Shown: in pieces, positions 1 to 64,000 of the stretch
Layout: every line of letters begins with the position of its first letter
How positions within the stretch are numbered: position 1 is the first letter of the stretch
Source: Lysobacter alkalisoli
GTDB lineage: Bacteria > Pseudomonadota > Gammaproteobacteria > Xanthomonadales > Xanthomonadaceae
Length of the DNA stretch: 64,000 bases
Direction of reading: 5' to 3'
Assembly (NCBI RefSeq): GCF_006547045.1
Contig: NZ_CP041242.1
Coordinates: 1,994,001 to 2,058,000 of the forward strand
The notes under the pieces: generated by a model
The model's database searches: none
Told to the model about the DNA's origin: nothing
The model's input: the letters and a program-made list of their open reading frames with translations, nothing else
Program-made: the position numbers and the translations under genes

Positions 1-523
1 GACTCGCCCGGATGCAAGCCGACCGCAATGGATGCCTTCGAAGCTTCGCGCTCGCCCACGAACAGCCCGGGGCGCCGGATGGTCAGATGCACACGCGTCG
101 TTTCCACGGCAGGCAGCGACGCAATCGTCCGCTCGATCTCACCCTGCAGAGCACGCTGGAAGTTCACCCTTTGGGCAAACTCAGTCACGCCGAAGTCCGA
201 ATCGTCGAACAGCTCGAATCCGACATGCCCCCGCGTGGAACACCTGCAGAAACCAGACGCATGCGAGTCTCGTAAACAAGGTTCGCTGGCACGGTGATGC
301 CCGCTCCCCCATTAACGAACTCGTACGGCACCTTCCATTCCATCAACGACTGGGAGATTTCAGCAGCATCTGCCTCCCGCAGACTCCCGAACAACAGTTG
401 TTGTCGCGGCGACAGCGCCCACCACAGCATTCCGATGGTCAGCAACGCAATCAGCCCGGTGCCGATCCAGAGCCATGTGCGAGCCCGGGGCTCCATGGAA
501 GAAAGAAAATTATTGAAGTCCAT
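1..523 (-). CDS. fliF: Flagellar MS-ring protein FliF, N-terminal part (cut by window edge, frameshifted as read)
   Basis: FliF forms the inner-membrane MS ring, the base of the flagellar basal body and export apparatus. Only the N-terminus is present and the gene runs off the left edge. Residues 1-40 hold a short cytoplasmic lead and one membrane segment (WLWIGTGLIALLTIGMLWWAL), followed by the ring-building domain. As read the frame stops at position 185, but another frame continues the family sequence (VGFELFDDSDFGVTEFAQRV, then a conserved VHLTIRRPGLF stretch) to the edge. One extra base in the five-C run at 228-232 joins the two, so I treat the break as a probable sequence error. It follows fliE by 10 bases and is the last flagellar gene visible. 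Confidence 0.85.
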
Positions 524-533
524 GACGATCCAA

Positions 534-833
534 TCAGAGCTGCATGCGCATCAGTTCCTGGTAGGCCTCCAGCAGGCGATTCCGCGCCTCGGCCATCAGG
601 GTCAGGTCCATCCGGGCCCGCTCCATCGTGATCATCACGTCATGGAGGGGGATGTCCTCCCCGGCCGCCAGTGCCCGGAGCTGTGTGTCGGCAGCCCGGA
701 GACTGGTATCGACACGGTTCATGCCTTCACCCAGCACGGCGGAAAAATCCATGCCCGTGGGGCGCTCAGACCGGATCGCGTTGGACAGTGGCAAGTCGCC
801 CCCAACCGGGGCAATGGCCTGGATCGACATCAT
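534..833 (-). CDS. fliE: Flagellar hook-basal body junction protein FliE
   Basis: A 99-residue protein, the usual FliE length. FliE links the MS ring to the proximal rod and is an early export substrate. The conserved C-terminal half is visible: LHDVMITMERARMDLTLMAEARN followed by a LLEAYQELMRMQL end, the helical region that identifies the family. The N-terminus is variable. Its start (ATGATG) overlaps the flgC stop by four bases, which shows translational coupling, and fliF follows after 10 bases, the classical fliE-fliF order. Confidence 0.85.
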   Translation of the reverse strand: MMSIQAIAPVGGDLPLSNAIRSERPTGMDFSAVLGEGMNRVDTSLRAADTQLRALAAGEDIPLHDVMITMERARMDLTLMAEARNRLLEAYQELMRMQL

Positions 834-1222
834 TTGGCTCCAATCTCAAGTGCACGCAACAGCATGCTGCGCAGCAGGTTGTAGGACCGCACATTGGCCT
901 CGTAACTGCGGCTGGCCGTCATGAGCGTGGTCATTTCCTGCACGTGGTCGGTGTCGGGATAGCGGACCATCCCCGCCTCGTTGGCGAGAGGATGGGATGG
1001 ATCGTGTACCTCGCGTACACCTGCCGGGTGTTGCACCAGCGCAGCGGGCGCGAGCATCTGCCCGAAATTCAAAGGGCTGGCGTCCACACGCCATTGGTTT
1101 GATACCTGGCCCGGCTGTATCGGAACGTTGGCTATCGCGATGTTCCTGCTGGAGGCATCCAGCCGCATCCGCTCGTAGTTCAATCCCGCGCGGGCGGAAG
1201 CCAGAATTGCATCGATCGACAT
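830..1222 (-). CDS. flgC: Flagellar proximal rod protein FlgC (divergent)
   Basis: A 130-residue rod subunit, close to the family length of about 135. Both halves of the rod-protein fold can be seen: an N-terminal helix (ILASARAGLNYERMRLDASS) and a C-terminal coiled helix (MTTLMTASRSYEANVRSYNLL), the latter typical of FlgC. The conserved N-terminal motif, normally close to NLANxxTPG, is degenerate here (NIAIANVPIQPG), so the protein is well diverged from standard gammaproteobacterial FlgC. It lies between flgB (3-base gap) and fliE (4-base overlap), which supports the call. Confidence 0.8.
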   Translation of the reverse strand: MSIDAILASARAGLNYERMRLDASSRNIAIANVPIQPGQVSNQWRVDASPLNFGQMLAPAALVQHPAGVREVHDPSHPLANEAGMVRYPDTDHVQEMTTLMTASRSYEANVRSYNLLRSMLLRALEIGAK

Positions 1223-1225
1223 CGG

Positions 1226-1594
1226 TCAGCTCCTGCCTGTGATGGCCAGGCGCATGAGGCCGAAATGGCGGCTCAGTGCGTCGCTCAGTGCCTGATACTT
1301 GAGCGCCGCCGTCGACATGTCGCCGATCTGTTCATCCATCCGGATCGATTCCCCTGTAGAAATCGGATGGGCCGAACGCGCTTGGGCTTCGGCATGGCGC
1401 AGTTGTGCTGCGGCCTCGGGACCGTTTGAGCGCGCGGCCGCTGCGAGCGCGTTGTAGACTCCGGAAAAATCCGTTCGCATTGCGCTCGCACCAGGCATGC
1501 CCGCATTGGCCACGTTGGCGCTGGCTACGCGCGCCTTCAATTCCTGCAGGCTGAGCGCCAGACGTACCGCTTCGATGGTCAGTTCATTGCTCAT
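1226..1594 (-). CDS. flgB: Flagellar proximal rod protein FlgB (divergent)
   Basis: About 122 residues and a proximal rod component by position before flgC and by its N-terminal helix (LALSLQELKARVASANVANAGMPG), a modified form of the rod-protein ANxANxxTPGY motif. The C-terminus (ALKYQALSDALSRHFGLMRLAI) matches the FlgB end. I chose the ATG at 1594 because GAGGG lies about seven bases before it. A GTG at 1606 that overlaps the flgI stop and an ATG at 1597 are alternatives. Similarity to canonical FlgB is weak, so context carries part of the call. Confidence 0.75.
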   Translation of the reverse strand: MSNELTIEAVRLALSLQELKARVASANVANAGMPGASAMRTDFSGVYNALAAAARSNGPEAAAQLRHAEAQARSAHPISTGESIRMDEQIGDMSTAALKYQALSDALSRHFGLMRLAITGRS

Positions 1595-1602
1595 CATATC
1601 CC

Positions 1603-2733
1603 TCACTGAATCACCAGCTCACCATCCAGTGCGCCGGCGGCCTTGATCGACTGCAATACCGCGATCACGTCACGCGTGCTCAAGCGGATGGCGCGCATCG
1701 AAGTCACCAAATCTGCCACCGTGGCGCCTTCGGGCACCTCTACCAACTGTGCTTCCGGCTCCCCGGCACGGATGCTGGTGTGCGGGATCGCGATCGAAGC
1801 GATACTGCTGCCAGGTCGCACGAACACTCCCTCCGGTTGCGACACCGTGTAGTCCGTCCGGATCTCGACCTTCAGCTCACCATGGGACACGCTGACCGCA
1901 CCCAGGCGAACATCACCTCCTGCTACGACCGTGCCGGTCCGTTCGTTCACGACCACCCTCGACTTGCGCTGCAACACGACACTGGCGTTCTCCAAGCGTG
2001 CGATTTCCGCAACCAGATTGGCTGGCGGCATTGCGAAGGCCACTGTGACCTTGCCGGCATGCTCGGCACGGACATCCGCTGCAGGCTCGACGGCCTGTAT
2101 CGCCTCGACCACGCGCTGTGCGTTGGTGAAGTCCGGATCGTTGAGCAGGATGCTGATCGTGCGGCCGTCGCCGGCCACCCTCAACGGCGATGTCTGCTCT
2201 ACGGTCGCCCCGGACGGGATGCGCCCGACCGTAGGATGGTTTTTCTGCAACGAAGCCGAGACACCTTCGAACTGATAGCCTCCCACCGAGATGGCGCCCT
2301 GCGCCATGGCATACAGGCTCCCGTCCGGGCCATACAGCGGCGTTATCATCAACGTACCGCCGGTCAGGCTGCGGGCGTCGCCTGACGAGGATACCTGGAC
2401 GTCCAATAGCTGGCCGGGCTCGGCAAACGCCGGCAACCGGGCCGTGACGATCACGGCTGCCACATTGCGACTGGCCAGATCCGCCTCGCTCACATTGACG
2501 CCGAAATTGCGCAGCGTATTGGCGACCGACTGCAGCGTGGCACGGTTCCGCAACGAATCGCCCGAGCCGGCCAGACCGAACACCAATCCATAGCCAGTCA
2601 GGGCATTGTCGCGGGCACCCGCAACGCGGGCGATTTCCTTGATCCGGCTGGTCCCGGCATGGGCCGTGAACCCGCATGCCAGGATCACGGCCACAATGAG
2701 AATGCGGATTCCAGTCACATCAACCTCAGCCAT
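1603..2733 (-). CDS. flgI: Flagellar P-ring protein FlgI
   Basis: A 376-residue periplasmic protein that builds the P ring around the rod in the peptidoglycan layer. An N-terminal signal peptide (hydrophobic ILIVAVILACGFTAHA, likely cut after AHA) precedes the conserved start of the mature protein, SRIKEIARVAGARDNALTGY followed by GLVFGLAGSGDS. The C-terminus has the family DLVTSMRAIRLSTRDVIAVL stretch and ends GALDGELVIQ. The start overlaps the end of flgH by 19 bases and the stop overlaps the possible GTG start of flgB. It is the best conserved gene of this part of the operon. Confidence 0.95.
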   Translation of the reverse strand: MAEVDVTGIRILIVAVILACGFTAHAGTSRIKEIARVAGARDNALTGYGLVFGLAGSGDSLRNRATLQSVANTLRNFGVNVSEADLASRNVAAVIVTARLPAFAEPGQLLDVQVSSSGDARSLTGGTLMITPLYGPDGSLYAMAQGAISVGGYQFEGVSASLQKNHPTVGRIPSGATVEQTSPLRVAGDGRTISILLNDPDFTNAQRVVEAIQAVEPAADVRAEHAGKVTVAFAMPPANLVAEIARLENASVVLQRKSRVVVNERTGTVVAGGDVRLGAVSVSHGELKVEIRTDYTVSQPEGVFVRPGSSIASIAIPHTSIRAGEPEAQLVEVPEGATVADLVTSMRAIRLSTRDVIAVLQSIKAAGALDGELVIQ

Positions 2734-3302
2734 TTGAACAGGCGGTAGACCAAGCTCTGACGCGTGGACTCGCTGACCACGCCGACGCCGGTCAATTCAA
2801 TGTCGGCATCGGCGATTCGATGCGACAGAACGGTGTTGTCGGCCGCGATGTCTTCGGGCCGGATCACCCCGCGCAGGCGGATCTGCTGGCGCTCGCCGTT
2901 GATGCGCAGGACCTGCTCGCCCTCGATCCACATGCGACCATCCGGTTCAACCTCGATGACGCGCGACGCAATCTGCGCGCGCACCTCCCCCAGGCGCGTC
3001 GTCTGCGCTCCTCCCGTGTTGCTGGCCCCCATACCCAGACGAGCGTTGTAGCGGGTCGACGGCGAGTCCAGCCCGACCCGAACGTCCAGGCCGCTCGCTG
3101 CATCGGTCGCGGCCTGCGACTTGGCGCGGGTCGTTTCCAGCACATAGACACTCACCACGTCGCCGACCCGGTACGCACGATGATCGGCTGCGAGATTCCT
3201 GTAGCTCGCCGGATCGATCAGGCTCTCTTCGCTTTGGAAGGCCGAAACCATACCGCTACATGTCAGAAAACATGCCAGGGCAATGAACTGGTAGCACCTC
3301 AT
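2715..3302 (-). CDS. flgH: Flagellar L-ring protein FlgH
   Basis: A 195-residue protein of the outer-membrane L ring. It starts with a hydrophobic signal (FIALACFLTCSGMVSA). No ideal lipobox is visible, although FlgH is normally a lipoprotein. The body carries FlgH signatures: YRVGDVVSVYVLETTRAKSQ, a central Gly-rich stretch, and the C-terminal LRGVIRPEDIAADNTVLSHR then IADADIELTGVGVV. It is shorter than typical FlgH (about 220-230). The start ATG overlaps the flgA stop in an ATGA arrangement, and the C-terminus overlaps the flgI start. Confidence 0.9.
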   Translation of the reverse strand: MRCYQFIALACFLTCSGMVSAFQSEESLIDPASYRNLAADHRAYRVGDVVSVYVLETTRAKSQAATDAASGLDVRVGLDSPSTRYNARLGMGASNTGGAQTTRLGEVRAQIASRVIEVEPDGRMWIEGEQVLRINGERQQIRLRGVIRPEDIAADNTVLSHRIADADIELTGVGVVSESTRQSLVYRLFKWLRLM

Positions 3303-3997
3303 TCCACCCTCACTTTCTGCTTGGCCGTGACTCGGGAACTGATGGCCTCCCGCGAATGCCTGGGACGCACTGCGATACGATCGCCAATGCCTCCATCCTG
3401 CAGTGCCACCCCACGGGTGCTCAGCCGGACGGAACCGGCCTGTACCTCGATCGCGACCTCGGACTGCGCCAGCACTGCAGGCACCGGTTCGAAATCCCGC
3501 GTCATCACCGGCTGCCCAGCGCGTACGGCGCGTGCCGTCCTCATCTCCTTTATTGCTTCCGGCGACGCAACCTCTGAGTCCGTGCAGCAGGTCATGTCCA
3601 CCTCGGCCAATTGCAACGACAGCCCCGAAGCCTCTATATCGACAGCCACGTCGGTCGCATAGGTGAGCACGGCACGACGGTCCTCCATCGCGGCCCACAC
3701 GGTCATCCTGCGTACCGGCCTGCCATCCACCCGGATCTGCACCGGTACACCGACCCGCGGACGCGGCAGCCGTCCGCCGACCGATCCGACATCAATGTCC
3801 ACCGTGCCGGCAGGAATCGCCTGATCCCCTACTCGCCCTTCGATGCGGACGCGCGCCGTGCTGCCGACAGTGTCCAACTGCGAACGCAGCCCACTGGCGA
3901 CGGCATGCTCGATTTCCATTGCGGGCAGATGCTGGACAGCCGGCGCATCACCGGAAGCGAGCAGCATTACGATGGCAAGCATCATCGGCATGCTCAA
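3299..3997 (-). CDS. flgA: Flagellar P-ring assembly chaperone FlgA
   Basis: A 232-residue periplasmic chaperone for FlgI. It has a signal-like N-terminus (MPMMLAIVMLLASGDAPA) and a C-terminal SAF-type domain: ARAVRAGQPVMTRDFEPVPAV, then the family motif around IEVQAGSVRLSTRGVALQDG and the RIAVRPRHSREAISSRVTA end. The start overlaps the flgG stop by four bases and the stop overlaps the flgH start. Its position beside flgH and flgI, rather than apart from them as in enteric bacteria, fits a single assembly unit for both rings. Confidence 0.88.
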   Translation of the reverse strand: MSMPMMLAIVMLLASGDAPAVQHLPAMEIEHAVASGLRSQLDTVGSTARVRIEGRVGDQAIPAGTVDIDVGSVGGRLPRPRVGVPVQIRVDGRPVRRMTVWAAMEDRRAVLTYATDVAVDIEASGLSLQLAEVDMTCCTDSEVASPEAIKEMRTARAVRAGQPVMTRDFEPVPAVLAQSEVAIEVQAGSVRLSTRGVALQDGGIGDRIAVRPRHSREAISSRVTAKQKVRVE

Positions 3998-4755
3998 CGA
4001 CGCAGGTTGTTGATGGTTTCAAGGATCTGATCGGCCGCCTGCAGCACGCGCGCATTGAGCTGATAGGCGCGCTGCGCCATCACGAGCGTCGACATTTCAT
4101 TGATCATGTCGACGTTGGCCATCTCCAGATAACCCTGTTGTACCTGACCCAGCCCCACCTCGCCCGGGCGGCCATACGTTGGCACGCCTGCCTCATCCGT
4201 CGCGACGAAACGGTTGTCCCCCACGGAAACCAGCGCATCCGGGGCAGCGAACGAAGCCAGTTCGATCACGCCAAGCAAGGTGCGCTCGCTGTCCCCGGAC
4301 AGCATCACCGACACCTCGCCGTTCGGGGCAATGCGAAGGTCGCTGGCATCCTGGGGAATCGAGAAACCACGCGCCATCCTCAATCCGCTCACCGACACCA
4401 GGTAGCCTTCGGCGTCGAGACGGAATTGCCCGGCCCGGGTGTAGACCACGCCACCGTCCTCGGCCTCGAGTTCGAAGAAACCGTGGCCCTCGATGGCCAG
4501 GTCCAGCGGGTTCTGCGTCATGCGCAGCTCGCCTGGAGTGAAAAGGGCAGATACGGACAACACGCGGGCACCATGACCCTCACTGTGGACACCGGTCGCG
4601 CCCGACCCCACTACTTGGGAGGCGACCTCGACGAAGTTCGCCCGGCTACGCTTGAAGCCAGGTGTCTGCATGTTGGCTACATTGTTGGAAATCACGTCGA
4701 TCTGCTTCTGCTCACTGCGCAGACCGCTGGCCGAGATATGGAGTGCGTCGATCAT
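3994..4755 (-). CDS. flgG: Flagellar distal rod protein FlgG
   Basis: A 253-residue distal rod protein. The N-terminal rod motif is intact (ISASGLRSEQKQIDVISNNV, then ANMQTPGFKRSRANF). The central region has the LDLAIEGHGFFEL element and YTRAGQFRLDAEGYLV, and the C-terminal helix (ANVDMINEMSTLVMAQRAYQ followed by LNARVLQAADQIL) is typical of FlgG. The first residues (MIDALHIS) differ from the usual MIRSLWIAKTG type. The start codon at 4755 follows the flgF stop by 17 bases, and the end overlaps flgA. Confidence 0.9.
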   Translation of the reverse strand: MIDALHISASGLRSEQKQIDVISNNVANMQTPGFKRSRANFVEVASQVVGSGATGVHSEGHGARVLSVSALFTPGELRMTQNPLDLAIEGHGFFELEAEDGGVVYTRAGQFRLDAEGYLVSVSGLRMARGFSIPQDASDLRIAPNGEVSVMLSGDSERTLLGVIELASFAAPDALVSVGDNRFVATDEAGVPTYGRPGEVGLGQVQQGYLEMANVDMINEMSTLVMAQRAYQLNARVLQAADQILETINNLRR

Positions 4756-4772
4756 GGTTATTCCCTTCCCTC

Positions 4773-5438
4773 TCAGTTGTCGCCCAGGCGATTGATGCCA
4801 ATGTCCATCGCCTTGTCGTAGATCGAAATGGCACGCTGGACGGATTCGGCATGGCGTGTCGTTTCCATCAGGCGGATGGTCTCTTCGGCAGTGTCGACAT
4901 TCGCTCGCTCCAGCGCCCCTTGCACCACCGTCCCCGTCCATGGCGCGAGAGCCCCTTCGTAGCGATATGCGCCGCCATCCATGGGGCGCAGCAGAGCCGG
5001 ATCCGCAGCCGTGACCAACTGCAATTGGTCCACGCGCTGCAGGCCTTGCCAGATGTCGCCATTGGCATCCACCCGGACGTCGGCCGACGTCATTTCAATG
5101 GCACCCGAAGCCCCCTGGACCCGGTCGCCCGATGCCGTGACCAGTTGCCCCTCGTGATCGATACGAAAGGCACCGCTGCGTACCAGCAACAAGGTGCCGT
5201 CGCGCTCGACCACGAAGAACCCGTTGCCACGCAACGACAGGTCCAGGGGACGTGCCGTTTGCGACAACGCACCGTCAGCCTGAGTGGTCACCGTCTGCAG
5301 TTGGGCATCGAACGACGGCACGGCACGCACGCCCCGGTAGCCGGGCGTATTGAGGTTGGCCACGTTGTGGCTGATCGTCGCCAACACCTTGACGTCGTCG
5401 CTGAGACTGCGGCTGATCGCTTGCAGGGTATCTGTCAT
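4773..5438 (-). CDS. flgF: Flagellar proximal rod protein FlgF
   Basis: A 221-residue FlgF/FlgG-type rod protein. It shows ISHNVANLNTPGYRGVRAVP at the N-terminus, LDLSLRGNGFFVVERDGTLL in the middle and a C-terminal helix around ANVDTAEETIRLMETTRHAE that ends in IYDKAMDIGINRLGDN. The pairing with the next gene (flgG) and the shorter length point to FlgF. ATG at 5438 lies only four bases after the flhA stop. Confidence 0.85.
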   Translation of the reverse strand: MTDTLQAISRSLSDDVKVLATISHNVANLNTPGYRGVRAVPSFDAQLQTVTTQADGALSQTARPLDLSLRGNGFFVVERDGTLLLVRSGAFRIDHEGQLVTASGDRVQGASGAIEMTSADVRVDANGDIWQGLQRVDQLQLVTAADPALLRPMDGGAYRYEGALAPWTGTVVQGALERANVDTAEETIRLMETTRHAESVQRAISIYDKAMDIGINRLGDN

Positions 5439-5442
5439 CTTG

Positions 5443-7494
5443 CTAGGCCTGAATCGCTGCAAATGAACGGACGGACAAGCTCGGCGGCACCTCGTTCAGG
5501 CCAAGCACTGCGACATACGGCATCGAACGGTGCAGCATCCCGCGCAGCGAACGTCGCACCGGCGACGGGCACAGCAGTACCGGCACGAGATTGCGCCCCA
5601 TCATGGCCTCGGCCTGCCGGGCCAGGTTCTTCATGAAGCCATCGAGCTGTTCCAGTTCGTTGAACAGCACCGTCTTGGTCTCGCCCGGCTTGGCGCTCGC
5701 CAGCAGCTTGCGCTCAACCTCGGGTGCCAAGGTCAGGACGTGCAGGTCGCCCTGCGGATCGCGAAGCCCCTGGCAGATTGATGCGCCAAGCCGCTCGCGA
5801 ACCCGCTCGGCCAACTCCTCCGGCGCCTTGGTCGTCTTCCCTGCGTCAACCAGGACTTCGAGGATGGCCTCGATATTGCGGATGCTGACCTGTTCGCGCA
5901 GCAGCAGCTGCAGGACCTTCTGGATATCGGAATAGCTCAGTACCGCCGGCACGAGCTCGTCGACCAGCGAACCGTGCTGCTCACGCATCCGCTGCAGCAT
6001 GCGCTCGGTGTCCGCGCGGGAGAGCAGGTCGGCAGCCTGGCGCTTCACCAGTTCGCTCAGGTGCGTCATCAGCACGGTGTCGGGTTCCACCAGGGTGTAG
6101 CCGGCCGACCGCGCCGCCTGGCGCGCACCCTTCTCGACCCACTGCGCAGGCAGCCCGTAAGCCGGGTCACGCGTTTCCACGCCTTCGAGTTTGGGGCGCT
6201 GCCCGCCAGGGTTGATGGCCAGGATCCGGTCGACGGCCAGTTCGCCCTGTCCGGCCCGGCAATCCTGGAACCGGATTTCGTAGCTCGATGCCGGCAGATC
6301 GAGCTGCTGTGCGATCTGCACTTTCGGCAGCACGAAACCCAGTTCGGTCGCCAGCTGCCTGCGCAGGTTGCCGATCCGATCTTGCAGATCGCTGTCCGTC
6401 CCGGCGAATGCTGTTGCCAAATCTTTGCCCAGGCGCACCTCGACCGGCTCGATGCGCATGGATTGCCGCAGATCGTCCGACGGCTTGCTCTCGGTCGATG
6501 CCGCCTCGGCGGTTTCCGCCGAGTCAGCCGCGTTTTTCGCAACTCGTCCAGTCAGATACAGAAGGCCACCAATGGCCGCAAGCACGACGAGGACGGGCAG
6601 CTTCGGGAATCCCGGCAACAATAGCAGGACAAGCAGTACCAGCCCCACGATCATCAATGCCTTCGGACTGGCCAGCACCTGCCGGGGAATCTCAGCACCA
6701 AGCTGTGCATCAGCTGCAGCACGAGTAATGATGATGCCCGTCGCCACGGCAATGATCAGCGAGGGAATCTGGGTGACGATGCCATCACCAATGGTCAACA
6801 GGGTGAAGCGCTGCACGGCCTCGCCCCATGGCATTCCCATCTGGGCGATGCCGATGGCCAACCCGCCGACGATATTGACCAGGATTATGATGATGCCCGC
6901 AATGGCGTCGCCTTTGACGAACTTGGTCGCACCGTCCATCGCGCCGTAGAAGTTGGCTTCCTTTTCGATCAGGGCGCGGCGGCGGCGTGCCTCATGCTCG
7001 TCGATCAAACCCATGTTCATGTCGGCGTCGATGCTCATCTGCTTGCCGGGCATGCTGTCGAGGGTGAACCGCGCGGCGACCTCCGCGACGCGCTGCGCAC
7101 CGCTGGTTACCACGACGTACTGCACGACGACCAGGATGAAGAACACCACAATGCCGACGATGTAGTTGCCTCTGACGACGAACTCGCCAATCGTGTCGAT
7201 GACCCGCCCGGCATCCGCGCCGTCCAGGATCAGCCGCGTTGCCGAGACGTTGAGCGACAGCCGCAGCAGTGTGGACAACAACAGGATGGTCGGGAAGGTC
7301 GAGAACTTGAGCGGTGTTTCGGTGAAGAAGGTCACCAGCAGGATCAGCAGTGCCATGCTGATGTTGATCACCAGCAGGAAGTCCAGAAGCGGCGCCGGGA
7401 TCGGCACGAACAACACCGCCAGCACGCCCACCACGAATGCGATCAGCACCAGGTCGCGCTTGCCGGTCAACAACTGGGCCATGAGCGCCTTCAT
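5443..7494 (-). CDS. flhA: Flagellar type III export gate protein FlhA
   Basis: A 683-residue export-gate protein, near the family length of about 690. The N-terminal half holds about eight membrane segments, starting at LVLIAFVVGVLAVLFVPIPA, and the FHIPEP-type cytoplasmic loop with RVAEVAARFTLDSMPGKQMS then IDADMNMGLIDEHEARRRR. The C-terminal half is the soluble nonameric-ring domain that docks chaperone-substrate complexes (for example PDTVLMTHLSELVKRQAADL). ATG at 7494 overlaps the flhB stop as ATGA. Confidence 0.97.
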   Translation of the reverse strand: MKALMAQLLTGKRDLVLIAFVVGVLAVLFVPIPAPLLDFLLVINISMALLILLVTFFTETPLKFSTFPTILLLSTLLRLSLNVSATRLILDGADAGRVIDTIGEFVVRGNYIVGIVVFFILVVVQYVVVTSGAQRVAEVAARFTLDSMPGKQMSIDADMNMGLIDEHEARRRRALIEKEANFYGAMDGATKFVKGDAIAGIIIILVNIVGGLAIGIAQMGMPWGEAVQRFTLLTIGDGIVTQIPSLIIAVATGIIITRAAADAQLGAEIPRQVLASPKALMIVGLVLLVLLLLPGFPKLPVLVVLAAIGGLLYLTGRVAKNAADSAETAEAASTESKPSDDLRQSMRIEPVEVRLGKDLATAFAGTDSDLQDRIGNLRRQLATELGFVLPKVQIAQQLDLPASSYEIRFQDCRAGQGELAVDRILAINPGGQRPKLEGVETRDPAYGLPAQWVEKGARQAARSAGYTLVEPDTVLMTHLSELVKRQAADLLSRADTERMLQRMREQHGSLVDELVPAVLSYSDIQKVLQLLLREQVSIRNIEAILEVLVDAGKTTKAPEELAERVRERLGASICQGLRDPQGDLHVLTLAPEVERKLLASAKPGETKTVLFNELEQLDGFMKNLARQAEAMMGRNLVPVLLCPSPVRRSLRGMLHRSMPYVAVLGLNEVPPSLSVRSFAAIQA

Positions 7495-8558
7495 GCCGGC
7501 ACCCCCTGCTTGCCTGCCCATAGAGCACGGTAGATCGGGACCAACTCATGGTAGTGCAGTTCCGGGACCATGCCGTCGATCTCGCATTCGCGATACAGCA
7601 CCCGGGCCAGCCCGGGAACCCGAACGATCGGCACGCGGTGGCGGGCGGCCACGGTGCGTATCTGCCGGGACAAGAAACCCGCGCCCTTCGCGATCACCAA
7701 AGGGGCCAGCGTCTCGCCCGGACGGTAGCGTAAGGCCACCGCCACATGGGTGGGGTTGGTCAGGACGACATCGGCATCGGGCACACGCCCTAGCGCCCGC
7801 GCCTTCTTCAGCAGCTCGCGGATCTGCTGCTTCTGCTTGGACTTGACACTCGGGTCGCCGTCGCGCTGCTTGACCTCGTCCTTCAGCTCGCGCCGGCTCA
7901 TGCGCATCTTGCGCATGTACTCGCGGCGGACGAACAGCAGGTCGGCCAGGGCCACCAGGGCCAGCACCAGCAAGACATAGATCGATGTCTTCACGAAAGT
8001 GGACAGCAACAACGATCCGACGCGCTGCGGCAGGGTCATCGCCACTGCTTCGATCAGTGCCCGTCCCTTCCAGACGAAGATCGCGCACACGCCGACCAGC
8101 AGCAGCAACTTGAGCACCAGCTTGCCCAGCTCCCACAGGGTGCGTATCGAGAAGATGCGCTTCACGACCTGCGCCGGGTTGAGCCGCTTGAAATCCGGCT
8201 TCAACGGATGGGTGGTGAAGATCGGCCCGGTCTGCAGGAAATTGCCCAGAATCGCGGCCACGATCAGCCCCAGCACCAACGGCATCACCGCCTGCCCCAT
8301 GGGTGCATAGGTTGTCATCGTCCAACCGACGAATGCAGCATCCAGCGCGGGCACATTGCCAGCCAGCTCGATCATGCGTCGCGTTGCCCCGGCCAGCGAC
8401 ATTGCGATGCCGACGCCGGTCAGTGCGACGATGACAGCGAACACGATCATCACCAGACTGCCGGTAACGTCCATGCTCTTGGCGACTTCACCCTTCTTGC
8501 GCGCCTCATCGAGCTTGAACGGAGTGGGCTGTTCGCTCTTGTCCTGGTCCTGCGACAT
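7491..8558 (-). CDS. flhB: Flagellar export switch protein FlhB
   Basis: A 355-residue protein that controls substrate switching in flagellar export. It has a charged N-terminus (SEQPTPFKLDEARKKGEVAK), four membrane segments, and a cytoplasmic domain with the self-cleavage motif NPTH in VVLTNPTHVAVALRYRPGE. Cleavage between Asn and Pro lets FlhB switch from rod/hook to filament substrates. All motif residues are present, so autocleavage should be possible. The start lies one base past the fliR stop and the end overlaps flhA. Confidence 0.97.
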   Translation of the reverse strand: MSQDQDKSEQPTPFKLDEARKKGEVAKSMDVTGSLVMIVFAVIVALTGVGIAMSLAGATRRMIELAGNVPALDAAFVGWTMTTYAPMGQAVMPLVLGLIVAAILGNFLQTGPIFTTHPLKPDFKRLNPAQVVKRIFSIRTLWELGKLVLKLLLLVGVCAIFVWKGRALIEAVAMTLPQRVGSLLLSTFVKTSIYVLLVLALVALADLLFVRREYMRKMRMSRRELKDEVKQRDGDPSVKSKQKQQIRELLKKARALGRVPDADVVLTNPTHVAVALRYRPGETLAPLVIAKGAGFLSRQIRTVAARHRVPIVRVPGLARVLYRECEIDGMVPELHYHELVPIYRALWAGKQGVPA

Positions 8559-8559
8559 C

Positions 8560-9327
8560 TCAGGCTCCCAGCAAGGCTGGCGCACGCGCGAAGGCGTCGC
8601 GATAAAGGCGTTCCAGCAGGAACGGAACGAACGGCAGTGTCGCGGCCAACAGCAGCAACGCCATTGAGATCTTCAGCGGCAGCATCAGAAAATAGATGTT
8701 CGCCTGTGGCATCGACCGGGTCGCGTAGGCGACGCCGACATCGACCGCAAACAGCCCCAGCAATACCGGGGCGACGAGCATCAGGGCCAGCAGAAAACTG
8801 CTGCCAATCAGGCCCAGGAAAGCGGCCAGATCCAACCGGACCCCGGCTCCACCGAGGGGGAGCACATGCGTACTGGCCACCAATGCCCGGTACAGGTCCA
8901 GATGCAGATCCAGGGTGAAGAACAGGACCGTCGCCAGCAGCAACAGGGCGGTTCCCAGCATCGACTGCATCTCACCCTGCGAGCCCGGATTGAACAGGCT
9001 GGCTGCGCCCAGGCCTGCCTGCACATCGATCAGCCAGCCCGACATGTGCAGTGCTGCTTGTGGTACCAGTATCACCAATCCGAATGCAAACCCGATGGAC
9101 AACTCGACCGCTGCCGCCACGACCCATGCCATGGCATGCTGGTGCACAAGCGGGTCGACATCGAGCGGCGTCGCCAACACGGTCAACCAAGCCAGGCCCA
9201 ACGCCAGCACAATGCGTACCAACGGCGGCGACCAGCGCAGCGGTGTCAATCCGGGCAGCACCACCGGAGGCAGGTAGCGCAGGAACGCGAGGACAAGCAG
9301 GCCGGCAAAGTGTTCGATGACATCCAT
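8560..9327 (-). CDS. fliR: Flagellar export apparatus protein FliR
   Basis: A 255-residue membrane protein of the FliP-FliQ-FliR export channel. At least six hydrophobic segments are seen, and the family sequence VELSIGFAFGLVILVPQAAL, then DVQAGLGAASLFNPGSQGEM, is intact. I used ATG 9327 (MDVIEHFAGLLVLAFLRYLP). It lies two bases past the fliQ stop. No fliP is found in the window although the three proteins act as one pore, so fliP must lie outside this sequence. Confidence 0.93.
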   Translation of the reverse strand: MDVIEHFAGLLVLAFLRYLPPVVLPGLTPLRWSPPLVRIVLALGLAWLTVLATPLDVDPLVHQHAMAWVVAAAVELSIGFAFGLVILVPQAALHMSGWLIDVQAGLGAASLFNPGSQGEMQSMLGTALLLLATVLFFTLDLHLDLYRALVASTHVLPLGGAGVRLDLAAFLGLIGSSFLLALMLVAPVLLGLFAVDVGVAYATRSMPQANIYFLMLPLKISMALLLLAATLPFVPFLLERLYRDAFARAPALLGA

Positions 9328-9329
9328 GA

Positions 9330-9593
9330 CTACAGCCCCGCCGCCGTCTCGAACATTCGCTTGGCCAGTTCCACCGCCACTGCCAACATCCACCCGCCGC
9401 ACATCAGGCAGACGACCACGACGACGACAAGCTTGGGCACGAACGTCAGGGTCATTTCCTGTATCTGGGTAACAACCTGGACGACCGAGATCAACAGGCC
9501 GACCACCAGCGTCGCCAGCAGGATCGGAGCAGCCAGCTTTGCCGCCGACAGCAATGTGTCCGTCAGCAGACGGACGGCGAAATCCGCATCCAT
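9330..9593 (-). CDS. fliQ: Flagellar export apparatus protein FliQ
   Basis: An 87-residue protein, standard FliQ length, with two membrane segments (LAAPILLATLVVGLLISVVQ and KLVVVVVVCLMCGGWMLAVA) separated by the highly conserved VVTQIQEMTLTFVPK loop. FliQ forms part of the helical export channel with FliP and FliR. The start at 9593 lies four bases after the stop of the TPR gene, so both are probably one transcript. Confidence 0.95.
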   Translation of the reverse strand: MDADFAVRLLTDTLLSAAKLAAPILLATLVVGLLISVVQVVTQIQEMTLTFVPKLVVVVVVCLMCGGWMLAVAVELAKRMFETAAGL

Positions 9594-9597
9594 ATGC

Positions 9598-10746
9598 TTA
9601 CCGTTGCTGTGCCTTGAGGATCGACTTGAGGCGACCTGCAAAATCGCGAACCGGCATCTGCGTTGCGATATTCCCTGCCTGCAGCAGGTTGGCCAGCATC
9701 TCCTGTGATCGCTCGGCATCACCACGCCCCTCAGTCACCAGGCTCTGGGCGTAATGCGCGGTAAAGGCATCCGGATCCAGGCGAAGGGCGCGCTTGATCG
9801 CCTCATCCGCCGTCGCATAGTCACCCATCAATGCCGCGACCAATGCAAGCCCGCCATGCGTGTCGCCGAAGTTTCGGTCCAGTGCGTACGCGCTCTGGTA
9901 GCTCGACTCCGCACCTACCAGATTCCCCTGTAGCAATTGCGACCATGCAAGCGCGTGCCACGTGCCGATGTGATCGGGCATCGCGCGGACCGCCGATTCG
10001 AGCACAGCCTGCGCGCGTGCCAGATCGTTGCGCAACATCCATACCTGGCCGTAGCCCGACAAGGCGCGACCGGAATTGGCATGCTGGGCCAAAGCCTGCT
10101 CGAACAGCGACTGCGCCTCATCCAGGTCCTGTCGCCACAAGGCCAGCGTGCCGGCGACCAGCAGCGCTTCATGTTGTTCCGGATTACGCTGCAGGCACTC
10201 CCGCGCTGCAATGTCCGCCAGTTCGTGCTCGCCGGAATCGAACAGCGCCAAAGCACGTACGCCGAGTGCGGTGCTGTCATCGGGCGACATCTCGAGCGCA
10301 TCCGCCAGGCTGGCCAGAGCGGCGGCGTAATCATCCTGCATCAGTGCGATGCGCGCCTTGAGTATCGCCAGATCAACCGTATTGCCGTGCCGCATGGTCG
10401 CAGCATCAACGCACCCCATCGCTTCGGCGACATGGTGCTGGCACAGTTGGCTGAAGGCCAGATCGTGCCACAACCCGACGCTATCGTGCCCGGCATCGAT
10501 CAGATCGCGATAGCGCCCTTCGGCCACGGCATAGCGCCCCGATGCCAGTGCTGCTCGCGCCAGGCGATAACGCACACCTGCCGCTGCAGCCACTTCATCC
10601 GGCAGTGCACCGAGAGCGGCTTCCGCATCTGCATGCCTGCCCTGCTCGAACAGCGCATCGGCAAGTTCGCAGGCAAGCTCGGTATTGGAAGGGTCGACAA
10701 CTAGAAAGTCACGCAGCCGCGCGACTCGCACATCCTTACGATCCAT
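9598..10746 (-). CDS. Tetratricopeptide-repeat protein at head of the flagellar operon
   Basis: A 382-residue protein made almost entirely of TPR-like helical repeats, for example AEAALGALPDEVAAAAGVRY, DEAQSLFEQALAQHANSGRA and TADEAIKRALRLDPDAFTAH. No signal peptide or membrane segment is visible, so it is probably cytoplasmic. The last 25 residues (FAGRLKSILKAQQR end) lie outside the repeats. It is not a standard flagellar gene. Its four-base spacing to fliQ and its position as first gene after a promoter-like site suggest a scaffold, chaperone or regulator for this flagellar system, which is inference. It may act with the second TPR protein at 11,334-11,891. Confidence 0.75.
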   Translation of the reverse strand: MDRKDVRVARLRDFLVVDPSNTELACELADALFEQGRHADAEAALGALPDEVAAAAGVRYRLARAALASGRYAVAEGRYRDLIDAGHDSVGLWHDLAFSQLCQHHVAEAMGCVDAATMRHGNTVDLAILKARIALMQDDYAAALASLADALEMSPDDSTALGVRALALFDSGEHELADIAARECLQRNPEQHEALLVAGTLALWRQDLDEAQSLFEQALAQHANSGRALSGYGQVWMLRNDLARAQAVLESAVRAMPDHIGTWHALAWSQLLQGNLVGAESSYQSAYALDRNFGDTHGGLALVAALMGDYATADEAIKRALRLDPDAFTAHYAQSLVTEGRGDAERSQEMLANLLQAGNIATQMPVRDFAGRLKSILKAQQR

Positions 10747-10872
10747 GATCCTGACGTGGCCCCTGGTACATCCATCGCAATGCCGATTCGCACCCATCCC
10801 CATAGGTACGGATCAGCCCCCTGTGTCATCACGATGCGCCAATCCTGTCGACTCATCGCGTAAGCGGCCGCA

Positions 10873-10912
10873 CACTATCGCGAGTAATCGATGCAAGTCA
10901 ACAAAATTTTGT
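10873..10912 (-). promoter_or_regulatory. Sigma-70-like promoter overlapped by a 12-bp palindrome
   Basis: In the 206-base gap before the TPR/fliQ gene the minus strand has TTGACT (10901-10896), a 16-17 base spacer and GATAGT/ATAGTG (10879-10873), a fair sigma-70 match about 125 bases before the ATG at 10746. The perfect palindrome ACAAAATTTTGT at 10901-10912 touches the -35 box and could be an operator. No sigma-54 (-24/-12) box was seen. Assignment is by eye only. Confidence 0.4.
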
Positions 10913-10952
10913 GACGAATGCCGCCAGATCAAGGAAAGCGGTGGTCTGAAAC

Positions 10953-11330
10953 CTAGCGCTGGAGGTCACGAATCAACCGCGCGAACGCGGCACGATGCTG
11001 CTCGTTCGCCTCCAGGGTCTGCACCACCGTCTCCAGCATGGGTTGCCAGTCGCGATGCTCGCGCAACTCGGCCCCGAACTCCCACAGCAGTATCGCTCGC
11101 ACGATCCGGGTCCGAACTGGCGCCAATGCCCGGGGATCCGCCGGATCGACACCCTTGGCGATGATCGCCAACTCGCGCCTCAGAGCTGCAGGGTCACGTT
11201 TTCTGGCGGGCGCGCGCTCTTCCGCCCGGGAGGTCTGGCGGCCCTGGGTGCTTCGCTCGCTCTTGCGCGCCATCTCCGCCCGGAGGGCGGCCAACAGATG
11301 GCCGGCAGACGATAGCGGGTCGATAGGCAC
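10953..11330 (-). CDS. Small basic hypothetical protein
   Basis: A 125-residue protein I do not recognise, with a GTG start at 11330. The first half is charged and low in complexity (RKSERSTQGRQTSRAEERAP then ARKRDPAALRRELA). The second half looks like a compact helical domain (VRTRIVRAILLWEFGAELRE, DWQPMLETVVQTLEANEQHR). No signal peptide or membrane segment is visible. It begins three bases after the stop of the second TPR gene and precedes the promoter-like region of the flagellar operon. A similar position in related flagellar clusters would support a role there; from this sequence alone no function can be given. Confidence 0.6.
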   Translation of the reverse strand: MPIDPLSSAGHLLAALRAEMARKSERSTQGRQTSRAEERAPARKRDPAALRRELAIIAKGVDPADPRALAPVRTRIVRAILLWEFGAELREHRDWQPMLETVVQTLEANEQHRAAFARLIRDLQR

Positions 11331-11333
11331 GGA

Positions 11334-11891
11334 TCAGCCCTGGCGACCGTATCCGGTCATGAACATCGGCGCGGCATGAGGCGGCATGCCCGATGCGGCG
11401 GTACCCGCCACATCCGCGTCCCGCTGCAATTGCGCCAGCAGACGCTGCATGTCGGCCGCCAGTGCCGGAATCTCCTGCGGCAGTGCAACACCGGCCTGCA
11501 ATTCGCGGATCGCGGCGACCCTGTCCTCTTCGGCGATGGCCGACAAGGCGCGGGCGTAAGCACCCAGTGCATCCTCCTGCCCCGTCAGCGGTTGCAGGAT
11601 CCGGCCGGCTTCGCCCCCCAGCCCTTTCATCACCAGCAGTTGCCCCAACTGGAAACGCGCAGCCGGAAGTCCGGGGTCCTGTGCCAGCACGGCCCGAAAG
11701 CCCTCCTCGGCGCGGTCGAACAGCCCCATCTGGGCGTGCTGGGCCGCCAGCAGGTAACGGCCGAGGTGGTGCGAGGGCTCGCGCTCGACCAGCGTCTTCA
11801 GCATCACCACGGCGTCGGCATCGCGGTCGACGTTGATCGCCTCGAGCGAGAGGCGGAGCAGTTCTTCGTTGTCCAGCTTGTCGTATTGCAT
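11334..11891 (-). CDS. Tetratricopeptide-repeat protein
   Basis: About 185 residues with tandem TPR-like helices: NEELLRLSLEAINVDRDADA, then LLAAQHAQMGLFDRAEEGFR and DPGLPAARFQLGQLLVMKG. The C-terminal third is looser, with LPQEIPALAADMQRLLAQLQ and a Pro/Met-rich tail. ATG 11891 has GGAA six bases upstream; an ATG two codons earlier (11897) is possible. It pairs with the small hypothetical gene (3-base gap) upstream of the flagellar genes. It is the last chromosomal gene before the integrase remnant and Rhs island, so upstream partners may have been displaced. Confidence 0.7.
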   Translation of the reverse strand: MQYDKLDNEELLRLSLEAINVDRDADAVVMLKTLVEREPSHHLGRYLLAAQHAQMGLFDRAEEGFRAVLAQDPGLPAARFQLGQLLVMKGLGGEAGRILQPLTGQEDALGAYARALSAIAEEDRVAAIRELQAGVALPQEIPALAADMQRLLAQLQRDADVAGTAASGMPPHAAPMFMTGYGRQG

Positions 11892-11915
11892 GGGCATTCC
11901 AGCAGGTGGGCAGGA

Positions 11916-11982
11916 TGGCCCGGGGTGCCCCGGGACCACGGCGCCGCGGTGAGTCGGGGATGCGGCTTGGCACCCCGGGCCA
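11916..11982. repeat. 14-bp perfect inverted repeat at the edge of the Rhs island
   Basis: TGGCCCGGGGTGCC at 11916-11929 is exactly the reverse complement of GGCACCCCGGGCCA at 11969-11982, with 39 bases between. It lies between the start of the TPR gene (11891) and the first recognisable integrase codons (about 12,011). It could be a strong stem-loop or the relic of an element end. Confidence 0.6.
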
Positions 11983-12010
11983 CTTACATGACTTCCGCTG
12001 CGACAGGCAG

Positions 12011-12718
12011 GAGTTTAGCCCCAAGCCCCTCGACTTCCGGCGCCATGCTGGCAGCAACGGCATGACCGTCGGACACGACTTCGTCAACGAACTGCGGCGA
12101 AATCACGCACACGAGATCCAACGCCTGCGCAAGCAGATCGCCCAGCGGCGTCCCGGACCCGGCCGGAAGAACCGCATCTGGGCCATGGACGGCAGCACCA
12201 AGACCGACACGGCCGGCGAACGGCACTTCATCCTCGGCCTGCTCGATCATGGCACCCGCCGCTGCCTCGCCCTGCACCCCCTGCCGGACAAGCGCAGCCT
12301 CACCCTCTTGCGCGTCCTGCTCGGCGCCATCGTGCGCCACGGCAGACCGAAGGTCCTGCGTACCGACAACGAAGCCATCTTCACCAGCCGGCTGTTTCGC
12401 TTCGGCTTGCAGGTGCTCGGCATCCGGCACCAGACGACGGACCTGCACTCGCCCTGGCAGAACGGTCGGATCGAGCGCCTCTTCGGCACCCTCAAGGCCA
12501 GACTCAACCATTGGACGGTGCAGGACTGCAGCGGCCTGCATGCCGCGCTGCTGGAATTCCGCTTCTGGTACAACCACGTCCGGCCCCACCAACATCTGCA
12601 CGGCCGCACCCCGGCCGAAGTGTGGGACGGCATCGACATCTATCGCCGCCCCGTCAAGCGGCGCGTGTTCTACGAGGCTTGGAATGGATTGCTGCAGGGC
12701 GAGTGGTTCATCCACTGA
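12011..12718 (+). pseudogene. 5'-truncated DDE (rve-type) integrase/transposase remnant
   Basis: The reading frame carries an intact catalytic core: first Asp in WAMDGSTKTD, second Asp in VLRTDNEAIFTS, and Glu in NGRIERLFGTLK, then a C-terminal NHVRPHQHLHGRTPAEVW element. It is related to, but clearly diverged from, the two full 292-residue integrases at 16,782 and 29,450. Homology fades upstream of the helix-turn-helix-like stretch (FRRHAGSNGMTVGHDFV), so the first 75 or so residues are missing. It lies on the opposite strand to the toxin modules, downstream of immunity D, matching the position of the other integrases relative to their modules. Confidence 0.75.
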
Positions 12719-12897
12719 CGCTGACGGACGCAACCATCGCTGCCACCGGCCTGTCCGCATTCGCGGAGGGGCCGGCGTGCCCGCATATCCGGAAATCCGG
12801 CTCCGGCAGTGCCCGAGGCGCGGCTGGCATCCCTTGTTCACCTCACGTTGACCGGCCTGACGCCTCAAAAGCGCTCCTCGGGCACTATCAATTGCGC

Positions 12898-12930
12898 AAA
12901 AAATGAGCCGCCGCGCATACAGCGGCGCTC
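12898..12930 (-). terminator. Rho-independent terminator-like hairpin after module D
   Basis: On the minus strand GAGCGCCGC, a short loop and GCGGCGGCTC form a stem with one bulged base, followed by A and six T. It lies about 150 bases past the immunity D stop and could end the D transcript. The remainder of the 367-base gap 12,719-13,085 holds repeat R1 and no gene. Confidence 0.5.
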
Positions 12931-12953
12931 ATGCAGACAACAGACAGCACACA

Positions 12954-13055
12954 CAACCGAAATCGGCCGCGAACGGCCATAATTCCGGGCTACGGCCGGC
13001 AAAAAAACCGGCCGCAGGGAAGGATCGGGGTCAACCTGACAGCTGACAGGACAGT
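12954..13055 (-). repeat. Module-end repeat R1 (short form)
   Basis: About 102 bases nearly identical to parts of R2, R3 and R4. It starts 30 bases past the stop of immunity D. On the minus strand it begins TGTCCTGTCAGCTGTCAG and contains a GGCCG-TTCG-CGGCC hairpin and a CGGCCGG/CCGGCCG stem around a T run. The outer 40 bases seen in the other copies are missing here. Confidence 0.85.
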
Positions 13056-13085
13056 GGGTAGGCTTTTTTAGCAGCTAGAGAAGGG

Positions 13086-13556
13086 CTACGAATTACGCTC
13101 CACTCGGATCAGATCGCCGTAATGGCCAAACTTCGGCTTTGGGGAATAGTTAGCGGCCACATCAGCACTCGATGTTGCTGTTTCGAGCTTATGTGGATTG
13201 AAAAACTCCCGCCTTGTCGCGACCACTCCATCTCGGCCAAAGATGTACGAAGTACCGCTAATAACCCTATCCGTATCGCCTTCGAATTCTCGATACGTCG
13301 CCATCGTCAGAAAAAGCTTCCCTGGCTCAACTTCCTGAAAGTCATATGACAAGGATTCGCGAAGATGCTCGTCAAGGAAGCTGACGCCAACCGCCTTTTC
13401 GGCCACCTCCAAAAAGCAATACGGGTGCTCGATAGCGCCAACGAGAACCGTATAAGGCAATCCCTTCTCATGCGCAGCCTTGGCCTGATCCTCAGACCAC
13501 ATCTCCGTAGGGCTCTTCTTGGCACGAAACCACGACTTACAGAAAAATACGTCCAT
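13086..13556 (-). CDS. Probable immunity protein for Rhs tip D
   Basis: A 156-residue protein without signal peptide or membrane segment, so it should act in the cytoplasm. The ATG at 13556 shares one base with the stop of the rhs D tip (TGATG), the tight coupling typical of toxin-immunity pairs. Features include an N-terminal KSWFRAKKSPTEMWSEDQAK and a tail with REFFNPHKLETATSSADVAA. Base use is more AT-rich than the Rhs core, as is usual for tip/immunity cassettes. I do not recognise the family by name; the immunity call rests on position, size and overlap. A TTG one codon upstream could also start it. Confidence 0.7.
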   Translation of the reverse strand: MDVFFCKSWFRAKKSPTEMWSEDQAKAAHEKGLPYTVLVGAIEHPYCFLEVAEKAVGVSFLDEHLRESLSYDFQEVEPGKLFLTMATYREFEGDTDRVISGTSYIFGRDGVVATRREFFNPHKLETATSSADVAANYSPKPKFGHYGDLIRVERNS

Positions 13557-16500
13557 CAATAAATCCTACCGTTAACGTCACGAATCAGAACACCAGCGCG
13601 ATTTGCACCATCCAGGACAGATGGCGGAATTGGCCGCACTTGCACCGGCACTTCAAGAATGTATTGACCGCGCAAAATCTGCCCCGACAACTGACCACTA
13701 GAGGGAACATTTGCGATCACCCCACCAACGGGGTACTTGGCAGGAATTTCATTAATATACCCCAGCGCGGTTTGCGGCTGGATGTCAGCGAACTGAGTGA
13801 ACTTACGCGAGACGATTTCACCAGCAGCCGGGCTGTAAGAGTCTAGCCGGTAGTAACCAGCTCCCCCGGGCTTGTTGATATAGACCTCGTTATACGGATA
13901 CGCCACTGCACGCTCTGCATTGAACGCATTGCCAGCATCAAGGCGCTGTAGCCACTGCGGCCGGCTACTGACTCTTTCGACGCTGTTTGGAACTATACCT
14001 CCCTCCAAAGGCTGCCTCGGCCTGACCCGCACAGAGGCAGGACGCAACGCGCTGCCGCCGCGCCCCAAGGTCGCCAAATCACCCGCCGCCATCGCGAGTT
14101 CCGGCGGCGCGCCTGCGTCAACCAACGCACCACTTAGCGCGCTAGCCCTGTACGCGTCGACCTTCGCAACGGTCTGTTGCCATTCAATCTCCCGCCGAGC
14201 AGCCGCCGCCGAGTCATAAGCCATCATCCGCGGCATGGGCTTGCCCGTGCGCGCAATAGACTCTAGATCGGCCTTGTACTCTGCGTCCGAGTACCGCACG
14301 CCAAGACGCTCACCGATGGGCAACTGCCAGTGTTGCGGACCGGTCCGGCGCGCATCCGCCTGTAGTTGCGCCGTGAAGTTCTGCACGCTTGTACTGGCGG
14401 TGTATCGCGCAGGTGGGCTGCTCCACTGAACGGCATCGATCCGCCGGCGCTGCACATCGACCCATTGCTGCCTGCTTTGGTTCCAGCCGTAGAAGTACCA
14501 GCCGTCAGGCGAGTACCCGTCCGCTACCGCAGTCACCCTGACTTCGTTGCGTATGCCCGCATCGTCGTATGTACCGGGCACGTGCAGGCCGATATCCGTA
14601 TTGGAGCCCGATATCGGCATATTCATCGGCCCGATGGCATTGCTGCGCGGCGCATCGAAGCTGACCGACACAGTGTTGCTGTAGCCCTCATTGACGCCGC
14701 CCATGGCCGCTGTTCCAGCCCCGGCACGGCTGGCCAGCCATTGCTCGGTACCGTGTCCAAGTTCACGTCCCAGCGCATTGCCGAATGCGTCGGCAAACAC
14801 TGTCGCGTAATCCGACGTGTGCAAGGTTTGCCCGGACGACGAACGCAAAGCCAAACTGACCATGCCCCCGGTCGTCCCGTAGGTGAAGCGGTTGGCAAAG
14901 TCGGTCTTCAAGTCCAGCTTGCCGGCGATCATCGGTGCAATCTTGGCCGCGCCCAAGCTGCTCACCGCACTGGCGGCGATGCTGTTCCAGCTGAAGCTGA
15001 CGTCCATGCCGGCCAACTTCTGGCCGGCATAGTTGGCGCCGGCATTGGCCACGGCCAGGGCCGCGGCCTTGCCCCATTGCGGCGCACCGGACAGGGCGCC
15101 GCCTACCGTCCCGAACTGGGCGACCAGACCACCCGTGATCGCGCCGGTGATACCGCCGGCTGCCACCCCGCGCCAGCTGAAGCTGGTCACGCCCATGGCA
15201 CTGCCAACGGCACTGCTGGCGGCAGCCCCTGCCGCACCTGCAATAGCGCCAACGACCGCCGCCTGACCCACTGAGAGTGCGGAGGCCGCTACACCATACA
15301 TAGCACCGGCCGCTGCGCCTGCCGTGAACACGGTGACCGCCACTGCCACAACCACGATCAGGATCATCGCCACCGCATTGCAGCTGTTCTTCGGCGGCGG
15401 CGTGATGTACGGCAAGCCCGGCGCGGTGTTGCCGATCGCCTCGCTGGGGTTGTACGGCTTGAACGTGTTCGCGTCGTTGCTGCTGACCCGGGTGCTCGGG
15501 GCGTTGAGCTGGGTGCCCGCGGTCAGCGGGGTGTCCGGGTCGCCCAGGCCGTTGGCGTCGGCCAGCACGTACCACAGCTGCGGGGTGCCGTAGACGCGCT
15601 GCGCCAGGCCGCGCAACGTCTCCCCCGCCAGCACCGTCACCTTGCCGCCGCCGGCCTCGTAACGGCCGCTGCCGCCCAGGCCCTGCAGCTGCGTCTGATC
15701 GCCGCGGCTGCCGTAGCGGGTGCGGATCTGGCCGCCCTCCTTCAACTCCGCATGCTGCTGGCCACCGGCATGCACGAACAGGTAGTTCGGCTTCGGGTTG
15801 TTCGGCTGGTTCGGGTCGTCCTGGCGGAACACCCCGTCCTCGATCCGGCCCTCGCGCCGCCGCTGCACCTGGCCGTCGCCGGTGTACGCGTAGTAGCGCA
15901 TCCGGTCGTCGACGTTGTCGTAGTTGGTCTTCTCGAGCTGGCTCAGCAGCCGGCCCATGCCGTCGTAGGTCAGCGTGTTGGTCGTGGTCTTGTAGTCGGG
16001 GTTGCTGCTGCTGCCGGTGACCGTGCGCTCCTGGTAGCTGCCCCAGCCCTGCCAGGTGCTGGTGTAGGTGTGCGTCGCCCAGCCGATGTCATGGCCCCGG
16101 TAGCGGTAGCTCTGCAGCCGCCCCAGCGTGTCGTAGCCGCTGCTGCCGTCGGCCTTGGTGTACAGCACCTCGCTGCGCAGCTGCAGCACCCCCAGGTCGG
16201 TACGCTGGTTGCCCGACGGCCCCTCCAGCGGCGTGCCGAACGCCTGCCACCAGTCGCCGTCCGGGCGGCCCCGGGTCGTCTGCTTCACCACCCGCCCGTC
16301 GCCATCGAAGCTGAACTGCTCCGCGCCACTGAGCCAGCCGCCGATCTGCAGGTCCCAGTAGATCTCCTCGGCGCCCTCCCGGTAACTCACCTGCCGGGTC
16401 GCGTCGCTGGCGAAGTAGCCGCGTGTCTCCACCAGCCGGCCCGCCACGTCGTAGGTGTACGCCTTCGATACGCCCCGGCCGCTGCCGCCCAGCTGCTCGC

Positions 16501-16624
16501 GGTGGAACTCCAGCACCTTCTGCCCGCGCAGGTCGTACGCGCTGCGGTACACGTAGCCGACGCCGTCGTGGTAGCGGAACCGCGAGACCTCACGGCCGGC
16601 GGCGTCGTAGTGCAGCTCGTACGA
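13556..16624 (-). pseudogene. Displaced 5'-truncated Rhs C-terminal cassette D (intact toxin tip)
   Basis: The frame is open from the junction at 16624 to the stop at 13556 (about 1,020 codons) but has no start of its own; it begins inside the second YD block at YELHYDAAGREVSRFRYHDG. In order it holds YD repeats, a LysM-like domain (VTVLAGETLRGLAQRVYGTP), a PPPK linker, a membrane segment (AVAMILIVVVAVAVTVFTAG), Gly/Ala-rich sequence and the tip. The last 130 residues carry YPYNEVYINKPGGAGYYRLD, then GEIVSRKFTQFADIQPQTAL and a ILEVPVQVRPIPP end. The Asp plus Glu-x-x-x-Arg-Lys arrangement recalls PD-(D/E)xK nucleases, but that is uncertain. It is probably a silent donor module for rhs A. Confidence 0.75.
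15381..16624 (-). repeat. Rhs core repeat, copy D (1,244 bp)
   Basis: Aligned without gaps to 28,049-29,292 and 33,241-34,484, and to 20,178-21,420 with one base missing there. It is the most diverged copy, with several amino-acid changes (for example LQLRSEV, GRVVKQT, SQLEKTN). Confidence 0.9.
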
Positions 16625-16781
16625 TTCAGACGCGGCGGCCCGGAGAACCCGACTTGCCCTGCCCTTTACGGGCCATCAGAAGAAATCAATCCGGGAGCGT
16701 GCGGGATGGTTTAGGGGCCGCGCGCTAAACCTTCGTCCTGCGGCGCAGGATCAACCCCGGAAGCACAATCCGAGTTCCCCA

Positions 16782-17660
16782 GTGCATTCCCTGGCATTCC
16801 TGCTGCTGTTCCTCTACGTCTGGCTGTGCCGCCTTGCCGACGAGTGGCCTGCGCGGCATCGCGTCCATCGCCCGTTCCGGCGCCATCCGACACCCGTTGC
16901 CCTCAGTCCGGGCAACGCCCCTCGGGCCGTTGCCGGCAAGAAGCCCGCATGGGCGACGACCGCCCTGATCCGGCTGGCTGCGCGCACACCCAAGGCGCTC
17001 GCCAGTTGCCGCCGCCTGAGCGGTCGATTCAATCGCCGCTTCGCCTCGCGTGGCGTCACCGTCAGCCACGATTGGGTCTGGAAGCAGCTGAAACAGCATG
17101 CGCCGGCCATCGCCCGGCAACGCCGACGATGGCGAGCGTGCGGGCCGCGACCACTGCCCGTCAACGACACCTGGGCAGCCGACCTGACCGGTCTCACCGA
17201 CGCAACCGGAGAGACCCACCTCGTCTTCGGCCTGCTCGACCACGGCAGTCGCGCCCTGCTCTCGCTGCGGTGCCTCCGGCGGAAAACATCGATTACGATC
17301 CTGCGGGCGCTGCTCGATGCCTGTGAACGCCACGGCATTCCCCGCGCACTGCGTACCGACAACGAAGCCATGTTCACCAGCGCCCTGTTCCGGTTCGCGC
17401 TGCGCTGGCTCGGCATCCGCCATCAGCGTAGCGCCCCGGGCTGTCCGTGGCAGAACGGGCGCATCGAGCGGTTCTTCGGCACCCTCAAGCGTGAGCTTGA
17501 AATACTGGTGCCACCCTCGTTGGGCACGCTACCGGCCCGATTGAGTCTGTTCGCCAGCTACTACAACGCCCGCCGCCCACATATGGCACTGAACGACCGC
17601 ACTCCGGCGCAGGCCTGGCAGGCGGGCGGCGGGACACGTCATCGGGCCGATTCGGGATAG
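16782..17660 (+). CDS. DDE (rve-type) integrase/transposase, copy 1
   Basis: A 292-residue protein with a complete catalytic triad: Asp134 (TWAADLTG), Asp193 (RTDNEAMF) and Glu229 (NGRIERFFGT), with 35 residues between the last two, as in retroviral-type integrase cores. An N-terminal helix-turn-helix-like region (CRRLSGRFNRRFASRGVTVS) precedes it, and the end carries YYNARRPHMALNDRTPAQAW. There is no separate orfA. It is identical to the copy at 29,450 and related to the remnant at 12,011. It is transcribed against the flanking Rhs modules. Whether it moves the cassettes or itself is not known. Confidence 0.85.
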   Translation: MHSLAFLLLFLYVWLCRLADEWPARHRVHRPFRRHPTPVALSPGNAPRAVAGKKPAWATTALIRLAARTPKALASCRRLSGRFNRRFASRGVTVSHDWVWKQLKQHAPAIARQRRRWRACGPRPLPVNDTWAADLTGLTDATGETHLVFGLLDHGSRALLSLRCLRRKTSITILRALLDACERHGIPRALRTDNEAMFTSALFRFALRWLGIRHQRSAPGCPWQNGRIERFFGTLKRELEILVPPSLGTLPARLSLFASYYNARRPHMALNDRTPAQAWQAGGGTRHRADSG

Positions 17661-17766
17661 CGCCAGTTCCGGTGGTATCGGCGAGCCCACCGCGCAGTCG
17701 AAGCGACAACCCAGAGCACGGACATCGCGGTGTCTGCGAGGAACCGTGCCCGCACGCTGCCGAACG

Positions 17767-17909
17767 CGCCCGAAAACAGGGCCGCAGGCCCCAACACCCC
17801 GCCGTTCGCAACCGAAATCGGCCGCGAACGGCCATAATTCCGGGCTACGGCCGGCAAAAAATACCGGCCGCAGGGAAGGATCGGGGTCAACCTGACAGCT
17901 GACAGGACA
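17767..17909 (-). repeat. Module-end repeat R2 (143 bp)
   Basis: It directly abuts the stop codon of immunity C (17910). Minus-strand order: TGTCCTGTCAGCTGTCAGG, a CGGCCGG stem around a T run, a GGCCG-TTCG-CGGCC tetraloop hairpin, and a GGGGCC-TGC-GGCCC stem followed by TGTTTTC. Three stable hairpins suggest termination or mRNA 3'-end protection for the module. Confidence 0.9.
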
Positions 17910-18191
17910 TCAACCATTGTCAGTGCATATAAGTCGCCAGTTACCAGACTGCGCCTCCTCCTCTGTCAACATGACATTCTCAACAGTGGCAAGTGCACGC
18001 AGATCGTTGGTCGATATTTTCTTTACGATCTGCTCACCCTCCAAGCTAATGCGCTGCCTAACGCCTTCTTCGGAGATAAGTTCACAGTCACACGCCTTTA
18101 TTAGCTGGGGGTGATTGGCTACTAGGCCACCAAGAACCGTGCGCCCGTTGGACAAGCGAAATACATTCAGAATCTTCATCTCAAATTTCAT
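17910..18191 (-). CDS. Probable immunity protein for Rhs tip C
   Basis: A 93-residue protein beginning 11 bases after the stop of the rhs C tip. The sequence looks like a small beta-rich fold (NVFRLSNGRTVLGGLVANHP, IKACDCELISEEGVRQRISL) with a polar tail (EEEAQSGNWRLICTDNG). It has no signal peptide. The family is not recognised. Position, size and the repeat that abuts its stop support an immunity role. A second in-frame ATG lies four codons in (MKILNVF). Confidence 0.65.
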   Translation of the reverse strand: MKFEMKILNVFRLSNGRTVLGGLVANHPQLIKACDCELISEEGVRQRISLEGEQIVKKISTNDLRALATVENVMLTEEEAQSGNWRLICTDNG

Positions 18192-20177
18192 TTGATATCC
18201 CTTTATAGACCAGCATCTCGGAGCTGCTTAAGGATCACAACGTCCTCGCTGCTTAATCCAAGCATCGACTGGTGGCGAATCATGAAATCTTTGACATGAG
18301 TCTCGGCACTGCCGAAACCGCTCGTTCCGAGACGATCAACGACTCCAATTCTGGCCTGGGTGCCATGCAAAAACTCCTCGAGAACCGCTGCCTTACTAGG
18401 ATTCTCGCGAAGCAAGATGTGGGTAAAGGACTTGCCACCAACATTAGCCTCCGCCTGCATCCAATCCAAATAGGCCATGTCACTCGACCCCGGCTTGGCA
18501 AAGACTACCTGGCGACGACTGCTCACATTCGCAATTAGCTCCGGGGATGCCTTTTCAATGCCCCAGCCCAAACTGGAGCTGTTCATGGAGCTAGCTGGCA
18601 ATCTGTCTGCAACACTCCGAGCATAAGCCGTCGACACACTACGATCCACGCCCCCTGCCCGTCCAAGTCGGCTGGTGCCTGCCGCAAGTCCGGCCAGTGC
18701 CGTCACGCCCGCCTGCTTCTTCTCCAGTGGCGTCATGCCATTCCAGGCATCCACAGCCTGCGCCACGGTATCTGACGGCCTCTGCGATAGCACGGTGCCC
18801 ACGGCGTCGAGCGTGGAAGCCAGCCGGTCTGTGTTGGTGAACAGCCGTCCCAGCCCAATGCCCCCCTGCACGATGTCGGCCACAGTGCGGTTCGCCGCAC
18901 CCAGGGCCGCGTAGCCGCCAGCACCAGCGGCCGAACTTGCATAGTCACCGGCATGGGTGGACAGGTCGGTGTTGAAGTCGCCCCAACCCTGCACCTTCTG
19001 CTCGATGAAGCCCAACTTGCCATCTGCCCAGGCACGGACCTTCATCACCGGGGCGGCCATGCGCTCAAGCGCGCCGTTGATGGCGTTGTACCGGGCCAGG
19101 TATGGGTTGGTGCTTGGTCCTGACGTCCGGTTCAGGCTCCCCGCTGGGTAACTGCCCGCGATCCATTGCTGGTGGGCCGGGGCCAAGCGCTGGTGGCTGT
19201 CGCTCCAATAGCGCACCTGGTCGGCCCGGTTTCCGCTGGTCGGTGGGCCCGGCTGCCGGTAACGCCGCGACCACGACCACATATCCATGTACCACTGGTT
19301 CTGGGCCCGGTCGGCGGTGACTACGACCGAATGCAGGGTGGGCACATTCGGATCGTAGGTCTCCGCCAGGATCGGTCCGATCGCGTTGCTGCGGCGGCGG
19401 TCGGCAGCGGCCGTTCCGCCCGTTGCCGGGCCGTTCCCCGTGACCACCGGATCGGGGCCGAAGTCGCCACTGGCATACGCCGTGGACACGCCGCCATTGA
19501 CGCCGCCCATGGCTGCTGTGCCGGCCCCGGCACGACTGGCCAGCCATCGATCAGTGTCGCGTCCAATTGCATTTCCAAGCGCATTGCTGAACCCATCCAT
19601 GACCACGGTGCCGTAATCCGACCGGTGCAGTGTCTGCCCGAACGACGAACGCACTGCCGCGCTGACCATGCCGCCGGTCATGCCGTAGGCGAAGTCGTTG
19701 GCAAAGTCAGTCTTCAAGTCCAGCTTGCCGGCGACCATCGGTGCAATCTTGGCCGCGCCCAAGCTGCTCACCGCACTGGCGGCGATGCTGTTCCAGCTGA
19801 AGCTGACGTCCATGCCGGCCAACTTCTGGCCGGCATAGTTGGCGCCGGCATTGGCCACGGCCAGGGCCGCGGCCTTGCCCCATTGCGGCGCACCGGACAG
19901 GGCGCCGCCTACCGTCCCGAACTGGGAAGCCAGACCGCCCGTGATCGCGCCAGTAATACCGCCGGCTGCCACACCCTGCCAGCTGAAGCTGGTCACGCCC
20001 GTGGCACTGCCGACCGCGCTGCTGGCAGCAGCTCCTGCAGCCCCCGCCGTCGCACCCGCCGCAATCGCCGTTCCGGTCGCACCAAAGTACGCCCCAAAGT
20101 AGCCGGTCGCGGCACCGTAGGTCACGACAGACACCACAATGGCCACCACAACCATCAGCACCATCGCCACCGCATTG

Positions 20178-21420
20178 CAGCTGTTCTTCGGCGGCGGCGT
20201 GATGTACGGCAAGCCCGGCGCGGTGTTGCCGATCGCCTCGCTGGGGTTGTACGGCTTGAACGTGTTCGCGTCGTTGCTGCTGACCCGGGTGCTGGGGCGT
20301 TGAGCTGGGTGCCCGCGGTCAGCGGGGTGTCCGGGTCGCCCAGGCCGTTGGCGTCGGCCAGCACGTACCACAGCTGCGGGGTGCCGTAGACGCGCTGCGC
20401 CAGGCCGCGCAACGTCTCCCCCGCCAGCACCGTCACCTTGCCGCCGCCGGCCTCGTAACGGCCGCTGCCGCCCAGGCCCTGCAGCTGCGTCTGATCGCCG
20501 CGGCTGCCGTAGCGGGTGCGGATCTGCCCGCCCTCCTTCAGCTCCGCATGCTGCTGGCCACCGGCATGCACGAACAGGTAGTTCGGCTTCGGGTTGTTCG
20601 GCTGGTTCGGGTCGTCCTGGCGGAACACCCCGTCCTCGATCCGGCCCTCGCGCCGCCGCTGCACCTGGCCGTCGCCGGTGTACGCGTAGTAGCGCATCCG
20701 GTCGTCGACGTTGTCGTCGTTGGTCTTCTCGCGCTGGCTCAGCAGCCGGCCCATGCCGTCGTAGCTGAGCGTGTTGGTCGTGGTCTTGTAGTCGGGGTTG
20801 CTGCTGCTGCCGGTGACCGTGCGCTCCTGGTAGCTGCCCCAGCCCTGCCAGGTGCTGGTGTAGGTGTGCGTCGCCCAGCCGATGTCATGGCCCCGGTAGC
20901 GGTAGCTCTGCAGCCGCCCCAGCGTGTCGTAGCCGCTGCTGCCGTCGGCCTTGGTGTACAGCACCTCGCTGCGCAGATCCAGCACCCCCAGGTCGGTACG
21001 CTGGTTGCCCGACGGGCCCTCCAGCGGCGTGCCGAACGCCTGCCACCAGTCGCCGTCCGGGCGGCCCCGGGTCGTCTGGCTCACCAACCGCCCGTCGCCA
21101 TCGAAGCTGAACTGCTCCGCGCCACTGAGCCAGCCGCCGATCTGCAGGTCCCAGTAGATCTCCTCGGCGCCCTCCCGGTAACTCACCCGCCGGGTCGCGT
21201 CGCTGGCGAAGTAGCCGCGCGTCTCCACCAGCCGGCCCGCCACGTCGTAGGTGTACGCCTTCGATACGCCCCGGCCGCTGCCGCCCAGCTGCTCGCGGTG
21301 GAACTCCAGCACCTTCTGCCCGCGCAGGTCGTACGCGCTGCGGTACACGTAGCCGACGCCGTCGTGGTAGCGGAACCGCGAGACCTCACGGCCGGCGGCG
21401 TCGTAGTGCAGCTCGTACGA
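20178..21420 (-). repeat. Rhs core repeat, copy C (1,243 bp)
   Basis: The same core as the copies at 15,381, 28,049 and 33,241 but one base shorter, because of the missing G at 20,294-20,297. This is direct evidence that the frame break is a one-base deletion. Confidence 0.92.
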
Positions 21421-24400
21421 CTCCAGCGACCCCGGGTCGTTCACCGCCGGCGTCTTGACCACGATCCGGCCGTTGACCAGCGCGCCGTTGTGGATCCGGA
21501 TCCGGTTCTCCGCGTCGTAGCTGAACCACTGCTCCACCGTCTGGTACGGCGTGGATCCGCTCAGCGGCGCCTGCATCGGCTCCATCGCCGGTGCCGACAG
21601 CTCATCCTCGCCCTCCGGTGCCAGCGCCGCCCCCATCTGGAACGACTGCACCGACTGCGTCGACCACGGATCCACGTCGTCCCGCCACACCGTCAGCTTG
21701 AACTCGTCGTACACGCTCAGACCCGACGGGTCCTTCGCCGTCACCCGCACCGTGTACACCTGCTCCCCGGTGCTCCACGGCTGGCCGTGCAGACGACGCC
21801 CGTCGATCTGCAACCATGACGGCTGACCGCTCAGGGTGTAGGTCAGCGGGTTGTTGTCCGGGTCGGTAAAGGTATCGGCCGGGAAGGTGTAGTCGAAGTA
21901 CATGCTCGTCGTCGCGAACTGGTCCGGCAGCGGCCGGTTCACCACCGGCGGCCGGTTCGGCGGCGGCGCCGACACCACGCTGATGGTGAACGTCTTCGGC
22001 GTCACCCCGCCGCGTTTGTCGTCGGCGGTGATCTTGACGTTGCTGTAGGTACCGGTCGTGGTCGGCGTGCCGCTGATCACCCGCGTGGTGACGTTGAACG
22101 ACAGCCCCGGCGGCAGCCCCGTCGCCGTGTATGTCAACGGGTCGTTGTTGGCGTCGGTGAATGCCGGCACCGTGTAGCTGAAGGGCTGCCCCTTGGTCGC
22201 GGTCTGGTTCGGGATCGTCGGCGCCGACGGCGCGGTGTTGGCCTGCACCGTCAGGGTGAAGCTCTTGATGGTCTTCCCACCGTTGCCGTCATCGGCGGTG
22301 ATCTTGACCGTGAACGTCCCCGACGCGGTCGGCGTGCCGCTGATCCTGCGGCTGGTCCCACCGGGGTGTGACAGCCCCGCCGGCAGGCCGGTCACGGTAT
22401 AGGTCAGGGTGTCGCCGTTGGCATCGGTAAAGGCCGGGAAGTCATAGCTCCACGCCAGCCCCGACTTGATGCTCTTGTTGGGCAGGCTCGGGGCCACCGG
22501 CGCCGCGTTGACGGCGAGAGTGAACGCGCCCTGCGCCGACGCGTTGCTCGGATCCTTGGCCACGATCCGCAGGCTGTAGCCGTACGCCACCCCATCCGGC
22601 ATCGGGTACGGATAGTCATCCGCCGTCTGCCGCCACGACAGCGTGCCGGCCGTCCCGCTGATGGTCCCGTTGGAGGCGATGCTCAGGCCCACCCGGGAGG
22701 CGTTGACCCACTGCGCCGGCACCAGCCGCAGCTCCGGTTCGCCGTTCACGTACCGGTAGTGCTCGTAGTACTCCGGGACCAGCACCTGCAGGCTGTACGA
22801 CAGCGGGTCGCTGTTGGGGTCGGTGAAGGCCCCCGACGGCAGCGCCCAGGACACCGATTGCCCGATCTGGGCGGTGCGGTTGGGCAGGCTGCCGGCCGTG
22901 TATTTGGGTGGATCGTTGACCACGCTGATCGTGAAGGTGGTGCTGCGCGTGGCCCCGTGCTCGTCCTCCACCGTCACCGTCACCGTCTTGCTGCCCAGCG
23001 CGGTCGCCTTGCCGCTGAACTTGCGCGTCGCCGGGTCGAAGGTGATCCCCGTCGGCATCCCCGAGGCCGACCAGGTCAACGTGTCGCCGTTGACGTCGGT
23101 AAAGGTGTTGGCCGGCACCGTGAACGACCAGTTCACGTTGCGGCTGACGTCCCTGTTTGCGATCGGATTGGACACCACCGGCGCCACGTTCGGGGTGCTG
23201 ACCACGAACGACCTGTTGGCCGTGGCCGTGCCGTCGCTGGCCGTCACGGTGACCGTCCAGCTGCCCACCGGGCCTGGCGTGCCGCTGAGCTTGCGGGTGG
23301 TTTGGTTAAAACTCATCCATGAGGGAAGCGCAGCCTCATTGACCTGGTACGTCAATTCATCGCCGTTGGGATCGGTGAACGCCGGAATCGTATAGCTCCA
23401 CGACGTGCCCGCGGCCGCCGTCTGGTTCGGGATCGTGGGCGCCACCGGCGCCTTGTTGGACACCCGCAGGGTGAAGGTCGCCTCGACACTGCCCCCGCGA
23501 CCGTCGCTGGCCTTGACCTTGACGGTGTAATCGCCCAGCGCCACGCCCGTGCTGCCGGTGATCTTTCCACTGCCGCTCAACGACAGCCCGCTGGGCAGGC
23601 CGCTGACCACGCTGTAGGTCAACGTGTCCTTGTTCACGTCGTTGAAATACGGCGCCAGGTCCAGGTTGGCCGCGATGTTGCGGCTGACCGTCTGCACCGG
23701 GATGGTGGCGACCGTCGGCGGCGTATTGGTCACGTTGAACGTGAAGGTGCCCGTGGCCGGCAGGCCCTGCGGATCGGAGGCGATGATCCGGGCACTGAAG
23801 CTGGTCTGGATGAGATTGGAAGGCGTGCCGCTGATCCGGCCCGTGCTGGAATTGATGCTCAGGCCGATGCTCGACAGGCTGACCCAGTTGCCTCCGACCA
23901 GGACCTGCGCGGCATAGGTCAGATCATCGCCATTGGGCTCGGTGAACGCGCCCGCCGGCAGGGCGAAATCGACCGCCGTGCCATGCTTGATGGTGCGGTT
24001 GGGCAGGCTGCCGTCGTTGTAGACAGGGGGCGCATTGACGAAGGTGTTCAGGTGCAGGGTGATGTCGCCGTCGGTGCCGACACCCGCCGCCCCGATCTTG
24101 TACTCGTCCGCCGCACTGACCCGGTCGCGCGAGTCCACGCCCTTGATGCGGATGACGATCTTGCCGGGCGAAAGCTCCGACGGCACGGTCCCGCTGAAGG
24201 TGCGGTTGCCATCGAAATGGAGCCAGGCCGGAAGCGGAAGATAGTTCACCGAGTCGGGGATCGGAACATCGTCGTCGTCCCTGCTGATCATCTCCACCAG
24301 CGATGGCTGCAGGTGGACCTGGTCCTCATCCGGATCGGTGAACAGGTTGGCCGGCACGGTGAAACTGAAGCTGCGCCCGATGTCCAGGGAACGGTCCGCC

Positions 24401-24448
24401 AGGTTCACGCTCGTGTTGCGTACGGGCGGGTTGTCGGTGCCGATGCTG
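20178..24448 (-). repeat. 4.27-kb direct duplication of rhs A 33,241-37,512
   Basis: Collinear with rhs A at a constant offset of 13,064 bases on the side of domain 5, with only the one-base deletion as a length change. Substitutions are sparse except for a cluster at 22,967-23,104 in Ig-like domain 9. Confidence 0.9.
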
Positions 24449-24540
24449 TGGTAGTGGAACCGCGAGACCTCCCCGCACCGTGTACACCTGCGCCCCGGCG
24501 CTGCAGGGCTGCCCGGTGGCCGAAGAAGTCCAGGGGCGTC
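24449..24540. other. Mosaic recombination scar at the 5' end of cassette C
   Basis: Directly after the domain 5 break at 24448 come about 23 bases resembling the Rhs core (TGGTAGTGGAACCGCGAGACCTC), then about 60 bases resembling the Ig-like domain 13 region (CCCGCACCGTGTACACCTG). Both normally lie kilobases apart in rhs A, so this is a joint of several fragments and not coding. Confidence 0.6.
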
Positions 24541-25019
24541 TCAGTCTTCCTGGCCCGGATGCCCGCCCAGATCGAGCACGCCGCAGCATACGGTCACCTC
24601 GAACCACCCCCGGAACATCGCCGGGGTCCGTTGCTTCGGCCAGCGCGACCGGTCCAGTTCCCAATCCTCCAGCGCCTGCGCGAAGAAGTGCTGCCAGTGT
24701 TGCGCAACGAAATCTTCTCCCTCCTCCAGATCCCAGTCCCAGGTCGGCACCAGATAGGCGCGCAGATCCTCCCGCTGCGCCTGCGCCAAAGTGAAGGCCT
24801 TGTCGCCCGTCGTGCGGCGCACCCAGTCCACGTACGGCGCCTTCGGACGCACCAGCACCAGCAGGCGCTGCAGCGGCCCTCCGCGGTGTCCTGCTCACCG
24901 GACAGCGACAGCCAAGGCGCCTCGGCGTGGGCCGGTGCCGAAAAGACATGCCTGCGCTCCTTGTCGGAACGCGGCTCGCCAGGACGGCGGCGACGGAACA
25001 GGTCGAACACTTTCATCAT
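24541..25019 (-). CDS. Conserved-looking hypothetical protein between modules B and C (frameshifted as read)
   Basis: Two frames together give a protein of about 159 residues: MKVFDLFRRRRPGEPRSDKE at the start, then, after one missing base in the GGCCC run at 24,875-24,879, LLVLVRPKAPYVDWVRRTTG, an acidic WDWDLEEGEDFVAQHWQHFF and DRSRWPKQRTPAMFRGWFEV, ending GVLDLGGHPGQED. The Trp/acidic pattern with WPK-R-MF-WF looks like a conserved family, which I cannot name. It has no signal peptide. It lies downstream of immunity B, where the other modules have repeat R. It could be a second immunity or accessory gene, or unrelated cargo. Confidence 0.55.
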
Positions 25020-25165
25020 CAACAACACCGCCCCCGTGCGGACAACAGACAGCACATCTTGGAAAGTCGCATTGACCACAGAAGCATGTCAAAAACTGAT
25101 GTCTGTCCTTCGCGCATATTTCCCGACCAGAGCAGACTGCGTGGCAAGCTCAGACGTGTTTGCAA

Positions 25166-25860
25166 CTACCTCGTCGACTGAAGTCGCCCGATCAAGATCA
25201 GCAAAGCGGCCTTCCTGAAATCAACCTTGACTGATTGAGAACCGGATCCTTCGATTTCATAGCTGTCATCTGAAACTGACGGATCTTGATTCCTATCTCT
25301 AAACGCGCGATCAATCTCAGTCAGCGACGAGGTCATATCTCGACCAGCCTGACCGTCTTGCATCAAAGGAATGTATGTTGCCAAACTACTCTCAAGAGCA
25401 TTTAGCCCCTCTAGCTTCACATCATGCGCCCGTCCTTCACGCAGGCAGCTCAGCGTCAAGGCGTATTCCCTCCAAAAAGGAGTGCTTGCCGAGAGCACTC
25501 GTTCGTCTGCCGCGATCGATGAGAGAAAGGCTTCATGTTCTAACTCACCCATCAGACTCCCGAGGTGAGCAAAAACTATGTACTGATAGTTCCCACCCAA
25601 AATGGCCGCCGGCGCCGCTCCTCGCTCAACTGACGAAACCGTAGCGCGCAGGTTCTCGACGTAGCTCGTTAGGATCGATGGGACATCACGTGTTCGCATC
25701 CAAGTCAGGGCTGATTCCATGTTTTCGCTCTCGGCAAGCGAAATAGACAGATAGTTCATGAGCGCCGTCGACAGGCCCCGAACAACCCACGCCGGCTGGT
25801 TCTTCGCCGCCCACTTTCTTGCCGCTTCGAGACCTGCTGCTGCTGATTCGGTTTTTTCAT
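25166..25860 (-). CDS. Probable immunity protein for Rhs tip B (frameshifted near N-terminus)
   Basis: As read, an ORF of 197 residues starts at 25759, but the same frame continues upstream without a start codon (ESAAAGLEAARKWAAKNQPA then WVVRGLSTALMNYLS). Adding one base to the T6 run at 25,852-25,857 gives an ATG at 25860 (MKKTESAAAGLEAARKW) eight bases after the toxin stop, for 231 residues in total. I consider that the true gene. The protein is helical and soluble (ESENMESALTWMRTRDVPSI, LEHEAFLSSIAADERVLS), with no signal peptide. The immunity role follows from its position behind the nuclease-like tip. The family is not recognised by name. Confidence 0.7.
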
Positions 25861-25867
25861 CACATTT

Positions 25868-28800
25868 CTACTTAACTAAGGTTGCTGCGCCTGGGGTAAG
25901 CCTGAAATTTACGTCTGTGTAATAAATCAGGGGGTCGAATTGGAACAGTCTACCTTGCGGGAAGCTGCCTCTAACGATCGGCCCTGAGAACCCCCCATAC
26001 AGGTCGACATTTCCACTAAGCAGTTCGCTTTGAAGGTCGAGGCGACCGCCACGTTGCAAACGTGTATTGAAGAATTCGAAACTACCTTGTCGAATACCGG
26101 CGGCATCAACTGATAGCGAGGACAGACTCGTGGACGCCTTCGCCTCAGCCAACGCGTATCTACCAACGTTGTTGCCAGAGCCGGTAAACCACAGGTCCAC
26201 ACCTTGGTTCCCCCTGTATTTGACCGCACCGCCAAGCTCGAATCCCTGCGATTCAACACCTCGGATGGTGAATTTGATGCCTCTACGCTCAACCGAGGAC
26301 AAAAGTTTTCCATTTGCGTCGGTAAATACGTCACGAATCGCAGCGCGTCGTGCCAGACCTGCTTCCGCGTTTGCAACACTATTAGCATAGGCCGTGGAGA
26401 CCGAACGGTCGACCGGCCCCACCCGGCCGGCCCGGGTAGGCGCAAGCCCCAGCCCGAACAGCATTGCCGAGGCATCCTCCAGCCGCTGGCGATCATCCAG
26501 GCCAGACCAGTTCGCCCACGCCCGGCTGGCGGTTTTCATCGGATTCTGCACGGCATCCATGACGCCCAGAACCGCCGATGTTCCCATCTCCTGATTCACG
26601 ACCAACCGCCCGGCCCCAAGAATGCCGGACCCCACCTTGTCGACCATCTGGATCAGCGCGTACTCGCCGGCCGCGATACCGCGCAACACCGGTGAATGGG
26701 TGGTGCTGCCCACGCCATCCACACCGTCCACCAGTGAGTGCAGCCATTCCTGGCCTGCAGCCAAGACACCATCAGCCGCCCCGAAGGCGCGGTTCAGCAC
26801 GCCGTTGACCCTGTCGTTCGCCACGCCGCATCGAACTCCGCCGCACTCATGTAACGGCCCGGCCCGCTGGTCCGGTTCAGGCTGCCCGCCGGGTAACTGT
26901 CCGCCACCCACCTGTTGTAGTCCGGGGCCAAGCGCTGGTGGCTGTCGCTCCAGTAGCGCACCAGGTCGGCCCGATTGCCGGTGGTCGGTGGGCCGGGCTG
27001 GTGATAGCGCTGCGCCCAGTCCCACATCGACATGTACCAGCGGTTCTGTCCTTCGTCCGCCGTGACCACCAGCGTGTCAAGCGTAGGCACATTCGGATCG
27101 TAGATCGGTCCGATCGCGTTGCTGCGGCGACGGTCGGCTGAGGCGGCCGATCCTGCTGTCGGAGACGGGCCGCTGCCCACCGGATCGGGGCCGAAGTCGC
27201 CGCTAGCATACGTTGTGGACACACCACCATTGACGCCACCCTGAGCCGTTGCGGCACCTCCTTGCCAGCGCTGCATTCTCCTGACCGCCGCATTCCCCAA
27301 CGCATTGCCAAATGCATCGGCCGCAATGTTGCGGTAGTTGATGTCATCGCCGAACCCGAACGCCCGCCGCGTGTGCAAGCCCACCGTGCCGCCGATCAGG
27401 CCGTTGCCCATGTCCTTCCAGAATGAGCCGCTGCCACCGACGTCCGGGGTTGGGTTCAGTCCCATCGCATCACCCAGCTTGGTGCTGATCGCCGCACTGA
27501 CCGCGCTGGCCGCCACGCTGCGCCAGCTGAAGCTGGCCTCCATCCCCAGCGCCCGACTGGCCGCGTAGCTGGTGACATTGCCGGTGACCGCAGTGGCCGC
27601 CGCCCGCGCCCAGGTGGCGTCGTTGAGCGTCTTGCCCAACGTGCCCAGCTGGCCACCCTGGATCGCCGCGCCCAGGCCGGCCGTGGCCATGGCACTGGCG
27701 CCGGCCACGAAGGCGTTCCGCCAGTTGAAGCTGGTTACGCCCATGGCGCTGCCCACCGCCTGGCCGGCGACGCTGCCGGCAAAGGCGCCGACACCCGCGG
27801 ACATGACCGCCGTGCCCGTCGTCATGACACCGCCACCGCCTGCGAACGCACTCACGCCCGCACTCCAGACCGACGTGCTGGCCGCTGTGCCACCGGCCGC
27901 GGCCGTGCTTCCGGCTGCCGCACCTCCGGCCGCCGCTCCACCACCTGTGCCGGCGCCCGCGCCCGCGGCCGCACCTGAAGCCGCGCCGGCGGTGTAGATG
28001 CTCACCACGATGATCACCACCACCATGATGACCATCGCCAACGTGCCGCAGCTGTTCTTCGGCGGCGGCGTGATGTACGGCAAGCCCGGCGCGGTGTTGC
28101 CGATCGCCTCGCTGGGGTTGTACGGCTTGAACGTGTTCGCGTCGTTGCTGCTGACCCGGGTGCTGGGGGCGTTGAGCTGGGTGCCCGCGGTCAGCGGGGT
28201 GTCCGGGTCGCCCAGGCCGTTGGCGTCGGCCAGCACGTACCACAGCTGCGGGGTGCCGTAGACGCGCTGCGCCAGGCCGCGCAACGTCTCCCCCGCCAGC
28301 ACTGTCACCTTGCCGCCGCCGGCCTCGTAACGGCCGCTGCCGCCCAGGCCCTGCAGCTGCGTCTGATCGCCGCGGCTGCCGTAGCGGGTGCGGATCTGGC
28401 CGCCCTCCTTCAGCTCCGCATGCTGCTGGCCACCGGCATGCACGAACAGGTAGTTCGGCTTCGGGTTGTTCGGCTGGTTCGGGTCGTCCTGGCGGAACAC
28501 CCCGTCCTCGATCCGGCCCTCGCGCCGCCGCTGCACCTGGCCGTCGCCGGTGTACGCGTAGTAGCGCATCCGGTCGTCGACGTTGTCGTCGTTGGTCTTC
28601 TCGCGCTGGCTCAGCAGCCGGCCCATGCCGTCGTAGGTCAGCGTGTTGGTCGTGGTCTTGTAGTCGGGGTTGCTGCTGCTGCCGGTGACCGTGCGCTCCT
28701 GGTAGCTGCCCCAGCCCTGCCAGGTGCTGGTGTAGGTGTGCGTCGCCCAGCCGATGTCATGGCCCCGGTAGCGGTAGCTCTGCAGCCGCCCCAGCACGTC

Positions 28801-29292
28801 GTAGCCGCTGCTGCCGTCGGCCTTGGTGTACAGCACCTCGCTGCGCAGATCCAGCACCCCCAGGTCGGTACGCTGGTTGCCCGACGGGCCCTCCAGCGGC
28901 GTGCCGAACGCCTGCCACCAGTCGCCGTCCGGGCGGCCCCGGGTCGTCTGGCTCACCAACCGCCCGTCGCCATCGAAGCTGAACTGCTCCGCGCCACTGA
29001 GCCAGCCGCCGATCTGCAGGTCCCAGTAGATCTCCTCGGCGCCCTCCCGGTAGCTCACCCGCCGGGTCGCGTCGCTGGCGAAGTAGCCGCGCGTCTCCAC
29101 CAGCCGGCCCGCCACGTCGTAGGTGTACGCCTTCGATACGCCCCGGCCGCTGCCGCCCAGCTGCTCGCGGTGGAACTCCAGCACCTTCTGCCCGCGCAGG
29201 TCGTACGCGCTGCGGTACACGTAGCCGACGCCGTCGTGGTAGCGGAACCGCGAGACCTCACGGCCGGCGGCGTCGTAGTGCAGCTCGTACGA
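25868..29292 (-). pseudogene. Displaced 5'-truncated Rhs cassette B with nuclease-like tip (one frameshift)
   Basis: It begins at the same point of the Rhs core as cassette D (TACGA, 29292) and has no start. For the first 2.44 kb it is collinear with rhs A: YD repeats, LysM-like domain, membrane segment (LAMVIMVVVIIVVSIYTAGA) and linker up to GPGRYMS. One base seems missing at 26,821-26,822 (DAAW-ANDRVNG); past it the frame runs to 25868. It carries the VDRSVSTAYANSVA motif, then a tip with KYRGNQGVDLWFTGSG and GRYALAEAKASTSL, followed by AAGIRQGSFEFFNTRLQRGG. The GVD...EAK pattern fits a PD-(D/E)xK nuclease. It is likely a silent donor for rhs A. Confidence 0.75.
28049..29292 (-). repeat. 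Rhs core repeat, copy B (1,244 bp)
   Basis: Collinear with copies A and D without gaps. With the adjacent linker (26,848-28,048) it forms a 2,445-bp stretch matching rhs A 32,040-34,484 with equal length. Confidence 0.92.
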
Positions 29293-29449
29293 TTCAGACG
29301 CGGCGGCCCGGAGAACCCGACTTGCCCTGCCCTTTACGGGCCATCAGAAGAAATCAATCCGGGAGCGTGCGGGATGGTTTAGGGGCCGCGCGCTAAACCT
29401 TCGTCCTGCGGCGCAGGATCAACCCCGGAAGCACAATCCGAGTTCCCCA

Positions 29450-30328
29450 GTGCATTCCCTGGCATTCCTGCTGCTGTTCCTCTACGTCTGGCTGTGCCGC
29501 CTTGCCGACGAGTGGCCTGCGCGGCATCGCGTCCATCGCCCGTTCCGGCGCCATCCGACACCCGTTGCCCTCAGTCCGGGCAACGCCCCTCGGGCCGTTG
29601 CCGGCAAGAAGCCCGCATGGGCGACGACCGCCCTGATCCGGCTGGCTGCGCGCACACCCAAGGCGCTCGCCAGTTGCCGCCGCCTGAGCGGTCGATTCAA
29701 TCGCCGCTTCGCCTCGCGTGGCGTCACCGTCAGCCACGATTGGGTCTGGAAGCAGCTGAAACAGCATGCGCCGGCCATCGCCCGGCAACGCCGACGATGG
29801 CGAGCGTGCGGGCCGCGACCACTGCCCGTCAACGACACCTGGGCAGCCGACCTGACCGGTCTCACCGACGCAACCGGAGAGACCCACCTCGTCTTCGGCC
29901 TGCTCGACCACGGCAGTCGCGCCCTGCTCTCGCTGCGGTGCCTCCGGCGGAAAACATCGATTACGATCCTGCGGGCGCTGCTCGATGCCTGTGAACGCCA
30001 CGGCATTCCCCGCGCACTGCGTACCGACAACGAAGCCATGTTCACCAGCGCCCTGTTCCGGTTCGCGCTGCGCTGGCTCGGCATCCGCCATCAGCGTAGC
30101 GCCCCGGGCTGTCCGTGGCAGAACGGGCGCATCGAGCGGTTCTTCGGCACCCTCAAGCGTGAGCTTGAAATACTGGTGCCACCCTCGTTGGGCACGCTAC
30201 CGGCCCGATTGAGTCTGTTCGCCAGCTACTACAACGCCCGCCGCCCACATATGGCACTGAACGACCGCACTCCGGCGCAGGCCTGGCAGGCGGGCGGCGG
30301 GACACGTCATCGGGCCGATTCGGGATAG
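29450..30328 (+). CDS. DDE (rve-type) integrase/transposase, copy 2
   Basis: The 292-residue translation is identical to the copy at 16,782, with the full triad Asp134, Asp193, Glu229. It lies between immunity A and cassette B, on the strand opposite to both. Identity of coding and antisense frames means the two copies separated very recently or are kept equal by gene conversion. It has the features of a live enzyme, with no stop or frameshift. Confidence 0.85.
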   Translation: MHSLAFLLLFLYVWLCRLADEWPARHRVHRPFRRHPTPVALSPGNAPRAVAGKKPAWATTALIRLAARTPKALASCRRLSGRFNRRFASRGVTVSHDWVWKQLKQHAPAIARQRRRWRACGPRPLPVNDTWAADLTGLTDATGETHLVFGLLDHGSRALLSLRCLRRKTSITILRALLDACERHGIPRALRTDNEAMFTSALFRFALRWLGIRHQRSAPGCPWQNGRIERFFGTLKRELEILVPPSLGTLPARLSLFASYYNARRPHMALNDRTPAQAWQAGGGTRHRADSG

Positions 30329-30434
30329 CGCCAGTTCCGGTGGTATCGGCGAGCCCACCGCGCAGTCGAAGCGACAACCCAGAGCACGGACATCGCGGTG
30401 TCTGCGAGGAACCGTGCCCGCACGCTGCCGAACG

Positions 30435-30577
30435 CGCCCGAAAACAGGGCCGCAGGCCCCAACACCCCGCCGTTCGCAACCGAAATCGGCCGCGAACGGC
30501 CATAATTCCGGGCTACGGCCGGCAAAAAATACCGGCCGCAGGGAAGGATCGGGGTCAACCTGACAGCTGACAGGACA
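30435..30577 (-). repeat. Module-end repeat R3 (143 bp)
   Basis: Same sequence as R2, and part of integrase block copy 2. It is directly joined to R4, forming a tandem pair. Confidence 0.9.
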
Positions 30578-30719
30578 CGCCCGAAAACGGGGCCGCAGGC
30601 CCCAACACCCCGCCGTTCGCAACCGAAATCGGCCGCGAACGGCCATAATTCCGGGCGACGGCCGGCAAATATGCCGGCCGCAGGGAAGGATCGGGGTCAA
30701 CCTGACAGCTGACAGGACA
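30578..30719 (-). repeat. Module-end repeat R4 (142 bp), tandem with R3
   Basis: It starts with the same CGCCCGAAAAC as R3 and ends seven bases before the stop of immunity A. A few differences from R3 include GGGCGACGG for GGGCTACGG and AAATATGCC for AAAAAATACC; the latter keeps the stem because the base changes are in the loop. The gap 30,329-30,726 holds only R3, R4 and the tail of the integrase block. Confidence 0.9.
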
Positions 30720-30726
30720 GTGCCGG

Positions 30727-30990
30727 CTACTTCTCCAGGAAGACCTCGACGCTTACTGCGCCGGTCCTGCGATCAACTCGAGCTCGGCTAATCACCTTTG
30801 CGTCCAAAGGCTGCTCGGAAGGTATGTAAATCTCGAACAAGCCCTCGCTCTCAGCTTCGAACTTACCCAGCGTCCAATTGGCCTGATCCTCTTTAGACGG
30901 CTCCGGATATTCACTTAACGCCCGACGCGTAGCCTCCTTGGCGATTGGCTCCATTTCATCCAAGCTCAGCAACTTCTTCTTCACCACCAT
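30727..30990 (-). CDS. Probable immunity protein for Rhs tip A
   Basis: An 87-residue protein whose ATG (30990) lies inside the last codons of rhs A, overlapping by 10 bases, with GGAAG just upstream; a GTG at 30999 is another possible start. It has a helical N-terminus (SLDEMEPIAKEATRRALSEY) and a beta-rich C-terminus (EGLFEIYIPSEQPLDAKVIS, TGAVSVEVFLEK), with no signal peptide. Overlap with the toxin tip makes an immunity role likely: it would neutralise the tip in the cytoplasm. The family is not recognised by name. Confidence 0.7.
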   Translation of the reverse strand: MVVKKKLLSLDEMEPIAKEATRRALSEYPEPSKEDQANWTLGKFEAESEGLFEIYIPSEQPLDAKVISRARVDRRTGAVSVEVFLEK

Positions 30991-33900
30991 GGCTTCCACC
31001 CATTCAAGCTATCGCCGTTCGGCGTGAACATGCCTCGTTGACCCATCGAATTGAAAATGGCGCTCTGATTGCCGCCCATCGCACGGAGAACCGCTTGGTC
31101 ACCAGGTGACGAGCGCAACACGCCAATTTCAAATCCTGGATGCGTGTGCGACGACCAGCGCCAACCTTGACCAGATAGCTGGGACGCCATCTCCGGATTG
31201 ATCGGCACCGAGCCGACATCGCCTCGGAAAATTAGACGCCTACCGCCAGTCGAGAACATGGCGAACTCATCGCCGGTTGCCGCAGTCAATGCGGCCAGGT
31301 CTCTCTGCCCAAATCCCTTATGGGCAATCGTGCTGGAGCCGAATTCCGGCAATTGCTCAAGAACCGCCGCCTGGCGCGAATTAAGCGCGCCAAATCCTCG
31401 GGAGATGGCAGCCGGATTGCCGGTCGCTGCATTCGCGGCAATCGTTAGCTCACTGTTTGCAACACTTCGAGCATACGCGGTCGACACGCCGCGATCCACA
31501 GCACTGACCGAGCCAAGCGTCCGGACACCACTCGCAGCACCGTAGCCAAGCGTTGCCACGGTGCCCAGACCAGTGAAGACCGCCTTGGACCGTAGCGTCG
31601 CCGCCGTGACCGGGTCACCGGCCGCTTCATACTGGTCCGCCAGCTTGAATGGTGCTGCCAGTGCATCCACCGCATTGCCGATTTGCTGACCAACATAGCC
31701 GCGACCTGCGCGGGTATAGGCCGTATCAACGCCCAGCATGTAGGCGCCATTCGCCGTCCACGCGGCGCTGAACATCAGCCCCTTTCCGACCAGGTCGACC
31801 ACCCCCGCAGTGGTAGCACCCAGCCGGTCATAGGACGAACGGGTATAGCCATTGTTCATGCCAACTTCGTACAAGCCGCTTCCCACAAAGTCACTGCCCA
31901 GCCGGCCGAGTGCCACGGCTGCCCCTATAGTCAGATCGTAAGCTCCCTCAATGACCCCGACGACTCCACCTCCGGTACGCTTCAGCCACGTTGGGGCTCC
32001 ATGCTTGGCCTCCCACGCCGCATCAGCCTCGGCCACACTCATGTAACGGCCCGGCCCGCTGGTCCGGTTCAGGCTGCCCGCCGGGTAACTGTCCGCCACC
32101 CACCTGTTGTAGTCCGGGGCCAAGCGCTGGTGGCTGTCGCTCCAGTAGCGCACCAGGTCGGCCCGATTGCCGGTGGTCGGTGGGCCGGGCTGGTGATAGC
32201 GCTGCGCCCAGTCCCACATCGACATGTACCAGCGGTTCTGTCCTTCGTCCGCCGTGACCACCAGCGTGTCAAGCGTAGGCACATTCGGATCGTAGATCGG
32301 TCCGATCGCGTTGCTGCGGCGACGGTCGGCTGAGGCGGCCGATCCTGCTGTCGGAGACGGGCCGCTGCCCACCGGATCGGGGCCGAAGTCGCCGCTAGCA
32401 TACGTTGTGGACACACCACCATTGACGCCACCCTGAGCCGTTGCGGCACCTCCTTGCCAGCGCTGCATTCTCCTGACCGCCGCATTCCCCAACGCATTGC
32501 CAAATGCATCGGCCGCAATGTTGCGGTAGTTGATGTCATCGCCGAACCCGAACGCCCGCCGCGTGTGCAAGCCCACCGTGCCGCCGATCAGGCCGTTGCC
32601 CATGTCCTTCCAGAATGAGCCGCTGCCACCGACGTCCGGGGTTGGGTTCAGTCCCATCGCATCACCCAGCTTGGTGCTGATCGCCGCACTGACCGCGCTG
32701 GCCGCCACGCTGCGCCAGCTGAAGCTGGCCTCCATCCCCAGCGCCCGACTGGCCGCGTAGCTGGTGACATTGCCGGTGACCGCAGTGGCCGCCGCCCGCG
32801 CCCAGGTGGCGTCGTTGAGCGTCTTGCCCAACGTGCCCAGCTGGCCGCCCTGGATCGCCGCGCCCAGGCCGGCCGTGGCCATGGCACTGGCGCCGGCCAC
32901 GAAGGCGTTCCGCCAGTTGAAGCTGGTTACGCCCATGGCGCTGCCCACCGCCTGGCCGGCGACGCTGCCGGCAAAGGCGCCGACACCCGCGGACATGACC
33001 GCCGTGCCCGTCGTCATGACACCGCCACCGCCTGCGAACGCACTCACGCCCGCACTCCAGACCGATGTGCTGGCCGCTGTGCCACCGGCCGCGGCCGTGC
33101 TTCCGGCTGCCGCACCTCCGGCCGCCGCTCCACCACCTGTGCCGGCGCCCGCGCCCGCGGCCGCACCTGAAGCCGCGCCGGCGGTGTAGATGCTCACCAC
33201 GATGATCACCACCACCATGATGACCATCGCCAACGTGCCGCAGTTGTTCTTCGGCGGCGGCGTGATGTACGGCAAGCCCGGCGCGGTGTTGCCGATCGCC
33301 TCGCTGGGGTTGTACGGCTTGAACGTGTTCGCGTCGTTGCTGCTGACCCGGGTGCTGGGGGCGTTCAGCTGGGTGCCCGCGGTCAGCGGGGTGTCCGGGT
33401 CGCCCAGGCCGTTGGCGTCGGCCAGCACGTACCACAGCTGCGGGGTGCCGTAGACGCGCTGCGCCAGGCCGCGCAACGTCTCCCCCGCCAGCACTGTCAC
33501 CTTGCCGCCGCCGGCCTCGTAACGGCCGCTGCCGCCCAGGTCCTGCAGCTGCGTCTGATCGCCGCGGCTGCCGTAGCGGGTGCGGATCTGACCGCCCTCC
33601 TTCAGCTCCGCATGCTGCTGGCCACCGGCATGCACGAACAGGTAGTTCGGCTTCGGGTTGTTCGGCTGGTTCGGGTCGTCCTGGCGGAACACCCCGTCCT
33701 CGATCCGACCCTCGCGCCGCCGTTGCACCTGGCCGTCGCCGGTGTACGCGTAGTAGCGCATCCGGTCGTCGACGTTGTCGTAGTTGGTCTTCTCGCGCTG
33801 GCTCAGCAGCCGGCCCATGCCGTCGTAGCTGAGCGTGTTGGTCGTGGTCTTGTAGTCGGGGTTGCTGCTGCTGCCGGTGACCGTGCGCTCCTGGTAGCTG

Positions 33901-36900
33901 CCCCAGCCCTGCCAGGTGCTGGTGTAGGTGTGCGTCGCCCAGCCGATGTCATGGCCCCGGTAGCGGTAGCTCTGCAGCCGCCCCAGCACGTCGTAGCCGC
34001 TGCTGCCGTCGGCCTTGGTGTACAGCACCTCGCTGCGCAGATCCAGCACCCCCAGGTCGGTACGCTGGTTGCCCGACGGGCCCTCCAGCGGCGTGCCGAA
34101 CGCCTGCCACCAGTCGCCGTCCGGGCGGCCCCGGGTCGTCTGGCTCACCAACCGCCCGTCGCCATCGAAGCTGAACTGCTCCGCGCCACTGAGCCAGCCG
34201 CCGATCTGCAGGTCCCAGTAGATCTCCTCGGCGCCCTCCCGGTAGCTCACCCGCCGGGTCGCGTCGCTGGCGAAGTAGCCGCGCGTCTCCACCAGCCGGC
34301 CCGCCACGTCGTAGGTGTACGCCTTCGATACGCCCCGGCCGCTGCCGCCCAGCTGCTCGCGGTGGAACTCCAGCACCTTCTGCCCGCGCAGGTCGTACGC
34401 GCTGCGGTACACGTAGCCGACGCCGTCGTGGTAGCGGAACCGCGAGACCTCACGGCCGGCGGCGTCGTAGTGCAGCTCGTACGACTCCAGCGACCCCGGG
34501 TCGTTCACCGCCGGCGTCTTGACCACGATCCGGCCGTTGACCAGCGCGCCGTTGTGGATCCGGATCCGGTTCTCCGCGTCGTAGCTGAACCACTGCTCCA
34601 CCGTCTGGTACGGCGTGGATCCGCTCAGCGGCGCCTGCATCGGCTCCATCGCCGGTGCCGACAGCTCATCCTCGCCCTCCGGTGCCAGCGCCGCCCCCAT
34701 CTGGAACGACTGCACCGACTGCGTCGACCACGGATCCACGTCGTCCCGCCACACCGTCAGCTTGAACTCGTCGTACACGCTCAGACCCGACGGGTCCTTC
34801 GCCGTCACCCGCACCGTGTACACCTGCTCCCCGGTGCTCCACGGCTGGCCGTGCAGACGACGCCCGTCGATCTGCAACCATGACGGCTGACCGCTCAGGG
34901 TGTAGGTCAGCGGGTTGTTGTCCGGGTCGGTAAAGGTATCGGCCGGGAAGGTGTAGTCGAAGTACATGCTCGTCGTCGCGAACTGGTCCGGCAGCGGCCG
35001 GTTCACCACCGGCGGCCGGTTCGGCGGCGGCGCCGACACCACGCTGATGGTGAACGTCTTCGGCGTCACCCCGCCGCGTTTGTCGTCGGCGGTGATCTTG
35101 ACGTTGCTGTAGGTACCGGTCGTGGTCGGCGTGCCGCTGATCACCCGCGTGGTGACGTTGAACGACAGCCCCGGCGGCAGCCCCGTCGCCGTGTACGTCA
35201 ACGGGTCGTTATTGGCGTCGGTGAATGCCGGCACCGTGTAGCTGAAGGGCTGCCCCTTGGTCGCGGTCTGGTTCGGGATCGTCGGCGCCGACGGCGCGGT
35301 GTTGGCCTGCACCGTCAGGGTGAAGCTCTTGATGGTCTTCCCACCGTTGCCGTCATCGGCGGTGATCTTGACCGTGAACGTCCCCGACGCGGTCGGCGTG
35401 CCGCTGATCCTGCGGCTGGTCCCACCGGGGTGTGACAGCCCCGCCGGCAGGCCGGTCACGGTATAGGTCAGGGTGTCGCCGTTGGCATCGGTAAAGGCCG
35501 GGAAGTCATAGCTCCACGCCAGCCCCGACTTGATGCTCTTGTTGGGCAGGCTCGGGGCCACCGGCGCCGCGTTGACGGCGAGAGTGAACGCGCCCTGCGC
35601 CGACGCGTTGCTCGGATCCTTGGCCACGATCCGCAGGCTGTAGCCGTACGCCACCCCATCCGGCATCGGGTACGGATAGTCATCCGCCGTCTGCCGCCAC
35701 GACAGCGTGCCGGCCGTCCCGCTGATGGTCCCGTTGGAGGCGATGCTCAGGCCCACCCGGGAGGCGTTGACCCACTGCGCCGGCACCAGCCGCAGCTCCG
35801 GTTCGCCGTTCACGTACCGGTAGTGCTCGTAGTACTCCGGGACCAGCACCTGCAGGCTGTACGACAGCGGGTCGCTGTTGGGGTCGGTGAAGGCCCCCGA
35901 CGGCAGCGCCCAGGACACCGATTGCCCGATCTGGGCGGTGCGGTTGGGCAGGCTGCCGGCCGTGTATTTGGGTGGATCGTTGACCACGCTGATCGTGAAG
36001 GTGGTGCTGCGCGTGGCCCCGTGCTCGTCCTGCACCGTCACCGTCACCACCCGGCTGCCCAGCGCGGTCGCCTTGCCGCTGAACTTGCGCGTGTCCTGGT
36101 CGAAGGTGATCCCCGTCGGCATCCCCGATGCCAAGTACGTCAGGCGGTCGCCGTTGGCGTCGGTGAAGGTGTTGGCCGGCACCGTGAACGACCAGTTCAC
36201 GTTGCGGCTGACGTCCCTGTTTGCGATCGGATTGGACACCACCGGCGCCACGTTCGGGGTGCTGACCACGAACGACCTGTTGGCCGTGGCCGTGCCGTCG
36301 CTGGCCGTCACGGTGACCGTCCAGCTGCCCACCGGGCCTGGCGTGCCGCTGAGCTTGCGGGTGGCTTTGTTAAAACTCATCCATGAGGGAAGCGCAGCCT
36401 CATTGACCTGGTACGTCAATTCATCGCCGTTGGGATCGGTGAAGGCCGGAATCGTATAGCTCCACGACGTGCCCGCGGCCGCCGTCTGGTTCGGGATCGT
36501 GGGCGCCACCGGCGCCTTGTTGGACACCCGCAGGGTGAAGGTCGCCTCGACACTGCCCCCGCGACCGTCGCTGGCCTTGACCTTGACGGTGTAATCGCCC
36601 AGCGCCACGCCCGTGCTGCCGGTGATCTTTCCACTGCCGCTCAACGACAGCCCGCTGGGCAGGCCGCTGACCACGCTGTAGGTCAACGTGTCCTTGTTCA
36701 CGTCGTTGAAATACGGCGCCAGGTCCAGGTTGGCCGCGATGTTGCGGCTGACCGTCTGCACCGGGATGGTGGCGACCGTCGGCGGCGTATTGGTCACGTT
36801 GAACGTGAAGGTGCCCGTGGCCGGCAGGCCCTGCGGATCGGAGGCGATGATCCGGGCACTGAAGCTGGTCTGGATGAGATTGGAAGGCGTGCCGCTGATC

Positions 36901-39900
36901 CGGCCCGTGCTGGAATTGATGCTCAGGCCGATGCTCGACAGGCTGACCCAGTTGCCTCCGACCAGGACCTGCGCGGCATAGGTCAGATCATCGCCATTGG
37001 GCTCGGTGAACGCGCCCGCCGGCAGGGCGAAATCGACCGCCGTGCCATGCTTGATGGTGCGGTTGGGCAGGCTGCCGTCGTTGTAGACGGGGGGCGCATT
37101 GACGAAGGTGTTCAGGTGCAGGGTGATGTCGCCGTCGGTGCCGACACCCGCCGCCCCGATGTTGTACTCGTCCGCCGCACTGACACGGTCGCGCGAGTCC
37201 ACGCCCTTGATGCGGATGACGATCTTGCCGGGCGAAAGCTCCGACGGCACGGTCCCGCTGAAGGTGCGGTTGCCATCGAAATGGAGCCAGGCCGGAAGCG
37301 GAAGATAGTTCACCGAGTCGGGGATCGGAACATCGTCGTCGTCCCTGCTGATCATCTCCACCAGCGATGGCTGCAGGTGGACCTGGTCCTCATCCGGATC
37401 GGTGAACAGGTTGGCCGGCACGGTGAAACTGAAGCTGCGCCCGATGTCCAGGGAACGGTCCGCCAGGTTCACGCTCGTGTTGCGTACGGGCGGGTTGTCG
37501 GTGCCGATGCTGATCGAGACGTTGGCGGTCGCGCCCAGGCCCTCGGCGTCGCTGCCGCGGAGCTGGAAGCTCAGATTGCCGGCTTGCGCATTGCTGGTCG
37601 GCCGGCCATGCAGACGGATCGTGCCTGCGTCCTGGTCGACGCTGATGTTCAACCACTGCGGCAGCGTCGAGCCCGTCGGCCAGATCGGTTCGATGAAGAC
37701 CTGGTCGCCTTCCGGGTCGTTGAACAACGTGCCGACCGGAACGGTGACATCGTAGTGGTCGTTGACGCGAGTCGGCGGGGCGGTCCAGTTCGTCGCCACC
37801 GGCGCCCGGTTCTGACGCACGGTGACCGACAGCGTGATCGTGGCCGACAACCCGTCCGGATCGGTGGCCGTGAAGGTGATCGTGTAGGCCGTGCCGTTGG
37901 CCACGGTAACCGGGACGTGCCCGGCCAGCTTCATCTGCGGTGTGGCCTGGTCGTCCAGGTACTGGAACGACAGCCAGGCCGGCTGCCCGCTGGCGGTCAC
38001 CTGCAGGCGATCGCCATCGTTGTCCTTGAATATCTGGGACAGGTTGCGCGTCCAATCGAAGTCACGGCCGCGGATCGCTTCCTGGGCAATCAGCGACGAG
38101 ACGACCTTCTGCGGCGCGGCATTGGGGGCCGTGGTGACCTGGAAGGTCTTTTCGACATAGGCCCCCTTCTCATCGGTGGCCCGCAACTTGAAGGAGAACG
38201 TGTCCGATGTCGTCGGCGTGCCCGTCAGGCGCACCACGGACGGATTGCCTGCATCGACCTGCAGCCAGGCCGGCAGGGCTGCGGCGTTGACGATGCTCAG
38301 GGTCAGGCGATCGCCGACGTCCAGATCGCGGAAGTAGTCCGTGACGACCAGTTCCTGGCTCCACATCTGGCCTGTCTTGGCGCGCAATTGCGCCGTGCCG
38401 GATTCCACCAGGACCGGTGCCGTGTTGGTCCGCACCTTGACCTTGAAAGTCGTGGACGCCGTATTGGCGGCATTGGCCGTCTCATGCGCGGTGAGTTTGA
38501 CCGTGATGTCCTGGTCGGACGCACCCGAAGGCGGGTCGGCGATGAACACGATCTCACCGGTGGTGCTGTCGTGCAGGGCCCGCAGCCAGGTCGGCAGGGC
38601 GCTGCCATTGGCCTGCGACACCAGCAGCGTCAGGGGGTCCTGCTGGGCGTCCCGGAACACGTCGCTGAACAGGATCCGGAACTCGGACTTGACCCCCTTG
38701 CGGACCACCCGGTCCTCGGGCGTGGAGATGCTGACCGGCGCGGTGTTCTCGACCGGCACGGCCGCCACGTCCGGGCCGAAACCGGAGCGGGCCACCACGC
38801 GGCGGCGGTTACCGACCGCGTCGTATTCGTAGACCATGTCGAAGACCCGCTTGGCGCTGCCGGCCGACAGGTCGTCCTGGGTGACGCGCTCGACCCGGTT
38901 GTGGCTGTCGTAGAGGGTGCGGGTGATGGTGCGGGTCTGTTGCCCACTACCATCCGTGAAGATGACGTCCTCCACGGTGCGATTGCCGGCGGCGTCGTAT
39001 TCGTAGCGGAATTTGTTGCCATTGCCCTCAACGACTTCCTTGATCCGGCCGTTGGCGTAGTAGCTGATGGACTTGCTGGCCGCCGCGGGCATGGCGAGAC
39101 CGGAACCGCCCGCCGATGACTCCGCGGTCAGTTGCCCGGTCAATGCGTTGTAGGTGTAGTCGTAGTCGCGTCCGCTCAGGTTGTTGTGGTCGACGACGCG
39201 GCCGTGGATGTCGTAGTCCCAGGTCAGTTCGTTGACGCGGACGGTCTCACCGTCGCGATCGGTGAGCGTGGACGAGCCGGAAAACGCATTGCTCTCCCGG
39301 ATCTTGTTGCCGGCCACGTCGTGGGCAAAGTCGAGCACCACGCCCATCGTTGTCTGGCTGCGCAGCAACAGGCTGCGGCTGTCGTAGTCGTACCGGGCAA
39401 TGTAGCCCAGCGCATCCTCGACCCTCAGGCGATCGCCGTTCTGGTTCAAGGTGTACTGCTGGAGCAGTGTCTTGCCCCTCACCGCTCCGCTGGCATCGGG
39501 CAGGTAGTCGCCGATCGCGACGACCCGGTTCAGGCGATCGTATTCCTTGAACGTCAGGTACCCCATGGGGTCCTGGGCCATGCGCTGGTTGCCGAGGACG
39601 TCGTAGGCATGGCGGGTGGCATTGCCAAGCGCGTCCGTCGACTTCACCAGTTGGCCAGCGTTGTCGTACTCATTGGTACGGACGTTTCCATTGGCATCCC
39701 GCGTCGCCACCAGGCGCCCCAGGGCGTCGTAGTACCACTGGTTGACCGGATGCACCCAGGTGGACGCGCCGGACTCGGAGACGACCTTCACCAGCGGGCG
39801 CTCATCGCGCACGATCTGGTTGTAGTCGTTGTACTGGTAACGGGTCTGGTAACCGCGACCGTCGATGATCTCGATGGCGTTGCCCCAGCGATCCAGTCGC

Positions 39901-42900
39901 TGGGTCACCACGACGGGATCATTGGCCGCGTTGTAGGCCGGCATCCGCGTGATCACGGCACGTCCCAGCCGATCCGTGGTGTTCCAGGTCACCGCGTCCA
40001 CGACCTGGGACTGACCGAGGTAGGCCTTGCTCGATTGGCGCACCTGGTGCCCGGCCAGGTTGTAGCCCAGGGTACGGGTGGCACCGCCCTCGTTGGAGGT
40101 CAGCAGGCGTCCGGCCGCATCGTATGCGTAGTCCAGCGAGCCGCCGAGTCCTGTCTGGGTCTTGCGCGTGATCTCGCCAAAGGCATTGTATTCAACGGCT
40201 TCGGACAGGTCCGCACTTCCCGTGCCGCCCGACACGGGTGTCCGGGTCTGGACATTGCCGACCTGCCGTCCGGTCTTGTCGTAGCTGTAGCGTCCATGGA
40301 CGATCGTGTCGCGGCTCGTGGCGCTGCCTTCGAGCTGATACCAGACATGCACCAGGTTGTCGGCCGCATCGTAGGCCGAATAGACGAAATTGCCTTCGGC
40401 ATCCTTGGACATGACCGCGCGCCCCTGGCGATCGTAACGGGTGACCTGGATCTGGTCGCGCGCGGTATCGGCCACTGGAGCGCTTTGGCCCGCCTTGAGA
40501 CCGTTGGCATAGCGCCTGATCTGCACGACATTCCCGAAAGCGTCATAAGCCATCGCGGTGTACGGCGATACCTGCTGGTACAGTCCTGCCGTCGACAGGT
40601 CGTTGGCCGTCGATGCCTTCAGGCTGTTCTCCGCCGACGCCGTCAGCACGGCGCGCTCGGGCTCCTGCACGCTGATCGCGCGGCCCAGTGCGTCATACCG
40701 CGTGATGGTGGCGCCGGCATCGGTGGTCAGGCGGGTGACGCGACCCTCGCCGTCGTAGGCAAATGCCGTCTCGACACCGCGCACGCCGGCACTGCCGTCG
40801 GCACGCTGGTACCGCCTGACCGCAACCTCGCTGACCTTGCGGCCGAGCGCGTCGTACTCCCAGCGCATGATGCGGTCGTAGCCGGTGACGGCATCGCCCG
40901 GCGGCGGCGCGCTGGGCTGGGTGTCGACCGCCAACCCGTCCGTGTCGAGTGCCCGCGCATGCTCGATGGTCTCGACCACCTCCCCCGTTGCGTTGTACCG
41001 CGTGGCGGTCGCATATCCCTCCGCATCGACGGTGAGCACGTTGCGGCTCAAGGCGTCGTAGTAATGGAAGGTATCCGCCCAGCGGGCGCTGGACTGGCCC
41101 GCCGTACCTTCGAGCAGGACCGATTCCTTGACCACCTCGCCAAAGGCGCTGTAGGTGAACCGGGTGGTCGGTGTGCCGGTGAGCTTGCTGCCTGCGGCGT
41201 TGTAGTAGCTGACCTGCGACTGGACCACCTGGGCCTTGTTGCCGCGCGCGTCATAGCTCGTCGACAGGATCCTGTCGGACGTGGACGTGGTCAGTACGCC
41301 GCTCGTCTGCAGATGCGACAAGGTGAGGGCCTGGCCCGCGGACCAGCCACTCAGGGCGCCGGTATCGATCCGGGTGGCATGGCGCCGCAGGGTGACCTGT
41401 TCACCCAGCGCGTTGTAGCCGTATCCGGTGACATACCCCTCCTGGTCGACCTCGTAGGCAACCCGGCCGAGCTGGTCATGGACCTTGTAGCTGTAGTGGC
41501 CGCGCACGTCCTTCTGGACCACCGCCTGGCCCAAGGTGTTGTAGGTCACCTGGATGGTGGGCGCCTGGCCGGTGGCTTCGAGCTCGCCCGTCGTTTCATT
41601 GACTTTCCAGGCGTCCGGGAAGGTCGTGCGGATCTGGTGGCCCCGGTTGTCGTAGGCGTACTGGGTCGTGCGGGCCTCGGCGGTTCCCGCGTTCTCGGTT
41701 CGCGAAACGACATTGCCGAGTGCGTCGTACCCGATTTCGGTGGTCAGGCGACGCGACACCGTGGCCACATTGCCGGCGGCATTGACGGTGGCAACGCTGG
41801 CCTGCGGGCTGATTTCCCGGGTCTTGCGGCCGGCCGCGTCGTACTCGTAGTTCCAGACGTGGCCGTTGCGGTCGGTATACGCCACGACCTGGCCCGTACC
41901 GTCGTACGTATATTTTTCGACCTGGTCGAGGGCATCCGTACGCTGCTTCAGCCGGCCGGCGGCATCGTAGGTGAAACGGGTGCTGCGAACGGCTTCAGCC
42001 GGCTGTGCCTGCGACCAGGCGGCCATGCCGGCCTCGGTGGGCGTCCCGGCGGGCTTGGGCGCGCTATGGGCAATGGTCTCCACCACCCGTCCGGAAGCGT
42101 CGTAGCGCGACTCGGTTACCGCATTGGATGCACCGATTTCGAATCGCAAGCGCCCGGCCGTGTCGTAGACATAGCGCGTGCGGCGCATGACAGCATCGTC
42201 CCCGCTGGGGGGCAACAGGGCTGCCAGATCGCCAATGGTGTGCGTGGGATCGAAGGCCACCTCGACCCCGAAGCGGCGATCGGCCACCACCAGGCCGCCG
42301 GCGTCATAGACCCGCTCGCTGACCACGCCCTTGTCGGCGCTGCTGCGCTCGACCCGGTAGCGCTCGCGCCCGATCGTGTCATAGACAATGTATTGCGCAC
42401 GCGCGGCACTGGCCTGCGGCGCCACCCGCGAAGCCAGGGTTGTGGCCTGGAACGTCCCCGCCGCCAGCGCTGCACGATCGGCAGCGCTCAGGCTCAGGGC
42501 CGTGGCATAGGCCCAGCTCTGTGTGGCCCGGCCCGCCAGGTCGTAGCGCTGTTCAAGCACCGCGCCATCTGCCTCGACCGTGAAGCGGACCCGGCCGACG
42601 GCATCGAGCACGACGTAACTGGTACGATCCCTGGCATTGTCGACAGTGAGAGCAGACGCCACGCTAGCGGGCGTTGCCGTACCGCCTTGCAGGGCTGAAC
42701 GCAGACTGGTCAGCGACACCGCATTGGCATAGCGCCGCGTGCTGACCTGGCGGCCGGCCGCATCGTAGCCGACTTCGGTCACCGCACCCGCACCGTCGAT
42801 CGACAGCTTCAGGCGGCCATCGGCATCATGGACGCGATACGACTGGATATCCTTGCCATGCTGGGTCGTCACGCGCCCCTGGATATCCGAGATCGTCGCT

Positions 42901-45900
42901 GCCAGCCCCAGTCCATCCAGATTGATGGCCTGGGCGTAACCTCGGGTTGCCACCACCCGCCCTTCGACGTCGTACCAGGTGCGGACCACGCCGCCGGCGC
43001 CGTCTACCCGGAATACCTCGCGATTGGCCTCGTCGTAACTGAAACGCGTGACCCGGCCCTCGGCATCGGTACGGCTGACGAGGTTGTCATTGCCGTCATA
43101 GGTGTAGGTCGTGGTCAGATTGAGCTTGCCCGCGCCCGGGTCGACGGTCTCGTTGGTCCGGCGCCCCAGCGCGTCATAGGCGTAGGCCAGCTTCGTCGCC
43201 GCGGCCGTGCCTGCGCCCTCGGTCACCGTCAGTTGGCGTCCCTGGGCATCCCAGGTGTAGACCGTCTTCAGCGCCAGGCCGGCCGCATCGCGCACCGTCT
43301 CGCGGAGCTGCCCCTTTCGGTCGTATCCAAAGGTCGTGCGAATGCCCGCGGAGTCGGTGACCGACACCTGCCGGCCCTGCCCGTCGTAGGCATAGGTCGT
43401 GGCCCGGTTGAGTCCGGCCGGATCCTCGATGCGCTTGAGCAGACGCCCCGTCGCGTCGTACCGGTAATCGACGCGACGTCCCGTTGCATCCACCGTACTG
43501 GCAAGCAAGCCCCGTACGTCATATTCGCTGACGCTCGTACCGCCATCGGCCGCCCGCGCTTCCAGGAGGTGGCCGTCCCTGTCGTACCGGTACTCGGTCG
43601 CATGCCCCAGGGCATCGACCACCTTCGATGTTTCCCCATGCCGGTTGCGGTGGGTGGTCAGCGTGACGCCTTCCGGCGTGGTGATCGCCATGCTCCGGGC
43701 TGCATCGTCATACGCATAGGTCGTAATCCGGCCGAGCGCATCGGTCTGGGTCAGCACGCGCCCAAACGCGTCATAGCCGATCGACTGTCCTTGCGTCCGG
43801 CCAGACACAACCTGGCTTTCGGTGACCTGCCGTCCAAGCCGGTCATATCCGAATGTCACCGTGTGTCCGCGTCCGTCGGTCGCGGAGGTCACACGCCCGA
43901 AGGCGTCATACGCCCAGCCCACGGTGCGACTCAAGCCACCTTGATCATCAACCTGGGCCGTGCGCAGGCCACGCCGATCGTATGCAAATCCGGTCGAAAC
44001 ACCACGGGCAACGTCGATCTGCTCGATGAGGTCGCCGAAAGCACTGTAGCGCCACTCCGTACGGTAGTTTTCGGCGTCAATACGCGCCTTCACCAGGCCG
44101 CGGCGGTCATAGGCCAGCGTCGTGCGGCTGTCCGTCGCGGCGACATACTGCAGTACCGACACTGCCGCACCCGCGCTGTCCCGGCTGCCCGGCACCCCGA
44201 TCGTGATCCGCCCGGTATAGGCGATCGCTTCGCGAACCTCACCGAACGCTGTGTAGCGCGTCTCGGTCACCTCGCCTTCGGCATTGGCCACACCCTGTGC
44301 GTTGGCCACGCCCCGCACCGTGAACGTCAACCGCCCTACGGCGTCATAGAAGTACCAGGTCTTGTTGCCCTGAGCATCGACGCTTTCGATACGCTGTCCG
44401 CGCGCATCGTAGCTGTGGCGCATGCCGTACTGGGCATACACTGCATCCAGCTGCGCCTCGCTCATCCCGCTCAACAGGTGGGTCGCACCTTCGCCCCCCA
44501 GCTCACCGATCAGGTTGCCGAACACGTCATAGCGCAGGCGGCCTTCGCGCACTTCGCTGGTGCCCTGTGCGGCCTCGCTCCTCAGCAGCCGCCCCTGCAC
44601 GTCGTAGCTGTAGCGGGTAACCGTGCCTTCCGGATTGACTTCGATCAGCAGGTTGCCAAGCGCATCGAAGCTGCGACGGGTCTCGCGCACCGCTCCGGCC
44701 TGGACCTGCGTTCGCAGCGCCGCCAGGCTTTCGTTGCCGGCCAGCCCGGTCAGTTGCCGCGCATAGGCGCGGACTGCCCGCTCGTTGCGGGCCTCGTCGA
44801 ACACATACTCGGTCAGGTAGCCTTCGGCGTTCAGCTCGGCCACCCGGTTGCCACGACCGTCGTGGAAGATCCGGGTCACCTGGTCGTTGGCATGGCCGAC
44901 CGGCCGCAGGTTGGCCAGGGTACCGGAGGCGCGCAGGCTCTGGCTGGTGGCCGTCGCATAGGCCACCGTCCGCACCACGCGGCCCGCCCGGTCATGGCTG
45001 TACTCGACCAGGTAACCTTCCGCGTCCAGGCGCGCGACCTCGCGCCCCGCGGCATCGTGGAAGTAACGCGTCACCCGAGCCGATGCCGCCGTGCCGGCGG
45101 CATCGGTCATACGCGTCTGTACCAGGCGTCCGGCACCGTCGTAGCTGTAGGTCGTAATCCCGCCTTCGGCGTCGACCGCGGTCAGCAACCGCCCCTGCGC
45201 GTCATAGGTAGCGGTGTTCCTGCGGTCATCCGCGTGCGTGGCCGGCTTGACTGCCTGGATGTCCGTCGGAACAACCTGTCCGCCAGCCAGCCAGCTGCTG
45301 GTATCCACCCGCGTTGCGTGGCCGGTCGTGGTCACTACCCGTCCCAGCCCATCGCGGCTGTAGACGGTGACCGCACCGGTCGCGTCGACTTCGCCGACCA
45401 GCCGCTCTTCCGCATCGTAGAAGTAGTACGTGCGCGCCCCGCTCGCATCTTCCCGGGCCCGCAGCCGACCGCCGTCGTCGTAGTAGCTCCGCGTGGTATG
45501 CGTCGTCGTCCCACCCGTCAGCGCCGACTCGATGGTCGACACCACCTGTCCTGCCGCATTGCGCACCTGCAACCGGAGCAGGTCGTTGCCACTGCCGTCG
45601 CCGGCCACGCCGCCCTCCACTGTCGCCGACACGGTCATCGCCGAGTCGACATAGCTCCAGACCGTCGTGCGCAACGTCGTTACCGGACCGGATCCGACCT
45701 GCTCGGTCACCACTTCCGACAACAGCCGCCCCATCCCGTCATAGGCATAGGCCGTGGTCTGGGCGGTATCGCGACCGTCATCCACCGTCGCCGTGGAGCT
45801 GCGTCGCTCGACTTGCTGGCGCAGCAATCCCTGGGCGTCGTAGACGTAGTCGGTGATCGAGGCGGCATCCTCCTCGATCCCGTTACCCGAGGTATCGACC

Positions 45901-47560
45901 CGGGCGTAGGCCACGGTCCGCGACAGCCGACCCTGCAGGTCGTACATGTTCTGCACCAGCGTGCTGCTGGCGCGCTGGGCGGGTGTCGCCCACGCCTCCA
46001 GCGCCGACAGCGTCGTACTGCCGCTGTAGCCCGCACCCAGGTACTGACGACTCTGCGCTATCTGCCCGATCCCGGATCCACTGCCGGCATACGACAGCTC
46101 GCGCACATCGCCGGTCGCACCGATCGCGAAGCGCAAGCGGTCCTGGGCATCGTAGACATAGCGCGTGGTCTGTCCGCCGGTCGGAGCCTGGGCGCTGTTC
46201 GCCCCATCCGGATCCAGACCGGTAAAGACCGTCTCGGAGGCCAACTGGTGGGTCGAGGTATAGGTCCGCTGTACCGCGCGGGCCGCACCGCCCTGCGACG
46301 GATCAACCACCTCCCACTGCCACAGCACATTGCCGTGAGCATCGTACTGGTAGTCGGTCCGGGCCAGCGTGGTCGAGCCCCGCGTCGTCTCGACCCGGGT
46401 CACGTTGCCGTCGGCGTCGTAGGTGTAGCTTGTCTTCGCCCTCAGGCCACCGGCCCCTGCCGGCAGATCGATATTGACCAGACGGCCATCGCCATCGCTG
46501 TCATAGGTCCAGGTCCGACCGCTGGAGTCGATCACGTTGGCGCGATGGTTTCCCGGATCGTAGGTAAAGCTCAGGGTCTGGCCGACACCGTCGCTGTCGT
46601 CGGCATTGCTGTCGCCCCGCGTCAGCGTGGCAATCCGGCCCTCGCTATCGTAGGTGTAGCTGATCAGGGTACCGTCGCTCTGGCGGACCTGAGTGATCCG
46701 CAGGCTGGTCGCATCGGCGTAGGTGTAGTCGGTCCGGAACAGGTAGCCGTCATTGTTGGCCGCCACGCTGGCGTCCCAGCTGTCGCGGTCGCCCGGCCTA
46801 TCTTCCGGGGTCAGGTCGGTGATCACCGATGCCAGACGGCCGACACTGTCGTACCCGTAACTCACCTGACCACGAACGACGCCCGATTCGCGCGTGGACA
46901 CCGTCGACAGCCGGCCGCTACCGTCGTAGCCGAATACCAGCGCATCGCCCGTCGCCGTGCCGTCCTCGGCCCGCACCTCCGATACCCGGCCATTGCCGTC
47001 GTACTGCACCGACCAGGTCACCGGCGCGGTCCCGTCGGACTTCATGTCACGGATCCGGGTCAGCCGCCCCAGCAGGATGGCGTCTGCATGATCTTCATAA
47101 ATCTCGACGCGACGGGTACTGCCCTCCTGGTAGGACCACGCTCGATTGCTGCCGTCCCAGGTCAGCGTGTCATGGGCGCCCTCGCCTGCCGTGGATCGGT
47201 ACAGGTTCGGAGCAACGTACTCGAAGTCCTGCGTGGAGCCGTCGCCCAAGTGGCGCCGGATCACGCTGCCAGCTTCGTTCAGAGCCCCGGACAGCAGCTC
47301 CACCCGACGCTCGAATCCGGTCATCCATGCGTCCTGGCCGACCTGGTCGATCCGTCCCTGGCTGTTGTAGGTCCGGACCTGGCCGATGGCCATGCCCCGG
47401 AACAACAGTTGCTCATCCTGCGCCTGCAGGATCAGGTTGCCGGTGGCAAGGTTCACGTACTGGCGGTCTGCCCCTGGCCAACCCGGCCATCGCCCAGCGG
47501 CCCCTGGGCCCAACGCCCATCGAACAGACCCAGTCCATTTCCCGTAAACACTGCTGACAT
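30981..47560 (-). CDS. Giant Rhs/YD-repeat polymorphic toxin with Ig-like stalk (rhs A)
   Basis: About 5,526 residues. Start ATG 47560 (MSAVFTGNGLGLFDG) has GGAG seven bases upstream; one base is missing in the C4 run at 47,471-47,474, after which the frame is QYVNLATGNLILQAQDEQLL onward. Order by approximate residue: YD block 1 (60-2,940), 13 Ig/cadherin-like domains (2,945-4,275), YD block 2 (4,310-4,680), LysM-like domain (4,690-4,745), membrane segment (around 4,785), Gly/Ala-rich linker, VDRGVSTAYARSVA motif, toxin tip (last 115). The tip has SSHTHPGFEIGVLRSSPGD, a JAMM-metallopeptidase-like HxH...SxxD pattern. No PAAR domain, signal peptide or typical Rhs DPxGL motif is seen. It probably kills rival cells; the export route is unknown. 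Confidence 0.88.
33241..34484 (-). repeat. Rhs core repeat, copy A (1,244 bp, in the intact gene)
   Basis: It encodes YD block 2 and the LysM-like domain of rhs A. It is the acceptor copy against which the donor copies at 15,381, 20,178 and 28,049 could recombine to replace everything downstream (linker, tip, immunity gene). Confidence 0.92.
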
Positions 47561-47896
47561 TGCCGTACTCCATGGATATCCGACTCGGGCCGACGGTTCT
47601 CGTGGCCCATTCGATAGGGATATCTCCAGCGCATCGGAAGACGGTTTAGGGGGCTGATAGGGCCGCATGGCCCTGAAGGCCCGATTCGGGTTTCAGCATC
47701 CAGCTCGGCCATGAGCGACCACTGAGATCTCTATCGTCTCGCGGACAAAGGGATGCAACTGGCGCCCTGCGAGGACTATCGGACGACGCCGGAACGGTCC
47801 TCTGGCTGGGTGCAGGGCCGGGCATCGTCCTTGCCTTCCTTTCCCGCAAGGCCGGTATCCTGTGCCACAAAACCGTCCGAACCGGATTCCCGATCC
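47561..47896. other. Divergent intergenic region between rhs A and arsC-like gene
   Basis: These 336 bases hold the rhs A ribosome site (GGAG at 47568-47571 on the minus strand) and must hold promoters in both directions, but I see no convincing -35/-10 pair. Short ORFs that enter it in several frames look accidental. Confidence 0.5.
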
Positions 47897-48249
47897 ATGT
47901 CCAAGCCCACCCTCTACCACAACCCGCGTTGCTCGAAATCGCGCGGTGCCCTCGCCCTGCTGCAGGAACGGGGCATCGATGCGCAGGTCGTGCCCTACCT
48001 CGAACAGCCCCGAGCATCGACGAACTGCGGCGCCTGCTAGGCATGCTGGGCCTGGCCCCGCGCGAACTGATGCGCAAGGGCGAAGCCGAATACGCCGAGC
48101 TCGGTCTCGATGATCCGTCTCTCGGCGACGATGCCCTGATCCAGGTGATGCACGCACACCCGCGCCTGATCGAGAGGCCGATCTTCATCAACGGCGATCG
48201 CGCCGTGGTCGGACGCCCGCCGGAGCGCGTGCTCGAACTGCTGGAATGA
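47897..48249 (+). CDS. arsC: ArsC-family arsenate reductase/Spx-like protein (frameshifted as read)
   Basis: With one base added to the C4 run at 48,008-48,011 the gene codes 117 residues, the normal ArsC length. The first frame gives MSKPTLYHNPRCSKSRGALA with the family Cys (HNPRCSKSR), and the second gives SIDELRRLLGMLGLAPRELM and a HPRLIERPIFINGDRAVVGR end containing the ERPIF-R substrate-binding element. Family members reduce arsenate with glutaredoxin/glutathione, though many chromosomal homologues have no proven arsenate role. There are no other ars genes nearby. It is the only housekeeping gene on the plus strand and is convergent with the next gene. Confidence 0.85.
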
Positions 48250-48285
48250 CGCCTCGTCCGACGGCGCTACGACACCGCCCGGCGA

Positions 48286-49908
48286 CTACGATGCCTTGCT
48301 GTGCTGCATCGTCCCGACCCTGCCCGGCGCGGAAAACGAATCACTGCGGGCCTCGGCCCAGAAATTGCGGAACACCTGATGCTCCGGCACGCCGCGCAGC
48401 AGCTCGCCGGGCTCGAGGAAGCGGTACAGCGCCGCCAGCGAACGCACCTCGATCGGCGAAACACGCCGCAGGATGTGCTCCGGCCCAAGCTCCTCCGGCC
48501 CGCCCAGGCCGGCCGCGCACAGCAGGTCGCGCAGTGCCTTGAGCGTGTTCTGCTGGAATCCGGCCACCCGCACCGCCTTGTCGTCCACGTCCAGGTGCCG
48601 CCAGCGCGACGGGTCCTGGGTCGCGACGCCGGTCGGACAACGATCGTTATGGCAGCTCTGCGACTGGATGCAGCCCAGCGCGAACATGAAACCGCGCCCC
48701 GCATTGCACCAGTCCGCGCCCATTGCCAGCGTGCGGGCGATATCGAACGCACTGGTGATCCGTCCGGCGGCGGCGACGCGGATGCGGTCGCGCAGGTCCA
48801 ACCCGACCAGGGTGTTGTGGACCAGCATCAGCGCCTCGTGCATCGGCAGGCCGACGTGGTCGATGAACTCGGCCGGCGCCGCACCGGTGCCGCCCTCGGC
48901 GCCGTCGACGACGATGAAATCCGGCAGCAGTCCGGTCTCGTGGATGGCCTTGGCAATGCCGAACCACTCCCACGGATGCCCGATCGCCAGTTTGAAGCCG
49001 ACCGGCTTGCCGCCCGACAGTTCACGCAGGCGCGCGACGAACCGGACCAGTCCCACAGGCGAGTCGAACGCGCTGTGGCTTGCCGGCGATATGCAGTCCT
49101 CCCCGACCGGCACGCCGCGCGCGGCCGCGATTTCGGGGGTCACCTTGGGAGCCGGCAACATGCCGCCATGGCCCGGCTTGGCGCCCTGGGACAGCTTCAG
49201 CTCGATCATCTTCACCTGCGGGTCGCGTGCGTTCCCGGCGAAGCGCTCCTCGCTGAAGCTGCCGTCCGGATTGCGGCAGCCGAAGTAGCCCGAGCCGATC
49301 TCCCAGACCAGGTCGCCCCCGTGCTCGCGATGGTAGCTGGCGATCGAACCTTCGCCAGTATCGTGGTAGAAGCCGCCGAGCTTCGCGCCCTTGTTGAGCG
49401 CCCGCACCGCATTGGCCGACAGCGAACCGAAACTCATCGCCGAGATGTTGAACACGCTGACCGAATACGGCTGTGCGGTGTCGGTGCCGACCAGCACCCG
49501 GAAATCATGCGAAGCATGCTCGGCCGGCCGCATCGAATGGTTGATCCACTCATAGTCGACCGCGTAGACGTCCTGCAGGCTGCCGAACGGCCGCACGTCG
49601 TTGACCGATTTGGCGCGCTGGTACACCAGTGCCCGTTGCTGGCGCGAGAACGGTACCTCGGCGGTGTCGGCCTCGATGAAATATTGGCGCATCTCCGGCC
49701 CGATCGACTCCAGTCCATAACGGAAGTGGGCCAGGATCGGGTAGTTGCGGCGCAGCGTACTGGCCTTCTGCAGCAGGTCCCAGGTCCCGAGCACGGCCAG
49801 CAGCCCGAACACCAACGCCGCCCAGATCCCCGCCTCGTGCCAGCGCCAGCCGATCAGCGACAGGACAAACAGCACCAGACTGAGGATGTAGACGGAATAG
49901 CGGGACAT
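48286..49908 (-). CDS. FMN-binding glutamate-synthase-family membrane protein
   Basis: A 540-residue protein with two N-terminal membrane segments (VYILSLVLFVLSLIG and AGIWAALVFGLLAVLGTW), then the FMN/Fe-S synthase domain of the glutamate synthase large subunit. It shows SVFNISAMSFGSLSANAVRA, the Gly-rich FIVVDGAEGGTGAAPAEF barrel segment, RVAAAGRITSAFDIARTLAM and a Cys cluster (CIQSQSCHNDRCPTGVATQ) for an iron-sulfur centre. The amidotransferase domain of GltB is absent, so it is not a full glutamate synthase. Stand-alone members are widespread and their substrate is unclear. It is convergent with the arsC-like gene and 57 bases after the lytic transglycosylase start side. Confidence 0.9.
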   Translation of the reverse strand: MSRYSVYILSLVLFVLSLIGWRWHEAGIWAALVFGLLAVLGTWDLLQKASTLRRNYPILAHFRYGLESIGPEMRQYFIEADTAEVPFSRQQRALVYQRAKSVNDVRPFGSLQDVYAVDYEWINHSMRPAEHASHDFRVLVGTDTAQPYSVSVFNISAMSFGSLSANAVRALNKGAKLGGFYHDTGEGSIASYHREHGGDLVWEIGSGYFGCRNPDGSFSEERFAGNARDPQVKMIELKLSQGAKPGHGGMLPAPKVTPEIAAARGVPVGEDCISPASHSAFDSPVGLVRFVARLRELSGGKPVGFKLAIGHPWEWFGIAKAIHETGLLPDFIVVDGAEGGTGAAPAEFIDHVGLPMHEALMLVHNTLVGLDLRDRIRVAAAGRITSAFDIARTLAMGADWCNAGRGFMFALGCIQSQSCHNDRCPTGVATQDPSRWRHLDVDDKAVRVAGFQQNTLKALRDLLCAAGLGGPEELGPEHILRRVSPIEVRSLAALYRFLEPGELLRGVPEHQVFRNFWAEARSDSFSAPGRVGTMQHSKAS

Positions 49909-49964
49909 GTGATGGCGGCTCCTTGCGTTGCAGTGCGCAGAGGATACCCCTTCACGGAAACATG

Positions 49965-51263
49965 CTAGTCGTCGGACTCCTCGCCAGACTCCGTTACCGG
50001 CGATGCATCGGCATCCTGCAGGATCGCATCCGGCTTCGACATCTCGGGCACCACGGCTGCCGGCATCGAATCGCGCAGAGCCTGCAGGATCCGCTGCCCG
50101 CCACGCCCGTCGACAGGCTGCTGCCCGAGTCGCTGCTGCTCGGCCTTGATCGCCGCGCGGCTGGCGGAACCGATGATGCCATCCACCTCGCCGATATCGT
50201 GACCACGCGCGATCAGCAACGTCTGCAGCTCACGCCGCTCGACGCGCGACAGGCCCGGATCGTCGGTCGGCCATGGCGTCGCGAACGCGCCCTGGCCGCG
50301 CAGCCGGTCGGACAGGTGTGCGATCGCAAGCGCATAGCTTTCCGCCGCGTTGTAGGAATAGATCGCATCGAAATTCTTGAACACCAGGAAAGCCGGCCCG
50401 TTGCGTCCGGCGGGGAGCAGCAATGCGGTGGGGGTATCGGCAGCAAGCGCGATCGACTGGCTGTCGACGCGCTTCACTCCGCGTCCGAGCCAATACGAAA
50501 GCGGCCGCCGGTTGGTACGTCCTGACACCGAAGTGTCGAAACCATCCGGCAGCTGCACTTCATATCCCCAGGGCTGGCCTGTGCGCCAGCCCGAGCGCTT
50601 GAGGTAATTGGCGGTCGAAGCCAGCGCATCGGGGATGCTGTCGACCAGGTCGCGGCGGCCATCGCCATCGAAATCCACCGCGATGCGGCGATAGGTCGAC
50701 GGCATGAACTGGGTATGCCCGAATGCGCCGGCCCAGGAGCCGACCAGCTTCTCCGGCACCACGTCACCGGCCTGGATGATCTGCAGCGTACTCATCAGCT
50801 CGCCGCGGAAGAACGGCTGCCGCCGCCCCATGCACGACAACGTGGTCAGGGACGTCAGCAGCGGTCGCTTGCCGAACACCTTGCCGTAGTCGCTTTCGAC
50901 ACCCCACACCGCGACCACGGTTTCCGGGTCGACCCCGTACGCCGCCTGCACGCGTGCCAGCGTGTCGGCGTGCGTCGACAACATCGTCCGCCCTTCGGTC
51001 GCCCGTTCCTCGTCCACCAGACCGGCCATGTAGTCCCAGATCGGCGTGGTGAACTCGGGCTGGCGATTGAGCAGTTCAAGCAGCGATGGATCCGGAACGA
51101 CGCTGCGGACATGGGCATCGAAAGTGGATGCGGAAATGCCCTTGGCCAGTGCCTGCCCACGCAGGGTCAGGACGCATTGGCCGATGTCGGCGGCTGTGGC
51201 GGACAGGGCGTGGCCGGCACAGAGCAGGCCGGCGAGGACTGAGGCAAAGGTCACGGTTCGCAT
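49965..51263 (-). CDS. MltB-family lytic murein transglycosylase with peptidoglycan-binding domain
   Basis: 432 residues. A signal peptide (VTFASVLAGLLCAGHALSAT) precedes the SLT/MltB domain with the catalytic Glu in VAVWGVESDYGKVFG, then AGAFGHTQFMPSTYRRIAVD and NYLKRSGWRTGQPWGYE. Near the C-terminus is a peptidoglycan-binding module (LQTLLIARGHDIGEVDGIIG, SRAAIKAEQQRLGQ). The tail is acidic (ESGEESDD). It cleaves glycan strands to 1,6-anhydro-muropeptides during wall turnover. No Cys lipobox is apparent, so it is probably soluble in the periplasm, unlike MltB of E. coli. Confidence 0.92.
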   Translation of the reverse strand: MRTVTFASVLAGLLCAGHALSATAADIGQCVLTLRGQALAKGISASTFDAHVRSVVPDPSLLELLNRQPEFTTPIWDYMAGLVDEERATEGRTMLSTHADTLARVQAAYGVDPETVVAVWGVESDYGKVFGKRPLLTSLTTLSCMGRRQPFFRGELMSTLQIIQAGDVVPEKLVGSWAGAFGHTQFMPSTYRRIAVDFDGDGRRDLVDSIPDALASTANYLKRSGWRTGQPWGYEVQLPDGFDTSVSGRTNRRPLSYWLGRGVKRVDSQSIALAADTPTALLLPAGRNGPAFLVFKNFDAIYSYNAAESYALAIAHLSDRLRGQGAFATPWPTDDPGLSRVERRELQTLLIARGHDIGEVDGIIGSASRAAIKAEQQRLGQQPVDGRGGQRILQALRDSMPAAVVPEMSKPDAILQDADASPVTESGEESDD

Positions 51264-51326
51264 CCGTGCAGGTTATGCGCGGAGGCGTGGATGGAAAGTA
51301 ACGGCAGGTGACTGGCGAAGCCGCCG

Positions 51327-51413
51327 TGGTGCCCGGAGCCGGAATCGAACCGGCATGGAGTTGCCTCCGGCAGATTTTAAGTCTGCTGCGTCTACCAGTT
51401 TCGCCATCCGGGC
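51327..51413 (-). tRNA. tRNA-Leu (anticodon UAA)
   Basis: An 87-base cloverleaf with encoded CCA. The acceptor GCCCGGA pairs with TCCGGGC, the anticodon loop CTTAAAA gives anticodon TAA, the long variable arm of class II tRNAs is present, and the T loop is GGTTCGATTCC. It is third of the Gly-Cys-Leu set. Confidence 0.96.
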
Positions 51414-51506
51414 GGCGCGCTGGAACGGAACGGCGCCAGCTTACTGCAGGAGCACCATGAACCGCGACGGCTGCTGCAAGGATTCCCGCGGGCAATCACA
51501 GCGCAC

Positions 51507-51542
51507 CAAACAAACGGGGCGTTCCTGCTGGAGGAACGCCCC
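51507..51542 (-). terminator. Hairpin with T-rich tail between tRNA-Cys and tRNA-Leu
   Basis: GGGGCGTTCC/GGAACGCCCC form a 10-bp perfect stem (51,516-51,542); on the minus strand it is followed by GTTTGTTTGG. It looks like a terminator or processing hairpin after tRNA-Cys. Confidence 0.6.
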
Positions 51543-51553
51543 GCGTGTCGTAC

Positions 51554-51627
51554 TGGAGGCCGAGGTCGGAATCGAACCGGCGTACACGGATTTGCAATCC
51601 GCTGCATAACCACTCTGCCACCCGGCC
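51554..51627 (-). tRNA. tRNA-Cys (anticodon GCA)
   Basis: A 74-base cloverleaf with encoded CCA. Acceptor GGCCGGG/CTCGGCC with one G-T pair, anticodon stem GGATT/AATCC around the loop with GCA, and T loop GGTTCGATTCC. It is second of the tRNA set. Confidence 0.96.
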
Positions 51628-51694
51628 GGTGACTGTCGGAAGCTTAACGCCTTTGCGGGCGTTTGCGCATCGACTTGCGCTTTTCGCTTTCCGG

Positions 51695-51723
51695 AAAAAA
51701 CAAAACCCCACAAGGGGGTTTTG
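51695..51723 (-). terminator. Rho-independent terminator between tRNA-Gly and tRNA-Cys
   Basis: On the minus strand CAAAACCCC, a short loop and GGGGTTTTG are followed by TTTTTT. It is a strong candidate for ending the pgsA/tRNA-Gly transcript. Confidence 0.75.
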
Positions 51724-51763
51724 TCTGCAAGGACCGCCCTTGTCGGGCTGCCCTTCATCGAAC

Positions 51764-51839
51764 TGGAGCGGGAAACGAGGCTCGAACTCGCGACCTCAAC
51801 CTTGGCAAGGTTGCGCTCTACCAACTGAGCTATTCCCGC
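51764..51839 (-). tRNA. tRNA-Gly (anticodon GCC)
   Basis: A 76-base cloverleaf with encoded CCA. Acceptor GCGGGAA/TTCCCGC, anticodon loop TTGCCAA with GCC, T loop AGTTCGAGCCT. It lies 50 bases past pgsA, the same neighbourhood as in enteric bacteria (pgsA-glyW-cysT-leuZ). Confidence 0.97.
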
Positions 51840-51888
51840 TGAGGAGCCGCCATTTTAGGGATCGACACGGAACTGTCAACTATTTTTT

Positions 51889-52455
51889 TCAAAGATTCCG
51901 CTCATCCTTCAGGGTCGGCCAGGCCGCTCGCAGATAGGCCACCCCGGACCACAGTGTCAGCAATGCCGCTGCCGCCAGCAACCACTCGCCAATCGTGAAG
52001 ATCGGCAGGCCGATGAACGGTACCTGGTACAGCAGGCATACCAGCGCGACCATCTGCACGATGGTCTTGACCTTGCCGACCGTGGCGACCTTGACCTTGG
52101 CCCGCTGGCCCAGCTCGGCCATCCATTCGCGCAGCGCCGAGACCGCGATCTCGCGGCCGATGATCACCGCCGCCCACAGCGCCATCCACACGGTCGGATG
52201 CTTCTGCACGATCAGCATCAGCGCGGTGGCCACCATGAGCTTGTCGGCGACCGGGTCGAGGAAGGCGCCGAAGGCCGAATGCTGGTTGTAGCGCCGCGCG
52301 ATCCAGCCATCCAGCCAGTCGGTGATCGAGGCCAGGGCGAAGATGAACGCGGCGGCGAAGTTGGTCCACTTGAACGGCAGGTAGAACACCAGCACCAGCA
52401 CCGGAATCAACAGGATCCGCAGCAGGGTCAGGATGGTGGGGACCGTCAACTTCAT
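51889..52455 (-). CDS. pgsA: CDP-diacylglycerol-glycerol-3-phosphate 3-phosphatidyltransferase PgsA
   Basis: A 188-residue inner-membrane enzyme that makes phosphatidylglycerol phosphate, the first step to phosphatidylglycerol and cardiolipin. The CDP-alcohol phosphotransferase motif D-G-x2-A-R-x8-G-x3-D-x3-D is complete: LDGWIARRYNQHSAFGAFLD then PVADK. The N-terminus MKLTVPTILTLLRILLIPVL is typical. Several membrane helices follow. It starts 14 bases after the uvrC stop, the classical uvrC-pgsA pair. Confidence 0.96.
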   Translation of the reverse strand: MKLTVPTILTLLRILLIPVLVLVFYLPFKWTNFAAAFIFALASITDWLDGWIARRYNQHSAFGAFLDPVADKLMVATALMLIVQKHPTVWMALWAAVIIGREIAVSALREWMAELGQRAKVKVATVGKVKTIVQMVALVCLLYQVPFIGLPIFTIGEWLLAAAALLTLWSGVAYLRAAWPTLKDERNL

Positions 52456-52469
52456 GCAGCAATGCTCCG

Positions 52470-54341
52470 CTATGGGCGGGTGGTGGGGGTGGCGCCGGGC
52501 ACGTCCAGCCCGTGCAGGGTCGCATAGATGCGTTCGGCAAGCGCGACATTGATGCCATCGACCCGCGCGATCTCCTCGATGCCGGCGGCCTTGAGGCCGC
52601 CGAGGCCACCGAAATGCTTCAACAGGCTGGCGCGCCGGCGCGGGCCGATACCGTCGATGTCCTCCAGCCGGCTGCTGTTGCGCGCCTTCTGGCGGCGGCC
52701 ACGGTGGCCGGTGATGGCGAACCGGTGGGCCTCGTCGCGGACCTGCTGGACCAGTTGCAGAGCCGGCGATTCAGCGCCCGGATGGACCGTGCGCCCGTCC
52801 GGCAGCAGCAGATCCTCGTCGCCGGCGCGCCGCTCCGGCCCCTTGGCCACACCGACCAGGGCCACGCCCTGCACGCCCAGCTCGTCGAGCGCCGCGCGGG
52901 CACGGGCCACCTGCCCGGCCCCGCCGTCGATCAGCAGCACATCCGGCAGCACCCCGTTTTCGTCCATCGCGCGACGGAAGCGTCGGCCGATCGCCTGCTC
53001 CATCGCCGCATAGTCGTCACCGGGTTCGATCCCGCTGATGTTGTAGCGCCGGTACTGGCCACGCACCGGGCCTTCGGCGTCGAACACCACGCACGAGGCC
53101 ACCGTCGCCTCGCCCATGGTGTGGCTGATGTCGAAGCATTCGATGCGTGCGGCCGGCTCGGGTAGGCCCAGCAACGCCTGCAACGCTTCCGAGCGCAACT
53201 TCTGTGCAGCGTGGCCGGTGCGTTCGGTGGCCAGCGCGAGCTTGGCGTTGCGGCGCGCGAGGTCGAGGTAACCGGCGCGTTCGCCTCGCACACTGGTGCG
53301 GATCTGTACCTTGCGGCCGTCGCCAGCAGAGGACAGGGCATGCTCGATCAGTTCGCGGTCGGGAATGTCGCGGTCGAGGATGATCTCGCGCGGCGGCGCC
53401 TGCTCGCCGTAATACTGCGAGACGAACGCGGCCAGCACCTCCTCGGCACTGTCGCTGCCGTTGGTCTTCGGGAAGAACGCGCGGGTGCCGAGGTTGCGGC
53501 CATCGCGGAACGCCAGCAGCAATACACATGCGGCGGCATCCTGCATCGCCACCGCCAGCACGTCGAGGTCGGCGGCACGGCCGTCGACGAACTGACGTGC
53601 CTGCAGGCTGCGCACGCCGGCGATCAGGTCGCGCAGGCGTGCGGCCTGCTCGAAATCCAGCCGTTCGCTGGCCGATTCCATCTGCCTTCCCAGTTCGTCG
53701 GTCAACTCATCGCTGCGGCCTTCCAGCAGCAGGGTCGCGCGGCGCAGGCTCTCCGCATACTCGCTGGCCTCGACCAGCTCCACGCAGGGCGCGCTGCAGC
53801 GGCCGATCTGGTACTGCAGGCAGGGCCGCGAACGGTTGCGGAACACGCTGTCCTCGCAGCTGCGCAGGCGGAACAGCTTGTGGATCAGGTTGAGCGTCTC
53901 GCGCACCGCGCCGACGCTCGGGTACGGCCCGAAGTAGCGCCCCGGAATCGCCCGTGCGCCGCGATGCATTGCGATTCGCGGCCACTGCTCCTGGGTCATC
54001 AGCACATAGGGATAGCTCTTGTCGTCGCGCAGCAGCACGTTGTAGCGCGGCTTGAGCGACTTGATCAGCTGGTTCTCGAGGATCAACGCCTCGGCCTCGG
54101 TACGGGTGACCGTGACCTCCATGCGCGCGACCTGCGACAGCATCGAGGCGATCCGCGGCGACTTGGGCGAGGCGTTGAAATAGCTGGCCACGCGCTTCTT
54201 CAGTGCGCCGGCCTTGCCGACGTACAGCACGCTGTCATCGGCCGCGAACATCCGGTAGACGCCGGGTGCGGTGCTGAGTTGGCGGACGAAGGCCTTACCG
54301 TCGAACGGTCGGGGCGTGGCAGCGGGCGTCGAACCTGGCAT
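52470..54341 (-). CDS. uvrC: Excinuclease ABC subunit C UvrC
   Basis: A 623-residue endonuclease subunit of nucleotide excision repair that makes both cuts around a lesion. The N-terminal GIY-YIG domain (APGVYRMFAADDSVLYVGKA), a Cys-containing region (CLQYQIGRCSAPCVELVEAS), the UVR domain (RLDFEQAARLRDLIAGVRSL), the RNase H-like C-terminal nuclease (RIECFDISHTMGEATVASCV; LPDVLLIDGGAGQVARA) and a terminal double helix-hairpin-helix (LKHFGGLGGLKAAGIEEIAR) are all present. I chose ATG 54341 because similarity starts near it. The 132-base gap upstream probably holds its promoter. Confidence 0.97.
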   Translation of the reverse strand: MPGSTPAATPRPFDGKAFVRQLSTAPGVYRMFAADDSVLYVGKAGALKKRVASYFNASPKSPRIASMLSQVARMEVTVTRTEAEALILENQLIKSLKPRYNVLLRDDKSYPYVLMTQEQWPRIAMHRGARAIPGRYFGPYPSVGAVRETLNLIHKLFRLRSCEDSVFRNRSRPCLQYQIGRCSAPCVELVEASEYAESLRRATLLLEGRSDELTDELGRQMESASERLDFEQAARLRDLIAGVRSLQARQFVDGRAADLDVLAVAMQDAAACVLLLAFRDGRNLGTRAFFPKTNGSDSAEEVLAAFVSQYYGEQAPPREIILDRDIPDRELIEHALSSAGDGRKVQIRTSVRGERAGYLDLARRNAKLALATERTGHAAQKLRSEALQALLGLPEPAARIECFDISHTMGEATVASCVVFDAEGPVRGQYRRYNISGIEPGDDYAAMEQAIGRRFRRAMDENGVLPDVLLIDGGAGQVARARAALDELGVQGVALVGVAKGPERRAGDEDLLLPDGRTVHPGAESPALQLVQQVRDEAHRFAITGHRGRRQKARNSSRLEDIDGIGPRRRASLLKHFGGLGGLKAAGIEEIARVDGINVALAERIYATLHGLDVPGATPTTRP

Positions 54342-54473
54342 GCGCCCGATTATCCCGTACTGGCGCGTCCCGGCGCGACCACGCAAGCGGGGAAAGCTTC
54401 AACTGCGGGTTTCACGGATGAACCCGGATAGCCCCCTCAAACGTCCAGTCCGCGCTGGTCCGCCCTGAACCGA

Positions 54474-54956
54474 TCACCGCAACTCGCCCTGGAGGCGTTC
54501 GATGACACCCGCTGCCGCGCGATCGAGCAGCTGGAACACTTCTTCGAAGTGGCTCGCGCCACCGGTGTAGGGGTCCGGAATATCGGCATCCACGCCCTGC
54601 CCCGCCCATTCCAGCAACAGCGCCGAACGCGCGCGCGCACCATCCGGGGACATCGCACGCACGTCTCGCAGGTTGCTGCGGTCGGCGCAGAGCAGCCAGT
54701 CGAATCGTTGATGGTCGGCGGGGCTGAACTGGCGCGCACGCAGGTCGCCGATGTCGATGCCATGCTCACGCGCCTTGGCCACCGCACGCCGGTCCGGCGG
54801 TTCGCCGACATGCCAGTCGCCGGTGCCGGCGGAATCGATTTCGACCCGCCCGGCCAGCGGCGAGGCCGCGATCCGCGCACGCAACACACCCTCGGCCATC
54901 GGCGAGCGGCAGATGTTGCCCAGGCACACGACCAGCAGCCGGACCGGCTCAGCCAC
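54474..54956 (-). CDS. Low-molecular-weight protein-tyrosine phosphatase
   Basis: 160 residues starting with GTG at 54956, which overlaps the kdsB stop. The phosphatase loop C-x5-R-S is seen in [15 protein letters not shown] and the general-acid Asp in [23 protein letters not shown]-PTPs of this type dephosphorylate tyrosine kinases that control polysaccharide export, but in this genomic setting (with kdsB and lpxK) the substrate is unknown. As read, the gene is in frame with the upstream kdsB segment and seems fused to it. I regard that as an artefact of the missing base in kdsB. Confidence 0.9.
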
Positions 54957-55736
54957 GAGTCGCCTCGATTTGCGAGGCATGCAGTCGTGCTTCTGCCCGT
55001 GCCAGGTCCTCGGGGTATCGACGCCGGGCGGGAACGGTTCGGGCGTGATCGCGACGGCGATGCGGAATCCGGCTTCGAGCGCCCGCAGCTGTTCCAGCGA
55101 CTCGACCTGCTCCAGCCGCCCCGGCGGCATCGTCGCGAACCGCTTCAGGAACCCGGCACGGTAGCCGTAGATGCCGATATGCCGCAGCCAGTGACCGCCG
55201 CCGGGCAACACCGAGCGATCGTGCTGGAACGCATCGCGCGGCCACGGCAGCGGCGCGCGGCTGAAGTACAGCGCGTCACCGTTGCCGGCTCGCACCAGCT
55301 TGACCGTGTTGGGATCGAACAGGCTGTCGGCAGCCTCGATCGGCGTGGCCAGGGTCGCCATCTCGGCCCCGCTGTCGCGCAACAGCGTCGCCACCGCACG
55401 GATCCCTGCCGCAGGTGCGAACGGTTCGTCGCCTTGCAGGTTGACCACGATGGTGTCGTCATCCCAGCCTGCGATGCGCGCGCATTCCGCGAGCCGGTCG
55501 GTGCCGGAGGCGTGGTCGCGGGCAGTCATCGCCACCTGCACGCCGGCGCCATCCAGCGCGGCGGCGATGCGCTCGTCGTCGGCCGCGACCCAGACCTCAC
55601 GCGCACCGGCGGCGAGCGCCCGGCGGGCGACGTGCAGCACCAGCGGCTCGCCGGCCAGCAGGCGAAGCGGTTTGCCCGGCAGCCGCGAGGCGTCATGGCG
55701 GGCGGGAATGGCGACGACGAAGTCCTGACCGGTCAT
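54949..55736 (-). CDS. kdsB: 3-deoxy-manno-octulosonate cytidylyltransferase KdsB (frameshifted near C-terminus)
   Basis: KdsB activates KDO as CMP-KDO for the lipopolysaccharide core. The N-terminus [20 protein letters not shown] holds the CTP-binding signature, followed by [38 protein letters not shown] and [14 protein letters not shown]. The frame shifts in the G4 run at 55,012-55,015: adding one base gives [20 protein letters not shown] and a stop at 54949 (262 residues), the normal KdsB end. Read without it, the frame runs into the phosphatase. The enzyme is normally essential, so an error in the sequence is more likely than a mutation. ATG 55736 overlaps the lpxK stop. Confidence 0.92.
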
Positions 55737-56754
55737 GGCGGCGATTGTGTCAGACGATCCAGCAGTGCGACCCAGAATGCCTCCGGCAGTTCGGCGCTGA
55801 CCGGAACGCTGTAGTGCAATTCGGTATGGAAGGCCGCGCACTTGACCGCGTCCTTCTCGGTCATCAGCACCGGCAGGCGGCTGCCGAACTCGAAGTCGGC
55901 GGCCTCGTACTCGTGGTGATCCGGGAACGCATGCGGCACCACGGCGATGCCGAGCCCGCGCAGCATGTCGAAGAAGCGCGCGGGGTTGCCGATGCCCGCC
56001 ACCGCATGCACGCGCTGGCCTGCGAATGCGGACAACGGGCGCGGACGGCCGCCGAGCAACGGCAGCGCCTGGCCGAAGCGCAGCTGCATCGGCCATTCGC
56101 CAAAGCCGGCCTCCACGCCCGGGTCGCGGCCATCTCCGAGATTGATGACATGGAAGTCGCAGGCCACCGCGCGTTCCACCGGCTCGCGCAGCGGGCCGGC
56201 CGGAATCAGGCGGCCGTTGCCGTGGCGGCGCTGGCCGTCGATGACCTCGATCTCGATATCGCGTTCCAGCCGGTAGTGCTGCAGGCCATCGTCACAGATC
56301 ACCACGTCGCAGCCGGCACCGGCAAGGGCCTTCGCGGCCGAGAAGCGATCCCCGTCCACGCGTACCTTCACCCCGGTGCGGGCGGCGATCAGCACCGGCT
56401 CGTCGCCGCCAAGGTGCGGCTCGGTGCCGGCCTCGACCCAGCGCGGCAGCTTCGCCTGCTCGCGTCCGTAGCCGCGGCTGGCCACGCCGGGATTCCAGCC
56501 CTCCTCACGCAGGCGTTCGACGATGGCGATGGTCAGCGGCGTCTTGCCGGCGCCACCGGCTGTGATGTTGCCAACCACGATCACCGGCACGCCCGGATGG
56601 TGCCGCCTGCGCAGTCCCTTGCGGTACAGCCAGTGGCGCAGCGCGATCACGCCGCCGTAGACCATGGCCAGGATGCGTGCATGCAATGGCACCGCTGCAT
56701 CCCCGTACCAGTACGCGGGGGCTGTCCGCGCCTGCGGCCCTGCGCCGTGTTCAT
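55733..56754 (-). CDS. lpxK: Tetraacyldisaccharide 4'-kinase LpxK (frameshifted near N-terminus)
   Basis: LpxK adds the 4'-phosphate to the lipid A precursor. The Walker A site is in [17 protein letters not shown], and [20 protein letters not shown] and [15 protein letters not shown] are family motifs. As read, the longest frame starts at a GTG at 56692, but the conserved N-terminal [17 protein letters not shown] lies upstream in a frame without start. One base added to the G5 run at 56,717-56,721 joins it to ATG 56754, giving 340 residues, the usual length, 13 bases past the msbA stop. This is inference from family knowledge; the frame break itself is seen. Confidence 0.92.
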
Positions 56755-56767
56755 TGCGTCATGCTCA

Positions 56768-58516
56768 TTACGTCTCGCGGAACTGCAGCCGATGCAGGTG
56801 CGCGTACAGGCCGCCGGCGGCGAGGAGTTCGGCATGGGTGCCGCGTTCGACGATCCGGCCGGCATCCATCACCAGCACCTGATCGGCGTGCTCGATGGTC
56901 GCCAGCCGGTGCGCGATGACCAGGGTGGTGCGGTTCGGCATCAGGTGTTCGAGCGCATCCTGCACCAGCCGCTCGGATTCGGCATCGAGCGCGGCGGTGG
57001 CCTCGTCGAGGATCAGCACCGGTGCATCCTTGAGCATCGCACGAGCGATCGCCAGGCGCTGGCGTTGTCCGCCGGACAGCTTGCCGCCCTTGTTGCCGAT
57101 GCCGGTGTCGATACCCTCCGGCAGCTTCTCGACGAACTCCATCGCGTTGGCGCCGCGTACGGCGGCCTCCAGTTGCGCGGGCGTGGTCTGCTCCAGCTCG
57201 CCATAGGCGACATTGGCCGCCACCGAGCCGTCGAACAGCATCACCTGCTGGCCAACCAGGGCGATGTTGCGACGCAGGTCGGCCAGGCGATATTCATCGA
57301 GCGGATGACCGTCGAGCAGGATCTCGCCCGATTCGGATGGGTAGAAACGCGGGATCAGCTTGATCAGGCTGCTCTTGCCGCTGCCGGAACGGCCGATGAT
57401 CGCGGTGACCGTGCCGGGGCGCGCGGTGAAGCTGACATCGGCCAGGGCCGGCGTCTCCTGCCCCGGGTAGCGCGCGGTCACGTCTCGGAATTCCAGCACA
57501 CCCTGCGCGCGATCGAGGGCGCGGGTGCCGGTGTCGACTTCATCCTCGGCATCGAGCACGTTGAACAGGCGCTCGGCCGAAGCCACGCCCCGCTGCAGCA
57601 CGCCCTGCACATTGGTGAGTGACTTCAGCGACGGAATGATCGCTGTCATCGCGATCATCAGGGCGACGAATCCGCCCGCGCTGAGCCGCCCGGCGGCGGC
57701 CTCGTGGCCGGCCAGGATCAACAACACGGCCAACCCCACCGAGCCCATCAGCTGCACCACCGCCGAAGACATGGCACGGGTGGACTCGACCTTGATGCTG
57801 AGCCGGCGGTGACGCTCGGCCTGCGCCGCATAGCGCTGCATCTCCACGTCCTGGGCGCCGTAGACCTTGACCTCCTGATGGTTCGACAGCGCCTGGTCGG
57901 CCGATTGCATGAGCAACCCACCGCTTTCCTGGATACGGTGGCTGATGCGGCGATAGCGCTTGCCGACCTTGTCGATCATCCAGGCCAGCGGCGGCGCGAC
58001 GACCAGGATCGCCAAGGTCACCTGCCAACTGGTCCACAGCATCACGATCAGCGCGGCGATGATCTGGAAGGACTGTTGCAACATGACCTTCATCGCATCG
58101 ACCGCGGCCTGCGCGACCTGATCGCTGTCCGAGCCCAGCTTCACCAGCATCGTGGGCACCGGTTCGCTGTCGAAACGCTGGCCGGGCAGGCGCAGGTACT
58201 TGTCCAGCACCATCACCCGCAGGTCGCGCGAGATGCCACGGCCGGCACGCGCCATGCCCACATCGGCGATGTAGCCCGCAATGCCGCGAACCATGAACAG
58301 ACCGACGATGATCAGCGGCAGCCAGACCTTGAGTCCGGACTCCTGCTGGATGAAGGTCTCGTTGACCACCGGCTCCATCAGCTTGGTGAAGGCGCCGCCG
58401 GCCGCAGCCTCGATCACCATGCCGGCCAACGCCAGCAGCAGCAACGGGCGGTACGGCCGCGCGAATGCGAGCAGCCGCCGGTAGATCGGCCAGGCGTCTC
58501 CCGTGGGCTGGCTCAT
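56768..58516 (-). CDS. msbA: Lipid A export ATP-binding/permease protein MsbA
   Basis: A 582-residue half-transporter that flips lipid A-core across the inner membrane. About six membrane helices lie in residues 15-320, then the nucleotide-binding domain: Walker A IIGRSGSGKSSLIK, Q-loop VGQQVMLFDGSVAANVAYGE, signature LSGGQRQRLAIARAM, Walker B VLILDEATAALD, and the switch His in TLVIAHRLATIEHADQ. ATG 58516 overlaps the exbD stop (ATGA) and lpxK follows, so the lipid A kinase and flippase are coupled. Confidence 0.96.
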   Translation of the reverse strand: MSQPTGDAWPIYRRLLAFARPYRPLLLLALAGMVIEAAAGGAFTKLMEPVVNETFIQQESGLKVWLPLIIVGLFMVRGIAGYIADVGMARAGRGISRDLRVMVLDKYLRLPGQRFDSEPVPTMLVKLGSDSDQVAQAAVDAMKVMLQQSFQIIAALIVMLWTSWQVTLAILVVAPPLAWMIDKVGKRYRRISHRIQESGGLLMQSADQALSNHQEVKVYGAQDVEMQRYAAQAERHRRLSIKVESTRAMSSAVVQLMGSVGLAVLLILAGHEAAAGRLSAGGFVALMIAMTAIIPSLKSLTNVQGVLQRGVASAERLFNVLDAEDEVDTGTRALDRAQGVLEFRDVTARYPGQETPALADVSFTARPGTVTAIIGRSGSGKSSLIKLIPRFYPSESGEILLDGHPLDEYRLADLRRNIALVGQQVMLFDGSVAANVAYGELEQTTPAQLEAAVRGANAMEFVEKLPEGIDTGIGNKGGKLSGGQRQRLAIARAMLKDAPVLILDEATAALDAESERLVQDALEHLMPNRTTLVIAHRLATIEHADQVLVMDAGRIVERGTHAELLAAGGLYAHLHRLQFRET

Positions 58517-58962
58517 GGGGCCGTCCCGGCTCCTGCCCCACCCGCGCCACCGTTCTGCGGGGCGGTGGCAATCATCACCCGCTTGAAACCGAGCTGGCCG
58601 AGCGCATCGTAGGCGGTGACCACCGCCTGGTGCGGGGTGCGGGCATCTGCACGCAGCAGCACCGGACGCTCGCGGTCGTTGCCGGCGACCTCGGCGACCG
58701 TCGCCTTCAACGACTCGATATCGTCGCGGATCACCTCGCGGTCGTCGACGAAGAAGCGACCGTCGGCATTGACCAGCACGCTCAGCGCCTGATTGGATTC
58801 GTTCGGTTCGCCGCTGGCCTGCGGCAACTGCAGCTTGAGCACCGAGCGGGCATCAAAGGTGGTGGTGACCACGAAGAAGATGATCAACACCAGGATCACG
58901 TCGATCAGCGGGATCAGGTTGATCTCCGGCTCATCGAACGCGCGATGGTCCTGGATACGCAT
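58513..58962 (-). CDS. exbD: ExbD/TolR-family energy-transduction protein
   Basis: 149 residues with one N-terminal membrane segment (INLIPLIDVILVLIIFFVVT) containing the conserved Asp that carries protons, then a periplasmic domain (ALSVLVNADGRFFVDDREVI, QAVVTAYDALGQLGFKRVMI) and a Gly/Ala-rich tail. With ExbB it forms a proton-driven motor for a TonB-like partner. The setting between comEC/exbB and msbA is standard for Xanthomonadaceae, and the partner is unknown. ATG 58962 lies 10 bases after the exbB stop. Confidence 0.93.
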   Translation of the reverse strand: MRIQDHRAFDEPEINLIPLIDVILVLIIFFVVTTTFDARSVLKLQLPQASGEPNESNQALSVLVNADGRFFVDDREVIRDDIESLKATVAEVAGNDRERPVLLRADARTPHQAVVTAYDALGQLGFKRVMIATAPQNGGAGGAGAGTAP

Positions 58963-58972
58963 CCGGGCGGCC

Positions 58973-59638
58973 TCAGGCGGTGGCCTTGGCCGGGACCGGG
59001 GCCGCAGGCTTCGCGGCAGGGGTCGCCTTGCCCCGGCCGGCCGGGTCCAGGGTGTCGAGCAACGTGATCGCCTCATGCTCCATCGCCACGATGTACTCGC
59101 CGATCCGGCCGCGGAACCAGCGGTGCATCATCAACGCCGGGATCGCCACGATCATGCCGGTGGCGGTGCAGACCAGTGCCTTGCCGATGCCGCCGGCAAG
59201 CTGATTGACGTCGCCGATGCCGGAATCGCCGATCACCAGGAACATCTGGATCATGCCGACCACGGTACCGAACAGGCCCAGCAGCGGGCCGGCCGCGGCG
59301 ATCGTGCCCAGGGTGTTGAGGTAGCGCTCCATGCGGTGCACGAGATGGCGGCCGACGTCCTCGATGCGCTCGCGGACCTGGTCGCGCGGACGGTTGCGCA
59401 CGTCCAGCGCGGCGGCCAGCAGCGTGCCCAGCGGCGAGGTCCGGCGCAGCGAGTCGATGTGCGCCGGATCGAGCTTGCCGCGCCCGGCCCAGGCCCGGAC
59501 CTCCTCGCCCAGCCCCGGCGGCAATACCGAGGCACGGCGCAGGGTCCATGCACGTTCAACGATGATCGCCAGGGCGACCAGCGACAGCAGCAGCAGTGGA
59601 ATCATCGGCCAGCCGCCGGCCTTGACCAATTCGAGCAC
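58973..59638 (-). CDS. exbB: ExbB/TolQ-family proton-channel protein
   Basis: 221 residues, three membrane segments: WPMIPLLLLSLVALAIIVER, TIAAAGPLLGLFGTVVGMIQ and ALVCTATGMIVAIPALMM. The start is decided by GGAGG eight bases before a GTG at 59638 (reading MLELVKAGGWPM). An ATG at 59695 overlapping the comEC stop is in frame but adds residues not usual in the family. The C-terminus is Ala/Lys/Pro-rich (PAAKPAAPVPAKATA). It works with ExbD as the motor. Confidence 0.92.
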   Translation of the reverse strand: MLELVKAGGWPMIPLLLLSLVALAIIVERAWTLRRASVLPPGLGEEVRAWAGRGKLDPAHIDSLRRTSPLGTLLAAALDVRNRPRDQVRERIEDVGRHLVHRMERYLNTLGTIAAAGPLLGLFGTVVGMIQMFLVIGDSGIGDVNQLAGGIGKALVCTATGMIVAIPALMMHRWFRGRIGEYIVAMEHEAITLLDTLDPAGRGKATPAAKPAAPVPAKATA

Positions 59639-59691
59639 TCGCAAACCTCCGGCCCCGGGGCCGTCCCAATCCGGCCGATAGGATAGCCCAG

Positions 59692-62067
59692 TCATGGGAC
59701 GGCCACGCTCCCTTCCAGTCGCGCCTGGGCGTCCCAGAGCCGTCGCTGTGTCCGGCGTCTCGCTTCCAGCGATGGCCCGTCGGGGCCGAGCCGGATGCGC
59801 AGGGCACCGTCGCGTGCGGTATCCGGTACTTCCGCCCCGGCCGCGCGCCAGCGCTCGACCACCTCCGGCCGGGGGTGCCTGAAACGGTTGCCGAAGCCAC
59901 TGGAAACAACCGCGAGACGCGCACCAGTCGCCTCGACAAAGGCCGGATCGGAGGAATCGGCACTGCCGTGATGACCGACCAGCACCACCTCGGCACGCAC
60001 CTGCTGCGGCTGCCGCTTGAGCATGATGCGTTCGACCACCGCGCCGATGTCGCCGGTCAGCAACGCGCTGCCGTGGGCGGTCTCGATCCGCAGCACGCAG
60101 CTGGCCTCGTTGCCGGAATAGGGGAAGTACGGCGTCGGATGCAGGAAGCTGAACCCGACTCCGTCCCACCACCAGGCGTCCCCGGCCACGCAGCCACGGG
60201 CCGCCTCCACGCCCGAACCCGGCGACGCCCACAGGCTGTCGACCGGATACTCGCGCACCACCGCCTCCAGCCCGCCGACATGGTCGTTGTCAGCGTGGCT
60301 GACAACGGCGCGATCGAGCTGCCGCACGCCCAGTGCGCGCAGCGCCGGCACCACCGCACGCTCGCCGGCATCGTAGCCATCGCGGACCGCCGGCCCCATG
60401 TCGTAGAGCAGGCTGTGGTTGGCGGTGCGCACCAGCACCGAGGTGCCCTGCCCCACGTCGATCACCAGCAATTCGGCCTCGCCCGGCGCCGGCAGGTTGC
60501 GTGCGGGCAGCAGCAGCGGCAGCCACAACAACAGGGCCAACGGCCGCCCGGGCAGGCCACGGGGCAGCAACAACCAGAATGCACCGAGCATTGCCAGCGG
60601 CAGCGCGAACCAGCGCGACTCGGGCAGCCAGGCCACCGCCATCGGACCGTTGCCCAGCCATGTGAACAGCGGCCATGCCAGGTCGAAGCAGAACGTCGCC
60701 AGCCGCCACAGCCACTCGCCCGCACCGACATGCACCGCTTCGAGCAAGGTCCCGACCAGCACCAGCGGGGTCACCACCATCGTCCACCATGGGACCGCGA
60801 CCAGATTGGCCAGCGGCCCCGCCAGCGAGGCCTGGCCGAACAGCACCACGCCCAATGGCAGCAGGCCGATGGTGGCCACCGCCTGCGCCGACAGGAATCC
60901 GCGCACCGGGCTGCGTTCGATATCCGGCAGGCACCAGACCAGCCAGGCGACCCCGGCGAAGCTGAGCCAGAAACCGGACATCAATGGCGACAGCGGGTCG
61001 GCCAGCAGGATCACCATCGCTGCGGTGACCAGCGCGTCGGGCAGGCTCAGGCGCCGCCGCAGCACCCGCATCATCGCCACCGTGACGACCATCAGCAGCG
61101 CCCGTACCGTCGGCAGTGCGAATCCCGCCACCGCCGCGTACACGGCAGCGGCGATCAATCCCACCATCGCAGCGGCGATCGGCCGCGGCCATCTGCGGCC
61201 CAGGGCCGGAACCAGCCACCACACGGCACTGCCCAGCAATGCGGCGAAACCGGCAACCAGGCCGACATGCAGGCCGGAAATCGCCACCAGGTGGGTCAGC
61301 CCATCGGCACGCAGCAGCGCCCAGTCGTCATCGTCGAGCCCCCGGGTATCCCCCAGCGCCAGCGCCCGAACGAAACGCGACGATGGCGACTCCACCGCCG
61401 CTTCGATCCGTTCGGCCATCGACTCGCGCCAAGCGTTGATGCCACGGCCCGGCCTCAGCCGCACGGCCTGGTCGGGGTCGCGCACATAGCCGTGGGCGGC
61501 GATGCGGCGTGCCAGAGCGTATTTCTCGCTGTCGAATCCGCCCGGGTTGCTCAACCCGCGTGGCGCACGCACGCGGACGGTAAAGCGCCAGTGCTGGCCG
61601 GCACGCAAGGCCGAACGCGCCTCGATGTCGTCGTCGTACCAGGCCAGCCTGAGCAGGCGACCACGCAGGGCATCGTGCTGACCGCCGTCGCGGGCAACCC
61701 GGAAAGCAAAGCGGGTGCGTCGAGGGTCGTGCTCCGGCAAATCGACGATGCGGCCGCTGACCACGATATCCGAACGCTCCAGCGCGACCGGCAACTGCAG
61801 CGACAGCGCATGGACCACATGCAACCCGGCCAGACCGGCACCGAGCAGCGCGGCGGCGGCCACCCGGCGTCCGCGCCACAGCAGCGCGAAGCCGACCGCC
61901 AGCAGTGCCGCGCACAGCGGCCACGGTGGCATCCGCGGCAACAGCAGCATGGCGGTGATACCGGCCAGCAGCATCGATGCCGTAGCCACGCCGAACAGCG
62001 GCACGGAGGGATGTGCCGGTGTCGGCGGGCGGGGTTGGCTAAACGGCGTCCTTGCCGCTTCTTCCAT
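59692..62067 (-). CDS. comEC: DNA uptake channel protein ComEC/Rec2
   Basis: A 791-residue membrane protein for transport of single-stranded DNA in natural transformation. N-terminal membrane helices lead to an OB-like domain (SDIVVSGRIVDLPEHDPRRT), then the Competence core (DGLTHLVAISGLHVGLVAGF; FALPTVRALLMVVTVAMM) and a C-terminal metallo-beta-lactamase-like domain with VIDVGQGTSVLVRTANHSLL, HADNDHVGG and VLVGHHGSADSSD. All metal-binding motifs are present. It lies between lolD and exbB, three bases past the lolD stop. Confidence 0.95.
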   Translation of the reverse strand: MEEAARTPFSQPRPPTPAHPSVPLFGVATASMLLAGITAMLLLPRMPPWPLCAALLAVGFALLWRGRRVAAAALLGAGLAGLHVVHALSLQLPVALERSDIVVSGRIVDLPEHDPRRTRFAFRVARDGGQHDALRGRLLRLAWYDDDIEARSALRAGQHWRFTVRVRAPRGLSNPGGFDSEKYALARRIAAHGYVRDPDQAVRLRPGRGINAWRESMAERIEAAVESPSSRFVRALALGDTRGLDDDDWALLRADGLTHLVAISGLHVGLVAGFAALLGSAVWWLVPALGRRWPRPIAAAMVGLIAAAVYAAVAGFALPTVRALLMVVTVAMMRVLRRRLSLPDALVTAAMVILLADPLSPLMSGFWLSFAGVAWLVWCLPDIERSPVRGFLSAQAVATIGLLPLGVVLFGQASLAGPLANLVAVPWWTMVVTPLVLVGTLLEAVHVGAGEWLWRLATFCFDLAWPLFTWLGNGPMAVAWLPESRWFALPLAMLGAFWLLLPRGLPGRPLALLLWLPLLLPARNLPAPGEAELLVIDVGQGTSVLVRTANHSLLYDMGPAVRDGYDAGERAVVPALRALGVRQLDRAVVSHADNDHVGGLEAVVREYPVDSLWASPGSGVEAARGCVAGDAWWWDGVGFSFLHPTPYFPYSGNEASCVLRIETAHGSALLTGDIGAVVERIMLKRQPQQVRAEVVLVGHHGSADSSDPAFVEATGARLAVVSSGFGNRFRHPRPEVVERWRAAGAEVPDTARDGALRIRLGPDGPSLEARRRTQRRLWDAQARLEGSVAVP

Positions 62068-62070
62068 GGT

Positions 62071-62802
62071 TCAGACCTCGTCCGGTGAGACTTCCCTGAG
62101 TTTGCCTTCATGCAGCTCGAGCACACGATCGAGCTTGCGCGCCATGCTGCGCGCATGGGTCACCAACACCAGGCTGGTGCCCTGTTCTCGATTCAACGAC
62201 AGCATCAGCTCGAATACGGTCGCTGCGGTCTTCTCGTCGAGGTTGCCGGTCGGCTCATCACCCAGTACGCAGGCCGGCTTGTTGACCAGCGCCCGGGCAA
62301 CCGCAGCGCGCTGGCGTTCGCCACCCGACAGTTCACCGGGTTTGTGGTCGAGCCGGTGGCTGAGGCCGACGGATTCGAGCAGGCCCCGCGCCTGCGCTTC
62401 GGCATCGTCATGTTCCATGCCTCCCAGCAGTACCGGCAACATCACGTTTTCCAGCGCGGTGAACTCGGGCAACAGGTGGTGGAACTGGTAGACGAAGCCG
62501 AGCGCACGGTTACGCAGCTGGCCCCGCGCGGCGTCGGAAAGGCGACTCATCCTGTGTCCGTCGACGTACACTTCCCCCGCGGTCGGGACATCCAGCCCCC
62601 CCAGCAGGTGCAACAGGGTGCTCTTGCCGGCACCGGACGCACCGAGGATCGCGACGGTCTCTCCGCGCGCCACTTCCAGGTGCAGATCATGAAACACGTG
62701 CGTGCGCAGCGAGCCCTCGCTGTAGGTCTTGGCCAGGCCATCGCAATGGATGACGGCGGTGTTTCTGATGGAATCTCTGATGGAATCGGCAGGATTACTC
62801 AT
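62071..62802 (-). CDS. lolD: Lipoprotein-releasing ABC transporter ATPase LolD
   Basis: 243 residues. The ABC motifs are complete: Walker [19 protein letters not shown]-loop [20 protein letters not shown], signature [16 protein letters not shown], Walker [20 protein letters not shown] and the His in [15 protein letters not shown]. It powers release of lipoproteins from the inner membrane to LolA. ATG 62802 overlaps the end of lolC by eight bases, and comEC follows. Confidence 0.96.
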
Positions 62803-64000
62803 AACGCAGCGCCTCCGCCGGGGCCGTGCGTGCGGCGCGCCAGGCCGGGTACAGGGTCGCCAGGAAAGCCATCACCAGTGCAACACCGGTAATGAGGACG
62901 ATGTCCATCGCCTGCATGTCCGTCGGCAGTCCGGTGATGTAGTACACGTCGGCCGATGGCAGCAGGTTGAAGCTGGTCATGCGCTCGATCCCGAGCAGGA
63001 TGTGCTCAAGGTTGAGTGTCAGCAGGATGCCTCCAATCACTCCAAGCACGGTACCAATGATGCCGATGATCGAGCCCTGCACCATGAATACCTTCATGAC
63101 CCCTTCCGGAGTCAGGCCCAGCGTGCGCAGGATCGCGATATCGGCCTGCTTGTCGGTGACCAGCATCACCTGTGAGGACACCAGGTTGAATGCGCCCAAC
63201 AGGATCAGCAGCGACAACAGCAGCCCGACCAGCGTCTTCTCAACCTTCAGTGCGTAGAACATGTTGGCGTTCTGGGTCGCCCAGTCACTGACGTTGTAGG
63301 GCCCCTCCAGTTTCAGCGCGAGGTCACGAGCGACGTCCCAGGCCCGGTCCATGTCGTGCAGGCGCAAGCGTACGCCGGTGACACCCTCCCCCATCCGCAA
63401 CAGGCGCTGCATGTCGTTCACATGGGCTACCGCCAGCCCCCTGTCGAATTCCTGGTGACCGATCTCGTAGGTTCCGGTCACGGTGAAGCGCTTCTGCTGG
63501 GCAACTGCACCAACCGGGGTACTTCGGATGTCGGAGGTGGTTACGATCACACTGTCACCGATGTCGACGCCGAGCCACATCGCCAGCTCTCGTCCAAGCA
63601 CGATGTTGAAGCTGCCCGGCGTCAACGAATCCAGCTCGCCGGCCACCATCTTGTCAGCAAGCACCGAGGTGGTGGCCTCGCGTTCCGGCAAGATACCGCG
63701 CACCATCGCCGGCTGGTTGCGCCTGCCCGACAACAATGCTTCCTTCTCGATGTACGGTGCAGCGCCGGCCACGCGCGGGTCTGCCAGTGCGGTATCGACC
63801 GCGTACTGCCAGTCCTGTAACGGTTCGCCATAGGCGCTGACCGTGGCATGGGCGACCATCTGCAGCATGCGATCGCGGATCTCGAGCTGGAAGCCGCTCA
63901 TCACCGCAAGCGTGGTGATCAATGCCATCACGCCCAGGCCGATACCGGCGATGGACGCGAACGAGATGAAGGATATGAAGCCATTGCGGCGTTTGGCACG
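62795..64000 (-). CDS. lolC: Lipoprotein-releasing system permease LolC (cut by window edge)
   Basis: The frame is open to the right edge; the visible part gives about 400 residues and lacks the first residues. It starts inside the N-terminal region ([20 protein letters not shown]) with membrane segment 1, then a periplasmic domain ([20 protein letters not shown]) and the FtsX-like C-terminal part with three membrane helices ([56 protein letters not shown]). It ends [13 protein letters not shown], typical of LolC/LolE. A single permease gene is seen before lolD; a LolC/LolE pair, if present, would lie outside. Confidence 0.93.

What the first reader, a model, noticed from the sequence alone, without database searches (positions are those of the whole stretch)
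13086..47560. Rhs toxin-immunity array: one expressed gene plus three displaced tip/immunity cassettes
Rhs A (30,981-47,560) is the only complete gene. Downstream, in the same orientation, cassettes B (25,166-29,292), C (17,910-24,448) and D (13,086-16,624) each lack a start but keep core, linker, a distinct tip and a distinct small downstream gene. The four tips and four immunity genes are unrelated to each other. Displaced Rhs/CDI ends are known, but three donors with 1.2 to 4.3 kb of homology each, in one array, make a well-developed tip-switching locus.
Basis: partly seen in the sequence, partly recalled or inferred. Interest (0 to 1): 0.85.

Follow-up and report, generated by a model that had tools for sequence, protein, structure and literature searches.

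The report
Toxin-tip array beside stripped-down flagellum
A bacterium carries one giant contact-toxin gene followed by three spare toxin tips with their likely antidotes, and the locus sits beside a flagellum-like export machine without a tail that recurs next to such giant toxins in related bacteria and may be what delivers them.

Summary
Gene A and three displaced 3' ends (B, C, D) share 1.28-4.32 kb of core at 97.4-99.4% identity. Tips and small downstream genes are mutually unrelated. Arrays of this kind are in print.

(2) A 1,485-bp tract identical in B and D, beside 1.6%-diverged core, shows recent recombination. (3) Directly downstream is a flagellar-type export cluster with rod, rings and hook; the genome has no flagellin and one FlhA. 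In 15 of 28 core-positive genomes the same cluster adjoins giant-Rhs DNA, in three layouts; its FlhA forms one clade.

Most novel reading: this cluster exports the giant toxins. Unproven. No switched strain could be sought, and as assembled B, C and the N-terminal end of A carry frame breaks.

The parts
30981..47573 (-). giant YD-repeat/Ig-like toxin gene A (5,530 aa): DUF6531, at least 30 YD repeats, at least 11 He_PIG domains, weak LysM, linker, tip
   Evidence: conserved N-end motif at ATG 47560 is in another frame
30981..31442 (-). tip domain A (reads as JAMM-like HxHP..SxxD; motif name recalled)
   Evidence: relative in Deinococcus gobiensis plasmid, 43% over 82%; single-sequence fold failed (pLDDT 38.9)
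30727..30999 (-). likely immunity gene A
   Evidence: marginal likeness to the Deinococcus neighbour
30432..30722 (-). two tandem copies of repeat E (about 146 bp, hairpin-rich)
   Evidence: RNA fold z -5.2
29293..30577 (+). spacer S1 with convergent integrase gene (GTG 29450-30328, IS481-like, PF13683 2.4e-16)
26821..29292 (-). cassette B: core and linker copy (99.35% to A)
25868..26350 (-). tip domain B
   Evidence: no relative found
25166..25867 (-). likely immunity gene B (open frame; first ATG 25759)
24449..25165 (.). unrelated junction DNA between B and C, without E or integrase
20132..24448 (-). cassette C: core copy (98.8% to A over 4,319 bp)
18203..18607 (-). tip domain C
   Evidence: relatives in three E. 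coli records, 56-58%, and in G218, 38%
17910..18191 (-). likely immunity gene C
   Evidence: 31% to the E. coli neighbour, E 4e-6, 0 of 1000 shuffles
16625..17909 (+). spacer S2, 100% identical to S1, with E (17764-17909) and the same integrase gene
14689..16624 (-). cassette D: core (97.4% to A) and C-type linker (93.1% to C)
13556..13987 (-). tip domain D
   Evidence: relatives in Duffyella and Pantoea plasmids
13086..13559 (-). likely immunity gene D
   Evidence: 45% to both neighbours
12954..13053 (-). truncated copy of E after immunity gene D
11906..12718 (+). diverged integrase gene (49% to that of S) in flank F, itself an alignable homologue of S
10953..11330 (-). X125: small helical protein, beside the giant or the TPR gene in relatives
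   Evidence: no family, no fold match
9598..10803 (-). TPR protein of the export cluster
534..9725 (-). FliQ, FliR, FlhB, FlhA, FlgF, FlgG, FlgA, FlgH, FlgI, FlgB-like, FlgC, FliE
   Evidence: Pfam; FlgB-like has no Pfam hit
1..523 (-). N-terminal part of FliF (frame-broken as assembled); the cluster goes on outside the window through FliF, FliH, FliI, FlgD, FlgE, FliN, FliO, FliP (L115)

Best explanation
This is an Rhs-type polymorphic toxin locus. One giant gene (A) is expressed, and three displaced 3' ends, each with tip and immunity gene, trail behind it. They were left by successive replacements of the tip by recombination in the core (D oldest, B youngest, by divergence; inferred). The displaced immunity genes probably protect against siblings and relatives that use those tips. 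The core arms, and for A and C also the identical spacer behind the immunity gene, allow later exchange: one crossover would join a donor tip to A and delete what lies between; a two-sided exchange A<->C would swap tip plus immunity gene and lose nothing. Shown: anatomy, arms, constraint in the arms, a recent recombinant tract. Inferred: expression, toxicity, switching. The giant is most likely exported by the flagellar-type apparatus next door, which has export gate, ATPase, rod, rings and hook while the genome has no flagellin. Shown: conserved linkage, a single clade of FlhA, a common N-terminal motif of the giants. Inferred: that the giants are its substrate.
For: Array. Order of divergence A-B, A-C, A-D in the shared core: 8, 10 and 22 N+S differences. 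pN/pS 0.19-0.49, pooled 38 N to 37 S, binomial p 4e-6. Conflicting site patterns: sites 239, 495, 496, 989 against 653, 655 against 702 (first 140 of 185 variable columns shown). 1,485-bp B/D identity ending at 29092, then 16 differences in 1,000 bp. Spacer S 100% duplicated. Homologous arrays: of 10 loci compared, 4 have repeated core behind a full gene, with 2, 1, 1 and 1 displaced copies. Export cluster: gene content; no PF00669 in the own genome; one FlhA at E 1e-20; linkage in 15 of 28 core-positive genomes, in three layouts of 9, 3 and 3; linked FlhA one clade 100/98; N-terminal motif in 13 giants.
Against: Frame breaks in A, B, C and FliF as assembled. The pooled N/S counts share A, so A-specific changes count up to three times and p is too small. 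The arms may have been constrained while part of whole genes, or homogenised since. No strain comparison was possible. Three core-positive genomes (G282, G300, G308) carry a distant (49-51%) form of the cluster with no Rhs piece in the 58-60 kb searched around it. Many giants in linked genomes lie far from the cluster (G140 and G316: 3 of 4 each). Clusters without any giant were not looked for.
Confidence: 0.6

Rival explanations
1. Fossil record and immunity bank only: displaced ends are kept for their immunity genes and hardly ever rejoin the full gene.
For: Printed as one of two models for cdi orphans (PMC4927057, passages). B and C are frame-broken as assembled. Divergence from A rises with distance along the array.
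Against: Arms are near-identical and constrained; a recent recombinant tract and conflicting site patterns show the arms still recombine.
Confidence: 0.35
2. The flagellar-type cluster and the giant gene are neighbours without a working link; the giants leave by another route.
For: Linkage alone is not export. Unlinked giants are common, and G300, G308, G282 have the distant cluster without a nearby giant. Rhs/VgrG cargo in one enterobacterial flag-2 locus was noted before with only a suggested role in secretion (PMC6993521, passages). The locus collects mobile genes.
Against: Three different layouts in 15 genomes of several genera, a shared N-terminal motif on linked and unlinked giants, no PAAR domain in A, and six linked genomes that have flagellin also carry this second cluster.
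Confidence: 0.4
3. A dedicated integrase system: the convergent IS481-like integrase and repeat E mobilise tip/immunity cassettes, like integron cassettes.
For: E stands 0-33 bp behind three of four immunity genes. The integrase follows the immunity genes A, C and D, an Rhs gene or orphan in G093 and G157 and an Rhs gene on a viral contig. Matches of 37-59% identity in 28 genomes lie only at Rhs loci.
Against: No terminal inverted repeats were found; B lacks both E and integrase; E is not found in the 394 other family genomes beyond one 31-bp match; relics in G093 and G157 are broken. Arrays in G211, G282 and G359 have no such integrase in the stretches fetched.
Confidence: 0.12
4. The whole locus is decaying.
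For: At least five apparent frame breaks: A, B tip, B immunity head, C, FliF.
Against: A otherwise runs 5,530 codons open; D and the A and C tips and immunity genes are open; arms constrained. Several breaks lie in single-base runs, the typical place of sequencing errors.
Confidence: 0.15

Closest known systems
rhs main/orphan locus of Salmonella Typhimurium LT2 (Koskiniemi 2014, PMC3967940; passages)
   Same: full gene, displaced toxin end with immunity gene downstream in the same orientation, no own start, homologous arm, proposed or detected recombination
   Different: there one orphan with 522 bp at 95%; here three with 1.28-4.32 kb at 97.4-99.4%, a duplicated spacer with integrase, a 5,530-aa gene and a flagellar-type cluster next door
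cdiA-CT/cdiI orphan arrays (PMC4927057; passages)
   Different: two-partner secreted CdiA, no YD repeats; here an Rhs/Ig giant
Sequential displacement arrays of Vibrio cholerae T6SS (PMC5361080; passages)
   Same: newer pair in front, older pairs pushed back; authors discuss the integron parallel and find no evidence for an integrase
   Different: mostly immunity genes kept; here whole tips with long core arms and an integrase gene behind three of four immunity genes
Retained flagellar type III apparatus of non-flagellated Lysobacter enzymogenes (PMC9927559, PMC7277350; passages)
   Same: flagellar export and hook genes without filament, junction and stator
   Different: those passages do not mention Rhs; PMC7277350 says the genes form no operon in OH11; here a contiguous cluster beside a giant toxin
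Enterobacterial flag-2 locus (PMC6993521; passages)
   Same: second flagellar-type locus with toxin cargo, once VgrG, a 1,556-aa Rhs and Imm26
   Different: has flagellin and motor genes; Rhs cargo is occasional

Membership tests
Rhs/YD-repeat polymorphic toxin | YD repeats in a large protein | tested here: met
   PF05593: 11 stretches in 44001-47573, 19 in 37512-44000
Rhs/YD-repeat polymorphic toxin | variable C-terminal tip followed by its own small immunity gene | tested here: met
   pair conserved for D, weakly for C, marginal for A, untestable for B
Rhs/YD-repeat polymorphic toxin | tips toxic and neutralised by the neighbour | not testable with these tools
   no assay
Displaced (orphan) tip array | start-less 3' ends with immunity genes behind a full gene, same strand, homologous to it | tested here: met
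   mechanical ORFs of B, C, D begin at chance GTG codons
Displaced (orphan) tip array | recombinants that join an orphan tip to the full gene | not testable with these tools
   one genome per species; no reads
T6SS PAAR-Rhs effector | N-terminal PAAR domain | tested here: not met
   first 1,191 aa: RHS_repeat, DUF4595, DUF6531 only; frame break near the start leaves about 35 codons uncertain
Flagellar-type export cluster | export gate, ATPase, rod, rings, hook genes together | tested here: met
   FlhA passes its NCBIfam cut-off (779.8 over 772.1), FlhB and FlgG fall short; FliO and FliG-like weak
Motility flagellum | flagellin in the genome | tested here: not met
   PF00669: no match in the own genome, 6 of 12 linked genomes have it
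Flagellar secretion substrate | giant protein exported by this cluster | not testable with these tools
   linkage only
Integron-like cassette array | recombination site at every cassette end plus its recombinase | tested here: not met
   E at A, C, D but not B; integrase is DDE type, below the IS481 cut-off (115.6 of 224)

The most novel reading that the evidence does not exclude
A dedicated flagellum-derived export machine without filament delivers giant YD-repeat/Ig polymorphic toxins between bacteria. Its substrates carry a common N-terminal motif, its TPR protein and X125 are the toxin's escorts, and non-flagellated Lysobacteraceae keep 'flagellar' genes for this purpose. [quoted passage not shown]
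Probability: 0.5. Interest if true: 0.9.

Novelty: new variant of a known kind. Interest (0 to 1): 0.72.

Why it matters
If the link holds, it would give the retained flagellar genes of non-flagellated Lysobacteraceae a purpose (toxin delivery), add a flagellar-type route to those known for polymorphic toxins, and make both testable by one gene deletion. The array adds a large reserve of tips with two-sided homology for A and C, in which old and new tip-immunity pairs can be swapped without losing the old immunity gene, a gap in the single-crossover model of tip switching.

Tried and rejected
Tips by family library: none of the four tips has a Pfam or NCBIfam match at E 0.05, nor a solved relative below E 0.1. 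Structure of tip A from one sequence failed (pLDDT 38.9) and was not searched. X125 folds as helices (pLDDT 72.5) with no PDB match at E 0.001.

S as a plain insertion sequence: no terminal inverted repeats; best partial match to the E terminus is no better than shuffles (15 of 27, shuffle mean 14.9). E as a genome-wide or family-wide repeat: only at this locus in the own genome, and one 31-bp match elsewhere in the family. E as an integron attC: rejected by eye and because B lacks it.

Tips joined to full genes in relatives: not found; of 287 genomes each, A, B and D matched only the own genome, and C also G218 (38%). The first-look cap of the core search (4 candidates scored per genome) means copies per genome are lower bounds.

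N-terminal motif: 5 of the 13 upstream stretches examined did not match the pattern (L180, L183, L186, L189, L192). Tree: the program warns that long branches meet, so the deep order is unsure.

Literature: ten searches. Searches looked for Rhs with flagellar export; in their listings and in the passages read I saw no description of this linkage, apart from the flag-2 cargo named above. PMC7688988 (FT3SS of L. enzymogenes) is not held, so its substrate list is unseen.
Full report
Where it is. The window is bases 1994001-2058000 of a single-contig genome of 3,857,091 bases. No name is given.

The array. Reading along the minus strand the order is: A (5,530 aa), A immunity, two tandem E repeats and spacer S1, core-tip-immunity B, a 717-bp unrelated junction, core-tip-immunity C, E and spacer S2, core-tip-immunity D, a truncated E, flank F. 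A and B share one linker type, C and D another. A carries DUF6531 at the N-end, 11 + 19 YD-repeat stretches and 8 + 3 He_PIG stretches. No tip or immunity gene has a Pfam or NCBIfam match (one spurious Dec-1 hit below its cut-off).

The pairs are real in part. Tip C has relatives in three E. coli records (56-58%) with a 31% similar next gene; tip D in Duffyella and Pantoea plasmids, with the next gene 45% similar; tip A in a Deinococcus plasmid (43%), where the next gene is only marginally similar; tip B nowhere that was searched.

Signs of recombination. The spacers S1 and S2 are 100% identical over 1,285 bp, and with the first 200 bp of core the tract is 1,485 bp without a difference, after which B and D differ at 16 of 1,000 sites. 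Among the four copies, sites group as AB/CD, AC/BD and AD/BC. Differences from A in the shared core rise B 8, C 10, D 22, which fits successive displacement with D oldest. pN/pS in the arms is 0.19-0.49; the pooled test is too strong, because all comparisons share A.

What two-sided homology would do. In the Salmonella model a crossover between orphan and main gene deletes the main immunity gene unless the locus is first duplicated (PMC3967940, passages). A and C are flanked by core on one side and by S on the other, so a two-sided exchange would swap them intact. That is inference; B and D lack S behind their immunity genes.

The integrase. S encodes an IS481-like DDE integrase on the opposite strand, ending toward the immunity gene. 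F behind D encodes a 49% relative and aligns to S along its length (score 558 against a shuffle maximum of 214, 30 shuffles). In 28 core-positive genomes searched with it, 11 match at E 1e-8; matches of 37-59% identity lie only at Rhs loci (own, G093, G157, the last two broken). Matches of 32% or less lie mostly elsewhere, one of them within 5 kb of a giant in G308 on the same strand. A viral-collection contig shows Rhs, small ORFs and a convergent 40% relative. On an Undibacterium plasmid a 40% relative lies between FliQ and a 38.8-kb tandem-95 gene.

The export cluster. Downstream of D lie X125, a TPR gene, FliQ, FliR, FlhB, FlhA, FlgF, FlgG, FlgA, FlgH, FlgI, an FlgB-like gene, FlgC and FliE, and outside the window FliF (frame-broken), a FliG-like gene, FliH, FliI, FlgD, FlgE, FliN, FliO and FliP. 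Within the stretch examined no filament, junction or motor gene was seen; the genome has no flagellin and one FlhA.

Linkage. Of 28 core-positive genomes among 395, 15 have this cluster next to giant-Rhs DNA: nine with the giant (in G218 only a displaced end) before X125/TPR on the same strand (G000, G194, G209, G211, G218, G273, G299, G309, G359), three divergent from X125 (G094, G140, G316), three right behind FliP (G093, G106, G157). G173 has a distant form (48-50%) with an Rhs gene convergent some 5-8 kb away. G282, G300 and G308 have the distant form without Rhs in the 58-60 kb searched. G025, G132, G148, G179, G204, G239, G262, G318 and G324 were not examined or lie on short contigs. All these genomes were chosen for having the core, so the reverse question (clusters without giants) is open. 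Of 12 linked genomes tested, 6 have flagellin and 6 do not. G273 and G299 have a second FlhA of 40% identity elsewhere. Thirteen linked FlhA form one clade (100/98) apart from these.

The giants' N-end. A motif of the form MSAVxxGxGLGLFNxSxxQLG...YVNxATGN stands at the start of 13 giants, linked and unlinked; 5 of 13 further upstream stretches did not match. X125 lies just before the giant in G194, G299 and G359 and before the TPR gene in most others. In G308 a lone TPR gene of this class stands beside a giant without the cluster.

Judgement. The array itself is a new member of a known kind. The duplicated spacer with integrase makes it a variant. The conserved neighbourhood with a filament-less flagellar export cluster is the part that a specialist would not expect; that it exports the giants is my inference, at about even odds.

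Noticed in passing
own genome C1:287029-288624 (+): a second YD-repeat protein (2,171-aa open frame) far from this locus
   Followed up: no
L112 (Undibacterium sp. YM2 plasmid pUYM01): a 38.8-kb tandem-95 giant gene, a hypothetical gene, a 40% integrase and a FliQ-FliR-FlhB-FlhA-Flg cluster in the same order as in the window
   Followed up: partly
L189 (G308:C1:4124500-4134000): a linked-class TPR gene (52%) divergent beside a giant, with no cluster genes in 20 kb on its far side
   Followed up: partly
L065 13924-19559 (G308): about 16 near-identical units of some 321 bp in tandem, downstream of a giant Rhs locus
   Followed up: no
L105 4617-9241 (G157 C36): behind a giant: immunity-like gene, a REP-associated-transposase-like frame (by eye), an orphan toxin-like gene with neighbour, then broken integrase pieces
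   Followed up: no
L115 18702-19196: 165-aa FliG-like frame between FliF and FliH, barely recognised (PF01706 E 0.042): possibly a reduced C-ring
   Followed up: no
L111 (IMGVR_UViG_3300001920_000015): a serine-recombinase-like gene, the integrase and an Rhs gene together on a contig classed as viral
   Followed up: no
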